From Cladocopium goreaui (taxonomy: Eukaryota > Sar > Dinophyceae > Suessiales > Symbiodiniaceae), in assembly GCA_947184155.2 (NCBI GenBank), contig CAMXCT020003135.1:280440-344439 (forward strand): a stretch of 64,000 bases of DNA. Direction: 5' to 3'. This document shows, one piece after another, positions 1-64,000 of this stretch. The stretch's first letter is position 1, and every line of letters starts with the position of its first letter. Both the position numbers and the translations under genes were made by a program. The notes beneath the pieces were generated by a model. That model was not told the origin of the DNA and ran no database searches. It saw only the letters and a list, made by a program, of their open reading frames with translations.

Positions 1-140
1 CAAAATCACTATGACTATACCTGGGTTGTATATGGTTGTATGTGGTTGTATGATGTGTTACCATCCCCAAATGGTAGGTCCTGGTAGGTCTTTGGCATTG
101 GGTTTACCAAATTACGCCAATTGGACATGGCACTTTCCAG

Positions 141-228
141 GTTCCGCGACGTGGAAGAAGCACGAGCGGCGTGCCAGTCGCGCAAGGGACACCCAGTGGT
201 GCAGCTGGCAATACGAACGAAGATATGA
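141..228 (+). CDS. candidate terminal exon, hypothetical protein
   Basis: Follows a good acceptor (CACTTTCCAG) with one leftover base, then 28 codons (FRDVEEARAACQ...VQLAIRTKI) and a TGA. Third positions are mostly G/C and first positions purine-rich, which favours this strand; the reverse strand is also open but is rich in Pro/Val/Leu. No family recognised. The upstream exon is not identifiable. Confidence 0.4.
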
Positions 229-268
229 TTGCGACTTTTGCACTTCCAAAGCGATTATTAGATGCATG

Positions 269-362
269 CTGGTTGGTGGTGTGGAACATTTTTTTTCCAT
301 TATATATTGTATAATCCTTCCCATTGACTAATATTTCTTAAGATGGTTAAAACCACCAACCA
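269..362. repeat. family B MITE
   Basis: Begins TGGTTGGTGGTGTGGAAC and ends AACCACCAACCA, with the family's internal poly-T and TCCCATTGAC blocks. Confidence 0.75.
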
Positions 363-1048
363 ACATGACTTTAAACAATCACATTTACAATTGCCAGGAT
401 TCTCACATCACAATCATTCTTGCGATCATTCTGGATTGTCAGATTTTTTTGTAAATGTCAATAGCTGTCAGCCTCTACATCGCTGTTTCTTTCAGCAAGT
501 TTCTTTCAGCGAGTTATTGCCAGTTATCGATCTGGTATCAGCCCAGAACTGTGAACATATTTTTAACCATCAATCCTAAATGAGGCTTTGTACATCTGAG
601 AATTTATTTGGGGAGATAGCATTTGAGTCGTGAATTCTCACTTTTTGCAGTCAACACCCCAATGTTCCAATCGACCCGGGTGAATGACAATCTGGCATTG
701 CTATTCCATTTTCTTGGACGCCAATGGAGTCTTCATTGCGTAAATATTTAGCCACTGTTTGAGAAACGACAGGCTATCCCAACAAATCAACAATGTGGTC
801 AATCCAAGTAAAAACCTCCCAAAACTATAAGTGGGACTGTATAAATAATCCGCAAATGGATGCAAAAGGTATTTGTTTATCGCATTGGGTGGATCCCACA
901 TTAGATGGTATACCGAATTGTTATATAATGTTTTTTGCAACATAAATATTTAAAAGAAGCACAAGTTGTATTTCATACCGTAGGGAAGCCCATGGATTAT
1001 TATATCATCGATGTTCATAGTTTTTCTTACGTCCCATTCATTCTGGAT

Positions 1049-1160
1049 CTGGTTGGTGGTTTTTGGAACATGTTTTTTTTCCATATCTTGGAAATAATGA
1101 TCCAAACTGACTTTCAGATTTTTCAGACGGGTAGGTCAACCACCAGGCCACCAACCAGGG
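1049..1160. repeat. family B MITE
   Basis: Terminal CTGGTTGGTGG and CCACCAACCAG. The right end abuts the small coding island that starts at 1171. Confidence 0.8.
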
Positions 1161-1170
1161 ATGAATTGTA

Positions 1171-1290
1171 ATGACCTCACGTCGTGATATCACTGGTGCC
1201 CATGTGGCCCTTTTCATCGATGCTGGCGATGCTGCAAGAGTCCCCTTGGAGTCATGGAGGATCTTTGAGAGAAACAAGATAAGAATCTAA
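1171..1290 (+). CDS. small ORF, hypothetical protein (39 aa)
   Basis: ATG to TAA, peptide MTSRRDITGAHV...SWRIFERNKIRI. Codons follow an RNY pattern and the section ALFIDAGDAARV is protein-like. The reverse strand is also open, after a plausible acceptor TTTCTCTCAAAG, so the strand is not settled. It could be a first exon with a non-GT donor near 1276. Confidence 0.3.
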   Translation: MTSRRDITGAHVALFIDAGDAARVPLESWRIFERNKIRI

Positions 1291-1455
1291 TAATCTAATA
1301 TCTAGAAAAGCCATCACACATATATATATACATACAATATATTACTGTATATATATACACATAAATCAACCAATTGTAATTGCAACCATTTGCTAAAACC
1401 AACTATGACCAACTATATTGTTTAACCTTTAGATTCATAGCCAGTCTTCAACCAG

Positions 1456-1599
1456 ATGTTCTCAGCTATCCTCAAGGTCCGGACCTTGTCCTGGTACGAC
1501 ACGCCAAAGACTGCGCTGCCCTACGTCTGGAGTCCCAGAAAAAATCAGCCCGCCGAATCTCGCGATCACTATATATATAGTGTAACATTTGATATTTGA
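1456..1599 (+). CDS. small ORF or exon, hypothetical protein (47 aa)
   Basis: ATG directly follows an acceptor-like CTTCAACCAG. Codons are G/C-rich at third positions to about 1570 (MFSAILKVRTLSWYD...PAESRDH), then become AT-rich to a TGA. The real exon probably ends near 1570. All reverse frames are broken, so plus is preferred. No family recognised. Confidence 0.4.
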   Translation: MFSAILKVRTLSWYDTPKTALPYVWSPRKNQPAESRDHYIYSVTFDI

Positions 1600-1730
1600 A
1601 TATATAAGAAGTACATGTTGGCCATTTAAGAGTTTTTAAATGACACTCACTCGAAGCGTCTTTGGGATGATGAAACTGGATTTGTCGGAGCGAACCCATA
1701 GCTGGCCTTATTTGAGCTATTTTCAGTCTA

Positions 1731-1830
1731 CCCTCTGGTGAACTAACATAACAATGGAACATCACCATTTTTAATGTGAAAATTCACTATAAATGGCCAT
1801 TTTCAATAGCTATGTTAAATTACCAGAGGG
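1731..1830. repeat. family A MITE
   Basis: CCCTCTGGTGAACTAACATA at the left and TTAAATTACCAGAGGG at the right, flanked on both sides by TA. Confidence 0.9.
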
Positions 1831-2197
1831 TAGTCGCTAATTGTAATTGATCCATATTTTTATTATTGATGATGATGATGATGATGATGATGACCAAACC
1901 TCTATACTATATCAGTACATATATCATCACCTGTTTACCTATTGTAGTCGGGTATAATGTAGCCAAACATATGCTGTGTTATGACATATTACAAGCAACG
2001 ATAACTGCAACCATGCGCTATAAACAACTACAAATAACCAACACAACTACATGGGGGAGTTCTCAAACATGAGTGCCCCAAACCAATGGTTTTCCCATTG
2101 AACATAAGCAATAGCTTGGATGATTTTGGGGTCTCCCATTTTAGGAAATCCCCAATATATAACCCACTGGATAGCTGGTCTTGAAACACACAAACTG

Positions 2198-2306
2198 GTT
2201 GGTTTTGTTGGTGGTTTGGAACATTTTTTATTTTCCATAATGTATATGGGATAATCCTTCCCATTGACTTTCATATTTTTCAAGATGGTTAAAACCACCA
2301 ACCAGT
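2198..2306. repeat. family B MITE
   Basis: ACTGGTTGGTTTTGTTGGTGG left end, CCACCAACCAG right end. The left TIR carries a small internal duplication. Confidence 0.8.
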
Positions 2307-2595
2307 TTGGATTGAAATCACCATTGTTAATGGGTAAATCCACTATTTCTATGGCCATTTTCAATAGCAAACTATTTCTTTGGTTCTTCTGTTTTTTTCC
2401 AGGTTCTTCAAAGTGATCCTTTTGATATGGTATGATGTCACCCTTACCCTTGTTGGGGTTACCTGACCTCGAATTAAGGTGGTTCCTAAGGTCACTGACT
2501 AAAGAATCAGGCTTTGGATTAAAACAAAAATCTCACAACAGATCATGTTTGTGACATTGTGTTTCGGATTATGACCTCAACCCCATGTGATTGTG

Positions 2596-2676
2596 TTTGT
2601 TTGTTTGTTTGTTTGTTTGTTTGTTTGTGTGTTTGTTTGTTTGTTTGTTTGTTTGTTTGTTTGTTTGTTTGTTTGT
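2596..2676. repeat. (TTTG)n microsatellite
   Basis: About 20 tandem TGTT units with a single GTGT interruption. Confidence 0.95.
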
Positions 2677-2708
2677 TTTTGATATACTTAGTTGTTTCAA
2701 CCGTACAG

Positions 2709-2924
2709 GGGGATGCCTGTCCATTAAATACTAGCCTGGCTCATTGGCGGGAATCACGGCTTGGGGTTACATTGGGGATATCTGACAATATGGCTGTGAC
2801 TCAATATGGGGAAACCCAAAAAAGGATGGCAAAGTTCATGATTAAAAAATATGATTTTATAAACAATTATATTTTGAAGGTGCACTATGTTTCAACGGAC
2901 CAATGCTTTTGCACATGTATTTGA
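2709..2924 (+). CDS. candidate terminal exon, hypothetical protein
   Basis: Acceptor CAACCGTACAG, then 71 codons open to TGA (GDACPLNTSLAHWRES...VHYVSTDQCFCTCI). The section QKRMAKFMIKKYDFINNYIL looks like a natural basic/amphipathic segment. It ends in a Cys pair. Reverse frames are poorer. It directly follows the TTTG microsatellite, which would serve as part of the upstream intron. Confidence 0.45.
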   Translation, partial: GDACPLNTSLAHWRESRLGVTLGISDNMAVTQYGETQKRMAKFMIKKYDFINNYILKVHYVSTDQCFCTCI

Positions 2925-3743
2925 CCCAAGTTCTTCCCACAATCTATTGTGGTTTAAATGCACCTCATTGCTCCATGTGCAACGCAAATTGCCCCCCCCC
3001 CGGCCGCGTGGGTGAACAGAGTGCATGCATGGGGGATGTACATTTACCAAAAAACACCCCATCAACCACCATATACCTGGCCAAAAATTAAGGGCTATAC
3101 TCTCCGGTAAAGCCATTTGGTATGAACTTTTTATCCGTTTTTATTATGTTTACATCTTGTATTCTGTGATTGGTTACATCCGCTAAGCATTACAATCCAT
3201 GTTTCTTTAGCAGAGATTACATTCTCGTAGATCCTCGTAGTAGTTGTTTCACCTGAATCATGGACGGTCAATAGATCCCCACGTTGCATGAATCCCGCAT
3301 GTTCCACTCATCACCGCATGCGACATATATTCTACACATATATAATGCCATGTTACTGCATGGTCATACCCCATTGGCAGGGTGTGTATATTAGATATCA
3401 GCAACCAAACACTAGTCACTAGTGGCGGTCGCTGTTCCATTCCCCACATGTTGGTGCTTTGGGGGATCTGGCAAAACTGGTGATTGGAAGAACATGGAAA
3501 ACACATCTCCTTCTGGTGCTTTCAAACATGTTTTTTTTGTTTTTTTCCCGTCATATTGGGAATGTCATCATCCCAACTGACTAGGTCAACCACCAACCAG
3601 CCTCCACCAACCAGCCTTTGTTTTGTTGGTGACCTCTGGTGACTGAGGGAAGGCTTACCATGATGGCCAGCGCCAAGTGCATCCGGTGCGCCGGAGTGGT
3701 AAGTCCCCGAAGTTCAATGGGAGATCTCCAGGATCCTCAATTG

Positions 3744-3845
3744 GAGGTACGTTAGTACCATATTTTTGGCCATATTTTGGGGCATATCTCCTCACATAGG
3801 CCTGAAAAATAGGCCTCAAAAAATGGTAGGTAGTAGGTACCTCCA
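3744..3845. repeat. family F MITE
   Basis: GGAGGTACGTTAGTACC left end and GTAGGTACCTCC right end, followed by AATTTAG, an acceptor-like end. Confidence 0.75.
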
Positions 3846-3966
3846 ATTTAGGTTTCAAAACTGGCCATTCATAAGTGGGGGTATAACTGGTATAACTAGT
3901 TACTAACCAGCTATGAGTCGTTGGATGATCCTCCAAGTAGCCATTTTGGCCATTTTTATCAGCTAA

Positions 3967-4163
3967 AGATAACTGTTTGGTGGTTTGGAACATGGCTTTT
4001 ATGGGATAATGATGGTTAATGATGATAAATAATGGTTAATAATCACTGTTTGGTGGTTTGGAACCATGGAATTTTATGAGTTCCCATCATAGTTGGGAAT
4101 GTCATCATCCCAACTGACTATATCATATGTTTCAGAGGGGTAGGCGAAAAACCACCAACCAGA
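3967..4163. repeat. two overlapping family B MITEs
   Basis: The left end CTGTTTGGTGGTTTGGAAC occurs twice (3970 and 4048), with a single right end CCACCAACCAG. This suggests an insertion or partial duplication of one copy in another. Confidence 0.65.
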
Positions 4164-4825
4164 TAATGTTAGTTGCACAACCATCACACATTTCTAAGCT
4201 GTAATCTAGTTGGGGGAGAATCTAGGGCCCAGTGAAGCCGAACACATGCCTTGTCTCATGCTTCGTCAGCCTAGGACTATAGGTTGTTCCTTGTCTATAT
4301 GGTGGTGGTTTGCATCCGTACCTACCAGGGTTCGAACTCTCAAATTTGAAAGGCTATGCCGCTATTCTTCATATGTTTTTTTTTCATTGGTTTACATCCA
4401 AGCCGCGTATGTCTCAGCAAGTGAAAGCAACAATGGGTGGAAGAAATAGTTATTATGTTTTTTCACGACAGCCGCGGATCATTTGTCACATGCCCAGCAC
4501 ACTGTAAGCTGGACTTATCCATTCCAGAGTTGAATGAAGGAAACATCCACAAAAAATCACAACATGTGCTCCCCCCCAGTAGATTTATCTATTGAATCTA
4601 TTATTATATATTATTATTATTAGTAGTAGTAGTAGTATTATTATTACTATTATTATTATCCACTGTAAATCCGTTGGTTATTCAACAGTTGCAACGTGAT
4701 AGCGACTGAAAACGTGATGCCCCAATTAATAAGTTGGTTCTTACCCATCTAATTGTGATTAGTTCATCACCCTAACCCCAGTTCCTCGAGTTCTGTTCAC
4801 CAACTTAGCTAACTTTTGGGGGCAG

Positions 4826-6691
4826 CACCGACCGAACGTACAATTCCTGGAATTATGACCGCTAGTTATTCGAAGCTTCAGCGTCTCAGGACCTACTTCG
4901 GCTGCAACATCCTGCCTGCAGTGGAGACATCCTGCAGGTCAGGGGATAATTGGCTCCGGTCGGTTTTCCTTAGAATCTCAGGGTGAAACAGCATCAGACA
5001 GCTGTCAGTCGGGCCTTTGGGACCCAATGGGATGCTCGTTTTCCGAGATATGGTCGGGCCTTTGACCCCCACAGTTGTATCATGAGTACCGCATGGGTTG
5101 TTTTGTCAAGGGAACCTGTTTGGAACCCTAACTGGGGCAACAAAAATAGCAGGTTGGGGACCACCGCCTCTTGTCCCACGGGCCATTGGGCGGTGTACCT
5201 AGGTACCACTTTCATCATAGTTGACCTAGGCCCTAGGCAAATAGACCAACCTAGCTGGGGGGGCAAAGCTTCTATATTCCTAGACCTTCCAACTAGCCGG
5301 AAAAAGTAGTAAAAGTCTAGTTCATTGGGTGAAACAATGTAAAACACTATTTTTAAGGGTAAAAAGAGAGGGTCAAACGGTTCATGTTTTCCATATGTTG
5401 AAGAACCAGTGAGTAAATCCCATTCAGTCATCATAGACCCAAACGTTACTCCCTGACTTCAAAGAGGCCTGTAGCATCGCGCTGAACTTGGCCTTGGAAG
5501 CCCGTCGCGCGGAGCTACAATGCCCTCCGCGGTAAAACGTGTTACGTCTCTGTGGGATTTTGCAAATTTGAAATTGGAATATCATGGGATAATGAGGACA
5601 TAGCATGGGGATAGAAGTTTGGAAATCTTGTTTCACCCAACAACCAACCATTATTATTGGGATTTGTTCATGGTATATAAACAGAACTTAAACTTGACGT
5701 GAAAACGTTGGGTGATTTCACGAAGATTTCACATGGTGGATCCAAGGACGGATTTCGTGGAGAAATGATGTGAGGGGAGACATGATCAAAAACTGATTTG
5801 TGAACACTGGAGATCTTACCAAATACCCTAAATGGTAATTCAACTTCGCGAAAATCACCATTTAGACTGGGTAGGTCATTGTAAGTCACGAATCACAGAT
5901 CATCCCCCAAAAAAACGGCCATTTTCCATAGCCATGTTTAATAATCAGAAGAACGATCTGAACGATGTTCAACAAGACCATAAGGACCCGGACCCAGCAA
6001 AGTGGATTTATAACCCCTGAGGATCAATAGCAGGAACGTTTGTCAATTACTTCAAGTTGTTTAGTTATTGAATATCAATAATCACATTCTTATGACTCAA
6101 TACAAGTGAGGTATTAAAAAAAAACAGTGAGGTATGTTTGTAAACAAAAATGATATGTCACGATATGTCAATTAAACAACTGAATGTTATGATTACCTGA
6201 TCTGGTTGGTGGTTTGGAACATTTTATATTTTTCTCATCATATTGGGAATGTCATCATCCCAACTGACGAATTCATATTTTTCAGAGGGGTAGGCTCAAC
6301 CACCAACCAGTGATATTATAAAAGTGATATTCATTACCTCATCGGAATCCAATCCTGGGGGCCCTCGGATGGGCACTTCATGGTAGTTGTTGCAACGGGG
6401 AATGTTCATATACTAAGAATATCTAAGAATCTAAAAACTTATGATTATATAGAGCATTCAAGTGCTGCTTTGAATGTTATGTTTGTTGTTAAAATCCCTG
6501 TGTTTGCTGGTTGCACAGTATTTGATTGTTCTTTAATGTTGTTTATAGTTGTGTGCAACGTGTCCAAGATTGGCCCTTTGATCTCCGACATGATGCCCCT
6601 GTGATCTGCTGTGTTTCTTTCACAGCAGGCGTTGTTCTCGGAGAAGCCTGAGCTGGAGTTGATGATCAATCAGAATCTCGTTGATGGCTAA
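4826..6691 (+). CDS. 3' end of a multi-exon gene, hypothetical protein
   Basis: Six plus-strand exons joined by GT-AG introns in consistent phase: 4826-4937, 4992-5052, 5437-5531, 6311-6382, 6549-6600 and 6626-6691 (TAA). Peptide landmarks in order: GIMTASYSKLQRLRTYFG, QLSVGPLGPNGMLVFRDM, LPDFKEACSIALNLALEAR, SSESNPGGPRMG, VQDWPFDLRHDAP, SEKPELELMINQNLVDG. Introns are 54, 384, 779, 166 and only 25 nt. The acceptor of the fourth exon is the last base of a family B MITE. The 5' exons are not found. No domain recognised. Agreement of five phases makes chance unlikely, but some boundaries (the 25-nt intron above all) could be wrong. Confidence 0.5.
6201..6310. repeat. family B MITE in an intron
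   Basis: CTGGTTGGTGG...CCACCAACCAG with TGA on both flanks. Its 3' CAG is the predicted acceptor of the exon at 6311. Confidence 0.85.
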
Positions 6692-7169
6692 CCCTTGGCA
6701 AAGGTAGCTGAGTGGGTCATTCCATGCCGGAATATATGATTCATAATATGATCCAGCTTGTGACTGTTTTGTTTGCTGGGTAATTGTACAAGATGAGGCT
6801 CGATGGTTTCATTGTTCTGGGCAAAAGAAAACATAACTCATGAAAGAAACTGGTCCCAGTACAAATTATATGGTTGATGTGGGGGGAAGTCATCAACAAG
6901 TCGACACGCTTGTTGAAGGTTTTTGAGGTACTGAAAAAGTTGCCCTGATAGTCCCTTGGTGGTTGGGAATCGTTTCTACTGTTGCATCTCTGCGACTTGA
7001 AAGTGGAATCCCCGCAAGGTTACACTTCTCTCCCAGTAGACTTAACTCATTATCTGCCACATCCTTTCACAGCTGACTCCCCCTAGCTATAAGTTTGGTT
7101 TATTACCCATCTAATCCAATTATAATCACTACGAACCCCGTACTTGCAACTCTAGTTTACAAAAAAAAA

Positions 7170-7346
7170 ATGCAGGCGGGCGCCTTCCAGGAAGTGAACA
7201 CAGTCACGGACGATCCATTTCTGGGTGGTCTACCCGCAGCAGCTGGCTGCCTCTTTGTTTTTTTTTCCATAACTGTTGTGATTTGTTTCTCTTATCTTCG
7301 CTTTCATGTGGCTATGAGTCAAAACCCTGGTACCCTCTACCCTCTG
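7170..7346 (+). CDS. single-pass membrane protein fragment, hypothetical
   Basis: Starts at ATG (MQAGAFQEVNTVTDD) or after the acceptor TGCAG at 7175. A clear transmembrane segment follows (GCLFVFFSITVVICFSYL), then a basic side RFHVAM. The frame runs into a family A MITE. Canonical splicing would use CTG|GTAATT at 7347. Exact removal of the MITE would instead give a TAG straight after NPGTL. Complete tiny membrane protein or internal exon: undecided. Confidence 0.45.
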
Positions 7347-7450
7347 GTAATTTAATATAGCTGTTGAACATGGCTGTTTATAGCTGATTTACCTAGTCAA
7401 AATGATGATTTTCGATAGCTATGTTAGTTCCCTGTTAGTTTACCGGAGGG
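7340..7450. repeat. family A MITE at the end of a coding island
   Basis: Left CCCTCTGGTAATTTAATATAG; right end TTTACCGGAGGG is mutated in the CCAG core. TA flanks. Confidence 0.85.
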
Positions 7451-7529
7451 TAGGTACTTTAAAATACCCGGTCAATATGCTAATTTCATATAGATCTTGA
7501 CCCATCCCCATGTGCTTCGCAACATCAGG

Positions 7530-7583
7530 AAAGAATACATCCGACTGCAGGCGCCGGGGCGACAACACTTGGCAGTGAACTAA
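7530..7583 (+). CDS. possible terminal micro-exon
   Basis: After CGCAACATCAG one leftover base, then KEYIRLQAPGRQHLAVN and TAA. Short, G/C-rich. Could end the gene carrying the membrane segment at 7170. Weak. Confidence 0.25.
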   Translation, partial: KEYIRLQAPGRQHLAVN

Positions 7584-7794
7584 ACCAAGAGGGTACCCCA
7601 AAAATAGACATGTCGATGTTTACCATGTGGGGGTTCCATGAATGGGGATACCCCAATAGCTGGATGGTGACTTCATGGAAAATCCGAAAACGAATGATTT
7701 AGGGGTACGCTTACTCTAGAAAAAACCTTCGTGTTTTTTGGCACCCAATACTACAAACATCTAGAAACCATCACTTAAATCTGGATGAATCATA

Positions 7795-7894
7795 CCCTCT
7801 GGTAATTTAACATAGCTATTGAAAATTGCCATTTATAGTTGATTTACCCACTAAAAATTGTGATTTTCCATAGTTATGTTAAATTACCAGAGGG
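7795..7894. repeat. family A MITE
   Basis: CCCTCTGGTAATTTAACATAG...TTAAATTACCAGAGGG. The right TA is mutated (GGGGAATCC). Confidence 0.85.
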
Positions 7895-8149
7895 GAATCC
7901 CGGGGCTGGCCGCTGGCCGAGGTTTTACATCATGGGAAAGACATCGAACTAAAAAAAGTGGATTTCTTGATGTCTGTCAGTCTGTCGGTATTGCCAATCT
8001 GGATTCATTTCACCATAGTCACAAATGGTTGCATATCCCACCTTCTGGGGGTTAAAGTTCTATAGTTTGCTATATTAATGGCATGTGCCCTCCGCGCCTA
8101 AGTAGGCCTACTAAGTATAGGGTATGAATCCGCAAAAAAAAAGAATATA

Positions 8150-8249
8150 CCCTCTGGTAAACTAACATAGCTATGGAAAATCACCATTGTTAATGGGAAA
8201 ATCCACTATAAATGGTCATTTTCAATAGCTATGTTAAATTACCAGAGGG
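8150..8249. repeat. family A MITE
   Basis: Near-perfect TIR copy with TA on both flanks (GAATA...TATTGG). Confidence 0.9.
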
Positions 8250-8309
8250 TATTGGATGGTTGCCTCCAGAATTTCAGATGGAATGTGTCAGGGCAGCTCC
8301 TCTAAAAAG

Positions 8310-8503
8310 CGTGGGAAATTGTGCTTGGTCAACATGGGTCAACTGAGACGGCTCGCAACCTGTCGTCGATGTCGAATCATTGCACCGAAGTCTTGAACGA
8401 ACTTGTGGACGGCTTGGAAATCAGATGGCGGCCTGGCGGCCATGGGCAAAAAAAAATAGTGTTACAGTCCTGTCTTGATTTACGGAAGGCAGCAGTGTTT
8501 TGA
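8310..8503 (+). CDS. candidate exon, hypothetical protein
   Basis: Open from a possible acceptor TCTAAAAAG to a TGA. Peptide WEIVLGQHGSTETARNLS...NELVDGLEIRWRPGGHGQ. The central part (SNHCTEVLNELVDGLEI) reads as helix. The coding signal fades after 8450, so the true 3' boundary may lie earlier. No family recognised. Confidence 0.4.
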
Positions 8504-9422
8504 CAAACACCGGAGGGTAGTATGGAGCATATGGAGTAATGCTTGAGGGAATACACAAAAAGTAAACAACATATCACACCGCTGAAATCAGGCATTGGAA
8601 CCCCAAACATGGCCCACGTCAATAAATTGCTTTCCCCATGCCCTAGTTGTTTGTTTATGTTTGTTTTCAGAGGGCTACTTGGGGGTGTAGGTCCGCTTAA
8701 TGCCTGCCATAGATTAGAGGGATTACATTCCAACTTACGGTGATTGTTGAACCATGGCTATACCGTTCCACCTGTTGACAATCCCAACTGCACCTGAAGT
8801 TTTGATTCATGACGGCCATGAAGTCTGGGCAGTCGTAAAGGCATAGAAATCAGATCTAGAAACTTAATCACCTCAATCTGGTTGGTGGTTTCATTTACCT
8901 TGCAGTAAATGTTTGCATAGATATGGAAAACGTATGGCTTCAGCAGGAATTACCTAGAAGTGTCGGGTTTTTCATATATATATATATGTGAATTTACTGG
9001 AAGGTATTTTTGGCTTCAAACATGATGGACTCGAATCCCAGCTGGGATGGTGAGTCCAACCAGCCGAACACTCTCCGCTTGTTGTTTGGCGAGTGTTTTT
9101 TATTGATATGTGCGGCCTTTCCATAGCAACCTGGGATGATTGGGGCCGCAGTTGATCGGAGAGTTTTTGTCTTCCAGGGTTTCCCTTTGCTGTGCTATGG
9201 GATGCTCATGCTCGGCTGAGCACCCCAAATATCAGGAATCCCAGCAGAAATATAGATGATTATGTTTCACCAGGGTTGCAAAAGTAGTTGCGTATCATGC
9301 GATCACGAGGTTTTTTTGGTGCACTTCTGTCTCATTTTATTGAAATACAATCATATGATATACAGTATAGATCGACAAATGGGTACACATGATTGGGTAG
9401 ATTCCATTAGATTCCCATATCT

Positions 9423-9486
9423 TGGAGGTATCCCCTCACATAGACCATACATAGACCTTATATATGGCATAGGTACTTCCAATTCA
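9423..9486. repeat. family F MITE, short copy
   Basis: TGGAGGTATCCCC...ATAGGTACTTCCA. Followed at once by the acceptor ATTCAG of the next exon. Confidence 0.6.
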
Positions 9487-9487
9487 G

Positions 9488-9708
9488 GTTCATTGTTTGC
9501 CGTTCCGGTTGGCCGTTCTGGCACGCTCCAGGAGCTGTTTAAAAAGGAACGGCTGAGTGGTTTGGAACGGCAAGTGGTTTGGGCGTCCCAGACATGGCCG
9601 GTCGGGCCGGTCGACCTGACAAAGTACCGCCCTTGCACTTTGTACCTAACTACAGCAAGCAAACCAAAAAACATGGGGATGTCTATATATATATATATAT
9701 CTGGTTAA
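9488..9708 (+). CDS. candidate exon, hypothetical protein
   Basis: Begins after AATTCAG at the end of a family F element. Peptide SLFAVPVGRSGTLQELFKK...VGPVDLTKYRPCTLY, G/C-rich to about 9645, then fading into a TA microsatellite before the stop. The reverse strand is open but Pro/Ser/Arg-rich. No obvious donor; splicing near 9650 is likely. Confidence 0.4.
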
Positions 9709-9748
9709 TACATGGTTATTATATGTTTAATGACGACAAATCATAAAC

Positions 9749-9855
9749 TGGTTGGTGGTGACTTAACCATCTTGAAAAATATGAGTTCGTCGATGGGAAG
9801 GATGACAACCCATATGTGAAATGGAAGATAAAATATGTTCCAAACCACCAACCAG
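9749..9855. repeat. family B MITE
   Basis: CTGGTTGGTGGTGACTTAACC...CACCAACCAG with TAAA on both flanks, a candidate 4-bp target duplication. Confidence 0.85.
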
Positions 9856-10106
9856 TAAACATAGGGATAATTTACAGAAAGACCATGTACATACAGGCAT
9901 TATCCAAGTTTAACACCCAATTCATGTACAATCTGCAAGACCAACTCAGGAAGGCCATGGGAATTTGCAAATTCAAATTGCTTTCCTCTCCCGTTTAACG
10001 GTGGTTTCACTGCCTCACATCCAATCAAACACGGCTGGAAAACTCATGGAAAACCCACCAATTTAGTTGGGAGGTTTTTCCCAGCGAACCAAACCCCCAT
10101 TTTTAG

Positions 10107-10618
10107 TTTGGGTACCCTCTGGTAATTTAACATAGCTATGGAAAATCACCATTTTTAATGGGTAAATCCACTATAAATGACCATTTTCAATAGCTATGTA
10201 AACGTTTACCAGAGGGTATTTTGTCCAGCGACTTGACGAGATGTTCATTGCTGGTCAGTTGATGATGGATGATTGTTCTCTTAAAATGGCATTTAAGGCA
10301 TTTACGCTTACACAAACGAATGGCTTACCCCACAGTAAACAAACATGGCTCTTGGCATTTCCCATCTTTAAGGCGAACATGACCAGACCACCAGGTGCAG
10401 TTTCACACAAGGTTTGCATACTGGAAGGAATATCCAGCTTTGTACCCACTTATAGACCTAACCAAAGTGACATTACAAGGTTAGAGACACATTCATTGGC
10501 AGTCTTGGGCAATTCCTTTTCCCATATTAAATCCCTTCCTAGAAACCCTGGGGTATTTTTGGATCTTGTCATTTTGGGACCTTACAGTACCTTACACGAT
10601 ATTGCTAATGGTGGATGA
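10107..10618 (+). CDS. longest coding island, interrupted by a family A MITE
   Basis: Acceptor CATTTTTAG, then TTTGGGTA. The MITE 10115-10216 and one TA must be removed. The frame then runs 135 codons to TGA (FGYFVQRLDEMFIAGQ...KMAFKAFTLTQTNGL...GISSFVPTYRPNQSD...PYSTLHDIANGG). Codon usage is less G/C-biased than in other islands. No family recognised. It is the best single coding stretch of the window. The right part alone is 125 codons from an ATG at 10241, so the MITE may instead lie upstream of the start. Confidence 0.55.
10115..10216. repeat. family A MITE inside a coding island
   Basis: CCCTCTGGTAATTTAACATAG...GTAAACGTTTACCAGAGGG, TA on both flanks. Removal leaves TTTGGG-TA-TTTTGTCC in frame. 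Confidence 0.9.
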
Positions 10619-10628
10619 TTCACTATGA

Positions 10629-10781
10629 TTCACGAATTATGAATGCGTTTCGTCGCAACGAGATTCGTCAAAATTCCCTCCGCGTTTCACCGGCGAGGCC
10701 AATTTTACCCAGAAGTTGGAAGAGATCACGTCGCTGGTGCCCAGATCATCCCAAAAAGTTTTTCGACGAAAAAATCCATGG
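10629..10781 (+). CDS. candidate exon, hypothetical protein
   Basis: Open frame FTNYECVSSQRDS...FTGEANFTQKLEEITSLVP...VFRRKNPW, ending at a donor CCATGG|GTCCCC. The second half could start at the internal acceptor TTTTACCCAG (10718). Two other plus frames are open here, so frame confidence is moderate. Confidence 0.35.
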
Positions 10782-10938
10782 GTCCCCCAGCTATGTGTGC
10801 TGGTTTATACTCATCCCTGAAACTAGTTTCATATATATATATAATTATATACACATAAAGTCATATATATATATATTATATAAATATACGTATATATAAT
10901 TAAACAATAAACATCCATAAATCATAGAATGCACTTAG

Positions 10939-11087
10939 TTCCAATCCGTTCCCTGTGAAACTTGGGCTACTTGGGCTCCAAGGAATCAGGTGACCTTGTT
11001 GGAAGCCGAAAACGAGAAACTTGCCAAGAGACACGCCAAGGAGGCCGGTTGCGCAAGTGTGATCTACAGTTACTACACCCCGATGGG
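10939..11087 (+). CDS. exon, hypothetical coiled-coil-like protein
   Basis: Acceptor GCACTTAG, then 49 codons: FQSVPCETWATWAPRNQ, then LLEAENEKLAKRHAKEAGCA (helical, charged heptad-like), then SVIYSYYTPM, ending at the donor ATGGG|GTGATT. Third positions G/C-rich. Other frames contain stops or are unnatural. Family unknown. Confidence 0.5.
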
Positions 11088-11179
11088 GTGATTTTTTGGG
11101 TGTCTGAAAATAGTAGGAATAGTAGGGTATACCTCCCCCCCCCAGCAAATTCCATCAATTTCCTGCCACTAAGGCATTG

Positions 11180-12060
11180 AACTTAGTATTGCTGAAAAAA
11201 AGCATCATGTTCTCCGTGAAACGGAGAGTTAAAGTGGGTATCTCCCATTTTCAGACACACCTATATTTATACATATATGATACATTAGAGATTGAAGCAT
11301 GACTTATAAGGGATTTATGGTTGTTTTAGTATCAAATATATGAAAATTCTCTATGTATGGGGTTTAACCTGGATTTTATTCAATAAACAATGGGCATATA
11401 CGGATATATAATTTGATAAATGATGACTGGTTCATGATTAGTTCGGGGATTTTACCACGCTTCATCTATTGGACATACTCACAATCTATGATAGGGATCC
11501 CGTTAACCAACCAGTACAATTGAATGACAGGGTTTTTTCAATAATCGGTTTGACTAGATATGCAACCAAGAAATTATCGGGATATCATTCTGTTTATAAT
11601 GTTTGGAGTAAACAAAATACATTTAGGTGTATTTACTGCCATTGAAAAATGATACATATTTGCATATTTGATCAGCCCCTGGATTACTCGCCAATTTTCA
11701 GTCTAAGCCATATGCCAATATGATAATCAGTGAGGTTGGGAATTCAGCGTGGATCATCCAGATCTTGTCACAACATCACTAGTTGATGACCAAACAGGAT
11801 CACCTAGTGATTATCATATTGGTAGTGATTACTATAAAGCCACTGAGACTGGATCCATACTAGTAATGTTATCAACTAGTTGTGATTATCAACTTGATAG
11901 ACTTTGCAACCAGCTGTGATTCTCTTGTTGGATCCATTACCTTTTGCGACCAGTCTCCAGTCGGTAGATAACGTTAGGAAAGGGGGTGAGTTGATGGAGC
12001 TTGGAATTCCTGGGCAAAAAATGGCCACGATGCGGAAAATGCTGACATGGGCTGAAAGCC
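11180..12060. other. no gene seen
   Basis: AT-rich stretch. It contains an imperfect ACTAGTTG/CAACTAGT inverted repeat around 11780-11890 and short TA tracts; nothing coding is supported. Confidence 0.5.
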
Positions 12061-12072
12061 AAAAGACTCGGA

Positions 12073-12176
12073 TAGAGTGAACATGACTATTTTATATATT
12101 ATAATATTATTATATTATACTATACTATATTATATTATATTATACTATACTATATTATATTATATTATATTATATG
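12073..12176. repeat. TATAT microsatellite
   Basis: Irregular TATTA/TACTA pentamer repeats. Confidence 0.95.
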
Positions 12177-12626
12177 TCTCTAGTAGATTCAGTTTCTCAA
12201 ATATGTGTCAGACCAAACAGATCCGAAAAGGAGTGTCCTGGGCATCTTCCTCGAAATCCAGTGTTCTTGGTATCGTATCCTACCATCATACTTGCTGGTT
12301 TCTGAAACCTTTACATGGCTTACCAGAGTGGGTTACGGTGTAGTATCTCTATCACAAGCTAGCTAGGTTTTTTGAGATGATAAGAGTTTTTTGATCTCCA
12401 GATAGCTACATTTATACATGATGTTTGATTTTTGATAGTTTTTTGATCTCCAGACAGATCTTTGTTTGATTTGTTGTTGGGCACCGAAAAATTGGTTGGT
12501 TCCTGATTTTTTGTCCATTGCCAACGTGGATTAGCTCATCCCATGTTGTATACTGTATAATATTATATACATACACACTATTCCCTAATTCCTATGGTCA
12601 TCCACATGATCAGCCGTGCAGTTCAC

Positions 12627-12701
12627 GGCTCCCAGCTTTTGATCGCCTCGCAGATGCGACGCACCTCGTCGACCAGCAGCCCGGGAACCAGCAGTCGGAC
12701 A
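12627..12701 (-). CDS. exon, hypothetical protein
   Basis: On the minus strand: acceptor GTCCTGCAG, then VRLLVPGLLVDEVRRICEAI-KSWEP, then donor GAGCC|GTGAAC. About 83% of third positions are G/C, the strongest bias seen here. Plus frames are also open (RLPAFDRLADATHLVDQ) but less biased. Confidence 0.45.
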
Positions 12702-12905
12702 CTGCAGGACTGAGTTGTGGCCCCTTTTTTCTGTGAAGAAAAAGGGACCATTTACCAAGAAGAACGGGAAGTTAACCAAGAAAATATGAGGAATTATGTT
12801 TGCAATTGATGTGATTTATCAAGTTTATCATGGGTGAGTTTTCACAGAACTATTCTGACTGAGGTTTATTTCAGTGGATATGTCATGATGTTTCTGTCCT
12901 TGGGT

Positions 12906-12942
12906 GAACCAATTCACCAATTCACCAATTCACCAATTCATG
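12906..12942. repeat. 9-bp tandem repeat
   Basis: CACCAATTC repeated about four times. Confidence 0.9.
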
Positions 12943-13254
12943 ACCGTCTCATGTGACCTGAGCTGCGAGTATATCTCCACCGGCGGTTCTAACAGAGATA
13001 TATCCCCTGTTTTGGCCATTGTTACTCTATATCCATGATCAAAATTTCTTTAAGTGCCATAAACATCCCCATGTTACTGTTATTACTGCACTTCACTAAA
13101 CCATACTAAACCCACAAATATCCTACGAATGCTATAGTTTTTACCCAATGCGATAAACCATCCCCAAACTCAGCATTATTTGAAAATGGGTGCTAGGTTT
13201 ACGGAAATTTTCGAGGATCCCAAGGTAATCCCACATTCTATAAATCACATAATT

Positions 13255-13394
13255 ACCCAACCTGGTTATGACTAACATAGCCATGGTATAGATGGCCCAT
13301 AGAAATAGATGGTTTACAATGGTTTACCTGGGTTTACCTATTAAAAGTGGTGATTTTCCATGGCTATGCGGCTATGTTAAATAACCAGATGGTA
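13255..13394. repeat. family A variant (CAACCTGGTTATG end)
   Basis: TACCCAACCTGGTTATGACTA...TTAAATAACCAGATGGTA, a subfamily shared with 49087-49208. Confidence 0.75.
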
Positions 13395-13418
13395 ATATAA
13401 TTCATCACTAACCCACAG

Positions 13419-13733
13419 TCGACATCCTTTGACCACGTGCACCAAATCGTCGAAAACGAGACACAAAAATTTCTGCAGGATCATAGGAGACCTTCAGGAG
13501 CAGCGACGTCACCGACGCAGCGGCCCCAGCAACTGTGGCGGGTAATACAAGGTGGTGCCCCAGTTCGTTAGCTAAGTTGGTGCAAATAACTCCCATAACT
13601 ATGGTTTATGGCAGATATAACTATAGTATTCATGGAGTTTATAAACCAATTTATAACTGGGGGGCACCATCCTGTAAAAATGGTGATGAAACGGTTGAAG
13701 GATCATTGGACACTAAATCCATGTTTTACTTCG
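13419..13733 (+). CDS. exon interrupted by a family C MITE
   Basis: Acceptor ACTAACCCACAG, phase 0; donor ACTTCG|GTAAGA. The MITE 13548-13674 plus one TA splits the exon. After exact removal it reads 62 codons: STSFDHVHQIVENETQKFLQ...PQQLWR-VIKMVMKRLKDHWTLN. The minus strand is also open across the same junction (DPSTVSS...AAASVTSLLLKVSYDP). Good plus-strand splice sites favour plus. No family recognised. Confidence 0.5.
13548..13674 (+). repeat. family C MITE inside an exon
   Basis: CAAGGTGGTGCCCCAGTTCG...GGGGCACCATCCTG, TA duplicated. 127 bp, not a multiple of three, so it must be removed for the frame to continue. Confidence 0.9.
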
Positions 13734-14153
13734 GTAAGAAAAAACATGTTTATATATGTTAAAATATCATCGGCCATGGCTTCCGGAGCTATGTTAAAGA
13801 ACCAGAGTTTTTTTTTCTCCAGTAAGCTGACATATAACTATGGAAAATGGTCATGTTTAATAGGTAAATCATCGAACTAAATGGACGATCTTCTTACCTA
13901 TGTTAGTTTACCAGAGGCGACCATCTAAAGAAAACACCCCAGAAAACATGTGTTTTTTTTTCAGGGAATTTTGAGACGTTTGGGACCATGAGGTTGTTTA
14001 ATATTTGGGGGATGGGAAAAACAATTGGGATCCATAAACCTCCCTGAAGATGTTTACAAACCAGCTATATGGCAATCTTGGGTTTTCTTATGTTGGCAAC
14101 GAAAATTTCGCTTCTCCTTTGGGGGAATCAGGCGGACCCAACATGTGTGCAGG

Positions 14154-14273
14154 TATCCTCTGGTAAACGTTTACAAAAAACGAACTGGAACATCACCATG
14201 CTATCAATGGGTAAATCCACGAACTTTCTATGGCTATGTTCAATAGCGAAGTGTAACAAATTACCAGAGGGAT
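14154..14273. repeat. family A MITE, diverged
   Basis: GTATCCTCTGGTAAACG...CAAATTACCAGAGG. Confidence 0.7.
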
Positions 14274-14918
14274 AGAGGGTATATCATGGTATATGATCTT
14301 TTAATTTAATTTACCTCCATGCAGACCATTTGTGACTGGTTGTAATCATTCAACCAACATGCACGTGATATCATCTATTAGGGTTTGATAGCCATTACTC
14401 ACTTATAGCAACCCCCAACAAGAATAGAAATCCAATCCAACACATGTGGTAAATTCGGGTAAATTAAATCTTGTTCGGCATATTTGGGGTTTCTACAACC
14501 AACATACTGATGGATATTTAACCCGCCCCAAAAAATGGATGACACATTACAAAGCTAAAAGTGACGGGGAGTTTGTGTTGATGTACTGCGAGATATCATC
14601 TGAACTCTACAAATTTGTTACTTGAGTTTATAATAACTACACTAGCTCTAGCTCTAAGATTTATGGTCAAAATTTTGCTTATGTATAATTCATATGATCT
14701 ATCAATTGGTGAACATACACCAACTTTAAAGTAGGGGACTTGTTGTACAAGATTCAATCATCGGGATGAGTATACATAACCCATGTATAATTCATAACTA
14801 TATACATACATATGTATCATATGTATATATTACATAATATTATACATGGGTTCTAAACATCCATTAAGCCATATACATATAGTATACATAACGTATAACC
14901 CATGTATATATCATACAG

Positions 14919-15077
14919 TAACGCCATTTGAATATGTGGAGGGCGGGCCAGACCGCGAGGCCCCGGGGGTAGCATGAAATACCAGTTCGTATATTTAAAT
15001 GTAGTTACCGTATGTTTAAATGAATTGGATTCCGTATGTTTAGACGGCCCGGCGGGGCAAAGAAAACCTTTCCGGAG
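14919..15077 (+). CDS. two short exons around a 75-nt intron
   Basis: Exon 14919-14968 (acceptor ATCATACAG; PFEYVEGGPDREAPG), intron 14969-15043 (GTAGCATG...GTATGTTTAG), exon 15044-15077 (TARRGKENLSG), then donor GGAG|GTAGTC. Phase is maintained. The start of the next intron repeats the start of this one for about 35 nt. Both islands stand out as G/C-rich in a TA-rich setting. Confidence 0.45.
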
Positions 15078-15244
15078 GTAGTCTAAAATACCTGTTCGTA
15101 TATTTACATGTCCGTAAATTTGAATGTAGTTACCGTATGTATAATACTTATTCTGTTTATAATTATGTGTACATTTATATATAATATATATATATACTGT
15201 ATGTTTCGTAAACATCCATTAAACCATCGAGTTCACTATCCCAG

Positions 15245-15382
15245 GCAACGAGGCTCCGGAGAGTCTTCGGCACCTTCGGCACTGTGAATTCAGAGGTCAA
15301 CACGGTCAACACGGTCAACACGTGGCAACAAAACTACGGAGAGTCTACGGTTGGAATCCCCGCTTGGAAAATGATGGTTTAA
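15245..15382 (+). CDS. exon with a coded VNT repeat
   Basis: Acceptor TTCACTATCCCAG, then LRRVFGTFGTVNSEVNTVNT...STVGIPAWKMMV and TAA, or a donor ATG|GTTTAA just before the stop. A 9-bp repeat (GTCAACACG x3) gives the VNT repeats; third positions about 70% G/C. Phase from the exon at 15044 would instead favour a second frame (GNEAPESLRHLRHCEF), so the frame is unsettled. Confidence 0.4.
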   Translation, partial: ATRLRRVFGTFGTVNSEVNTVNTVNTWQQNYGESTVGIPAWKMMV

Positions 15383-15611
15383 TAGGGATTTGAAGGGTTA
15401 TACATGGGTTATACATGAATAGTTGATATATAATTACTTGGCGGATCATCCCACGGTTTCTTTTCTGGTTAGGAACCATAGCTATAAGTAGGGTAAGTAT
15501 GGGTAAGTACAGTTATAACTGGGTGAACTCAGCCATTTACGATTCCTGGGCTGAGCCCACTTTTCGATCAAAAAATCCTTTCGGGCTGCGCGTGATGCTC
15601 ATCCGTTCATG

Positions 15612-15850
15612 GAGAACCATGGGATCTGGGGCCCCTGGGGCTGTCCAATTTGAAAAAGCAAATCCTCTGGTAATTCGAAACCTCAATCATAGATAGAACA
15701 CATAGAACACATGGAAAACTGGAAATTATGGGAAAAGTTTCATCTGAATTTCTTCAGATGTCCTAAAACGAGGGGTACCCCGTTGCATCATCCAAGACAT
15801 CCAAGTCATTCGCCAATTTTCATCTTGAAAGTTAGGCTTGTCTTGTCGCG
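15612..15850. repeat. family G repeat
   Basis: Shares order and sequence with 20045-20270: ACCATGGGATCTG, TCCAATTT, GGAAA..ATGGGA, ATGTCCTAAAA, GGGGTACCCC, CATCCAAGTCATT. Confidence 0.65.
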
Positions 15851-16721
15851 ATTCCACCATTTGACCTCCAGATCCTAGAGAAACACACGCAGCCTGGTTG
15901 GTTTCAATGTCTCTGATCATGTCACCTATAAGGACAATTTGCCCATCTGAAATAGATGATGTTTCTTAACCAAAATCCATAGACTACATGTTTTTTTCAA
16001 TGTCCATAGCTATGTTGAAGTACCAGAGGGTCAACGGCTACAAGCTCCCACCTCAAGTTTGGTTTCTCACATGGCTTCAGACCGGTCGATTGGTGGGGGT
16101 TTCTGACATGTGCATAGCCATTTCAAGCCATTTCCAGGCTGGGAGTTAGGAAAACAAAAAGAGGTTGGCTTACCCTCCGGCATGAAAAATGGTGGAATCG
16201 ATTCGAAAATAATTTGCAATAGTAAACGTTGCAATGGAAATTCCACTATAAATGGAGGTTTTTAAAGGGAAGATCGTCGAAGTAAATGGCGGATTTGCCA
16301 TTGCCAGTGCTCTGCTGGTTCCTTTGTCATTGGTCAGCCGTGGAGTCTGCTGATCCACCCGTGTAGGTAGAGACCTCTGTAGCTCATAGATACCCAGTAG
16401 GCACTCTCATCTACATGACAAACTCGTGGACGTTCATATTATGTTCGATTCATATACTTGGGATGAAGAAACCATTTGACGATGATCTTTTCAAAAATGC
16501 TCTCTAGTAACCCAGCAAAACACAATCCATTGAAATCCATGGTTGTTTCCTGGAACTAGGCTATATGCTGAATGTTGAACACCTTTGATAATTTGATGAT
16601 TTACGTACTATATCATATTTATTAAGAGTCAGTAGCATTGTGATTTCCATAGCCATATGGCCATATGATAAATTAGCAGAGGCTATCTATGTTAGTCTGA
16701 GCGTATTTTTCGGTGGCTCAC

Positions 16722-18237
16722 CCAGCAGAAAACCAACTCCAACAACCCGGCTGCCCAGGCGCGACAAGTCGCCACCCCTGTGGGAAAACCCAAAGCTGGT
16801 CGCCCGAAGAGGCAGCATGTTCGACGATTTTCAGCGCAGGATGTCACTGTGCCAGATTTAGGGGAATCATAACCAACCACAGGGAATTTTTGGGGGTCTA
16901 TACTGGGTAAATTTCATCACGACCTCACTGTTCTCCCGAACCCTGGAATCATGTTTTTTTAAGAGGAATCATCCCCAAATAACCCAACATTTCAGGTGAG
17001 TGAAATAGTGAAATAGTATAATTTACTCAGAATCTATAGCCTGATACTGACGTTCGATCTTTAAGGTGTCTTTGAAGATGTCGAGGACCAATGGCCCCAA
17101 TCCAACGTTTTTTCTCAATACCATGGCGAATCTGATGGTGACTCTGCAGTTTTCTTTGAAAGGAGTCAACTCGATGTGATGATTCTCTTTGCATCTGTTT
17201 GCCACACCATGCCACAATACATCATTATACAATATTACATATATTACACACATATAAGAATAGTAATACTAATAGCTCTAATAATAACAATGATAATCAT
17301 GATAATGATTGATAATAATATTGATCATAATAATAACAATAAATAATAATGATCAAAAATAATAGTGATAATAATAACACTAACAATATTTTTTTTAATA
17401 TAATATAAAATAATATAATATATAAAATAATATCATATTATATTATATTATATCATATCATATTATATTGTATTATATTATATCATATTATATCATATCA
17501 TATCATATTATATTAAAATTTATTATATTATATTATATTTTATTATATTATATATACATTCCATATCATGACAATGATCTTGGATGGATTGATTGGGCCA
17601 TGACCTATCCTGGAACATGATTTCTTCACGCTTTAAGCTGGTGAATCCCTTCCTTGCAGAAAGTCCCTAAAATGAATCGATCCAATGCTTCTGAGGGCTT
17701 GATATGCTTGTATATACATAGGTACATATATATCTGGGTAAATTTCATCACGATCTCACTGTTCTCCCTCACCCTGGAATCATGGTGAATGTTAGGGAAA
17801 TCATCCCCAAATGGCCTTACTATTCAGGTTAGTGAAATATTATAATTTACCCAGATATATATATATATATATAAATGGATAAATAAACAAACACGCATAC
17901 ACATCTTTGTTCAAATTGGGGAAGGTCTTGCCATGGACGAACTCTTGGCAGACCACCAACTGCAGGGGATATGAACAGGCCATGCGTACGTGACAGGTCA
18001 ACACCCAGTCCGCCCGATGGATCCAGCCGTACAGAGTGCTTAGGGCATGATCTCGGGTAGTCTTAGAGAGTTCTACAGGATGGTGCCCCCCAGTTATAAG
18101 TTGGTTTATAAACCCCATTAACTATAGTTCTATCTGCCATAAACCATAGTTATGGGAGCTATAAACCAACTTAGCTAACGAACTGGGGCACCACCTTGTA
18201 GGATCATTTCACGATTCCATTTCGATAGGGGTATCAT
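16722..18237 (-). CDS. 5' part of a three-exon minus-strand gene, hypothetical protein
   Basis: Exon 1 18237-17895 starts at ATG (MIPLSKWNREMILELS) and contains a family C MITE, 18076-18198, whose exact removal keeps the frame. It continues DHALSTLYGWIHRADWV...PLQLVVCQEFVHGK to donor TATGC|GTGTTT. Exon 2 17194-17027 reads CKENHHIELTPFKENCRV...LDIFKDTLKIERQYQAIDS. The intron to exon 3 is exactly a family E MITE (GA|GTAAAT...ACCCAG). Exon 3 16902-16722 reads IDPQKFPVVGYDSP...GLLELVFCW to donor TGG|GTGAGC. All phases agree. The plus strand is open over parts of exons 2 and 3, so exon 3 is the least certain. Confidence 0.5.
16903..17026 (-). repeat. family E MITE acting as an intron
   Basis: CTGGGTAAATTTCATCACG...ATAATTTACTCAG. 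Read on the minus strand it begins GTAAAT and ends ACCCAG, matching exon-2/exon-3 phases. Confidence 0.8.
17220..17565. repeat. AT-rich tract (TAATAA and TATAT repeats)
   Basis: Imperfect ATAATA then ATTATATTATAT repeats. It would lie within the first intron of the minus-strand gene. Confidence 0.95.
17738..17856. repeat. family E MITE
   Basis: CTGGGTAAATTTCATCACG...AATTTACCCAG with ATAT on both sides. Confidence 0.9.
18076..18198 (-). repeat. family C MITE inside an exon
   Basis: CAGGATGGTGCCCCCC...GGGGCACCACCTTG between duplicated TA. Removal joins ATG ATC CTA GAA CTC on the minus strand. Confidence 0.9.
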
Positions 18238-18263
18238 ACAAATCAGTACAAATCATCCAACAG

Positions 18264-18371
18264 ATTATTCGTTGGTATTGCCAATGATGTTTGATCCCTT
18301 TACAATCTATGGACGATCGCCATCGCCAGGGGCGTCAAATATTCTCGGCCAGGTCGGGAGGCAGGACCCAG
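18264..18371 (+). CDS. exon, hypothetical protein
   Basis: Acceptor CATCCAACAG and a consensus donor CCCAG|GTGAGT. Reads YSLVLPMMFDPFTIYG-RSPSPGASNILGQVGRQDP. It lies 27 bp from the ATG of the minus-strand gene; if its ATGATG (18283) is the start, the two genes are divergent with almost no spacer. Confidence 0.5.
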
Positions 18372-19002
18372 GTGAGTTTTAAGCAAAACAAAAACGAATG
18401 AGGATTGGGTTGTAGTCAGAATCCCTCTAATATGAAACAGCCCATAAATGGTCCCGAGTCCCAACAATGCTTTTATCCCCCTACTAAACATGCCTAAACC
18501 ATGTTTTTTTAGGGGGTGTTTAATTGATATTAGAGGAAGGGATCAAATGTAATTGCAATTGCAGATAGACACCTCAGCTGCTCAGCTATGTTGGATTTTA
18601 AGCAGCACAACGTGGCATATTCAAGCAGCAAATGAGAATTCAATAAGATCTCAGCAGCGTCGCACTTGACATCATTCAATCGACAAAAAAAAACCAAGGT
18701 GCTCCAAACCATCATAGGTTAATTAGTCATGTTTTCTCTATATTTCCCCAATTTACCCTTGTACCTCGGGTGTGTGGAGCAACCCTGATCCGAAATTGGC
18801 AAAGAGGGTGGATTGACCAGCGAGAATCCCTGATTTTCGGTAAACGTTCTCATAAAAATTGCCATTCAAAGCTCTATTTGGTGATGGAACATCTCTGATT
18901 TATACAATTTATATTCAATTTTCTCATTAAACCTCACTATCTATCGATTTAGTTGGCTGGATTTCACAGCCAGCCATGATTCCCGGAGATCTTGGGCGCC
19001 AG

Positions 19003-19186
19003 GCTGGTGACTCCAGCGATGCCTGACCAGGTTGCCGGGAATTTCCAAGCTGTGGAAAGTCTTGCGCTGCAGGTGTTCAACTGTTTTCTCAATGGATTGG
19101 TTGAAGGGAAAATCTACAGGAAACCATGGTTTTTACCATCAAATATAAGGTTTTCCTGTACATTTTCCCATCATCCAATTCTATGA
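19003..19186 (+). CDS. candidate exon, hypothetical protein
   Basis: Acceptor GGGCGCCAG; LVTPAMPDQVAGNFQAVESLA-LQ to a possible donor CAG|GTGTTC, or onward through VFNCFLNGLVEGKIYRKP to TGA at 19186. The second half is less G/C-rich. Confidence 0.4.
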
Positions 19187-19313
19187 TTTTCTGATCTGGT
19201 TAACAACCACTAATGAAAAATAGGGCACTGGATAAACCATAGGAACTCACGAGGCGACCTCACTGACTGATGGCTAGTAGAGAGACGCATCCCAAAAATA
19301 CAAAAATATTACT

Positions 19314-19413
19314 GGTTGGTGGTTTGGAACATTTTTTTGTTTTTCCATCTATTGGGAATAATAATCCCATCTGACTTTCATATTTTTCAGAGGGGTAGGT
19401 ATACCACCAACCA
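19314..19413. repeat. family B MITE
   Basis: CTGGTTGGTGGTTTGGAAC...ACCACCAACCAG. Confidence 0.9.
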
Positions 19414-19920
19414 GTGATGATTGTTCGGCATTTTTTCGACTCAAGGTCAATATGTTCCATGGTCAAGATTCAATACTTTGTATGGATTGAGGAAAAGGGG
19501 CATCTGAGGAGATAGTTATTATATATTATCATTGAATGCGTCGTACTTGTGATGAAAGTGACTGGCTCTGAAAGTAGTTGATTCTAAGAGTAGCAAACAG
19601 AACATAAGAATCTGTGGTGTTCCGGCTTCCCACAAGGAGGCATGGTTGTTCTCTATGGATGTTGCAATATCTGTGATGCTTTACGCCTGACAAGAAACAA
19701 ACTGGTCTTCGGAAAGCCAGCTGTTAGGGATTCTGTGATGATTCCCTTATAATTCCAGATAGAGCAGTGAAGCACTCCACAATTCTGGTGCTGCTTTACA
19801 TCATCAAAAAACTACCAGGTGAACAATTTTCATTAAAAACATGTGGAAAATCCACCGTGAATGTAGATCATGAATTCCGAAATGATGGGTTTTCAATATC
19901 TTTTTGTAGCTTTCTCCTAG

Positions 19921-20482
19921 GCTCCAGACTTTGGATCAGCGCCCTAGGGTGTCCTCAGGTGGGTCACACTCCGCACCTGTGAGCCCTGTGACCCCGCCGT
20001 CGCAAAGCGCCGTGCCTTGCACGGCTCCGGATACCCCAAAATGGCCATTTTCATGGGGTTCACCATGGGATCTGATGGATCTGGGGCTATCCAATTTTCA
20101 GTCAAATCCATGTAGAAATCCATGTAGAAACTTGAACATAGATATAATGAAGCTGGAAAGCTGGAAAATATGGGATAAATTTCATCTCTATGGATGTCTC
20201 CTAAAATGGGGGTACCCCCGGTACCATCATCCAAGTCATTACACCATTTTCGTATTGAAAGCAATGGTTTTTGGAATCCCACATTTCAAGAAACCACCAT
20301 TTACATCATTTTACATCCACCTTAAGTTGATATTGCCCAGCATCCCATGTTTGATTGCCAGACCTACACCTGCTTCACTGATGGATGGAAAACTCAGCTT
20401 AGAGGTGACAACAAAATTCCCAAAATTCCAAACTACATATGATGATTGGAATGGGATTTCACTCCGAAGTGCGGATTCATGA
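19921..20482 (+). CDS. 187-codon open frame spanning a family G repeat
   Basis: Acceptor TTTCTCCTAG, then LQTLDQRPRVSSGGSHSAP (Ser/Pro-rich, G/C-rich). From about 20029 to 20290 the frame crosses a family G/GGTACCCC repeat without a stop. It then reads HLKLILPSIPCLIARPTPAS...WNGISLRSADS to TGA. Either the repeat is exonised, or it is an intron whose ends I cannot place. First and last thirds look coding; the middle is repeat-derived. Confidence 0.4.
20045..20270. repeat. family G repeat
   Basis: Second copy of the 15612-15850 repeat, including GGGGGTACCCCC and CATCATCCAAGTCATT. Confidence 0.65.
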
Positions 20483-20858
20483 TATATATATATATATGTA
20501 TAAATGGTTAAAAGGCCATATAAAGCCCCTATAGTATTTACAATCCCCTTGATGACTGCGTCCAAGAAGCTGGATTTTACATGCCATGGTCAAGTTTAAT
20601 GGATTAACCCAGTCCTTGGTGGATGAACTTTTCCCAAAAAAAATATGATCGTCAATGGCCATGGTTCTTTAAATTAGAAGGTATCCAGAATGACACTTCT
20701 TTGGGTCAACTTTGGATGTATACAAATAGGTACTTCAAGTACTTCCTAACTTCAGTGTTTTGCTATACACTGACCAGCTAAAAGAAGCAGGGTTCTGCAA
20801 TGGTTTTCACCACTAGACACCAAGCATTTCGAGGCTAATGTTTTTGGGGATGTCTCAG

Positions 20859-21011
20859 ACCGAAAAACCGACGGCGGAACGTTCGTCGCATGTCTCACCC
20901 GATGGCCAGTGTTTTAAAACTGCCAGGGGCAGCCTTCGGATTCCGGGTCACGTTTTGCTGATGAGTACCTGGACGCTCCATTGGCCAACCAAAATGGATA
21001 TGTTATTTATT
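20859..21011 (+). CDS. exon, hypothetical protein
   Basis: Acceptor GATGTCTCAG, 51 codons in phase 0: TEKPTAERSSHVSPDG...ARGSLRIPGHVLLMSTWTL...MLFI, donor ATT|GTAAGT. The other frames stop early. Among the better-bounded exons; family unknown. Confidence 0.5.
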
Positions 21012-21571
21012 GTAAGTGTGTAGAGAGATATTTATATTATTAATCACACTGGGTATATCTCATAACTACAAAAAACTGTAATCTCATTATGCTCATACTA
21101 CTTAATCTCATACTTATCTATATATATATAATTTCATGTACGCAGTATTGTAATTATATATCTTACCTATCCTAGCTATCAATAATAACAGGGTATATCA
21201 TCCCTGTGATCCAGTTGTGGCTTCTAAGGAAGGATGGATCCACAAGGATGTTTTAGAAAATAATCCTGATGATAATTGTAATACATTAGAATTTATAATC
21301 ATTATCTCAAAAAGAGAATACATCTGTATAATCATCTAATTGAGAATACCAGACCATCTAGTGTGTCTATGTATATATATATATACATTATATCCTGCTA
21401 TACTATGCTACACTAGACTATCCTATCCTACTCTATGCTATACTATGGGTCTACCATACCATACCATACGAATACTATTCTATACTATACTATATGATAC
21501 TATACTAGACTATCATCCACTAATTGTCACCCAATGAACACCTAATTGAGTAAAATTGTATATATATATAC

Positions 21572-21696
21572 AGGATGGTGCCCCCCAGTTATAAGTTGGT
21601 TTATAAACCCCATTAACTATAGTTCTATCTGCCATAAACCATAGTTATGGGAGTTATAAACCAACTTAGCTAACGAACTGGGGCACCACCTTGTAG
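21572..21696 (-). repeat. family C MITE
   Basis: CAGGATGGTGCCCCCC...GGCACCACCTTG, TA flanks, inserted in a TA microsatellite. Confidence 0.9.
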
Positions 21697-21772
21697 TACA
21701 ATGTACACTTTTAGTGTATACAAACATCACGGCGTGAAGGCCCATCTTCCGATGGCTTTTTTTGTTTAACAG

Positions 21773-21816
21773 AAACCAGGGCCCCCTGTCGCTTGCGGCG
21801 GCCAAGCCGCGCTTGC
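21773..21816 (+). CDS. candidate short exon
   Basis: Strong acceptor TTTTGTTTAACAG followed by a G/C-rich block (NQGPLSLAAAKPRLR in one frame) up to a donor GCGG|GTGTGG. Frame uncertain. Confidence 0.3.
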
Positions 21817-21899
21817 GGGTGTGGTGACCTGCCCAAGATCAGGGATATGGAGACTATGGAGATCAAAACATGACACCCTCGTGGATTTTATGAAACGAC

Positions 21900-22010
21900 T
21901 GCAGTTATGGCCATAAAAATCAGTTATAACTGGTTATTTCTATGGGATTATACATTCTATAAATGGGGTTTTCTTAGTACTTATAACTGGTATTTTGGGC
22001 CATAACTGTG
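21900..22010. repeat. family D MITE
   Basis: GCAGTTATGGCCATAA...TTTTGGGCCATAACTGT. Confidence 0.85.
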
Positions 22011-22680
22011 GATGTGATGAACAAGAAATCAGGATTTGATCATCTAAAATGTAAAATAAATAATTTGTTTGGCGTTCTGACCAAGAACATTGGGATTTAA
22101 TGAGAACAGTTTGGTGATAACACCACCAAAGATGGAGTATAAATGACCCGCATGAAAGATCATCAGTCCATTTGAGGTTCCTTTGGTTTCATTGTTGATC
22201 CATAACCAAACAATACCACATATATACGCAAAACCATTGGCAGACCAAAAAAATGGGGGCATTGGCAGTGACCAACATGATATGGCCCTAATGAGGAATA
22301 AACATGTGTATGCGAAACTACAAACGATGCTGAACCGTGCTTCCTGGAACAAGTTCTACTATACAGTGATGATTATAAGTTCCGCGACGGAATGCAAGCT
22401 GTAGAACCTATCATATTCGTTTGTGCCATTGCTGATTCGTGGTTCCAATCCCTCTCCAACAATGTTAGTCCAACTGAGACAAGTATGTGATGTTTGGACC
22501 ACAGACAAATTTTCCTGTTGGTTAGATTCTAATGTGTGTGCTGTTTTATTGTCCCAATTGCGCATAATTGGACCATTGTGATCGTCTTTTTCTCAATACA
22601 TTTGATGCATGTTCTACATACCTTTAGGATGAATAGGTTCTGAATCTTAGTGTTTTATTGTTCTGCTGCTCTGATCACAG

Positions 22681-23069
22681 ATGTGATACCCTCTGGATCC
22701 CTCTGGTAATTTAACATAGCTATTGAAAATGACCATTTATAGTGGATTTACCCATTAAAAATGGTGATTTTCCATAGCTATGTTAGTTCACCAGAGGGTA
22801 TAATTTTGCTTTGCAACAAGAAACCGCTGGTGTTGAACCACGAACAAACAGCATGTCTTGAAACCAAGTCTGGACCGACATCCGAAATTGATGACTCCAA
22901 GCCCTGGCGATGTTTTTTTTCAGATCAATCCCCGTGTCGTGGCGACCCATGTGCGCCAGGGAGGGATGAGAAGATCCCGGTGATCATTGGAACCCCCACT
23001 AAATTCAGGCTTTCTTTATTCTACAAGCATGAAACGAAACGAAACGAAACCAATGTGAAAGCAAAATAA
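22681..23069 (+). CDS. terminal exon interrupted by a family A MITE, Cys-rich hypothetical protein
   Basis: Acceptor CTGATCACAG. Exact removal of the MITE 22689-22798 plus one TA gives 91 codons to TAA: CDIILLCNKKPLVLNHEQ...SEIDDSKPWRCFF...PCRGDPCAPGRDEKIPV...HETKRNETNVKAK. The Cys-rich middle (CRGDPCAPGRD) and basic tail are notable. An internal TTTTTTTTCAG at 22921 looks like an acceptor, but the frame is open through it. Family not recognised. Confidence 0.5.
22689..22798. repeat. family A MITE inside an exon
   Basis: Left end carries a duplicated CCCTCTGGATCCCTCTGGTAA; right TTCACCAGAGGG; TA flanks. Removal keeps the frame. Confidence 0.9.
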
Positions 23070-23091
23070 AACAATATAAAACATATTAATT

Positions 23092-23187
23092 GATTGGTTG
23101 GTGATTTGGATTTTTTTTTATTTTTCCATATATTGGGAACAATAATCCCATTTGACTAATATTCTTCAGAGGGGTACCACCAACCAG
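23092..23187. repeat. family B MITE
   Basis: TTGGTTGGTGATTTGG...ACCACCAACCAG; internal AATAATCCCATTTGACT. Confidence 0.8.
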
Positions 23188-23467
23188 GTTATATAACCCA
23201 TGATGTTAATGATGTTCCAATAGCTTTGCTCCGTGTGGTTCCGAGAAATGGGATGAGTTGGTACTTGCCCTCGAAAATCATCCGGCTAGAGATCCTCCTG
23301 GCTATAAACCCAGGAGATTCCCCAGTTAAAACCACCCAGTTAGCTGGTTCCAATCCAGCTCAGCAGTTGCAGATAATATATCTACTATAAACCTACGTTG
23401 TTGGAGTTGTAAATCAACTTAGCTAACTATGGGGGGTTATGACCCATGCCTACCCCAGGAAATGCAG

Positions 23468-23529
23468 CTTCCTATACATCTCAAGGAACCGGACCGCCGG
23501 ACCGTCAGCATGATCCCGTCCGAGATCTC
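23468..23529 (+). CDS. candidate exon
   Basis: Acceptor GGAAATGCAG, then LPIHLKEPDRRTVSMIPSEI-SE, G/C-rich, followed by a weak donor GA|GTCACT or a longer run to 23575. Confidence 0.4.
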
Positions 23530-24566
23530 CGAGTCACTGGATTTTTCATGTTTTTCTTGTAGGGAAATCGTCCCCGAATAGATGTTTACCCAAAACAAAG
23601 TGGTTGATGGTTGATTTTCGGGTTGTTCTAGCCTATTGAAAAGCGATCATTACAATCCACTATTGAAATAGCTAATAAACTAGTAAAACCCAGTCGCAAC
23701 TTTTTTTTGCACACTGCTCAAAAGGCTTTATTTCAGGTTGATGACGATTTATCCAAACCTACAAAGCGACCAACGCCTCGATTTGGCGCATGATCTCAAA
23801 TAGTGTTAATGTTCATATTAATAAGCATGTCCGAATCAATCAACACCCACACGGCAAAAACCTTCTGGCAATGCTATTTTGGATTGGTCCCCCCCTGTAA
23901 ACAACACCCTGCTCAGAAATCTTTTTTTGGTGGTGAGAAAGTGATTTGGTCCTGATGTTTCTGACCTTATGGTGCTGGTGCTGGCTTGAAAGGGATGCAA
24001 GATACACATGGTCCAGGAAAGGAGATTGCGCAGAGTCAATGCAGGAGATGCTGTATAATTATGTCAATATTATATATATATATATATATTGAAGAGATTC
24101 AAGGCACAGAATCCCCAAAATCTAGGAAAATCCAAAAAGTTCTGATTGAAAACAATGCATGTTCCTTATTATGTCCTGATATTAAAAAAAATGCATTTTT
24201 GAGAAGCTCACAAAGGGTACCCCTTAGGTGGGTTGCCCCCCCCAAATAATGTGCATGTGCACCCCCAATTAAAACGACCGTCAGCCCTGGCCATAAATTG
24301 ATGTCAAAGGAACATCAATTGAAAGTAACTTATATTAATTTTAATTGAAGTCCTTGCATATCCTTTTAGATGTAAAATGACAATTGTGTTGAAAATAATT
24401 TGATTTAATTGATATCCTTATTTATCCTTTAGAATTAAAAGGACAAACAATTGAAAACAACTTGATTTCAAGTGAAAATCTCACTGAAAATCTAATGAAT
24501 CCCAGTTTTGGTTTTGCTGGTCATTATTTTGGGGTGACAACCTTCTCATGGATCTAGACCCTCTGG

Positions 24567-24582
24567 GGGGGGGGGGGGGGTT
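24567..24582. repeat. poly-G run
   Basis: About 16 consecutive G followed by T and A runs. Confidence 0.9.
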
Positions 24583-24671
24583 TTAAAAATAAGAACTTAA
24601 CATTGGGTCCTGGTCAACGGTCAAAACCTTCAAAATGATTTAAATAGATGGTTGAATGATGGGTCATATTG

Positions 24672-24860
24672 ATGGCTCAAATAGTAATGTCTTTTTCATG
24701 CTTACTGTCTCCCCATATGATTCGATACGTCAGAGAGCCCAAGGGTGGGCTCCTCTTTCTCGCTGGGCCATGCTGTAGCAATGCCTTGGCAGCGATCTTG
24801 CAAAAAGACTGTGCGGAACAAACCTGTCAGGTCCTTTATGTTCTTTGTCTAACTGATTAG
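24672..24860 (+). CDS. small Cys-rich ORF (62 aa)
   Basis: ATG to TAG: MAQIVMSFSCLLSPHMIRYV then REPKGGLLFLAGPCCSNALA then DCAEQTCQVLYVLCLTD. Seven Cys and two hydrophobic stretches. A possible donor CAG|GTCCTT lies at 24829. It could be a secreted or membrane micro-protein. No family recognised. Confidence 0.4.
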   Translation: MAQIVMSFSCLLSPHMIRYVREPKGGLLFLAGPCCSNALAAILQKDCAEQTCQVLYVLCLTD

Positions 24861-24918
24861 ATATGCATAGATATGCAACATTATGCAACAAACATCAAAC
24901 GACACAATCGTATAGGGT

Positions 24919-25167
24919 TTGTCTTCCAGTACGTTTCGAACCTCCCAATTACAAAGGTTAGTTGACTATCTCCATGCGAAACATTCAGTCGCTTTGAGGT
25001 TGAAAGATGGCCCCCTTTTGGGGGTTCACCAGTCACCAGGTATGCTTCCCCGCAAGCACCGCTGCATGCCCGTCAGAATGCAATTGAATGTTCCTTGGCA
25101 GAAAAAACGACGGGTGATCATTTCACTACTGGTACCTGTATCAACTGATGATGGGCGCCGCAACTGA
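24919..25167 (+). CDS. candidate terminal exon, basic hypothetical protein
   Basis: Open 82 codons to TGA after the acceptor-like GTCTTCCAG (24930): LQRLVDYLHAKHSVALRLKD...MLPRKHRCMPVRMQLNVP...KKRRVIISLLVPVSTDDG. Natural composition, basic centre and a hydrophobic strand before the end. An alternative frame from 25040 (YASPQAPLHARQNAIE) is open but shorter. Confidence 0.45.
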   Translation: MSSSTFRTSQLQRLVDYLHAKHSVALRLKDGPLLGVHQSPGMLPRKHRCMPVRMQLNVPWQKKRRVIISLLVPVSTDDGRRN

Positions 25168-25198
25168 TGTTGTTGTTAAACCCATGAGATCCTGGTGG

Positions 25199-26312
25199 CC
25201 ATTTCCTCTATAAAATGGTCGCACCCGGGTACCCTGCTAAACCATTTTTTTAGGCACTATAAAATGGAAAACAGAATGTTTGGAGTGGTTCTTGAATGGT
25301 TTATCAGGATATGTTTTCTATTTTCTTTTTGGGCAAGTACTACTTTATAGAGGCCACTTGGGGTCTTACTGCAGGAAAGCTGTTCATTTAGTAGGGGTGG
25401 CACAGGCCTCCACTTTATAGCACAATGTTGGCTGTGCAATGTTGCGGTGCTATTTTATAGATAGGGTGTTCCCATGTGTGGTGTGGCTGAACTTCCGCTT
25501 TATAGAGTGCCCGTTTGCATTGTTTTTTTCAAGGTTTTGTATCAACATGTATCAACACAATTTGATTGCAGCAGTATAAAGCGGTATGCCGTCCGTTGCA
25601 GCAATGCCAGCAAGCTCAAAACTGCACTATATGTCTTTGTAAAATGGTAGAAGAACCTCTCTTTTCAACCAGGACCACTATAGAATAGAAAACTGCACTA
25701 TATGTCTTTATAAAATGGTAGAACAACCTCTCTTTTCAACCAGTACCACTATAGAATAGAAAACTGGATCTGAAGGGAACGGTTCTTGTGCAGGTAGCCT
25801 TAGACGGGGAGAGATCAGGGAAATGCCAGGGTAGACAGCCAAATCCAGTTGAAAAGAATCCAACAGAATAAAGGATGATCCAAAAAGTAAATCCATTATG
25901 TAGAGATATGTAGGGTACTGGGAGCAGTCCAGCCAACAAACTTCCATTTTATAGACAGAGAAGTGGGATATATACAGCCTGTGAACACGGGAAGAAAAAA
26001 TTGGCTGGAGCCTGCTGCAGACTTGTGATTTGCCACTTTCACCTCTATAAAATAGAATCCAACCAGAGACAGAAATGCAATGAAATGCAATGAAATGCAT
26101 AAGTTCCATCAAGCTGGAAAATGGTTTTTGCGACTGGCTTGGGCAAGGAGCATTTTATAGAGATGATTTTGGAAGCCTTGCTGAGAAGTGTGGTTTGCAA
26201 AAATGAAACCTGAGTACCTTCCAGTTTATAGGCCTGTGATTCTACAAGTGTACCCCAAGGAGTACTTTATAGAGGGAGTACCCCCCTGACAAACCATTTA
26301 GCATTATAAAAT
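25199..26312. repeat. array of TATAAAATGG / CCATTTTATA motifs
   Basis: About 17 copies of CTATAAAATGG-like motifs in both orientations (near 25208, 25250, 25341, 25414, 25451, 25500, 25576, 25638, 25679, 25708, 25749, 25946, 26041, 26150, 26224, 26266, 26305). A 72-bp unit is tandemly duplicated at about 25620-25762. CCCATGAG occurs on both flanks (25179, 26351). No convincing exon inside. Confidence 0.7.
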
Positions 26313-26452
26313 GGCAGCTACCCAGGTTCCACCCCTAATTTACACATGGATCCCATGAGTTTGTTTAAAAAAACACAAACGAACTTAGCGATTTCGTCAA
26401 CAGCACCAGACGCACTTTTTTTATTTTTTTTTCGACCAACGATCCATCTGAG

Positions 26453-26571
26453 GTTTAAACCACTTCGCCCTGAACTGGGCCTTTAACGAGCCGAAGTTGC
26501 TGAGCCGCATTGGTTTCATGGGGTCCTCAGCGCGTTGTAGACGTCAAGTTCAAAACATGTTTTTTGTTTGA
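26453..26571 (+). CDS. candidate terminal exon
   Basis: After CATCTGAG, LNHFALNWAFNEPKLLSRIG then FMGSSARCRRQVQNMFFV and TGA. G/C-rich to about 26545. It follows the TATAAAATGG array. Confidence 0.45.
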
Positions 26572-26799
26572 ACAAAATATAGATTGATATAGATTGCATT
26601 TGTTCGCGGATATGACCATGATATGTAAACATACATATTATACATATGCACATAAACTAAGATTAGTTGTTCAATATAATGTGTAGTCAACTGGCACATA
26701 GCAACATGACGCGTACCCAATCTTGCTACCATACACCTGATAGATTAAACTAACTTTGCCAGCCAGCAGCAGATTCCAGGGTTCCGTTTCAGTTTTCAG

Positions 26800-26907
26800 A
26801 TTCGACAAGAAACCACGCAACACTCCCCAGAGATTGAAACCCAACAGTCACTGCTGTTGAGAACTATATGTCAAAGGCTCAGGAAGTTGGACGCTTATAT
26901 GTTGTGA
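26800..26907 (+). CDS. candidate terminal exon
   Basis: Acceptor GTTTCAGTTTTCAG, phase 0: IRQETTQHSPEIETQQSLLL then RTICQRLRKLDAYML and TGA. Gln/Leu-rich amphipathic helix. The frame is also open upstream, to 26754. Confidence 0.4.
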   Translation: MRQETTQHSPEIETQQSLLLRTICQRLRKLDAYML

Positions 26908-27153
26908 GCATATACATCCTTCTTCTCGCTTGTAGGGTTCCAGTAATTGCTGAGATTAAGACTGCAGTAGTTGTGTTGTTTTAATGGACTCAAGGATTGC
27001 AAGACCATCTCTTACTGAAAGTGGCATTCAAGCAATGTCTTGCTGCAGAATCAATGATGTGCACCTTTCCGGGGAATAGATTCTCTCTGTATGTCTGGTA
27101 CCAACCATGGACCATTTTGTTGAAACTGTTGAAACTTGTACTTCGCACCTCTT

Positions 27154-27254
27154 ACTCTCTGGTAAATTAGCATAGACCCTGAAAATCACCAATTTTTAGA
27201 GGAAACTAGTCTTCCAACCCCTATTGGGCCGGGTCTATGTTAATTTACTGGAGG
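27154..27254. repeat. family A MITE, diverged
   Basis: CTCTCTGGTAAATTAGCATAG...TTAATTTACTGGAGGG. Confidence 0.75.
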
Positions 27255-27372
27255 GTATATCCTGGTGTAAGATCAGTTTGCACAATCTACTGTATGAGAT
27301 TGTATCAGACTGATGACATGACATTATATTCTATTCCCCCCTGGAATGCTTTGCTAAAACCAACAATGCGGC

Positions 27373-27597
27373 TTGTTGAACCTTGGTCTTGTCGATGAAA
27401 TCGATGAACTGCTATCAATCCATACGAAACAAGTGTTTTTATATTCCCCTTGGCTTTTGGGTTACAACTTTTTTTTGGGCAGTGAACAAAACTGGGATTC
27501 ACTGTGCAGCAAAGGTGATGTTTATATAATGACTAATAAGCCTCCAGCTGGTACACTTTGGGGGTCGCCCCATTTCACAGCGATCTTAACGTTTTGA
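27373..27597 (+). CDS. candidate coding island
   Basis: Open 74 codons to TGA: LNLGLVDEIDELLSIHTKQ... then NFFLGSEQNWDSLCSKGD, NKPPAGTLWGSPHF. An internal 32-nt block (TTTTTTTGGGCAG| ... AAAG|GTGATG) could instead be a micro-exon reading EQNWDSLCSK. Left boundary unclear. Confidence 0.4.
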   Translation: MLNLGLVDEIDELLSIHTKQVFLYSPWLLGYNFFLGSEQNWDSLCSKGDVYIMTNKPPAGTLWGSPHFTAILTF

Positions 27598-27838
27598 CAG
27601 AACCTATGAATCATGGGTTGACATGTTTCTGCCAGTCTTTCATGTTATCACCTCCGTAAAAAAAAAAAACTGAAACTGCAACTGTAATCCTCTCTATATC
27701 AGTTGAGATGTTGATCATCACTTTCACTCTACGGTGAGCTGTTTCATAATCGCAGCCCCGATGATCATCTGATGGCTTATCATGTGTCAAAAATTTGGAC
27801 TATCCTTTTTTTTTATATTCCTCTAGACTACCATAGCT

Positions 27839-28048
27839 ATGAGAATTGCCGAGGATTTACCCTGGGATTTCTCCATCTTTTCCAGTGGTGATTTTCCGAG
27901 GTTTCCTCAGCTCCAGCCGTATGCAGCTCAATATTTAGAGGTGGAGAGGGCCGGGAAGACGGATTCCCGGTTGAAATGGTTGACATGGTTGAACTATGAT
28001 ATGGGGATGGGTCAAAACTTAAGCCCTCTATGGGACCACAGATTTTAG
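27839..28048 (+). CDS. small ORF (69 aa), hypothetical protein
   Basis: ATG to TAG: MRIAEDLPWDFSIFSSGDF then PQLQPYAAQYLEVERAGKTD and WLTWLNYDMGMGQNLSP. The internal TCTTTTCCAG (27886) may be a real acceptor and CCCG|GTTGAA (27971) a donor, in which case only the middle is exonic. Confidence 0.4.
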   Translation: MRIAEDLPWDFSIFSSGDFPRFPQLQPYAAQYLEVERAGKTDSRLKWLTWLNYDMGMGQNLSPLWDHRF

Positions 28049-28558
28049 TATATGTTTAATATTCACCATCTAACTATTGGGTGGCCAATTTTGACACATA
28101 CCCATATATATATATATAAATGGTGAAACTATAGCTAATGATGGTTAATGATGGTTGGAAAACTTTCCAGGGGAACTTCCAACTCTCTGGTAATCGAGAG
28201 CCAACAGCTATGGAAAAACCCGTCGTTTTCAATGAATCATCTATGTATTATTCTACTTTCAGGGGCCATTTTCCATGCTGACAGTAAACCATGAGACATC
28301 ATGAGACTGAACGTGGATTTTTGTCCATGTTTGGTTTGTCAACTGCGTCTTGTTCTAATGGAGAATTGATCAGACATCTTCACTATTCTAAGGTTATCCT
28401 CTGGTAATCAAACATGGTTTGCCGGAAAATCCACCATTTAGTTCGATTTTCCAAAATTAAAACGCCCATCGATAGAATCGATAGTGGAATCTCCAGCCAT
28501 GTAGCTTTCTGACAATGGAGAGTAGGGCGAATGTGGGCGAGTCTGACCCGGCCGACAG

Positions 28559-28684
28559 GTGTTGGGTGTTTTGGCGAATGACCAGGACCCCAATGTACTG
28601 AAGGATGTCTGCAAGGGCTTTGTGTCAGGGACTCGGGGATGCGAACGTATCCTACATGGTTCCAACCAGTGGGTTTGTTTTTAG
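28559..28684 (+). CDS. candidate exon
   Basis: After CCGACAG: VLGVLANDQDPNVLKDVCKG then FVSGTRGCERILHGSNQW, TAG at 28682. Good composition. The preceding block 28510-28558 is open in another frame (MESRANVGESDPAD) and may be a separate exon ending at the same AG|GT point. Confidence 0.4.
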   Translation: MLGVLANDQDPNVLKDVCKGFVSGTRGCERILHGSNQWVCF

Positions 28685-29049
28685 GGGATACCGCATGTTT
28701 GGGCAGATTTCATGGGAACAACAATATGAACCAGTGGGTTTTAGGCTGACAAAGCCACGTGAAGCCACATGGCTTCACATTCAGATGAGGCTCAAAGCAG
28801 CATGATCGTTGAATCAACCGTTAGAAACCAGACCGCATGTCTGGGCTTTCATCGTACTCTTTGGGTTTGGGTTGTATTTCCATTTTTTTCTGGGGACCAC
28901 AAACGGTACCACTCAAGAGAGATGCTTGTTGAGATTGGATGGGAGAGGACCAGAATGAATGATATATAAAGTGTAAAACGGGTAGAATTTGTCTTGGTAG
29001 GTATAGTGATTGATTTTATGATATATATATATATACATCGAGGAAACAG

Positions 29050-29218
29050 ATCACCCATCAAACAATTTCGACAACAATTTGGTTCACCATGCAAAAGTGT
29101 GATGGCAAAGAGCCACACTGGCAGATATTCGTATGTCGGGTCCATGCTGATCGCTCCATGTGATCCGTTTGCGAGGAAGGCTGTCATCCATGTGACACCT
29201 TTACGGAGGACCTGCTAG
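29050..29218 (+). CDS. candidate terminal exon
   Basis: Acceptor CGAGGAAACAG, then 55 codons to TAG: SPIKQFRQQFGSPCKSVMAK then SHTGRYSYVGSMLIAPCD and PFARKAVIHVTPLRRTC. Natural composition; unknown family. Confidence 0.5.
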
Positions 29219-29721
29219 ATGTTGAAATTGACAAAATTCAAGATATGCGTTCGTAATAATATATTTACCATATATATATAATATATATATATATGTAGAG
29301 ATGAGTATAAATGACCAAGGCTCACACGTCTCACATATTGCCATCTCTGTTATATTAAAATGTGGGTGAAATTGGCTACCCTTGACAGCTTGATGCAGGA
29401 TGAAGATGATCCCTGTGTATATATTCAAGACACGCAACTGACTCAAAAAGACCATAAAAAGAACCTGGACCCAAACAGCCTGTAAGTTTAACGCAAGCTG
29501 TGAATGCGACAATGTCTTCATCAGAATCTGTCACCCTCCAGCAATATAACATGCCTTGCTGGAAAATGTTCATGGCTAGCTCGGTTATCGTCCCATTAAA
29601 ACACCATGGCTAGTGCGGGGATTTTCCAGCCAGCCACGTTTGAGCACATCAGAGGGTACATCCCACTATTATCTCATTCCTATCCCATCATTAACCATAA
29701 ACCATACTGGACTTTCCATAG

Positions 29722-30086
29722 AAAAACTGGCAAACCCGAGCGACATGTCATATTGTGTCTTGATGTCCCCGGCCCGCTTAGGTGCGTCATTGAAAATCAA
29801 TGGAATTGTGTCACTGCACAAACTGCCTCAGTGGTTCTCCAGTGCCCCGGGCTTCAGGGGGAAACAAAAACAGCTGTGGAGAACAGCTCTGGAGAATAGA
29901 GTGTTTCCGAAAAAGGTAAACTGCTTGGTGGTTTGGAACATGTTTTTTTTCCCCATCATATTGGGAATGGAAAAATATCCCAACTGACTTTCACTCCATC
30001 ATTTTTCAGAGCGGTAGGTAGGCTCAACACGGCTCAACCACCAATCAGTAAAACAGTCAGTAATCACCCGCATTCATTCTGCATGA
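29722..30086 (+). CDS. terminal exon interrupted by a family B MITE
   Basis: Acceptor ACTTTCCATAG: KLANPSDMSYCVLMSPARLG... then LPQWFSSAPGFRGKQKQLW, TALENRVFPKK. The MITE 29921-30048 follows at a consensus donor AAAAAG|GTAAAC. Exact removal with one TAAA gives ...VKQSVITRIHSA and TGA. Beyond that TGA the same frame stays open to 30263 (VGEYGANGIPKAMG). Confidence 0.5.
29921..30048. repeat. family B MITE inside an exon
   Basis: CTGCTTGGTGGTTTGG...CAACCACCAATCAG with TAAA on both sides. Confidence 0.85.
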
Positions 30087-30324
30087 AATTCATACTGTCT
30101 ACGAAAAAATCCCCAAGAATGTCACAGATTGGTCGGTGAATATGGAGCCAATGGGATCCCAAAAGCCATGGGGAAAACAGTGAAAAGGAGGCCGAAAGCA
30201 AGTGGCTCAGAAATGCGAGCCGAATATCAGTTGACCCAGTTAAATGATTTGCACTATACTTGAAGTATCTTGAAGTAGAGTAGCCAATGTCTAACAAGTT
30301 GAATGTAAAACATTGTAAAACAAG

Positions 30325-30485
30325 TGGAAACTCTTGGGGTATCTCCCGCTGCTATGCGGCTATGCGGGTCTCCTTTCGTCACTCCAAAGTCTGTCAGGTA
30401 CATGCTGAAGGCGTGCAGGCACCCAGAGTACATGGTGCGAGTAGAGGCGGGCGGAAACGCATTTGAGCACCAAAATCCTGGTTAA
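30325..30485 (+). CDS. candidate terminal exon
   Basis: GVSPAAMRLCGSPFVTPKS then VRYMLKACRHPEYMVRVEAG then GNAFEHQNPG and TAA. G/C-rich. Possible internal donor CAG|GTACAT (30397). Left boundary unclear; AACAAG at 30323 may be the acceptor. Confidence 0.45.
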
Positions 30486-30538
30486 GAGTAGTTGAACGAG
30501 GATCGAACCAGCACATATGGATAACCATGAAACATGTG

Positions 30539-30640
30539 CAGTTATGGCCCTTTACCAGTTATAAGTACTTATAACCACATTTATAGAATGTATAATCCCA
30601 TTTATAACCAGTTATAACTGATAAATGGCCATAACTGTGG
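30539..30640. repeat. family D MITE
   Basis: CAGTTATGGCCCTTTACC...GATAAATGGCCATAACTG. Confidence 0.85.
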
Positions 30641-30848
30641 GGATATATGTCAAATTTCAAATTACAGTACATACATGAATCTAAAAACAATGGTTTGACG
30701 ATGCTTCTTCGGGAATTATATGATCCTTGTTTGTTCTATTCTGGTGATTGTCCTAATCCCCCATGAAAAATCATAAAAGCCACTGAAAGATTTGCCTAAT
30801 GCTACAAGAATTATTGTTTGCATCTTCCCAAGAAGAGGCAAATGTATA

Positions 30849-30956
30849 TACCCTTTGGTAAACTAACATAACTATGGAAAATCACTATTTTCAATGGAAA
30901 ACAAAAAAACACTATAAATGGTCATGTTCAATAGCTATGTTAAATTACCAGAGGGT
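30849..30956. repeat. family A MITE
   Basis: ACCCTTTGGTAAACTAACATA...TTAAATTACCAGAGGG. Confidence 0.85.
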
Positions 30957-31189
30957 ACATGTGTGCTTTATACCCCCATTTTTTTATGTCTTTGTATGTC
31001 GTAACCTCCAGACGACACAGAGTTAACTCTCAGGATGTTACTGAAAAATGACTGGTTTCCTCCTTTTTTACTCCTGGTTTCAAAGTTATTGGATACTTTC
31101 TATTTTTACATGGCTGGGGGTGCTATTCACGTACCCTCTGGTAATTCAACATGGAACATATTCACGGATTGAAAAAAGGAGAATCATCA

Positions 31190-31340
31190 TAAGTAGGCTA
31201 AGTAGGCCATGGCTTCCACAGCAAACTAGCAAAGCACATCAAAATTCTCTAGGCCCAGTGGATTATAATTGGGATATAGGGCTAGGGGATTATATCCCCA
31301 GTTACCAGGAATCGCTAATCCCATGGCCCATCTAAGTAGG
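31190..31340. repeat. family J element
   Basis: TAAGTAGGCCATGGC...CCATGGCCCATCTA with AGTAGGCT on both flanks, a candidate 8-bp duplication. Confidence 0.65.
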
Positions 31341-31636
31341 CTTAACGCATGAATTCCCATTGAATCCAAGTGTTTTTTTATGGTTTTTTCATGATCCCCT
31401 TGGGATTCCCATCAATTTCCCCTGACATTTCCCATGGAAAAATCCAGAATTTGTAAGTTAAATCACCATCTTTTCACTATGAAATCCCCTTTATTTCTCT
31501 GTGATCACCATGTGTTCATCGTTTCACAACTTTTCTTGGTTATATGATGTTATATTACCCATCTGCGAACCATGGTGCTGCTATTTTTGCACACCAACTT
31601 TTTGAAACCCGATGAATTTGTCATCCAGTCATGTAG

Positions 31637-31856
31637 CTATATAAAACGATTTTTCAATATACCACAAAGTGGTGCCCCCAAACGATAGTTAAGTTGGTTT
31701 ATAACTCCCATAACTATGGTTTATGGCAGATATATAATGGGGTTTATAAACCAATTTATAACTAGGGGGCACCACATTGCAGCACCATGGTTCGCATATG
31801 GCTTACTTTTCGGGCGGGCGCCGAGTCGCGCGAAATGTGATGTTCAGGCTCTCGAG
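31637..31856 (+). CDS. exon interrupted by a family C MITE
   Basis: Acceptor GTCATGTAG and donor CTCGAG|GTGTGG. Removing 31665-31779 with one CA gives YIKRFFNIPAPWFAYGLLFG then RAPSRAKCDVQALE. Hydrophobic/aromatic start, basic end. The alternative frame downstream of the MITE (AYFSGGRRVARNVMF) is open too. Confidence 0.45.
31665..31779 (+). repeat. family C MITE inside an exon
   Basis: CAAAGTGGTGCCCCC...GGGGGCACCACATTG; duplicated dinucleotide is CA rather than TA. Confidence 0.85.
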
Positions 31857-31989
31857 GTGTGGACGCCCTGTACCAACTCACCCATGTTGGTGCAATGTGT
31901 CGGCAGCTAAGTTGGTCCTGCAATGCCTCGGATTTCACCGGGATGATAATGGATGATATTGGGTATATGGATGTATATGGCACATAGAT

Positions 31990-32106
31990 CTGGTTAAATT
32001 ACAACGACCTCACTGTTCTCCCGAACCCTGGAATCATGGTGAATGTTGGGGAAATCATCCCCAAATGGCCGAACTATTCAGGTTAGTGAAATATTATAAT
32101 TTACCC
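31990..32106. repeat. family E MITE
   Basis: ATCTGGTTAAATTACAACGACC...ATAATTTACCCA. Confidence 0.85.
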
Positions 32107-32593
32107 AATATATATATATTGTGTATTATACTGTTAGTATTGTTGTTTTATCATTATTACTAATTGTTATTATTAATAATAATATATAATAAATGATAAT
32201 ATACTTATGTTTATTATTCTATTATTCTATACATGATATGAAGAATCATCCTGGAGTAGACAGAATGTGGATGTTTCAAACGAATTACCATGTCAGCAAT
32301 TAGTATTGTCTTTTTTGAAAAAATGCATTGTCTATCTACTCCAGAATGATTATAGAGACCTACAACTATGATAAGGGCTATATTTTTTTGCCAACTGTTA
32401 TTATTAGGATTGAATATCATTTGAATTACTGAGAGCTTTTGTCGGGATTTGATGGTAGCACATTGGGATTTTTCATGGAGAATATGGAGATCTACATTAG
32501 GGGGAGATTTCCATGGGAGATTCCATCAGAACAAATAATCCGATTCTTCCCTGAACATGAAAAAATTGGGCTTTGTCCAGAAAATGAGAAATA

Positions 32594-32690
32594 CCCTCTG
32601 GTTATGTCAAAATAGCTATTGAAAATGACCATAGAGATAGTGGATTTTCCCATTAAAAATTGCCATTTTCAATAGCTATGTTAAATTACA
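32594..32690. repeat. family A MITE, right end lost
   Basis: CCCTCTGGTTATGTCAAAATAG...TATGTTAAATTAC; flanked by GAGAAATACC-like sequence on both sides. Confidence 0.7.
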
Positions 32691-32862
32691 TGAGAAATAC
32701 CACAATTTCAATTATTGCCCACATGGGGAACACCATAGTTTACCATGAGATGGAACGGGTACTATGTTCAGACAAACATGTACAACACATGTGAATACAT
32801 ACACATGAACATGCAGAGATGTGGTTTCCTGATTGAAGCATTAGCAAGTAAGGCTATATTAG

Positions 32863-32944
32863 AAATTGAGGCGCGCGGGGCAACGCGGCCCACACTGATC
32901 AGAAGGCCACCATTTTATCCAAAAAAGCAGATGGCAATTTTGGA
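32863..32944 (+). CDS. candidate exon
   Basis: Acceptor GGCTATATTAG: IEARGATRPTLIRRPPFYPK then KQMAILE. Basic, G/C-rich start. The frame is also open upstream (LIEALASKAILE). Confidence 0.4.
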
Positions 32945-33146
32945 AGTTGTACCCACATGCATAGTGTTTAGAATGTTTCATGTCGTATTTTAAACATTCT
33001 AAATCATGAGAAACTTAAATCCACGCTTGATTACCCCGGGGTAGTCTCTAGACTTGAGATATTGCTCAGTTAGATATCTATTTTGGTGCTCCTAGATATG
33101 TATCGTTCATCCCTTGGCAAAGCATGGCCTTCCCATTTATCTATAT

Positions 33147-33249
33147 ACCCTCTGGTAATGACTAACATAGCTATTGAAAATGGCAATTTTTCATGGGAAA
33201 ATCAACTATAAATGGCCATTTCCAATGGCTATGTTAGTTTACCAGAGGG
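33147..33249. repeat. family A MITE
   Basis: CCCTCTGGTAATGACTAACATAG...TTAGTTTACCAGAGGG, TA flanks. Confidence 0.9.
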
Positions 33250-33304
33250 TATTTATATTGGTTCAGCCCTGATTTTTTTATTACACCCGCTTTCCTGTTT
33301 CAAA

Positions 33305-33384
33305 TTCTGGACATGTTTCGGAGCGCCATCCGATGTTGCCCAGTTCACCTCTGGGCAAACGGCAAAGAGACTTCACCGTGCATC
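33305..33384 (+). CDS. candidate exon
   Basis: GAPSDVAQFTSGQTAKRLHR ending at donor CATC|GTAAAC. Acceptor not visible. Confidence 0.3.
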
Positions 33385-33546
33385 GTAAACAATGGTGTAT
33401 AAAGTGGTGATTTTATATAGGGCAAATCGTCCCTTAAAATGGACATGTCCGTGGTGTTTTTTTGTGTTATTCCAATCCCATCCCCATGGATTTTCTGCAT
33501 TGTTTTTCTTGGGATGATGCCTGGTGGATTTAGATGACTAACCCAG

Positions 33547-33669
33547 CCGACAGCCGGTCTTTTTTGTGAAGGAACGACACTAACCATGGCCATCCATGGC
33601 CATGGCTTTGGCCCATCGTCGTTTTTCCCCGTTGTCATTGGGGATTTCACCATTTCATCACCGCTCTGA
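33547..33669 (+). CDS. candidate terminal exon
   Basis: Acceptor GATGACTAACCCAG: PTAGLFCEGTTLTMAIHGHG then FGPSSFFPVVIGDFTISSPL and TGA. The reverse strand is open as well. Confidence 0.35.
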   Translation, partial: PTAGLFCEGTTLTMAIHGHGFGPSSFFPVVIGDFTISSPL

Positions 33670-33691
33670 TGATATTGATGATATTGACTAC

Positions 33692-33800
33692 AGGATGGGG
33701 CCCCCCAGTTATGTTTGTTGGTTTATAAACCCCATTAACCATAGTTATCTATAGTTATATCTACCATAAACCATAGTTAAGCCATTTATAAACCAAAAGT
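33692..33800 (-). repeat. family C MITE, truncated
   Basis: ACAGGATGGGGCCCCCCAG left end; the right GGCACC end is missing. Confidence 0.65.
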
Positions 33801-33828
33801 ATCCAAAAGTATTGATGACTACACTAAT

Positions 33829-33953
33829 CGGGGTAGATTTCATAACGACCTCACTGTTCTCCCGAACCCTGGGAATTATGGTGAATGTTAGGGAAATCAT
33901 CCCCAAATGGCCGAACTATTCAGGTTGGTGACATATTATAATTTACCCAGATT
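33829..33953. repeat. family E MITE
   Basis: CGGGGTAGATTTCATAACG...AATTTACCCAG. ATTGATGACTACAC occurs on both flanks. Confidence 0.85.
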
Positions 33954-34413
33954 GATGACTACACGAAAATAATGAAAGTGCTTAAGTTAACTAACAACAA
34001 CCACGTCTATTTTATGTTTTTTTTTCACAAGCCTAACAGGGGGTTGTGACTTGAAATCCCCATTCAGATTCCCAGGTTTCATCCCATTGGTTGATAATTG
34101 GTGATTCCTGAAAAATGGCTGATATTCTCTGCAAGGGATATGATCAATGGCCATGTAAGGGAATATCCCCACAAAATATGGCCTTATATGGTACTAACGT
34201 ACCTCCATTTTAGGATCCTGGAATTCCCATTGATATGATTTTACAATCCGTTTTTTGTAATCCCCCTGAGATCACTGAGATCGAAATCCCAGAAACCCAG
34301 AAACAAATTCCCTATGGTGTGATTATTAAAAGTCCCTATGGTGATACCTTTCAAATACCATTAAATACCTATAAATTCTGATTGGAAATCCTCATGTCTA
34401 ATGGTCATTCCAG

Positions 34414-35519
34414 CTGAAGCCGAGGTCTGGTCTATGCTTAAGGAGCTGATTCCCGTGCTGCTCGAAAACATGGCCCCTCGGCGCTTTGGAACGCTCCGGA
34501 AGCGGTCGAAAACCGTGACGTCGTAAGGTGCAAAAACACACCCGGACGATGGTGATGAAAGCCATAAAACCATAGCTGCTTGGTGGTTTCAAACATGAAT
34601 GTTATTTTCCATTTCATATATGGGATAATTAATACTTCCCATTGACGAACTCCATCATTTTTCAAGATGGGCACATTGCACCACCAACCAGTTAGGAACA
34701 TGCTGATTTCACCAAGCAAAATGTGGAGATGATGCATTCGTATAGCTGATTTATGATAGCTATAAGGGGTGATTAGTTCACTGGGGATTAGTTGACGCAG
34801 GTATAGATGTGATAACTACACTTAGAGGACTTACTAACTTATTGAGCACTTACTCAGTGGGATGATCCTCTAAGTATCTACTGGTAATGGATTTCACGAT
34901 CGAACAGCGGCAATTGAATGGGATTAACAAAGGAATATTGGGCTTTATACATCTTTATACGTAAGCCCACATTCACCAAGCATAATAGAGATATAATTGG
35001 ATATATTCCGGAGATCATATTATTATACATATTATACAGTGATTTGTTCGGAGCAATGGTTATCCACATTGCCAGCCATGGATCCATGTGCCATGGTGAC
35101 ATTGATTCCCATGGTTGGCTGATAGGCACACAAGGCCTGGGTAACATTGGGTAACTGGATATCTATAGGATGGGTGTATAAACAAACTTACCCTCTGGTA
35201 ATTCAACATAGCAAACTGGAAAATCACCATCTATAATTAGTAAATGTTCTATCAATGGGTCATTTTCCATAGCTATGTTAGTTTACCAGAGGGTAAAGTG
35301 GGGGATGGGCACATTGTATGATTGTAAAACATGTCTATGATCGGACCAATCATAGTGGGACAGAACGAATACGCTAGAATAATAATCTACAACGGTTATA
35401 TCACTGTGCGTATGTTTGATTGTGTTTGTACTCCAAGAATGCAAAGTATTGGGGGTCGGGAGATTGAGGACATATGCAAATTCACACCAAAAGTGGCCTT
35501 AAGTCGAACGGGTCTATAG
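34414..35519 (+). CDS. 3' end of a three-exon gene, hypothetical protein
   Basis: Exon 34414-34522 (acceptor GTCATTCCAG, donor ACGTC|GTAAGG): AEVWSMLKELIPVLLENMAP then RRFGTLRKRSKTVT. Exon 35040-35140 (acceptor ATTATACAG, donor CCTGG|GTAACA): DLFGAMVIHIASHGSMCH then GDIDSHGWLIGTQGL. Exon 35356-35519 (acceptor CAATCATAG): GQNEYARIIIYNGYITVRMF then SIGGREIEDICKFTP, TAG. Phases 2 and 1 match at both joins. A family B element lies in intron 1 and a family A element in intron 2. No domain recognised. Confidence 0.55.
34580..34691. repeat. family B MITE in an intron
   Basis: CTGCTTGGTGGTTTCAAAC...CACCACCAACCAG. Confidence 0.85.
35192..35294. repeat. family A MITE in an intron
   Basis: CCCTCTGGTAATTCAACATAG...TTAGTTTACCAGAGGG, TA flanks. 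Confidence 0.9.
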
Positions 35520-35597
35520 GAACCCAAAAAAGAACATAGAAAAGCAAACGATCACTATTTTATTGAAATTTTATTTTTCATTATTTTTCTATATGTA

Positions 35598-35786
35598 TTG
35601 GGGCTATTAGAGTTAGTTACGTTGGACTTTCTCAGCTTTCTGGCTTTTCAAGAATCCAATCCTGTCGCAGCAGTTCTTTGGGGTGTACTCCCCCAGTCTC
35701 ATCAGAGTCTCTATATGTACAACCTAGTCACATTTGTGACAGGTCCGTTGTGTAAAACTCGTATACTTGTAGTTATAGTAACGTAA
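35598..35786 (+). CDS. candidate coding island, hydrophobic
   Basis: Open frame LLELVTLDFLSFLAFQESNP then VAAVLWGVLPQSHQSLYMYN. The internal acceptor GACTTTCTCAG (35635) and donors TTT|GTGACA or ACAG|GTCCGT suggest a core exon of about 35636-35740. Confidence 0.4.
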   Translation: MGLLELVTLDFLSFLAFQESNPVAAVLWGVLPQSHQSLYMYNLVTFVTGPLCKTRILVVIVT

Positions 35787-35939
35787 CGTCCTTAAATAGA
35801 TAGAACAGGTTCAATATTTTCACAACTATTTTACAAAACTGGATTTTACTAACATTTATTGTTGTTGGGTGTTACATGGTGTTACCATAGTTGATTCCCG
35901 TTGATTCCATACCAAAAAAAGAAACCCTTTGACTCTCAG

Positions 35940-36056
35940 CAACTCATTGGATCTCCACAGCATGGCACTCGGGTGAGACACAGACGACGCGAGGTCTATT
36001 CGCAAGCCGACTACATGGGTTCCCTTCCTCAGATCTGGGATGATTACTTTGGGTAG
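35940..36056 (+). CDS. candidate terminal exon
   Basis: Acceptor TTGACTCTCAG: QLIGSPQHGTRVRHRRREVY then SQADYMGSLPQIWDDYFG and TAG. Phase 0, which fits donor TTT|GTGACA of the preceding island. Confidence 0.45.
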   Translation, partial: QLIGSPQHGTRVRHRRREVYSQADYMGSLPQIWDDYFG

Positions 36057-36230
36057 AACTATCGATTAACCATCAACAATAGATAACAATAGTGATTATA
36101 AGGGTTAATCGGTTAACCGTGATAAATTGTGATTATAGGTATGATATTATGATTACTTTGGGGGGTGTTTTTTTAGGGCATGATTTCGAATATATATGCG
36201 TGTGCTGGTATAATGGTATAATGGGATATA

Positions 36231-36346
36231 ATGGGGATATCAACGGGATATTCACGGGTACCCTCCGCCACTGTCCTCCGCTCCACAATGCGATTTGAAC
36301 CGATCGCCAGAGGCGGGTATTCCCATGGGACTTCTTGTTACCCCTA
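36231..36346 (+). CDS. candidate exon
   Basis: ATG-led frame MGISTGYSRVPSATVLRSTM then RFEPIARGGYSHGTSCYPY, ending at donor TATAG|GTTTGG just before a TA microsatellite. Confidence 0.35.
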
Positions 36347-36354
36347 TAGGTTTG

Positions 36355-36358
36355 GGGA

Positions 36359-36396
<38 letters not shown>

Positions 36397-36440
36397 CGTA
36401 TATATATATATATATATATTATATCATATATATATATGTA
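36355..36440. repeat. TA microsatellite
   Basis: (TA)n with CATA/CGTA interruptions. Confidence 0.95.
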
Positions 36441-36477
36441 TTATAGTTACGGTTCAATCACAAAAAAAAAACTACAG

Positions 36478-36540
36478 GTTATATATCCGATATATCCACT
36501 TGGTTCACTGGAACTGCACCCCCAAGTAGCAACCTACCGG
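36478..36540 (+). CDS. short exon
   Basis: Acceptor AAAACTACAG and consensus donor CCGG|GTGAGG bound 63 nt. VIYPIYPLGSLELHPQVATY in phase 0; a second frame (YISDISTWFTGTAPP) is also open. Confidence 0.4.
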
Positions 36541-36789
36541 GTGAGGTTGGTAACTTGAGAGCAAGAAATATCTGGTTTCATACCCAGTTTCCGTACCTGT
36601 TTTTGTTGTTATGTCACCATATTGTTGCTTCAAGATGCATGGTTTCACTCCAGATGACCAGATGATTCTAGGATGCTATTGGATGGCTTGATCTACGAAG
36701 TCTTAAATGTATACTGTGTATATTTACATAGATATTAGCTCCAATTATTGCATAAAGCAAGGTTTTTCAGTACCAACATGTTGTGATAG

Positions 36790-37009
36790 AAAAGCCTTGC
36801 TGTTTTGGGTGCCGAGGTTCTAAGCGGCCATGGGATTACATTGAAATCAGACTTTCTACAGGATGGTGCCCCCCAGTTATAAGTTGGTTTATAAACCCCA
36901 TTAACTATAGTTCTATTTGCCATAAACCATAGTTATGGGAGTTATAAACCAACTTAGCTAACTATGGGGCACCACCTTGTAGGTGTCCAACATTTGTATG
37001 TACTTGGAG
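36790..37009 (+). CDS. exon interrupted by a family C MITE
   Basis: Acceptor TTGTGATAG: KSLAVLGAEVLSGHGITLKS then DFL. The MITE 36859-36979 is removed with one TA, then GVQHLYVLG and donor GGAG|GTTCAT. A GA-AG splice (CTACAG|GATGG...TTGTAG|) would also keep a frame (DFLQVSNICMYLE). Confidence 0.45.
36859..36979 (-). repeat. family C MITE inside an exon
   Basis: CAGGATGGTGCCCCCC...GGCACCACCTTG between duplicated TA. Confidence 0.9.
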
Positions 37010-37410
37010 GTTCATTCATGTGTGTACCCGTCGGTAAATAAACATGGCGCTTTCTCAGCATAATAATAAATATGTGTGGATGATTCTTGCGTTAATGAAA
37101 AACATGAATTTCCAGCTTTGATTGCTAGAGAGCGCAGTCCCATTTATCACAGTTTCTGTTGCTTAAACCCCCAATGTTGATTAGCTCAAACCGCTTTTCA
37201 TCATTTCTGTTGCTTAATTAAAAAGCACGGAACGTTGCGGAGTTCTGGAAGATCAATGAACATCACCATATTTTGAAACCAATCAGAATTCTGTGTTTTT
37301 TTTCTATACTATCCCTATGGATCCAATTGTTTTTTTCAAGTATTTGGGGGTTGATTTAGGGGTTAGCCGTACCTTCTCAGGTAGCATGAAAAGGTACATA
37401 GCTGGGCCAT

Positions 37411-37519
37411 GAGATTAGCTAACTGGTTAGGAACTGGGGATTTGTTACCCCCTATATCGCAATTATAATCCACTTACTAACTAGTTAATAACTCCATGGC
37501 CCATCTGGGGCCATCTAAG
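37411..37519. repeat. family J element
   Basis: AGCTGGGCCATGAGATTAGC...CCATGGCCCATCTGGGG; TAGCAT occurs on both sides. Confidence 0.6.
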
Positions 37520-37544
37520 TAGCATTTACCATGTTTGTTGGTAG

Positions 37545-37685
37545 CTTCTCCCAACCTCCCGGCCGACGCCTCCCGGCCGTTTTCCCGGCCCAGCCATGGA
37601 GCATGCGATGTGGGAAGACGACAACGCAGCGGTTTTTGCGCAGCAGGGGATGGGGAAAAACACAACGGGTGTGTCTGAGAATGGA
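37545..37685 (+). CDS. exon, hypothetical protein
   Basis: Acceptor GTTGGTAG: LLPTSRPTPPGRFPGPAMEH then AMWEDDNAAVFAQQGMGK then TTGVSENG, donor GGA|GTGAAG. G/C-rich. It could also initiate at the internal ATG (37596). The acidic WEDDNAAVFAQQ segment is distinctive but not a motif I know. Confidence 0.5.
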
Positions 37686-37715
37686 GTGAAGCGCCAATAT
37701 ATATATATATATATA

Positions 37716-37826
37716 CCATCTGGTTATTTAACATAGCCATGGAAAATCACCATTTTTAGTAGGTAAACCCAAGTAAACCATCTATAGATGGGCCATTTTC
37801 CATGGCTATGTTAAATAACCAGAGGG
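37716..37826. repeat. family A MITE
   Basis: ACCATCTGGTTATTTAACATAG...TTAAATAACCAGAGGG, in TA repeat. Confidence 0.85.
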
Positions 37827-37850
37827 TATATATATACATATATATAATTA

Positions 37851-37953
37851 CTGGTTGGTGGTTTGGAACATGAATTTTATTTTTCCATTCAGTTGGGAAT
37901 AAAAATCCCAACTGGCGAGCATATTTTTCAGAGGGGTTGAAACCACCAACCAG
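37851..37953. repeat. family B MITE
   Basis: CTGGTTGGTGGTTTGGAAC...AACCACCAACCAG, ATTA on both flanks. Confidence 0.9.
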
Positions 37954-37976
37954 ATTATATATATATATACATATCT

Positions 37977-38091
37977 GGGCAAAGTGCAACGACCTCACTG
38001 TTCTCCCTCACTGGGAATAGTGGTTAATACGGGAAATGTTCCCAATATGGTCTTATTTCAGGTTAGTGATAATTTTTAATTTACCCAGATA
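37977..38091. repeat. family E MITE
   Basis: CTGGGCAAAGTGCAACGACC...AATTTACCCAG, ATAT flanks. Confidence 0.85.
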
Positions 38092-38261
38092 TATGGCACA
38101 AAAGAAAATCAAACATGATAATCATGATAATCCATTGGAACATGCGGATTGGGTAAAGACGACAGGTTTTTTTCTCATGAATGTTGGTTAAGTTTGGTTA
38201 ATCAGAAACTCAATGGATACTGATTACATTGAAAATAGGCTATGGGCCAATTTTTTTTCAG

Positions 38262-38387
38262 ACCTTGGGCAACACAGATTTTCAATGGATGTGTTATGGT
38301 ACAGCTATTCTTGCGCGATCTTTTGGGGATCGTATGGCCCCGGTTGCTGGTTCTGGCTCAAACTTGTTGATCCTCAGAATCGGATGA
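38262..38387 (+). CDS. candidate terminal exon
   Basis: Acceptor AATTTTTTTTCAG: TLGNTDFQWMCYGTAILARS then FGDRMAPVAGSGSNLLILRI and TGA. G-first codons and RNY pattern favour this frame over LGQHRFSMDVLWYS, which runs into the family A MITE. Confidence 0.45.
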   Translation, partial: TLGNTDFQWMCYGTAILARSFGDRMAPVAGSGSNLLILRIG

Positions 38388-38391
38388 TGTA

Positions 38392-38490
38392 CCCTCTGGT
38401 AAACACACATAGCTATTGAAAATGGCCATTTATAGTTGATTTACCTATTAAAGATGGCGATTTTCCATAGTTATGTTATTTTACCAGAGG
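38392..38490. repeat. family A MITE
   Basis: CCCTCTGGTAAACACACATAG...TTATTTTACCAGAGGG, TA flanks. Confidence 0.9.
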
Positions 38491-38850
38491 GTAGTACTCA
38501 AAGATTGTTTTGGTGGGTCCATTTGTTCCATGATTTTAAGTCTCATAGTAACCTGATCACTGAGCGTATGGTTTATAGACCCTACCAGAAAGACATATTG
38601 CGAGTTTCGTAGGGGATGGATATCCATTATCAACCAGGATCACAACAGCTTCTCTGTGGAATCATGAACAAACTATCTTTGTTGGAATAATATATATATA
38701 CTGTATATATATACATATACGAGTGCATGTGTTTATATTACCGCCTAATTATATAAAAACTCCAAGTGTGTTTTAACCATGCATTTCTTGTACTCCAAAC
38801 ATGACCCCTTTTTCGACAAGTTTGGATGTTGTTTCGGAGAACTTCTCCAG

Positions 38851-39110
38851 TTCTATATGTTGACATATGGATCGTAGTTGCATTACCCTCTTGTAAACTA
38901 ACATAACTATGGAAAATCACAATTTTTAATGGGAAAATCCACTATTTCTATGGTCATTTTCAATAGCTATGTTAAATTACCAGAGGGTAATCCATTTGGG
39001 CACCCGAGTTTTGGTCCCCGGCGCGCCATGCAATTTTCACCAAGGTTCCAGATGCCGCGCAGGATTCAACCCGCCTGGGTTGGAGAAATCGTTTTTTTTT
39101 TCGCCTGTCG
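38851..39110 (+). CDS. exon interrupted by a family A MITE, possible membrane segment
   Basis: Acceptor AACTTCTCCAG, consensus donor GTCG|GTGAGT. With 38886-38987 and one TA removed: LYVDIWIVVALIHLGTRVLV then PGAPCNFHQGSRCRAGF then FFFSPV. The join falls within the hydrophobic stretch. The minus strand right of the MITE is also open and natural (VESCAASGTLVKIAWRAGDQ), so strand is not secure. Confidence 0.4.
38886..38987. repeat. family A MITE inside a coding island
   Basis: CCCTCTTGTAAACTAACATAA...TTAAATTACCAGAGGG, TA flanks. Confidence 0.9.
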
Positions 39111-40005
39111 GTGAGTGTCCAATTTACCAACTTGGGTACTGTCGGTGTACCCCAAATGATAGCTAAGTTGACGCACATCACTTGGTTAATTAACTAGGGT
39201 TTTTCTAGGGGATGTAGCTATTGTATGGGCTTTGTAAACCAATAAACATCACTGGCGGGTCTCACCTTGTGTATATATGTATATATTAATATATATATAT
39301 ATTCCATAGACATTCCCCCAAATTTACATAGACCCTGCCAAATCGGGATGGAAGATTACGTTCCCCAAGCAATTGTCTATTTTACGGCCTATTCAATGAA
39401 GTGGCTACCTAGGCACTCCATTGACCAATAAACATGTGCGGTTTACGGATGTTTTTTTGTACTTTCACATACTTTCAACCATTTAGATGGGTACTTTGCT
39501 AGACCCTCATTAGCACCGGACACATAGCTATTCACCCCAGCAATTCAGATTGTTGTATTCCAATTATGCAAGTACTTTCAGGGTCATAACAACCCCTCCA
39601 TAAGCAAACTATTGCTTTGAGTCAGACTGCGTCAGCCTGGGGCAAGCATGAGCCAAAACAAGATTCTATGACGTACACTTACTTCAGATGTTTTTTTTTT
39701 TTTTTCGCAGCTTACTTTTTGTGTACCCAATCCTCAATGACATTTAAACACACATATCAGAAATCGCTTGCTCCCCAATTAAAAGTTGACCAAGTGTACT
39801 TTCCCCCGACGGGTAGGTGAACGTCGAATAGCACCAAATCTTATTCAGGTGAATTGGGACACAAAACAACAGGAGGGATTATAAACCGTACCCCCAAAAT
39901 GTTTAATCATTCCATTTCAATAGAGAACATCACTATACACCATTTGATACCATTTGTGATTTGTGGCTAGCCTCCTTAATCTCAAAAAATCATCCCTGAT
40001 ATCAG

Positions 40006-40118
40006 TTTTTAATGTCGGTCAAGCCGGCCCGGGTGAGTTCGCAAGATTCGCGAATCGGGCCTGAGGAACCAAGATGGGAATCTGGATTTTTCGCAACAGG
40101 GTTGAGAAATCAGAGAAG
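40006..40118 (+). CDS. exon, hypothetical protein
   Basis: Acceptor CCTGATATCAG: FLMSVKPARVSSQDSRIGPE then EPRWESGFFATGLRNQR, donor AGAAG|GTGCAT. May start at the internal ATG. Two other frames are shorter. Confidence 0.45.
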
Positions 40119-40400
40119 GTGCATGACATGTTCACCATTTCTCTGCTCATAATAATCAAATGATCAAATATCCAATAATCAAACGTGACTAGCTGGAAAA
40201 TCTCCGGTCAGTAAGGAGGTTTTTTGGGGAAATCATCGAACTTTACATTGAGGTTTCTGATCCAGCTAGCCACGTTTGATGATAAAATTATAATAGTAAT
40301 TTTCGGACAATCATGGTTAATTATAGCAATGGTTAATTCACCAAAAATTATAGCAATGGTGAAAATTCACCTTAAATGGCTATATCCTTCTTTTTTTCAG

Positions 40401-40643
40401 GCTATGGCTGATTCATTTGATACAAGGTGGTGCCCCATAGTTAGCTAAGTTGGTTTATAACTCCCATAACTATGGTTTATGGCAGATATAACTATAGTTA
40501 ATGGGGTTTATAAACCAACTTATAACTGAGGGGGCACCATCCTGTATGAATCTTCACCTTCACCTACGTACGGAAACGCACCAGCCGGGGATTTCCGCAT
40601 GGCACTTTCCGCACGCCAGGACATTAAACCTCGAACACACAAG
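40401..40643 (+). CDS. exon interrupted by a family C MITE
   Basis: Strong acceptor TTCTTTTTTTCAG; donor ACAAG|GTACGT. AMADSFD, then MITE 40423-40544 removed with one TA, then MNLHLHLRTETHQPGISAWH and FPHARTLNLEHT. The frame is open on both sides only if the element is removed exactly. Confidence 0.5.
40423..40544 (+). repeat. family C MITE inside an exon
   Basis: CAAGGTGGTGCCCCATAG...GGGGCACCATCCTG, TA duplicated (GATA...TATG). Confidence 0.9.
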
Positions 40644-40732
40644 GTACGTACCACCACTCCCCTTGTGCTGCACCGTGGTTTTATGTGACAAGGTGGGGCC
40701 CCAAACGATGTGAAAAATAGGGATTTCACGTG

Positions 40733-40890
40733 CGGTGGTGCCCCAGTGAGGCAAATCGCGTGCTGAGTTGGTGCGTTTATACAGTAACTCCCATGAAACC
40801 TATATGGTTTATGGCAGATATTTGACGAACTATTTATTCATGGGGTTTATATATATAAACCAACGTTCACATCACGTTTGGGGGCACCAT
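40733..40890 (+). repeat. family C variant, long copy
   Basis: GTGCGGTGGTGCCCCAGTGAGG...GTTTGGGGGCACCATCTG. Confidence 0.7.
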
Positions 40891-41837
40891 CTGTTGCATG
40901 ATATTCCTCAAGTTCTCTTTGGTACTTGAAACTTGGGCTGAAAAATCTCATTTGTTTCGATGAATTTCGATGAAAAACTTGGCCATTGAACGGCCCTTTA
41001 TATAGGGTTCCCAGGCAGCCATGTTTTACGACACAGGAGGGTATCCCTGAATTAGCAAGAGATTTCTACAGGTATTTCGTCGAGGTGATCTAGCAAGAAG
41101 TGGGTGATACACCTCGGGACAGAACAGAATATATAATAATAGTTCTGAGTAAATCACTCAACTCTCAATTGCAATAAATGATCATGATTATAAATAATAT
41201 CAGAACACAGTAATAATGATTAATTAGTGATAATATGATTAATCATATGTCATGTGTTTTCTTATTCTGGGTTCTTCATTCTCAATGCCGGCATCATGAT
41301 TCTGATCAATGCAAGAACAACAGGCAATCAATGACAGCACGCTAGAATCATGAATCCTGAGATGCATCAAAGGACAAACATTCTCTGGTGAAGTAATGGT
41401 CTAATGGAAATCCAATGTGTGAAACTAGGTGAACGGAGCAAACATGGAACACATTGTCAGTCCATGTGCCCTCCGGTAATTAGACGTGGCAATGAACAAT
41501 TCCCCGTACATTTGCATTTCAATGGTGGATGTTCAATTATTGCCATGTTTCATTACAAGAGGTTGCTTCTGAAAATGAGTCCCAAAGAAACCATGATCTT
41601 CTGAATCTAGTTGGTATCTGTTGGAAATGGTACCAAACATCACTTAATATGAAGTTTGCCAAAAGCGGAATGTGTTTTTCCTGAAATTCACAAGATCCAT
41701 GTGAGCTGGCTGCAGAAACAAGCAAAAGCAGATCAATGTCGATCATGAATGCCATTGTAACATATGTTGTACAAGTTCAAACATGTATATACATACATAC
41801 ATTATGGGGTACCATATACTCTGTATATATATATATA

Positions 41838-41945
41838 CTGGTTGGTGGTTCGGAACTTTTTTTATTTCTCCATATATTGGGAATGTCATCATCCCAACTG
41901 ACGAACTCCATCATTTTTCAGAGGGGTAAGCTCAACCACCAACGA
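41838..41945. repeat. family B MITE
   Basis: CTGGTTGGTGGTTCGGAAC...AACCACCAACGAG. Confidence 0.85.
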
Positions 41946-42362
41946 GTATCTATACCGTTTAGTTTCATACATATGTTAGTTTACCAGATGTTAGTGTAAC
42001 TACTACTGTACCACTACACTAGTAGAATCTCCATAAACATTAGAATATCGTTGCTATTCACCATTGATTAGTCAATTACCATTGGTAGTGACATCTGTAT
42101 GTATATAATATATATATACTGTAAAAACCATCTACTGAAAACCATATGTACATTAAAATCAAGAGACCATTTTGCCATAGATCATAGAATTGGATGATGG
42201 GAAATTTTACAGGAAAACCCTATATTTGATGGTAAAAACCATGGTTTCCGGTTAAGATTTTCCCTTTAACCACTCCATTTTGCCATAGAATAGAAACATG
42301 GCAATTTTCATGGGACAGGCCCTAAAGGTCAGTGATCCCACCGTGCCACCTTTCCGGATCTC

Positions 42363-42458
42363 ATGGCTCGAGCCGCTGCTGCGGGCCTGGCGTTGTTTTC
42401 GGGTCGCCGAAAAATGATGAGCCCAACAAGAAAAAGTGGACGATCAGCCACTTTCCAA
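42363..42458 (+). CDS. candidate first exon
   Basis: ATG-led: MARAAAAGLALFSGRRKMMS then PTRKSGRSATFQ, donor TTCCAA|GTAGAC. Ala-rich start followed by basic residues resembles an organelle-targeting leader. A second frame (SDPTVPPFRISWLEPLL) is also open. Confidence 0.4.
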
Positions 42459-42884
42459 GTAGACATTTATATTTTTGTATATGTATGTATATATATAATA
42501 TATATGTATACTATAGAACTATATTAGGATGAATTATGGGTCTGGATGAACATTTCCTGCTCAGAAAGTGGGTCCCGATCACAGTTACCCAACAGAAAGA
42601 AGCATGTGTAATAGTGTCTCCCTAACGATAAACACCCCCCAGAAACCCCTGGTTTTGTAAGGGATTTACACACTTTTGATTTTGGGACCATACGATTGAG
42701 GTGTTTCATATTACATAGGGGGATGGGAATAATCCACTTTCCAAGTCTAAGTATAGTAAGATGAAGCACATATAGAGTTGGCCCTTTTCACCTGGGGTTC
42801 CCCCCTTTCAAAACCAGCTTGGTGAGGAACCTCCATTGGAAATACGATTGGGGTAACTATCTCCAAGACTGTGTAGTATTTCAT

Positions 42885-43001
42885 TACCCTTTGGTAAACG
42901 TTTACATAGAGAACTGGAAAATCACCATTTTTTTCATGGGAAAACTCACTATTTCTATGACCATTTTCAATAGCTTTTTGTTAACGTTTACCAGGCCGGG
43001 T
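42885..43001. repeat. family A MITE
   Basis: TTACCCTTTGGTAAACG...GTTAACGTTTACCAGGCCGGGTA. Confidence 0.75.
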
Positions 43002-43165
43002 ATCTGGATATGGTAATTACAGTATCAACAGTAACCATCCCAAAACATCCATCATCAAGCAACACGGCTCCACTCGTATAGAGTCAATAAATGTTGCTTC
43101 AATGGTGTTGGTAGAGGGACATCAATTATCATAAGCTTCAATGGTGTTACTAATTATCAAGTGAG

Positions 43166-43323
43166 TCAATGTTAGTAACTTCACTTTGCTTTCTGATTCT
43201 TCCTCACTCTCTCTTCGAGCGTTGCTTGTAGCGCACGGCTCCGCATTGGGAGGCGTGGCTGCGTTGGGTGGTGCGGCTGCGTTGGGAATGTTGCGAATCA
43301 TCTCCAATACTCAACCAAAGTGA
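43166..43323 (+). CDS. candidate terminal exon with hydrophobic Gly/Ala repeat
   Basis: Frame NVSNFTLLSDSSSLSLRALL then VAHGSALGGVAALGGAAALG then MLRIISNTQPK and TGA. The GGxAALG repeat suggests a membrane helix and comes from repeated GCGTTGGG. The reverse reading is low-complexity NAAAPPNAATPP, so plus is preferred. Confidence 0.4.
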
Positions 43324-44206
43324 TGGGACCGCAGCTTTTGGCAATTCTTAGTATCAATCATCCATTCCACATGTTATTGGTCCGCGATATCATGCTGGAT
43401 GATTGCATCCATATCGTCGTTTCGGCTGTGATCACAGATCAAATTCAAATACGGAAGAGGGAAGTGGTGTCCATACTTACCAGGCTTTTACAATCTTATA
43501 TGGGGGTTTCCATAAATGTGGGTACCCCCAAATGGATTTCCACATGGAACATCCATCTATAAATGGATGATTTGGGGGTACCCCTATTTCAAGAAACCTC
43601 CATATCCACAAATATGGCAATCCTGTCATTCTGTGTTCATTGCTGGTTGCAAGCAACTATGTTGCGGGCTTTAGTGTTTCAAGAAAAAGCATGACTTGGT
43701 CAACATGCGTGCAAATCTATATTGATTAATTAATATTAATTATGGAGGTTTCCTGAAATAAGGGGTACCCCAAAATGGATGGTTTGTAATGGAAAAATCC
43801 ATGAGACCATATGGATGGGGGGCAAAATTGGGTAGCAATGACCAATCCAGTTGTAGGGGGACATTAAGTTTGACCCTCTCCCCCAGACAGCAAATGAACA
43901 TGACCCATGCACTCCAGGTTTTGCTTCGACAACAACTGTTCCTAGTTTCACAGAATTAGTTTACAGGAAAAATCACAGGCAATCCCATGAACAGATTGAA
44001 TCCGATTGAATAGATGATAATCGGTGAATATAGGTGAATGGAGGTGACGTGTTTTTTTTCACAACGTATTCATCTATTATCTAATAGGCGATAATAGGTA
44101 TAGGTGATAATAGGTGACTATAGGTGATGAATTTTCGCCAAACTATAGGTTATTTTCACAAACCAATCCAATCCAAAGTCAAGTCTCTCCTTAAATGGTT
44201 TGCCAG

Positions 44207-44295
44207 GCACTTCCCGCACAACGCGTCAGGTGCCATGAAACGAAGCGCGGAAGTGTCGACATCCAGGCGGCCATGTGGCGAGAAACACCTGGCAG
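44207..44295 (+). CDS. candidate exon
   Basis: Acceptor TGGTTTGCCAG: ALPAQRVRCHETKRGSVDIQ then AAMWRETPG, ending GGCAG|GCTGAG (GC donor) where an element related to 45298-45409 begins. Confidence 0.4.
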
Positions 44296-44917
44296 GCTGA
44301 GAAATCCCCGAACTCAATTCAGGTCTAGTCTATGTTTTGTTAATGGGAAAACCAATGAAATAAATGGATATATATATATGCATACACAGTATATATATAT
44401 ATATACACATGTAAATATATAATCTAAATGGAAATTGCTGAGTTTTCCAAATAAATGTGTTTTTTTTGTTCGCGGGCCATGTTTGACTACCAGAGGCTAA
44501 GACCAGCTTTTTTGTTTTTGCACTTTTTAAAAGACATATGATTTTGACCTTTGAAAAACCTTGGGATGTTCATACATATGGAAAGATTCTAGGATGGAAT
44601 ACAACCAATTCTGAATTTCATACAACCAATTCTGAATTTAGGATGGAAAGCGACTTGGCTAGATACTTCAATATATATATATATGTATGATATACGACAT
44701 ATGCTTTGATCATCCTGGTTGTGCCCTTGATATTGGCTTTCATTGCGGGTAATTCAACAGTCCAATTTGAGATCCACATATGCAATCGTGGAATAGTACC
44801 ATCATATTAGATATTTACAAATATATACATGTTTATATATATATATATTATGATTAATATGATATCAATGGATTTAGATGTTCATTTGTTTTTATTGCCA
44901 TTCTAAACTTGCCGCAG

Positions 44918-45047
44918 GGTAGCTTTTCTCTTGGGAGATTTAAGCATCGACACAGCCTCGAGTTGCACCATGCTCGGCTTTGACCAGCCATGGATGATAC
45001 CTGGTGGTCATCTTCTGGTCCTGCCCAGAGAGTGCTACCCCATCTGA
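44918..45047 (+). CDS. candidate terminal exon
   Basis: Acceptor CTTGCCGCAG (AG|G): VAFLLGDLSIDTASSCTMLG then FDQPWMIPGGHLLVLPREC then YPI and TGA. Natural composition; unknown family. Confidence 0.5.
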
Positions 45048-45169
45048 CTCCTGTGATCCTACATCCGAACAAGATTGATTTTGTGCTGTTTTTCCATGAA
45101 ACGCCATGAAACACATGTATACATGAACAACTGCAATCCCTTTTCGTTGTTTTCTTCCCCATGTCTGAG

Positions 45170-45431
45170 CCGGGTGCCGAACCAGCGGGGAGCGTTCACC
45201 AATGGGGTACCTCAATCCACGTGTTTTGTTGATAGTGTTGATAATCGAAGCGCCTGTTTGTTTGGCATCCTGATATTTCTAGATGATTTTGAGCATACCT
45301 TTCTGATAATCAAACATGGCAAAAGGAAATCTCTCATTAGTTTTTATGAATTTCCCAATTAAAGGTCCATTTAGTTCGGGGATTTCCCAGCCATGTTTGA
45401 TGCCCTGGGTAGACATTTGATCCCCTGGTAA
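45170..45431 (+). CDS. terminal exon interrupted by a MITE
   Basis: Acceptor CCATGTCTGAG: RVPNQRGAFTNGVPQSTCF then VDSVDNRSACLFGILIFLDD then FEH. Removal of 45298-45409 with one TA adds RHLIPW and TAA. Confidence 0.45.
45298..45409. repeat. MITE (CCTTTCTGATAATC...GATGCCCTGGG)
   Basis: TA flanks; internal AATCAAACATGGC/GCCATGTTTGAT inverted pair and CATTTAGTTCG core. Relatives at 28395-28460 and 44296-44490. Confidence 0.75.
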
Positions 45432-45596
45432 TGACCCTCTCTGTCCAAGACGCGTTGGCTCAAACTTTTGGGCGGCTCAAAAAACTACACGTTGCCCCGA
45501 TGGCAGCTGCAGCTGCTACCAAACGGATCATGTCGGGAGACCCCAGCTGATTGTGATCTGACATGGCCACCATAGGGAAAATGAGGTTCTAATCCA

Positions 45597-45761
45597 ATGG
45601 GGAAAATGGCAAATTTTGCCATGTTTTTGTTGACAAACCTTGTGCTTCAGAGATCTTATCGGACCAAACATGTCTGGCCTGATTTCTACAGCAAAGGAAG
45701 GGACCAGATCTGTGTTGAGGCTTCCACAAGCAGGGCATTCCAGGAAGAGAGAAGAGTGTAG
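45597..45761 (+). CDS. small ORF (54 aa)
   Basis: ATG to TAG: MGKMANFAMFLLTNLVLQRS then YRTKHVWPDFYSKGRDQICV then EASTSRAFQEERRV. Hydrophobic start then basic. Overlaps the next entry in a different frame by about 42 nt. Confidence 0.4.
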   Translation: MGKMANFAMFLLTNLVLQRSYRTKHVWPDFYSKGRDQICVEASTSRAFQEERRV

Positions 45762-45916
45762 CCCAAGTTGTTGATGTTTCAGGTGGTGGGAAAAAGGTTG
45801 CAGTGCTGCCCGCCAAAATAAATCTACTGCGGGAACACCCCTCTAGATATCTGGATATTAGGTGCACAGAAACGGCGGCGGAAAAAACCTCTGAAGAAAG
45901 GACATGGTACTATTGA
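45720..45916 (+). CDS. candidate terminal exon
   Basis: After GTGTTGAG: FHKQGIPGREKSVAQVVDVS then GGGKKVAVLPAKINLLREHP then SRYLDIRCTETAAEKTSEER and TGA. If the real acceptor is the TGTAG at 45761, the exon starts with QVVDVSGGGKK and the overlap with the previous ORF disappears. Confidence 0.45.
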
Positions 45917-46250
45917 CCTATTATTCTTTCCTGCTGGTGGTTCTTGGCCACTTGTAAACATGCCAATTAGACATGCTGAAATAAGATTGGAATCAGTCAT
46001 GCACTGCCAAGTCATCTTTAAAACTTAGAAGCGTCGATCTCACCATCTTCCAAGATGTGAAGCACGCAAGCACTTCACAACCGTGACATGGAACCGACTA
46101 AAATTCTAACATGAAAATCCGTGAAGAGGATCCAGAAATTGCAAGTTGTCGGACATCACGAACCAATTTTGCCTCAATGTGAGCCTTGTTTAGGAGAACA
46201 AATAAAGACTCCATCAATTGAACTTTGCCATAACCTAGCTAAATCCACAG

Positions 46251-46338
46251 AACTTGGTAGATGAAATCACCATTTCTGAATTCATCACCTTCCCAGCCTG
46301 GGAATCCCATGGAATCCAACCGCCTTCCAAGATCCAAG
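46251..46338 (+). CDS. candidate exon
   Basis: Acceptor AAATCCACAG, phase 0: NLVDEITISEFITFPAWESH then GIQPPSKIQ, donor CCAAG|GTCCGT. Confidence 0.45.
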
Positions 46339-46698
46339 GTCCGTCACCAAGAACGCCGCGAGTCGCTTGGGCGATTTGATGGCGCGAAGGAAGGATGCCA
46401 GCACCATTGGTGTGCGCATTGGCTTGAGGCGCCGGAGATGGGTTGGAGCAACGGACCAGCGCTTGCGCGGTACAAGCTTGCGCGCGGTAGTGGGAGCCCC
46501 ATCTATAGTAAATGGATTATACCATATCAAAACCCCCCCCCAGTTACATCAAGTTCCATCATGTTGGAAGTCGATCTAAAGGTCCATGTATTATTTAAGG
46601 GATTGTTATTAAAGGCCGCCGTTGTGTTCCATGGCGGCGAAGCCTTGGTCATGATGTTTCCTCCTAAAAATGCGCTAAGCATGCTGGTAGCCTGCTAG
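46339..46698 (+). CDS. open coding island, hypothetical protein
   Basis: A second plus frame, open from 46261 to TAG at 46698. Best part: RHQERRESLGRFDGAKEGC then HWCAHWLEAPEMGWSNGPAL then ARYKLARGSGSPIYSKW. The minus strand is also G/C3-rich over 46290-46500 (LVPRKRWSVAPTHLRRL). Strand uncertain. After 46500 it is less convincing until VFHGGEALVMMFPP. Confidence 0.35.
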   Translation, partial: VRHQERRESLGRFDGAKEGCQHHWCAHWLEAPEMGWSNGPALARYKLARGSGSPIYSKWIIPYQNPPPVTSSSIMLEVDLKVHVLFKGLLLKAAVVFHGGEALVMMFPPKNALSMLVAC

Positions 46699-47097
46699 AT
46701 CCTCAATTTTTGAGACACACCCAAATCTTAGTCAAATCTTCATACCCATTGTATCACTTCATTATATATAGTTGGTTTAATTATCCAAAATAATGTTGGT
46801 TGGTTAAATATGCCACATGTTTGAGACACATTCAGATTCCCACTATGGTTGGTTTTAAATCGCCATAATATATATATATATATATACATATTCTAATATA
46901 TACACAATATTATATATACTATATATATCTATATATATTGTTTTATCACCAAGTGTACCATATCATCCAAGTCATTAACGTAGTACTAAAACCGATGCTG
47001 ACTTGGCGATCCGCCATTGAGAAAGCCTCACTCCGGGCTACTGCTTGAAATATCTCTTGGGATCAGCAGCATTCCAATCATCCGAAAGGCTCTACAA

Positions 47098-47217
47098 GGT
47101 GGTGCCCCATAGTTAGCTAACTTGGTTTATAAGTCCAATAACTAGGGTTTATGGGGGTTATATCTATAGTTAATGGGGATTATAAACCAACTTATAACTG
47201 GGGGGTACCACATTGTA
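47098..47217 (+). repeat. family C MITE
   Basis: CAAGGTGGTGCCCCATAG...GGGGGGTACCACATTG, TA flanks. Confidence 0.9.
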
Positions 47218-47596
47218 TATACTTGGATGTGCATCCCACTTGCGGTTGATCTAAATTCTTCAATGCCCCGCAGACGGCGTCGTTGTCCAGTCGAACACGA
47301 CATTTGATGGCCAAGAGAAGCCATGATTTCTGGTGTTATCCCTCTTTATGCCATTATTTTTGAAGAAACATCCATTTTGGTTGGTTTTTTCTTCATAAAG
47401 AGCCAGTGTTTAGGTAGCAAACTTATCTTTTGAGGACGGTGTACAAGCCAGATCCAGTATTCATTGGTTCAATCCCCATCTTAAATGTTAAAATCCCTAT
47501 TTTGTGTGATTAAATCTTCCATTTATTCACTGGTTGAATCTCCAGTTTTGATGGTTACTTGGATGTGCATCCTACTTAGTATGTGGTTACACATGT

Positions 47597-47959
47597 TTAT
47601 AATCCACATATAATCCATGTAATCCCGTATGTAAGTGGGGATCTTCCATATACAATGTGGCCCCCCCAGTTATAAGGTGCTTTATAAACCCCATGAACTA
47701 TAGTTATAAGTACCATAAATCCTGGTGAAATTGGAGTGATTTGCACCAACTTAGCTATCTAGGGGGCCCCACTGGCCCGACATTGTACAATTGGGGGTAA
47801 AACACATTGCCTAAGTGAGATGCACACCAGGCAACGAGGCTGCAACGGGATGTCGTACACCATGGCCAGGGCGCCCAAACGGTTTTTTTTTTGTGCCGTG
47901 GTCAAGTTATATGGAACGAAGCAGTCAAAAATAGTGATGTAACCAGTGAATATCGTCAT
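47597..47959 (-). CDS. complete small gene (75 aa) interrupted by a family C MITE
   Basis: Minus ATG at 47959: MTIFTGYITIFDCFVPYNL then TTAQKKNRLGALAMVYDIPL then QPRCLVCISLRQCVLPPIV. The MITE 47653-47785 is removed with one TA, then YGRSPLTYGITWIICGL and TAA at 47597. With the element retained the frame stops at once. The central block has about 88% G/C third positions. Three Cys, hydrophobic ends. No family recognised. Confidence 0.5.
47653..47785. repeat. family C MITE inside a coding sequence
   Basis: CAATGTGGCCCCCCCAG...GGGGCCCCACTGGCCCGACATTG, TA duplicated. Confidence 0.85.
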
Positions 47960-47971
47960 TGAACATGATTT

Positions 47972-48083
47972 ACAGTTATGGCCATAAAAATTAGTTATAG
48001 CTGGTTATTTCTATGGGATTATACAATCTATAAATGGGGTTTTCTTATATAGTACTTATAGCTGGTAAAGGGCCATAACTGTA
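47972..48083. repeat. family D MITE
   Basis: ACAGTTATGGCCATAA...AAAGGGCCATAACTGT. Confidence 0.9.
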
Positions 48084-48364
48084 ACGAAGTAAAGATATTT
48101 TGCGAAATGTTGATTTCACATTATCTACTCATATCAAGATGTGTGACAAATGGTGCTGATTTCATTGGATATTCAGTGGATATGTCATGGGATATAAACT
48201 TGTCAAAGATCTCGCCTTCTGTAACGTTCTGTAACCTCGAGCACGCAAAGCGAAAGATCTGATGGAAAGCGGGGAGATATTTTCTCGGAGATATGTTGCT
48301 AATTGCTCAAGATAAGCGATCCAATTTTTTAACGCATGTTTTTTTCAATTTCACGTTTACACAT

Positions 48365-48420
48365 TACCCGCTGGTAAACTAACATAGCGATTTTCCATAG
48401 TTATGTTAGTTTACCAGAGG
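48365..48420. repeat. minimal family A hairpin (about 56 bp)
   Basis: CCCGCTGGTAAACTAACATAGCG directly opposed to CATAGTTATGTTAGTTTACCAGAGGG, with the family's central region deleted. Confidence 0.85.
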
Positions 48421-49086
48421 GTAGTCATGGAACTCAAATGCAGCTGGTACCATAGCGGCTATAGAATTCGGTGAATTCCATGGTTGGGTTTGACGAGCGT
48501 CATATGGCGTCCAGAAACACGTCCAGTATCCAGTCGTCATGGGAGTGAGAAATAGGCAGCTACTTTTTTCCATGGCAGATTTGTATTCCAAAGTCGTGAA
48601 TTAGTGCCTTGGTCTAGACAATTTTCTGAAGACCAGGAGATTTTGCAAGAGGGTTTAGCAACGATCCATTGCTACATGTTATATACTGCATATCTAGATG
48701 TGCGTAGACGCTGGTTATGTTGCTTTTGCAATGAAATTGTTGATGCATTTCGAGGTGTTCTTTTATATTATATATTGTCACACTTGATACACATGTCGAT
48801 ATGATGCAGTGTTTTTTGAAAAAGCTCTGAAGGACATGACTCAATGTTGGTGTATTACATGGGTGTTTTTTTTTTAATGTTTGCAATAGACATACGACGA
48901 CAAACAAGTGCAACATGGCCAGTTCCACTGGACCATTCGCCGTCTTTTTGATCTCCGGGATATGATCCAAAAAAAAAAACCGGAAAACCTAAGCGCAGGT
49001 TTTAGCGAACTGAAAAACAACCATGGTGTTTGGTTAAGATCTTTTCTTGACATTAGAGTTGAAGCAATTCCGATTCCATTGAATAT

Positions 49087-49208
49087 ACCCAACCTGGTTA
49101 TGACTCACAGTTCGCCATGGTATAGATGGCCCATAGAAATAGATGGTTTACCTGGGTTTACCTATTAAAAATGGTGATTTTCCATGGCTATGTTAGTCAT
49201 AACCAGAT
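49087..49208. repeat. family A variant (CAACCTGGTTATG end)
   Basis: Same subfamily as 13255-13394. Confidence 0.8.
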
Positions 49209-49609
49209 GGTATTGAATACGAAGTTGGCATCTGCAGTTTGGGCTTTCTGAAGTCATGGTGGATCTGTGTGGAAACCATGCTATGTATCTTGGAAAGCCC
49301 ATGGCTATTTCTAAATGGGAAAATCCATCACTCCATGAGAATCTACCTGGATTATTGGGGACTTATATGGGGGGTCTTGATCCATGGTTGTTTCATGGTT
49401 GTTTCAATACTTCATGGTCATCAGTCATCCACATGACGACTGGATGATGATGAACTGGGCCCAGGACTACACCGATAAAGTGAACAAGTTCGACGAGGTG
49501 CAGCGTCATGGTGCTATGGTAGATTAAGTGAACTAGTTAGATTGGTTTTAGAAGCGCATAACCGGGCTGTGCGGCAAATAAAATATGCATACTAGATTAT
49601 ACTATTGTA

Positions 49610-49630
49610 TTATATATATATATGTATACT

Positions 49631-49661
<31 letters not shown>

Positions 49662-49700
49662 ATATAATATATATATGTATAATATAATATATATATATAT
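49610..49700. repeat. TA microsatellite
   Basis: (TA)n with GTATA/ACTG interruptions. Confidence 0.95.
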
Positions 49701-50501
49701 AGTTGATGGATTTTATAAACCAACAAACACTGGGAGAGACCACTGTTTTTTTTTGCCTTGAAAGGTGGAAATGATCGCGTGGACAGTTGGGAATCAAACC
49801 TACTTCATATGTTTTTTTTGTTCAAAGGAGATCAACACCAAGAAAGAAGTGGTGAATACTTTGTTTGTTTAAAATTAATGCTGTTGGCCCAACAGTGTCA
49901 AAAGTGGGACTTCTTTCCTATGTCATGGTGGCGTCAGGTAGTTGAGACCGATCAGGGCATCAAGGTGGTTGTAGATTCCAAAGCCGTGCGGTGCCCTACA
50001 GCCTGGCACCGTGCTGATCGTGCCACACAGAATGAATGGGTCATGATCTCATGGCTATTCAGCTGACATCCCCAATTTCGGAAAGGTCTATAGAGGGCTT
50101 ATTCATCAGCAACAACTGTGATTTTTAGGCTTATTAATATGTATCATTACCTTACAAGGCTACCCATCAACTGACGGGGGGTTGGCTTAAATCCCCCATG
50201 AATTTTAGAGCTTTGTCCTCAGCTTTGGCCTACGATCCTGTCGTGGTCATCATCTCCAGGTATAGCCCTTGTATTTTTTCACCGTTTGCTAGGGAAATAA
50301 TAATTATGTTTCATGATGTCAGATCTGGATTCATAAACCCCTAGGCTGTTTAATTGGGCTGGTTGAGTTAGCAAACTCATTCTAAATGGGCAATTTTCAA
50401 TGACTGCAAGTATGTTAAATTGCCCAAAGAACAAGGCTAGGGGTAGACGTTCACAGCCCAAAAAAACAAACTAGCTTCAATGGGAAATTCAGGATCCTAA
50501 A

Positions 50502-50586
50502 ATGGAGGTACTGTACCATATAAGACCATATTTTGAGGGGATATCCCCTGAAATTTAGGCCTTATATATGGTAGGTACCTCCAATG
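50502..50586. repeat. family F MITE
   Basis: GGAGGTACTGTACCATATAAG...TATGGTAGGTACCTCC. Confidence 0.8.
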
Positions 50587-51305
50587 AATCGGTTCCTGAA
50601 ATGGCCATTGACAGGAAGGTTGTCCAAAATGACAAGCACTATTTGTAAATGAGCCCCCTGGCTTGATCCCTATCAGCTCCTGCCCGTGAGGTTTTTTGGT
50701 GGAAAAAAAGCATGCTAGTAAAATGAGGCCTTGGTTATGTATAGGTCGAGAGGTAGGAGAAATATCATACAGAAATATATATTATACAAATATATATATA
50801 TATATGTAATAACTATATAATCTATATATGCATATAGTATAGTAAGCCCCAAAAAGATAGCAAAGTAAAATCCGACTAAACTAGCGATGAATTACTTTTC
50901 TCTCTATTTGATTCTTTTTCGGGGTTACTATATGTATATCCCCACCTCCATGTTTTCTGGCGGGTCATCTCAGCTTCGCATTGTTTTTTTTGATTGGGGC
51001 CCATGATCGCAAGTACACCCGTTTCCATACGTTTGACATGTGAAATGATGTACGTCCCAAATATGGCATGAATAATAACTCAGTTGGAGCTGGGTGAACA
51101 AATACTTCGGTATTGCCCACCTACTAGCAAACTTGCAGCCCCCACGTATCGGGCTTTCTTATGAAGGATGGGAAATGATGGGAACGGGAATGGATCCGGG
51201 AAACCACGGGAAGCGAGGTCATGTTCCTGATTGGAACAGAGATGGACTTCGTTAGCAATGAGGTTGGAAATGAGTTCCCCGGTCGGACTTCTTTAGCAAG
51301 AAATG

Positions 51306-51417
51306 TACTCTCTGGTAATTTAACATAGCGAAAATCCCCATTTCAATAGGTATTATATTATATATATATCCTCCATAAATGGACCATTTTCCAGTTTGCT
51401 ATGTTAGTGTACTGGAG
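51306..51417. repeat. family A MITE, diverged
   Basis: CTCTCTGGTAATTTAACATAG...GTTAGTGTACTGGAGGG, with an internal TA microsatellite. Confidence 0.75.
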
Positions 51418-51570
51418 GGAAGGATCAACAAAGAAATGGGATTCTTTGCAACAAAAATGGGGTCATGTGAATGAGCGTTCGCATGGGCGTTCGATACAGC
51501 ATGTTTTTAAGCCGCTGACATGTGTGGAATGGTCATCAATCCATTACGAGGGATAAGGATACACCCATTA

Positions 51571-51793
51571 CCCTCTGGTAATTTGTTACCTGGTTGGTGG
51601 TTTGGATCATTTTTTGTTTTCCCCAATAGTTGGGATGATGATCCAATCTGACTAATATTTTTCAGGGGGTTGAAACCACCAGTTTGTTACAGTTCGCAAA
51701 CTGCAAGCCATGGCCCAGTCGAAAGTTCGTGAAAATTTACCCAGCCACAAAATGGTGATTTTCCACTTCGCTATGTAAATGTTTACCGGAGGG
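51571..51793. repeat. family A MITE with a nested family B MITE
   Basis: CCCTCTGGTAATTTGTTAC, then a family B element (51591-51681), then TTTGTTACAG...GTTTACCGGAGGG. TTTGTTAC flanks the inner element on both sides. Confidence 0.85.
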
Positions 51794-52218
51794 TATATCT
51801 CCATTAAATCACCATTCAAGTCTTTTAAATCACCATATTTACATATGGTAAATCATCAATTTATGGCTGGGAGTTCATATATCAAAGAATTCCCATGGTA
51901 TGGATGTGTTCATGACCTCCCTGGTACCTGTGAAATTCCGCAACGCGTTGTGCGGATGTCAAAGCGACACACAGTGAACGTGTTTATTGAGCCGTTAAAG
52001 TACCATTGTTGATTGCTGATTACAAGGAGTTATACTACCTAGGCTAGGGGATTACCATATAGCATATTATGATATATTATGGCCCTGAAAGTAGAGAAAC
52101 TTATCAGCCAACTACCGTGAGATGGAATGCTTAGAGCTCGGTATTTTTCATGGCTCAAAAAATGAGAAAGAAAAATCTATGGTGATGTCACCTCAAGCCT
52201 TTCGATGTTTTCCATGTT

Positions 52219-52326
52219 TACCCTCTGGTTATGTCAAAATAGCTATTGAAAATGGCCATAGAAATAGTGGATTTTCCCATTAATAGCATGGTGGATCTTT
52301 CCATAGTTATGTTAGTTCACCAGAGG
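52219..52326. repeat. family A MITE
   Basis: CCCTCTGGTTATGTCAAAATAG...TTAGTTCACCAGAGGG. Confidence 0.9.
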
Positions 52327-52989
52327 GTAATAGATAAATCATTTAATATCAGGAAAACCATCGAACTAAATGGGCTGTTTTTTGTTTGATGTCCACTTCC
52401 TGTGGAACGATATGTTGTATATGTTTATACATAGTTCTCCACCAAGTGATGAAATACACAACGATGAATTGTCAACAAATGTTGACATGTTTATACAATT
52501 TTATACATCATATTGGAGTGTACTCTAAACACTATTCCATGTTTTTTTCATGTTGTTTCAGCATATTTCCGAACTTGAGTGAAGCTCGATTCTTCCAGGC
52601 TTCACCAGGGGATACTCCGAGCAGTTTCAGCTAGGTCATTCCGTTGCCATGGAAAATCACCATGCTATTAATAGGTAAACCATCTATTTCTATGGGCCAT
52701 GGCTTCCATGGCTATGTGAGTCATAACCAGAGGGTAATGCAAAAACAACATTATTACCACTTTTTGTTGTTTACAGACAAAGAAAAAGCAAAAACAGAAA
52801 TCAACTTCGAAAACCTTTCTGCTGAGGTTTGTCTTTAACAACCCCAACAAGAAGTCCGAGTGCGGTTGCGGACAGAGCTTCAACGTCTAACGCTTGAAGC
52901 GACGGTCGAAGCGGTGCCCAGAGGCCACTTGGATCAGTAGATTTTGTATGTGTAGTTTGATACATTGGACTTTATGTTTACATACTACA

Positions 52990-53260
52990 TATTTCAATTT
53001 ATATTATAGAATGATATATAATGTATATATATATATATTATAGATATACATATATGGTTATATATATATATGTTATTATACATATATGTTATTATATATA
53101 TATGCTATTATATATATATAGTATTATAATTATATGTTATTATACAAATATATAATTATATATATATATGTTATTGTTTATTATATATATATATGTTGTT
53201 GGTTATATATATATATGTTATTATATATATATATATGATATATATATATATACATGTTAT
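52990..53260. repeat. TA microsatellite with ATGTTATTA spacers
   Basis: (TA)n blocks separated by a recurrent TATATGTTATTATA unit. Confidence 0.95.
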
Positions 53261-53301
53261 TGTGTATATGCATTTGCATAGGAACATATGTTGCCTGGAA
53301 A

Positions 53302-53436
53302 TGGTGATACTTCAATATGTTTTTGAAAGTGTCTTCCAAGAACGAGAGCCTCTCGAGACAGTTTTTTAAGCCTCTGCCAAGCAACAACAACCTCAAAGTA
53401 GTAAGTGCACGGGTAACAGGCGCAGTGATCTCCCAC
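53302..53436 (-). CDS. candidate exon
   Basis: Minus frame ITAPVTRALTTLRLLLLGRG then LKNCLERLSFLEDTFKNILK, ending CCAG|GCAACA (GC donor). A second minus frame (YYFEVVVAWQRLKKLSREAL) and a plus frame (NNNLKVVSARVTGAVIS) are open, so this is only a coding-potential call. Confidence 0.25.
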
Positions 53437-53696
53437 ACGAAAGGCCCCCCAAATTATGATTTGGCTTATAATCACCTTTTAAAACACATGTATATATAAT
53501 ATATATATATATATATATATCCACCGTATGTACTGCTTTGCCTATAGTTATGAACCAACTTACCTATCCAGGGGTGGCCCTTCCGGTAGTTGTGGTAGTA
53601 GTAACCCCCACACCATGACCCATCCAAGGTAGCCCTGAGATGTTCGAAGGTAGATCCAATCGCATCCAATGGAGATGGTTGCAGTTTACATTCTGC

Positions 53697-53812
53697 AGTT
53701 ATGGCCATAAAAATCAGTTATAACTGGTTATTTCTATGGGATTATACATTCTATAAATGGGATTATAAGTACTTATAACTGGTATTTTGGGCCATAATTG
53801 TGGTTGGGAACC
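53697..53812. repeat. family D MITE
   Basis: CAGTTATGGCCATAA...TTTGGGCCATAATTGTG. Confidence 0.9.
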
Positions 53813-54264
53813 CCAATTTGTGATTTTTGTATATTTTTGTTGGTATTCTAATTGTTCCATAGCTCTTTTTCCAAAGTGATAAATCTGGAAATGGGCGGGT
53901 GAACTGTGTGAACTTCACAACTCACGCTGTCGCAGCCAGCTTTCGCCAGGTGAGAAACAAAAATCCCTATGACTGCGCATCTAGTCGACCTTGTACAGAC
54001 TGAGATTCTCAGAGGTTGATCAGCCATCAGTCCCAAAGTCATACCTTGCCTGATAGCTTTGGATGGCTTTTGAACAACTTTCCGTCACCACTGGAGATCA
54101 TGAACCTCCAGAAAAACAAAGAAACAAAACATTCATGTTGATGGCTCCAAGACACCAACCAGATAATCTTTATCCATCTTTATCCGGTTTTTAAAGGCAT
54201 AGTAATAGGCACGTGTTTTCATTGCTATTGCTTTCTGATCAACCATAGACGTGGGTCCAGCTAG

Positions 54265-54409
54265 ATGCGCTCTGACCAAACCCCGTTCGCCAGCCTCTCA
54301 TGTGCGAACGCCCATGAGGGGAGCTATGCCAGCTATGCGCTAGTGCCAGCCGTGCGGCCGTGTAGAGATCATGATAGATCATGCTTCTGCTTCACAGCAG
54401 GCAGTTGAA
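54265..54409 (+). CDS. candidate terminal exon
   Basis: After GTCCAGCTAG: MRSDQTPFASLSCANAHEGS then YASYALVPAVRPCRDHDRSC and TGA. Possible donor CGGCC|GTGTAG (54361). Confidence 0.4.
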
Positions 54410-54424
54410 TTGGTCAAGACACAG

Positions 54425-54522
54425 ACCTTGTGAATTTCAGCCGACTGAAAAAGTTTATTGAATCCGCGGTGCTGATGCCGTCCGACATATATCTATCTGA
54501 AAAATATATAGGATTTCTGTAA
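54425..54522 (+). CDS. candidate terminal exon
   Basis: Acceptor AAGACACAG: LVNFSRLKKFIESAVLMPSD then IYLSEKYIGFL and TAA. Natural helix-like composition. Confidence 0.45.
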
Positions 54523-54642
54523 TCCAAGTCCGGCTGAACATGATGGAGCTTAGAGTTCAACATTCTTCTCAATGATCATTGTCAGTATATGACTCTATGA
54601 CATTGATACACATGGCTGAAATCCATGTAAAATCACTACTTA

Positions 54643-54772
54643 GATGGGCCATGGAGTTAGTTAACTAGTTAATAAGTGGATTATTTCATTGGTTTTTTTT
54701 TGGGGTTATATCCATAATCCCCAGTTACTAACCAGTAGAATCGCGTATCTTTCCCATGGCCCATCTAAGTAC
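54643..54772. repeat. family J element
   Basis: ACTTAGATGGGCCATGGAG...TTCCCATGGCCCATCTAAGT. Confidence 0.8.
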
Positions 54773-55038
54773 CTTTTCATGCTACCTGAGAAGGTTTTCT
54801 GCTAACCCCTAAATCAACCCCCAAATACTTGAACAAATACTTGGATCCATACCCATAGGATCCATGGTGCTGCTATATATGGTAACATGGATCCCATCAA
54901 TATACCCCCAATGTTAGCATATATACCAATATATACCAGCACCATGGATCCTATGGGATAGGGATAATTAGTATAGAAAAACACACAGTTTTAGGGCGCC
55001 CCATGGCTCCCCCTGGTTTCATCCACGATTTTTCTCAG

Positions 55039-55114
55039 ACGCCGGGGTCGCCTTAAGAGGTCCACGAAGCCCAAGAGCGCGGCCTCAGCCGCGACCAACG
55101 AGGACGAGTCGTGA
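55039..55114 (+). CDS. terminal exon, basic then acidic tail
   Basis: Strong acceptor CGATTTTTCTCAG (one leftover base): RRGRLKRSTKPKSAASAATN then EDES and TGA. About 80% G/C third positions. Lys/Arg/Ala-rich tail of the kind seen in nucleic-acid-binding or ribosomal proteins; the upstream body is not found. Confidence 0.5.
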
Positions 55115-55283
55115 CTAGTCAATGGGGATGCTGATCTGGCACCATGGCCATGGTTGTCTTAAAGAATCGTAGCATTAACCATTACTATAGGTATATTCAG
55201 AGTATAACATGACCCATTTAAGTAGATGATTTGTCTATTCTTATATGGTTTCCATGGTCGTTTTTCATTGCTACAGTATCTTA

Positions 55284-55365
55284 CAGTTATGGCCATAAAA
55301 AATGAGTTATAACTGGTTATTTCTATGGGATTATTCATTCTATAAATGGGGTTATAATATATTAT
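55284..55365. repeat. family D MITE, truncated
   Basis: ACAGTTATGGCCATAA left end; right end lost next to the family C copy. Confidence 0.75.
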
Positions 55366-55375
55366 AATACACAAT

Positions 55376-55497
55376 GTGGTGCCCCTAGTTATAAATTGGT
55401 TTATAAACCCCATTAACTATAGTTATATCTGCCATAAAACATAGTTATGGTTATGGGAGTTATCAACCAACTTAACTATCTAGGAGGCACCACTTTA
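55376..55497 (-). repeat. family C MITE
   Basis: CAATGTGGTGCCCCTAG...AGGAGGCACCACTTTAG. Confidence 0.85.
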
Positions 55498-55558
55498 GAC
55501 TTTGTAGGTATATTCAGAGTATACATGATCCATTAGTAACCATTATTATTATTATTAA

Positions 55559-55661
55559 CTGGTTGGTGGTTTCAAACATGAATTTTACTTCCCATAATAT
55601 GTGGGATATTCCTTCCCCATTGACTTTCATATTTTTCAGAGAGGTTGAAACCGCCAACCAG
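55559..55661. repeat. family B MITE
   Basis: CTGGTTGGTGGTTTCAAAC...AACCGCCAACCAG, AAC flanks. Confidence 0.9.
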
Positions 55662-55805
55662 AACAGTGAGAATTACCTCTCTTTGGAATTGGAGTGCACT
55701 TCCAAAAAGCTTCCGCGACTCCTGGGTCAACACAGCATGTATCAAGACATATGATTATGCTATGGGGTGCTGGAAAATGAATGAACATGATGGGACTTAT
55801 CCTCT
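55662..55805 (+). CDS. candidate coding island
   Basis: Two plus frames are open after the family B end: NSENYLSLELECTSKKLPRL...SMYQDI (TGA at 55754), and TVRITSLWNWSALPKSFRDS...CWKMNEHDGTY, which reaches the next MITE. The first is shorter but more natural. Confidence 0.3.
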
Positions 55806-55944
55806 GGTGATTCAACGTAGCTATGAAAAAGGTCCATGTGTAAATATATATATATATATGTTTAAGTGTTTTTTCTTTAAAGAGGTATTTCATCATAAAT
55901 TATGTAATGGGCATTTTCCATAGCTGTGTTAAATAGCCAGAGGG
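55806..55944. repeat. family A MITE with TA insertion
   Basis: TATCCTCTGGTGATTCAACGTAG...TTAAATAGCCAGAGGG. Confidence 0.75.
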
Positions 55945-56379
55945 TACTATTGACGGCCACAGGCACAAACCTCTATAGCGAGAGAGCCTCCAATACCTAT
56001 AGAATTGGGCAAACATATACCATGGTCCTTGACTTGCAGAGGCACTAAAAATGTGGCATCAATGCTAGGATCAATACAGAGCTAAAACCCAAGAACTTGC
56101 ATTACTTAGTTCCTGCCATAATAGACTGGCTACTGAGAGATTTGAGGACGTCTTCTTGGATTTGTTGACAGGAATAGATTGACTTTGGTGAATTTTAAGG
56201 GGGTGATTAGGCACCATACTGACATTTAGTATCATTTGGTACTGATTTGAGACGCTTTTCAACATGTGAAACTGATGTACGTTACGTAAATTTCCCCACC
56301 CCGAGGATGAGATCTTTGTTATTTTTCCATTCTCGTCTTCTAAGGGTTTGGTGATGGTGCATTTGGCTCAAGGTTTCAG

Positions 56380-56598
56380 TTGCGATCTCGTTCCCATCGG
56401 CCCTTAGGGTCCGAATCTATGGATCAGTACAGTTCAATTGGTGTAACGTCCAAACTTTGCAAAGACCACGTAGTCACACACAGTCACAAAGTTTCATTGG
56501 CCCATGTTCTCCACAGCTGGCAAATTTCATGTCACTCTTGCTTTTTCTTGTTTTCAGCTAAAGATTGGCAGGGCTTCACCATAGTTCACCTGCCATAA
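56380..56598 (+). CDS. candidate terminal exon
   Basis: Acceptor AAGGTTTCAG: LRSRSHRPLGSESMDQYSSI then GVTSKLCKDHVVTHSHKVSL then AHVLHSWQISC and on to DWQGFTIVHLP, TAA. A TTCTTGTTTTCAG at 56549-56561 could be an internal acceptor. A second plus frame is open from 56359. Confidence 0.4.
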   Translation: MRSRSHRPLGSESMDQYSSIGVTSKLCKDHVVTHSHKVSLAHVLHSWQISCHSCFFLFSAKDWQGFTIVHLP

Positions 56599-57175
56599 CC
56601 TAGCCCTTACTCAAAGCGAGAATGTGTGGCGCATGTTTTCTTGTTTTTGCCTGGTACCATCCGTCAAAAGTTCCAATCCGCCTTTGGCCCATCATGGTGA
56701 TTCCTATCGGAGGCGTGGCGGACCTTCCTGCTAGATGTTGAAGGTGGAATTGAGGCATCAATGAGTTCACCTTAGAAAAGACATAGTGGCTATTATGATA
56801 TAATATTATAGATATATCACATATGATATATTATACATATGTGTGTGTATTATATATATATATGGGCGTGTCTTAAAATGGGGTATACCACAAATAGTCA
56901 ATTTAAATCAAGTCAATAGGGAAAGTGATGATTATATAACCAGGAGTACCCTATTTTTGGACAAGGACATCTCATTATATACATACATTCTGTAGTATGT
57001 GTATATAATTGTATATATTTATATTATATAACAGATGCTTATATATATATATACACATATACATACATGGAACAACATAAAAGCGTTGTTGGTTTGAAGC
57101 CTACCCTGCTATCATCATCCCAATGGGCCCAATGCATCTGGATCTGGAGCTGGGCTTGATCGACTATGATTGTGA

Positions 57176-57316
57176 CTTAGATGTGCCATGGAGTTAGTTA
57201 ACTAGTTAGTAAGTGGATTATTTCATTGGGATATAGGAGGTTATATATATATATATATATATTCCCAGTTACTAAGCAGTAGAATCGCGTATCTTTCCCA
57301 TGGCCCATCTAAGTAG
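57176..57316. repeat. family J element
   Basis: ACTTAGATGTGCCATGGAG...CCCATGGCCCATCTAAGTAG, carrying a TA microsatellite; its end supplies the next acceptor. Confidence 0.8.
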
Positions 57317-57453
57317 CCCATGGATTTGCCAAATCCCTCGGCTTGCAGCTGGGCACCGATGTCTGCGAGGTATGGGGGTCCCCCTCATGGGTCCGCCGCC
57401 ACCCGAAGTGGCGCATCGCTTTCGGGCCGCTGGGCGGATGGACGGTGCCATGA
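57317..57453 (+). CDS. terminal exon, hypothetical protein
   Basis: Two leftover bases, then HGFAKSLGLQLGTDVCEVWG then SPSWVRRHPKWRIAFGPLGG then WTVP and TGA. About 85% G/C third positions, one of the strongest coding signals in the window. Trp-rich; family unknown. Confidence 0.5.
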
Positions 57454-57763
57454 GTTGAGCTTGGCAAACGACTTCCACAGATCAGTTCTTCGAAAAAGGG
57501 TCAACATTTTGGAAGATTGAGAAGTTAGAAGAACTGAAAGTCGTTGAGAAGAAGCAATATCAACACTGAAGATTTTGGAAGCAGCAATGAAAAAACACTG
57601 AAGGGTTTTTCAGGGGAATTTGCATTAGATTCTTGGTTTGCTTCCCAATCTTGTTGTTGAATAGATGGAAACCCCAAAAAACCGGGTCAGGAAGAGGATT
57701 CTCCCAGTGGAAATGGTCAGAAATTGTTGTTTTTGGATTATATAATTTGGGATATTTTGGAGT

Positions 57764-57865
57764 TACCCTCTGGTAAACTAACATAGCTATTGAAAATTGC
57801 CATTTATAGTGGATTTTCCCATTTAAAATGGTGATGTTCCATAGTTATGTTAGTTTACCGGAGGG
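57764..57865. repeat. family A MITE
   Basis: CCCTCTGGTAAACTAACATAG...TTAGTTTACCGGAGGG. Confidence 0.9.
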
Positions 57866-57941
57866 TACATCTTAAATATCCAGGGTGTATATGTTGACAT
57901 GCCTTCCCTTTTTTTCGTTTCAACATCCTTCCCTTATGCAG

Positions 57942-58033
57942 TTGAGGTCATTAAGTACAGCATCCTGATCCTCATTCTGTCGCTCGTCCAGTTGGAGATG
58001 GGACAACCCCACGAAGACAGGGGACGTTTGTAA
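57942..58033 (+). CDS. terminal exon with a membrane-like helix
   Basis: Acceptor CCCTTATGCAG: EVIKYSILILILSLVQLEMG then QPHEDRGRL and TAA, the stop touching a family B MITE. Hydrophobic ILILILSLV run; strong G/C third-position bias. Confidence 0.5.
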
Positions 58034-58138
58034 CTGGTTGGTGGTTTGGAACATTGACTAATATTTTTCCATATATTGTGAAGAATGATCCCAATTGACT
58101 TTCATATTTTTCAGAGGGGTAGGTATACCACCAACCAG
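58034..58138. repeat. family B MITE
   Basis: CTGGTTGGTGGTTTGG...ACCACCAACCAG with GTAA on both sides. Confidence 0.9.
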
Positions 58139-58519
58139 GTAATGTCGGCCCCAGGTTTTTTTAAAGCAAATTATAGACAATGATTTCTGGGCAGCCAAAA
58201 AAAATGGGACACCACTCCATTTGTCATTTTGTGGACAAACCAACGATAGCAATATTATGATGTCTTGTGGGGAAAATTATTAATTGCCCAGACATACACC
58301 TTAGTATTGGCTGCCTGAAACATATCAACATTAGTTGCTCCTAGTTTCTCACAAAGCACTGAGTTGTTGATATCAGAGTAGTGAACTACGGCAGGTTGGG
58401 TTGGTTGGGTGACCATTCAAAACCCATGGGCTACTGAACATCTGAGAAAAACAAATGGTGGCCCAATGGCCCAACGGATTTTCCAAAATACAGGAAAGGC
58501 CTAAGGCCTATTTATTGAT

Positions 58520-58620
58520 GGCTGGTTGGTGGTTTTCACACATTTTTTATTTTCCATAATATACGGGATAATCCCATTGACTTTCATATGTTTCAAGATG
58601 GTTATTGCACCACCAACCAG
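58520..58620. repeat. family B MITE
   Basis: GGCTGGTTGGTGGTTTTCAC...CACCACCAACCAG. Confidence 0.9.
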
Positions 58621-58719
58621 AATTTTAGGTCAAACCATGGTTAAAAAAAAAAAACAACCATAGAGTTTTCTCATAGATTTTCCCTTGAAGCAATGTGTTG
58701 AAGACTGTTGACACCCCAG

Positions 58720-58802
58720 AGGTGCACCATTGGTGAATTGATCGCCGGCATTTTGGGCGGCGCCTTTGTCGCTTGGCGCTTCGCAAGAACCCAGTGTTAC
58801 TA
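58720..58802 (+). CDS. terminal exon with a Gly-rich membrane helix
   Basis: Acceptor TTGACACCCCAG: RCTIGELIAGILGGAFVAWR then FARTQCY. With the following family A composite removed exactly, TA + A makes the TAA stop. Otherwise CTTTG|GTAAAC would be a donor. GELIAGILGGAFVAW is a plausible transmembrane segment. Confidence 0.45.
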
Positions 58803-59063
58803 CCCTTTGGTAAACTAACATAGCGAACTGGAAAATCAATGAAACATCACCATTTGAAATATTTTTTGAATGGGTAACTACATGTAACTACCATGATTTA
58901 ATGGTGATATAATGGGATTTAGCGGTGATTTAATAGACTTGAATGGGGATTTAATGGAGATACACCCTCTGGTAAACTAACATAGCTATGGAAAATCACC
59001 AGTTACTAGCAAATTCAACTATAAATGGTCATTTTCAATAGCTATGTTAGTTTACCAAAGGGT
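58803..59063. repeat. composite family A element
   Basis: Outer CCCTTTGGTAAAC...TTACCAAAGGG matches itself; a second left end CCCTCTGGTAAAC at 58966 has no right partner. Confidence 0.8.
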
Positions 59064-59497
59064 AATTGGGGGGGGTACTCGTACCATTTCGGGACATATC
59101 ATTCTTTTGGAAAGTCGTAATAAACTGGAGGTTAAGATGATATGCTGTCAAATATCATGACCCATTGCACCAATACAGAAAGCCATCGAATCCCTTCATC
59201 TTTGAGGTGCTGATGGTCAGCAATTTGTTTTGGATTCCAGAACGCAAAAATTGCACACTTGTAATCAATTGTGGAGACTCACCACTGAGTAGAGTTACCA
59301 TTACCATGGTTTCTATTTATATAGCGCGGTAAACTCCCAAAAAAAGGCCTTCCCAGATTCCAGTGACTCCCAGAGAATGAGTCGTACAAACCAATTCTAT
59401 CCTCAATTACCAGGGGCATACCAGGAGGTATACATCTATAAAAATTATATATATATATAACATCATGATATTCAAACTATTCAATCCATTAAAGGCT

Positions 59498-59827
59498 TCA
59501 CAAGTCATGGCCCAAGAAAAAGTCAAGCTCGCCACGCGTTGTCATCGCGGTCATCGCGTAGGGCCAGATGTTGGTGTCCTCCTTGAACTTGATCCTCAAC
59601 GCACTCATCGGTGCGCCTGCGATCTGACGTGATCTCACATCGGGGGAGTTCATGTGGAATTTTCCAATGGGGATATCATGGGATACCGACATTGACCCCA
59701 AAAATGGCACAGATTTGTAGGTAAATATTGTAAATATTCCAGCACCATGGAGCATCTGGGATATTTCATGGGATACAATGGGATATTTCATGGGATATTT
59801 CATGGGATATTTCATGGGATATTTCAT
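59498..59827 (-). CDS. minus-strand coding island, hypothetical protein (up to 109 aa)
   Basis: Frame ends at TGA on the minus strand. Best part: SPDVRSRQIAGAPMSALRIK then FKEDTNIWPYAMTAMTTRGE then LDFFLGHDL, about 74% G/C third positions. Upstream MSVSHDIPIGKFHMN and a MKYP repeat coded by a 12-bp satellite are open too, but may be intron. Acceptor candidate ATCACGTCAG (59622). Confidence 0.5.
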   Translation of the reverse strand: MKYPMKYPMKYPMKYPIVSHEISQMLHGAGIFTIFTYKSVPFLGSMSVSHDIPIGKFHMNSPDVRSRQIAGAPMSALRIKFKEDTNIWPYAMTAMTTRGELDFFLGHDL

Positions 59828-59875
59828 GGGATATGGGAAGGGTTACAATGGGATATTTCATGGGATATGAATTGG
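59757..59875. repeat. 12-bp tandem repeat
   Basis: CATGGGATATTT repeated at least five times, with two ACAATGGGATATTT variants. Confidence 0.95.
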
Positions 59876-59978
59876 ATATCATTGGCAAACATTGGCCAAG
59901 TGATCCATAAAACCATGGGGGACGGCAAACACTTCATAGGTGCCTTAGGTATCAACATCGATCTGTCAAAATGATTTA

Positions 59979-60077
59979 CCCTCTGGTAAACTAACATAGC
60001 TATTGAAAATGGTGATTTGTAGTGGATTTTCCCAATAAAAATGGTGATTTTCAATAGCTATCTTAGTTTACCAGAGG
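59979..60077. repeat. family A MITE
   Basis: CCCTCTGGTAAACTAACATAG...TTAGTTTACCAGAGGG. Confidence 0.9.
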
Positions 60078-60585
60078 GTAAATGTTAGATAAACATCCCC
60101 TACCTTGGATAGTTTGATCCTTTAGTTTTTTGTTACACATGGAAAATAACCAGCCAACCAGCACAAGATTTTTTTGTTGCGGACAACCAAAGATTGACCA
60201 TGTAAATGTATACCATACATGGAGCCATTTTTTGGGGGGTAGTTCCAGACCGTGTGCACAAAAATCATACAGTTCACCACACAATCACCCAATGCAGGTG
60301 CATATTCGATGGGTTTGTCCAAACATGGGGGCATAAATAATTACCCCCAAAACTTATATCAATAGGCAATAAGATGGACACTTATGAAACAAAACATGGA
60401 ATGGGGCACCAAATTTTTCAGACAGACCAATACTAAAAACACCCCGTTCAACTCTCAGAAGCTCAAGATATAGCAGGTGTTCGTTATTTTCCAAATTCAG
60501 CAGCATCCGGTTGTGACATCAACCAGCCATGGATCAAGGAACTCCCATGAACCAATGATCCCATGACAGCTGCGCAGGTGTTTGG

Positions 60586-60840
60586 ATGTTGAAAGATGAC
60601 TCGACCATCGGCCGCATCTATGCTTTCCTTGGACGTTCTTGCTGCAAACCCTGCACTGAACAGTGGGACAAGCCCAGTTCGCGGGGCGGGTGGAACGCAA
60701 GGGATGTTGAGTCTGATGGATCTGATAGTTCGTTTTCTGTCTCAACAAAACACATGTTTTTTTTTTTTTTTGTTGTTGTCTACAAAACTTACTTCTGCTT
60801 AGTAGGGAATGAGGGAATGATCCACAAGAACTATCAATAA
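60586..60840 (+). CDS. coding island of uncertain frame
   Basis: Plus frame MLKDDSTIGRIYAFLGRSCC then KPCTEQWDKPSSRGGWNARD has the best RNY pattern to about 60750. A second plus frame (MTRPSAASMLSLDVLAANPA) and a 150-codon minus frame are also open. The region is coding-like, but strand and frame are not settled. Confidence 0.3.
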   Translation: MLKDDSTIGRIYAFLGRSCCKPCTEQWDKPSSRGGWNARDVESDGSDSSFSVSTKHMFFFFFVVVYKTYFCLVGNEGMIHKNYQ

Positions 60841-61175
60841 TAATCCCATTCCATTCCCATCCATTCCCTACTAAGCACCGGTAAGAAAGCATCTGTTCAA
60901 GAAATGAGTTACTCATGCCACCTATATCGGTGTCCACAACAGTGTCCATCCAGTCGGGATGAAAGCCTTGAGTGCAAGCCCAGAGGTGAGCAAAATGGCA
61001 TTGGGATATAGGCCCACTAATTATGATATTATGTTTAGATATGGTGACATAATGTTATATATGGTTAGATAATATACTCATTATACTCATATTGATTAAT
61101 TAATGTTGTATGTATGGTTAGACAATATACTCATTATACTCATATACAAGCTCAACTGCACCCCGAAGTATAAGA

Positions 61176-61499
61176 TTATGAATTGGAATGAGTCCTGAAC
61201 AGGTGAAGGATGGTGAGAAGTTGAGATTTGTCAAGACCTATCGGAACATGGAAATGGGAGGTTGAACATACACAATTAATCACAATTACAGGTGCCAATC
61301 TGGCAAAACACCAAACCTCAAACCCCAAACCCAAAGTGAATACTGCATAAACATATAGATAGACTATAGAAATCCCCATGAATAGTCTTTGCCCATGGGA
61401 CTTGACACATTGTGTGACACGATCGGCATTGGTTTTCTCCATCACACAGCAAGCGATCTTGCTGGAGGTGTCAAGGTGGCTTGACCTGTTTGATGCCAT
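61176..61499 (-). CDS. small ORF, putative membrane protein (107 aa)
   Basis: Minus ATG at 61499 to TAA: MASNRSSHLDTSSKIACCVM, a soluble start, then hydrophobic LFMGISIVYLYVYAVFTLGL and VIVINCVC, then LDKSQLLTILHLFRTHSNS. The plus strand of its first third is open as well (VFSITQQAILLEVSRWLDL). Uninterrupted by elements. No family recognised. Confidence 0.35.
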   Translation of the reverse strand: MASNRSSHLDTSSKIACCVMEKTNADRVTQCVKSHGQRLFMGISIVYLYVYAVFTLGLGFEVWCFARLAPVIVINCVCSTSHFHVPIGLDKSQLLTILHLFRTHSNS

Positions 61500-61576
61500 T
61501 CATCATTTGTGCCTTGGCAGGCTAAAAGATATCCTGCGGAAATCTAACATGGCCGGCTGGGAAGCCCATAGTTAGG

Positions 61577-61700
61577 CTGGAGCCCCCAGTTCGTTAGCTA
61601 AGTTAGTTTAGCACTCCAATCACTTGGACCTAGGCAGCAGATATCTACTTGATGGGGTTATGAACCCACGAATAACTAAGGGGGGGGCACCACCGCACGT
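61577..61700 (+). repeat. family C MITE, diverged
   Basis: GCTGGAGCCCCCAGTTCG...GGGGGGGCACCACCGCACG. Confidence 0.75.
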
Positions 61701-61702
61701 AC

Positions 61703-61838
61703 AAGGTGGTACCCCCCAGTGATGTTTGTTGGTTTATAATCCCCATTAACTATATATATATATATATATATCCCCCATAAACCCTAGTGAAATTGGACTT
61801 ATAAACCAAGTTAGATAACGAACTGGGGCACCACCGCA
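61703..61838 (+). repeat. family C MITE, tandem with the previous copy
   Basis: CAAGGTGGTACCCCCC...GGGGCACCACCGCACG; the two copies share the CACCACCGCACGTA junction. Confidence 0.85.
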
Positions 61839-62099
61839 CGTAGGTAGCCTGTGCCACAGAAATCCCATGGAAATCGCGTTTGGAGAATCATCGAACTTAT
61901 GAGTTACCGGGCCTGGTAAACGTTAACAAAAAACGGTGGAAAAGACCACCATTTTTTTAGAGGGCGGCACCCCGTGGGGGAGTGAATTTTCATTAAAAAT
62001 GAGGATAAAACACTGTAAATACCGATGTTTTATGCATTTGGAGGGTCTAAAACCCTAGTAAAATACATTTTTTTCATCATGATCTTGACATGAGATATA

Positions 62100-63030
62100 C
62101 AAAAACATTGACAGGCACCAAAAAAAACAAAAAAAACAAACCACTAGATGCACCAAACATCGACAGGCACCAAAAAAAACAAAAAAAACAAAAATTCCAG
62201 CAACTACTCAGAAGTGGACCCATAGTTCCTGGAAATTTTAGTTTTTTTGGTTTTTTTGGTGCCTGTGCAGGTTTGGTGCATCTAGTGGTTTGTTTTTTTT
62301 GGTGTTTGTGCAGGTTTGGTGACTCTGACTTCACAAAACATTGACAGGCACCAAAAAACAAACAAACCACTAGATGCACCAAACATCGGCAGGCACCAAA
62401 CAAACCAAAAAAAACAAACATTCCAGCAACTACTCAGAAGTGGACCCATAGTTCCTGGAATTGTTGTTTTTTTTGGTTTTTTTGGTGCCTGTCGATGTTT
62501 GGTGCATCTAGTGGTTTGTTTTTTTTGTTTTTTTTGGTGCCTGTGCAGGTTTGGTGACTCTGACTTCACAAAACATTGACAGGCACCAAAAAAACCAAAC
62601 CACTAGATGCACCAAACATCGACAGGCACCAAAAAAAACAAAAAAAAACAAAAAAAAACAAAAATTCCAGCAACTACTCAGAAGTGGACCCATAGTTCCT
62701 GGAAATTTTAGCTTTTTTGTTTTTTTTGGTGCCTGTGCAGGTTTGGTGCATCTAGTGGTTTTTTTTTGATTTTTTTGGTGCCTGTGCAGGTTTGGTGACT
62801 CTGACTTCACAAAACATTGACAGACACCAAAAAAACCAACAAAAACCAATAATTCCAGCAACTACTCAGAAGTGGACCATAGTTCCTGGAAATTTTAGTT
62901 TTTTACTTTTTCCTTTGCAGGTTTGGTGCATCTAGTGGTTTGTTTTTTTTTTGTTTTTTTTTGGTGCTTGTGCAGGTTTGGTGCATCTATTGGTTTGTTT
63001 GTTTTTTTGATGCCTGTGCAGGTTTTGGTG
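62100..63030. repeat. tandem array of long hairpin units
   Basis: About four units of roughly 236 bp. Each has AACATTGACAGGCACC, A-rich spacer, CCACTAGATGCACCAAAC, GACAGGCACC, A-rich spacer, then the core TTCCAGCAACTACTCAGAAG...GTTCCTGGAA, then the inverse arm GGTGCCTGTGCAGGTTTGG, ATCTAGTGG. Units join at GACTCTGACTTCACAAA. The last unit is partial. Confidence 0.9.
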
Positions 63031-63313
63031 ATTCTAGATTGTGTATGTTTGGATCTTGGCCATATTTTAAACTTATGTTTCAAAGAAGCAAACATACCGT
63101 TATCTTTGAATAGCTATGCCACCACACAGGTTGCCTGACCTTAATATTCAACAGCTTGACAAATTTCTTTGTCTCTTAGGCTTTCTCTCTCTCTCTGTCT
63201 AACTATTGAAATGAGACTGCTGACAAGACTCTGCAAGATAACAATGATAAACGAGATATGTACCTACTTCTTGAGTTGTAACATTCCCACCATCCTTCTT
63301 ATCCAGAGTGTTA

Positions 63314-63890
63314 GATGTTTTCTGTTATGTTATATCCACCTATATAATGTATGCCCTTCCCACCATACTTCTTATGTAGCGCAAATGCTTCTATATACAA
63401 TATATGTTAAGATGATATCAATCTAACAAGTTCATGAAGAAACACCTATATCATATCAATTGCTTTAGCAATAGAATTTCTCCATCACCTCCATCACACT
63501 AGTCACCTATTGCTACTGTATATTCTGTTCCAAGATGTGCAGCTACCCATTCTTATGGCATGTTGTGCAGCAGATGTTTCATTCTTATGGCATGTTGTGC
63601 AGCAGATGTTTTCTGTTATGTTATATCCACCTATATAATGTATGCCCTTCCCACCATATTTCTTATGTAGCGCAAATGCTTCTATATACAATATATGTTA
63701 AGATGATATCAATCTAACAAGTTCATGAAGAAACACCTATATCATATCAATTGCTTTTAGCAATATAATTTCTCCATCACCTCCATCACACTAGTCACCT
63801 ATTGCTACTGTATATTCTGTTCCAAGATGTGCAGCTACCCATTCTTATGGCATGTTGTGCAGCAGATGTTTTCTGTTATGTGCTGATTGT
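63314..63890. repeat. tandem duplication, 260-bp unit
   Basis: TGTTTTCTGTTATG recurs at about 63317, 63608 and 63868. The first period is longer by a nested 31-bp duplication (CATTCTTATGGCATGTTGTG). Copies are nearly identical. Confidence 0.9.
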
Positions 63891-64000
63891 TTGTAGTTCT
63901 TTGCAAGCCTCACAGAAAAAATTGAATCCTGCCACAAGAGTCTGTAAATGCCAGTGATTTATGACAGCATATGAGAGCCTTTGGAGGTGAACTCTATTTT

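Follow-up and report, generated by a model that had tools for sequence, protein, structure and literature searches.

MITEs in non-coding DNA of Cladocopium goreaui and a MITE family that very probably doubles as an introner

Repeat families of the window

The window, a stretch of 64,000 nucleotides from Cladocopium goreaui, is rich in short inverted repeats. The host genome comprises 1.17 Gb and encodes the dinoflagellate protein DVNP. Eight inverted-repeat families were recognized by nhmmer, and their 96 profile matches, partial copies included, make up 15.8% of the window (A 39, B 18, C 17, D 5, E 5, F 4, G 3 and H 5). The elements are short and repeated, have terminal inverted repeats and duplicate a target of fixed length, as is typical of MITEs. 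The first-pass annotation, made for the interval from 10107 to 47959, had already noticed several unrelated families of this kind, and they are real. Our families A, B, C and E appear to be its families A, C, B and 'CA', respectively; C is probably the one with the TAAA target.

Families A (~104 bp) and B (~125 bp) use TA as target, family E (~105 bp) uses TG or TA. Family C (~104 bp) makes a 4-bp target duplication and has the core CTGGTTGGTGGTTTGG...TACCACCAACCAG. The end motif of family A is found 40 times with up to 3 mismatches, 0.00 matches being expected, and 21 copies of A and B have TA at both ends. Exact 4-bp repeats flank 17 of 38 intact-ended family C copies, as compared to 1.3 by shuffling, in a sample that includes loci picked because of their genes or a GT target. 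Scans of the window with Rfam (gathering threshold) and for tRNAs gave no hit, nor did a scan of IMG/VR for the family A end.

Table 1. Position of individual MITEs, in window coordinates
Feature	Position	Strand	Support
Family A, TA target	10113..10218	+	nhmmer 101 bits
Family A, diverged	13262..13394	-	nhmmer 40 bits
Family B, TA target; 7 nt from weak coding-like segment 13411-13539	13546..13676	-	nhmmer
Family A, diverged	13817..13917	+	nhmmer
Family A, diverged	14155..14271	+	nhmmer
Family B, TA target	18074..18200	+	nhmmer 144 bits
Family C, no exact 4-bp target repeat	19312..19414	+	nhmmer
Family B, TA target	21569..21695	+	nhmmer
Family E, TG target (by eye)	21902..22008	+	nhmmer
Family A	22699..22800	-	nhmmer
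Family C, no exact target repeat	23095..23187	+	nhmmer
Family C, TAAA repeat (by eye)	29922..30048	+	nhmmer
Family E, TG target (by eye)	30539..30637	-	nhmmer
Family A, TA target	30849..30957	+	nhmmer
Family B	31664..31779	-	nhmmer
Family A	32592..32694	-	nhmmer
Family A, TA target	33146..33251	+	nhmmer
Family C, no exact target repeat	34577..34691	+	nhmmer
Family A, TA target	35189..35295	+	nhmmer
Family B, TA target	36857..36981	+	nhmmer 146 bits
Family A, TA target	37714..37828	+	nhmmer
Family C, exact ATTA repeat; not GT, hence not splice-competent by exact removal	37851..37953	+	
Family A, TA target	38390..38493	-	nhmmer
Family A, TA target	38884..38989	+	nhmmer
Family B, TA target	40421..40546	-	nhmmer
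Family B, diverged	40734..40891	-	nhmmer
Family C, no exact 4-bp repeat	41838..41946	+	
Family A, diverged	42885..42995	+	nhmmer
Family B, TA target	47093..47217	-	nhmmer
Family B	47652..47772	+	nhmmer
Family E, TA target (by eye)	47973..48081	+	nhmmer
Family C, GTAA target repeat	58034..58138	+	

Reading frames and coding signal around the elements

According to the first-pass annotation, deletion of an element together with one target copy restores an open frame in ten coding islands. Such restoration is at chance level. For the 21 A and B copies that have TA on either side, ORFs spanning the site of removal have a median of 74 codons; 4000 random draws of TA sites yield 72 codons if left intact and 74 upon a 104-nt deletion. 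In the whole window, 21 of the 55 near-complete copies of families A, B, C and E give at least 80 codons; among 2990 null sites the share is 37.1% (one-sided p=0.53). Within the interval there is a slight excess, 15 of 31 copies with 11.5 expected (p=0.04), or p=0.027 with null sites from the interval only, the mean joined ORF being 79.3 versus 69.2 codons. Removal that is off by 1-2 bases, however, does just as well there (mean 80.1 codons, p=0.40). The ten restored islands are unremarkable, because about 11 of the 31 interval copies are expected to produce a long ORF by chance. Also 30 close family A copies from all over the genome have spanning ORFs no longer than the null (p=0.71); some of these loci share flanks, which leaves fewer than 30 independent ones, and the mis-parsed row of L025 was retained. 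As had been claimed, the majority of removal lengths are not multiples of three, and the count in the interval (22 of 31) is as expected by chance. Junction-ORF length has little power, and we rejected it as evidence for introners. The 'restored frames' of the interval are very probably no more than random joins yield in this AT-rich DNA.

Coding signal was assessed with a codon model trained on 45 homology-defined host exon pieces with 2472 codons (in two pieces an in-frame stop codon had to be skipped). Its power is limited for short exons; 33 of the 45 pieces score at least 8 when left out of training. It does detect coding-like islands in the window, 11 segments at 7 places scoring at least 14, with 0.0 in shuffles. 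Around the MITEs, however, a signal of at least 5 on both sides is seen for none of the 55 near-complete A, B, C and E copies in the window (null 0.5%), and one reaches at least 3 (null 2.7%). Pfam revealed nothing above cut-off in two forward frames of 10001-24998, nor in ten joined ORFs chosen by eye, where the best match had 16.6 bits versus a cut-off of 29.1.

In other loci 77 copies were scored, and a single one, a family C copy in a kinesin gene (see below), has a clear two-sided coding signal. None of 20 further family C copies reaches 3. Of 61 family A copies, one reaches 5 and two reach 3; L029 scores 3.8, and L066 (6.7) was rejected as it sits in the first intron of a kinesin gene and its signal is antisense. 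One of only two family B copies reaches 3 (L038, 4.9), and it was rejected upon inspection of its non-coding flanks. In three forward frames of L047, Pfam recognized only the known RNA polymerase domain.

That several unrelated MITE families of the window are introners, spliced from coding islands with the target duplications as exact borders, is highly unlikely in our judgement. The coding-like islands, the slight surplus of long joined ORFs seen in the interval (p=0.03-0.04) and the possession of an introner family (C) by the host speak for it; the register control, the lack of copies with coding signal on both sides, the joined ORFs without a Pfam match and the splice registers discussed below speak against it. 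Programmed DNA elimination, which would strip the elements from the somatic genome, is extremely improbable. The IES of Paramecium are bounded by TA, and the TA-bounded elements resemble them in this respect. The copies show, however, no relation to coding frames, the host with its DVNP is a dinoflagellate, and this group is not known for somatic DNA elimination. Most of the window is very probably non-coding nuclear DNA of the dinoflagellate with a heavy load of non-autonomous inverted-repeat transposons, and the interval copies would lie in intergenic or intronic DNA without any effect on reading frames.

Splice registers and a probable intron of a kinesin gene

With consensus ends and all registers within one target copy, exact removal does not create GT-AG, GC-AG or GA-AG introns from families A, B or E. 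Among the tabulated families only C can do so. Family C becomes splice-competent if its target duplication begins with GT. Of the six family C copies found in the interval, none is flanked by exact repeats beginning with GT, GC or GA, and the elements of the interval look like ordinary MITEs. The copy at 58034 is the sole one in the window with an exact 4-bp repeat beginning with GT. Its flanks are open, though not demonstrably coding, for ~38 codons in one frame, and we do not count it as an introner.

In conserved genes, the other placeable copies of A, B and C are found inside longer introns; none of the A or B copies placed is exonic. At L069 a truncated A copy ends a few bases from a kinesin exon; it is not an exact TA-bounded insert, and A-derived DNA may take part in the intron end there. 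In 40 further exons with flanks, four A matches exceed 40 bits (L115, L122, L130, L142), none of them at an exon border as judged by eye. RNA folding of an A copy and a B copy gave long hairpins (z -7.8 and -9.3). By bringing both ends together, the strong inverted repeats could guide a non-canonical splicing that removes A and B at their direct repeat without need of GT-AG, while C uses the ordinary spliceosome, and the account of Amoebophrya in PMC7789003 offers a precedent. Any palindromic MITE folds in this way, however, and the intronic position of the placeable A and B copies argues against the idea, which we regard as highly improbable.

The family C copy in kinesin gene C3546 is different. 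The gene is outside the window and reads ..AACAAGA GTTT[CTGG..CCAG]GTTT GAGTGCC around it. Deletion of the element plus one GTTT restores the conserved motif NINKSLSALGNV; the joined product reads NINKSLSALGNVINAL and aligns to KIF4 without a gap at the junction (E=4.8e-42). As predicted from sequence only, the intron takes its GT from the GTTT repeat and its CAG from the end of the element. In this gene all three exon matches are free of stops, and the parts in between read on by eye. Five other kinesin matches of profile-fitting length cross the insertion position without a stop, so the intron looks gained. The codon-model score is 21.5, or 19.6 with the own gene out of training, which leaves the window counts unchanged. 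The model is only partly register-specific: if this copy is removed in a wrong register, the antisense strand still gives scores of 5.3-13.7. ORF length is not register-specific, since removal in wrong registers gives 158-200 codons versus 198 for the exact one; ORF continuity, which this gene passes even in wrong registers, is poor evidence in AT-rich DNA.

This is the only exonic C copy established in our sample. It accounts for one of 32 short gaps examined between homologous exon matches; the count excludes loci L062-L065, two sub-7-bit matches in myosin loci were disregarded, no exon pair was taken from the DEAD or kinase searches, and chaperonin pairs were left out. Four of 19 pattern matches were fetched and contained one more GTTT copy of family C (L150). 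Its upstream flank is codon-like, but an A-like piece follows just downstream, and we do not claim it as an introner.

A scheme of intron gain can be proposed. If family C inserts into an exon at a target starting with GT, the 5' splice site would come from the duplicated target and the 3' splice site from the CCAG with which the element ends. The spliceosome, working in its ordinary way, would excise the element together with one copy of the target and leave no scar, and a new intron would result. We infer transcription, actual splicing and a transposase-driven spread. Of course, every family might consist of plain MITEs only, and the kinesin case might be due to coincidence or to a pseudogene. 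It is a single case, and no other sampled C copy has clear coding flanks. Yet the join exactly at the GTTT repeat with its restored motif, the stop-free exon matches and the canonical GT..CAG ends make this very unlikely. The kinesin gene thus supports a dual nature of family C, which would be a MITE and also an introner. We consider it highly probable that the window is mostly non-coding DNA full of MITEs, with reading frames at chance, and that family C doubles as an introner. The proposal that MITEs are exactly removable introns is supported for a single family, C, and by a single kinesin gene that lies elsewhere in the genome; it is not supported in the interval itself, nor for several families. 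The tempting pattern of open frames left by MITE removal is now separated from a likely real introner, and a rule is suggested: a common MITE with a 4-bp target becomes an intron only where this target begins with GT.

Comparison with known systems

Stowaway-like or Tc1-mariner MITEs are short, palindromic and dispersed and duplicate TA. Families A and B share this form; the terminal motif here (CCCTCTGGTAA...) is different.

The Amoebophrya introner elements, as characterized by Farhat et al. (2021, PMC7789003), have inverted repeats and short direct repeats at the intron borders, features common to the elements here. They were identified within a set of introns whose splice sites are non-canonical, whereas GT-AG borders are predicted for the intron made by family C, and the elements of the window are at most candidate introns. 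Roy et al. (2023, cited in PMC11453091) are credited with the finding that several transposon families have recently given rise to introns in Polarella glacialis and further dinoflagellates; here, one family in one gene is proposed from sequence alone.

A close parallel is found in Symbiodinium microadriaticum. Its introners, according to Gozashti et al. (2022, PMC9860276), have terminal inverted repeats and a 4-bp target duplication; the element brings the 3' splice site and the duplication gives the 5' splice site. Family C in the kinesin gene has the same layout, which is already known from other dinoflagellates. Unlike the Symbiodinium introners as depicted there, family C is also found as a plain MITE in DNA without coding signal.

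Short repeats of the window and their host

Self-comparison and profile searches of the window yielded eight families of dispersed repeats, A to H. Counting partial and weak matches, they have 96 nhmmer hits that cover 10,114 bases or 15.8% of the window, which bears out the several repeat families of the first-pass annotation. Family A is the largest. It is about 104 bp long, reads TACCCTCTGGTAAACTAACATAGC... and has TA at either end; its end motif, at up to 3 mismatches, is matched 40 times in the window versus 0.00 expected. Family B is about 125 bp long with TA ends, family C about 104 bp with cores CTGG...CCAG, and family E about 105 bp with cores CAGTTATGG...CCATAACTG. We take A, B, C and E to correspond to the families first called A, C, B ("TAAA") and "CA", respectively. 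Families D, F, G and H have 3-5 window hits each. At 62102-62983 and 63313-63871 the window also contains direct tandem duplications, offset by about 230 and 290 bp. Genome-wide, a first look gave 1524 candidates for family A, 40 of which were scored.

The genome comprises 1,165,616,438 bases in 6202 contigs; the window belongs to contig C3135. The nuclear protein DVNP, described in an excerpt of PMC11453091 as marking dinoflagellates, has 34 matches here versus none in 14 control genomes (prokaryotes, judging by their names), and thus the host is a dinoflagellate. Eleven DVNP matches form a tandem array at C1225:598030-617938, spaced mostly by about 1 kb. Contigs C1 and C2380 hold long intronless bacterial-type genes, C1 also dozens of protein kinase matches; judging by these frames, at least these two contigs probably stem from an associated bacterium that was assembled along with the host. 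Nine kinase frames of 446 amino acids and near-equal scores (C1298, C4657, C1535, C1247, C518, C779, C2657, C2890 and C557) form a dispersed gene family, perhaps retroposed or transposon-borne.

Reading frames, coding signal and splice borders at the elements

Between 10107 and 47959, elements had been said to sit inside ten coding islands and to reopen a single frame once removed with one target copy. Over the window, frame restoration is at chance level. Among 55 near-complete A, B, C and E copies of the window, joined with at least 30 nt required per side, 21 reach the cut-off of 80 codons (null fraction 0.371, one-sided p=0.53). The 21 A and B copies that carry TA on either side have a median longest ORF over the join of 74 codons. 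At TA sites drawn at random 4000 times, the value is 72 if nothing is removed and 74 after deletion of 104 nt. Within the interval, 15 of 31 joins reach 80 codons versus 11.5 expected from the whole window (p=0.04), and an interval-only null gives p=0.027 (means 79.3 versus 69.2 codons). This excess, however, is independent of exact removal, since removals that are too long or too short by 1 or 2 bases yield equal lengths (mean 80.1 codons, p=0.40 versus exact). ORF length is in fact blind to exactness: a family C copy in a kinesin gene on contig C3546, the kinesin copy, gives 198 codons in the exact register and 158-200 in wrong ones. A genome-wide set of thirty close A copies, which retains one mis-parsed row (L025) and several loci with identical flanks, shows no ORF excess either (p=0.71).

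Codon usage was modelled on 45 homology-defined exon pieces (2472 codons, GC3 0.62; in two pieces an in-frame stop codon was skipped) of class I tRNA synthetase, RNA polymerase, kinesin and myosin genes. Coding-like islands do exist in the window: 11 segments score at least 14, versus 0.0 in shuffles; as several overlap, they occupy 7 places.

Coding-like islands of the window by codon model
Feature	Position	Strand	Remark
coding-like island	10641-10739	+	codon model
coding-like island	10987-11082	+	codon score at least 14; coiled-coil-like peptide
coding-like island	46319-46498		codon score at least 14

The first two tabulated islands are free of family A-H elements; they are perhaps small exons of one gene.

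That the elements lie inside such islands finds no support in the score of the weaker side of the join, which reaches 5 in 0 of the 55 near-complete copies (null 0.5%) and 3 in a single one, B at 61700-61835 (null 2.7%). The kinesin copy scores 21.5, or 19.6 with its own gene dropped from the training, a change that leaves the window counts unaltered. The score responds only in part to the register: in wrong ones, the kinesin copy still gets 5.3-13.7 (antisense strand). No Pfam match above the cut-off was obtained for ten joined ORFs or for two forward frames of 10001-24998. By appearance, the elements of the interval are ordinary MITEs located in non-coding DNA.

Splice borders were considered by writing out, per family, the registers within one target copy. 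Those of A are TACCCT..AGAGGG, ACCCTC..GAGGGT and CCCTCT..AGGGTA; GT/GC/GA...AG is absent from the registers of A, B, D and E. It is possible for C only, because its core ends in CCAG, provided that the 4-bp target starts with GT, GC or GA. A script found an exact 4-bp repeat in one of six interval C copies (37851, ATTA), and another was read by eye (29922, TAAA); with such targets, neither would be splice-competent. Exact removal by several families finds no support in the interval. The sole GT-target C copy of the window is 58034 (GTAA), beyond the interval; its flanks, open for some 38 codons in one frame, are at most a candidate for coding sequence. An exact 4-bp repeat flanks 17 of the 38 C copies with intact ends, versus 1.3 by shuffling; this count is over all sampled loci, some of which were chosen for their genes or a GT target.

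Family C as a putative introner in a kinesin gene

The introner idea holds up elsewhere, for family C and on one gene, as far as sequence can tell. On C3546, 122 nt lie between two kinesin motor-domain exon matches, one to profile positions 196-259 and the other to 258-327. This stretch is a copy of family C that scores 57 bits along the whole family profile. In context it reads AACAAGA GTTT[CTGGTTGGTGC...CCACCAACCAG]GTTT GAGTGCC. Removal of the core and one GTTT leaves ...GANINKSLSALGNVINALVEI..., and the joined product aligns with KIF4 gap-free at the join (E=4.8e-42). The predicted intron, GTTTCTGG...CCAACCAG, is canonical GT-AG; its donor would stem from the duplicated target, its acceptor from the element's own end. 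Five other length-fitting kinesin matches (C5894, C3902, C5891, C6128 and C2835) cross the site without a stop, which suggests that the intron was gained. C5991, C235, C1849 and C4544 are also open there, yet are weaker witnesses, being somewhat longer than the profile stretch. The first intron of the same gene encloses an A copy; the likely borders of that intron, GC...AG by eye, lie elsewhere.

Family C fills one of 32 surveyed gaps of up to 420 nt between adjacent exon matches (kinesin 12, myosin 8, dynein 12), the kinesin one; one kinesin pair is a near-duplicate, and a gap need not equal one intron. A dynein intron has a second C copy (target ATAA) within a longer intron, and an Rpb2 intron of about 1.1 kb on C6126 (profile positions 237/236) contains one C and two B pieces. 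Among the 20 closest C matches to the kinesin copy, 0 have a two-sided coding signal of at least 3. A codon-pattern search gave 19 matches versus 12 for the reversed pattern; four of the 19 were fetched, and one is a C copy with a GTTT repeat (L150), with coding-like codons upstream and an A-like piece just downstream. It is a possible second exonic C copy.

Family A copies lie about 23-55 nt from matched exons of dynein (C140, C3013) and kinesin (C724, C2146), and about 70 nt away on C5921. One result runs counter to this: at L069:1-85 (C2467) a truncated A copy, profile positions 20-88 only, stops some 4 nt short of a kinesin match; it is no exact TA-bounded insert, but A-derived DNA may form the 3' end of this kinesin intron. 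By eye, a GTAAA direct repeat borders a gap in a class I tRNA synthetase gene (L036:5950-6110), and in L058, L059 and L060 similar repeats seem to sit at intron borders, as they might in older introners.

Comparison with published introners

Introners comparable to this arrangement are in print. Prorocentrum is treated in PMC10666404 and Amoebophrya in PMC7789003, as far as their excerpts go. In Symbiodinium microadriaticum, according to an excerpt of Gozashti et al. 2022 (PMC9860276), introners have inverted repeats and 4-bp target duplications; they carry the 3' splice site, and the duplication supplies the 5' one. Family C has the same layout, and this kind of element is therefore already known.
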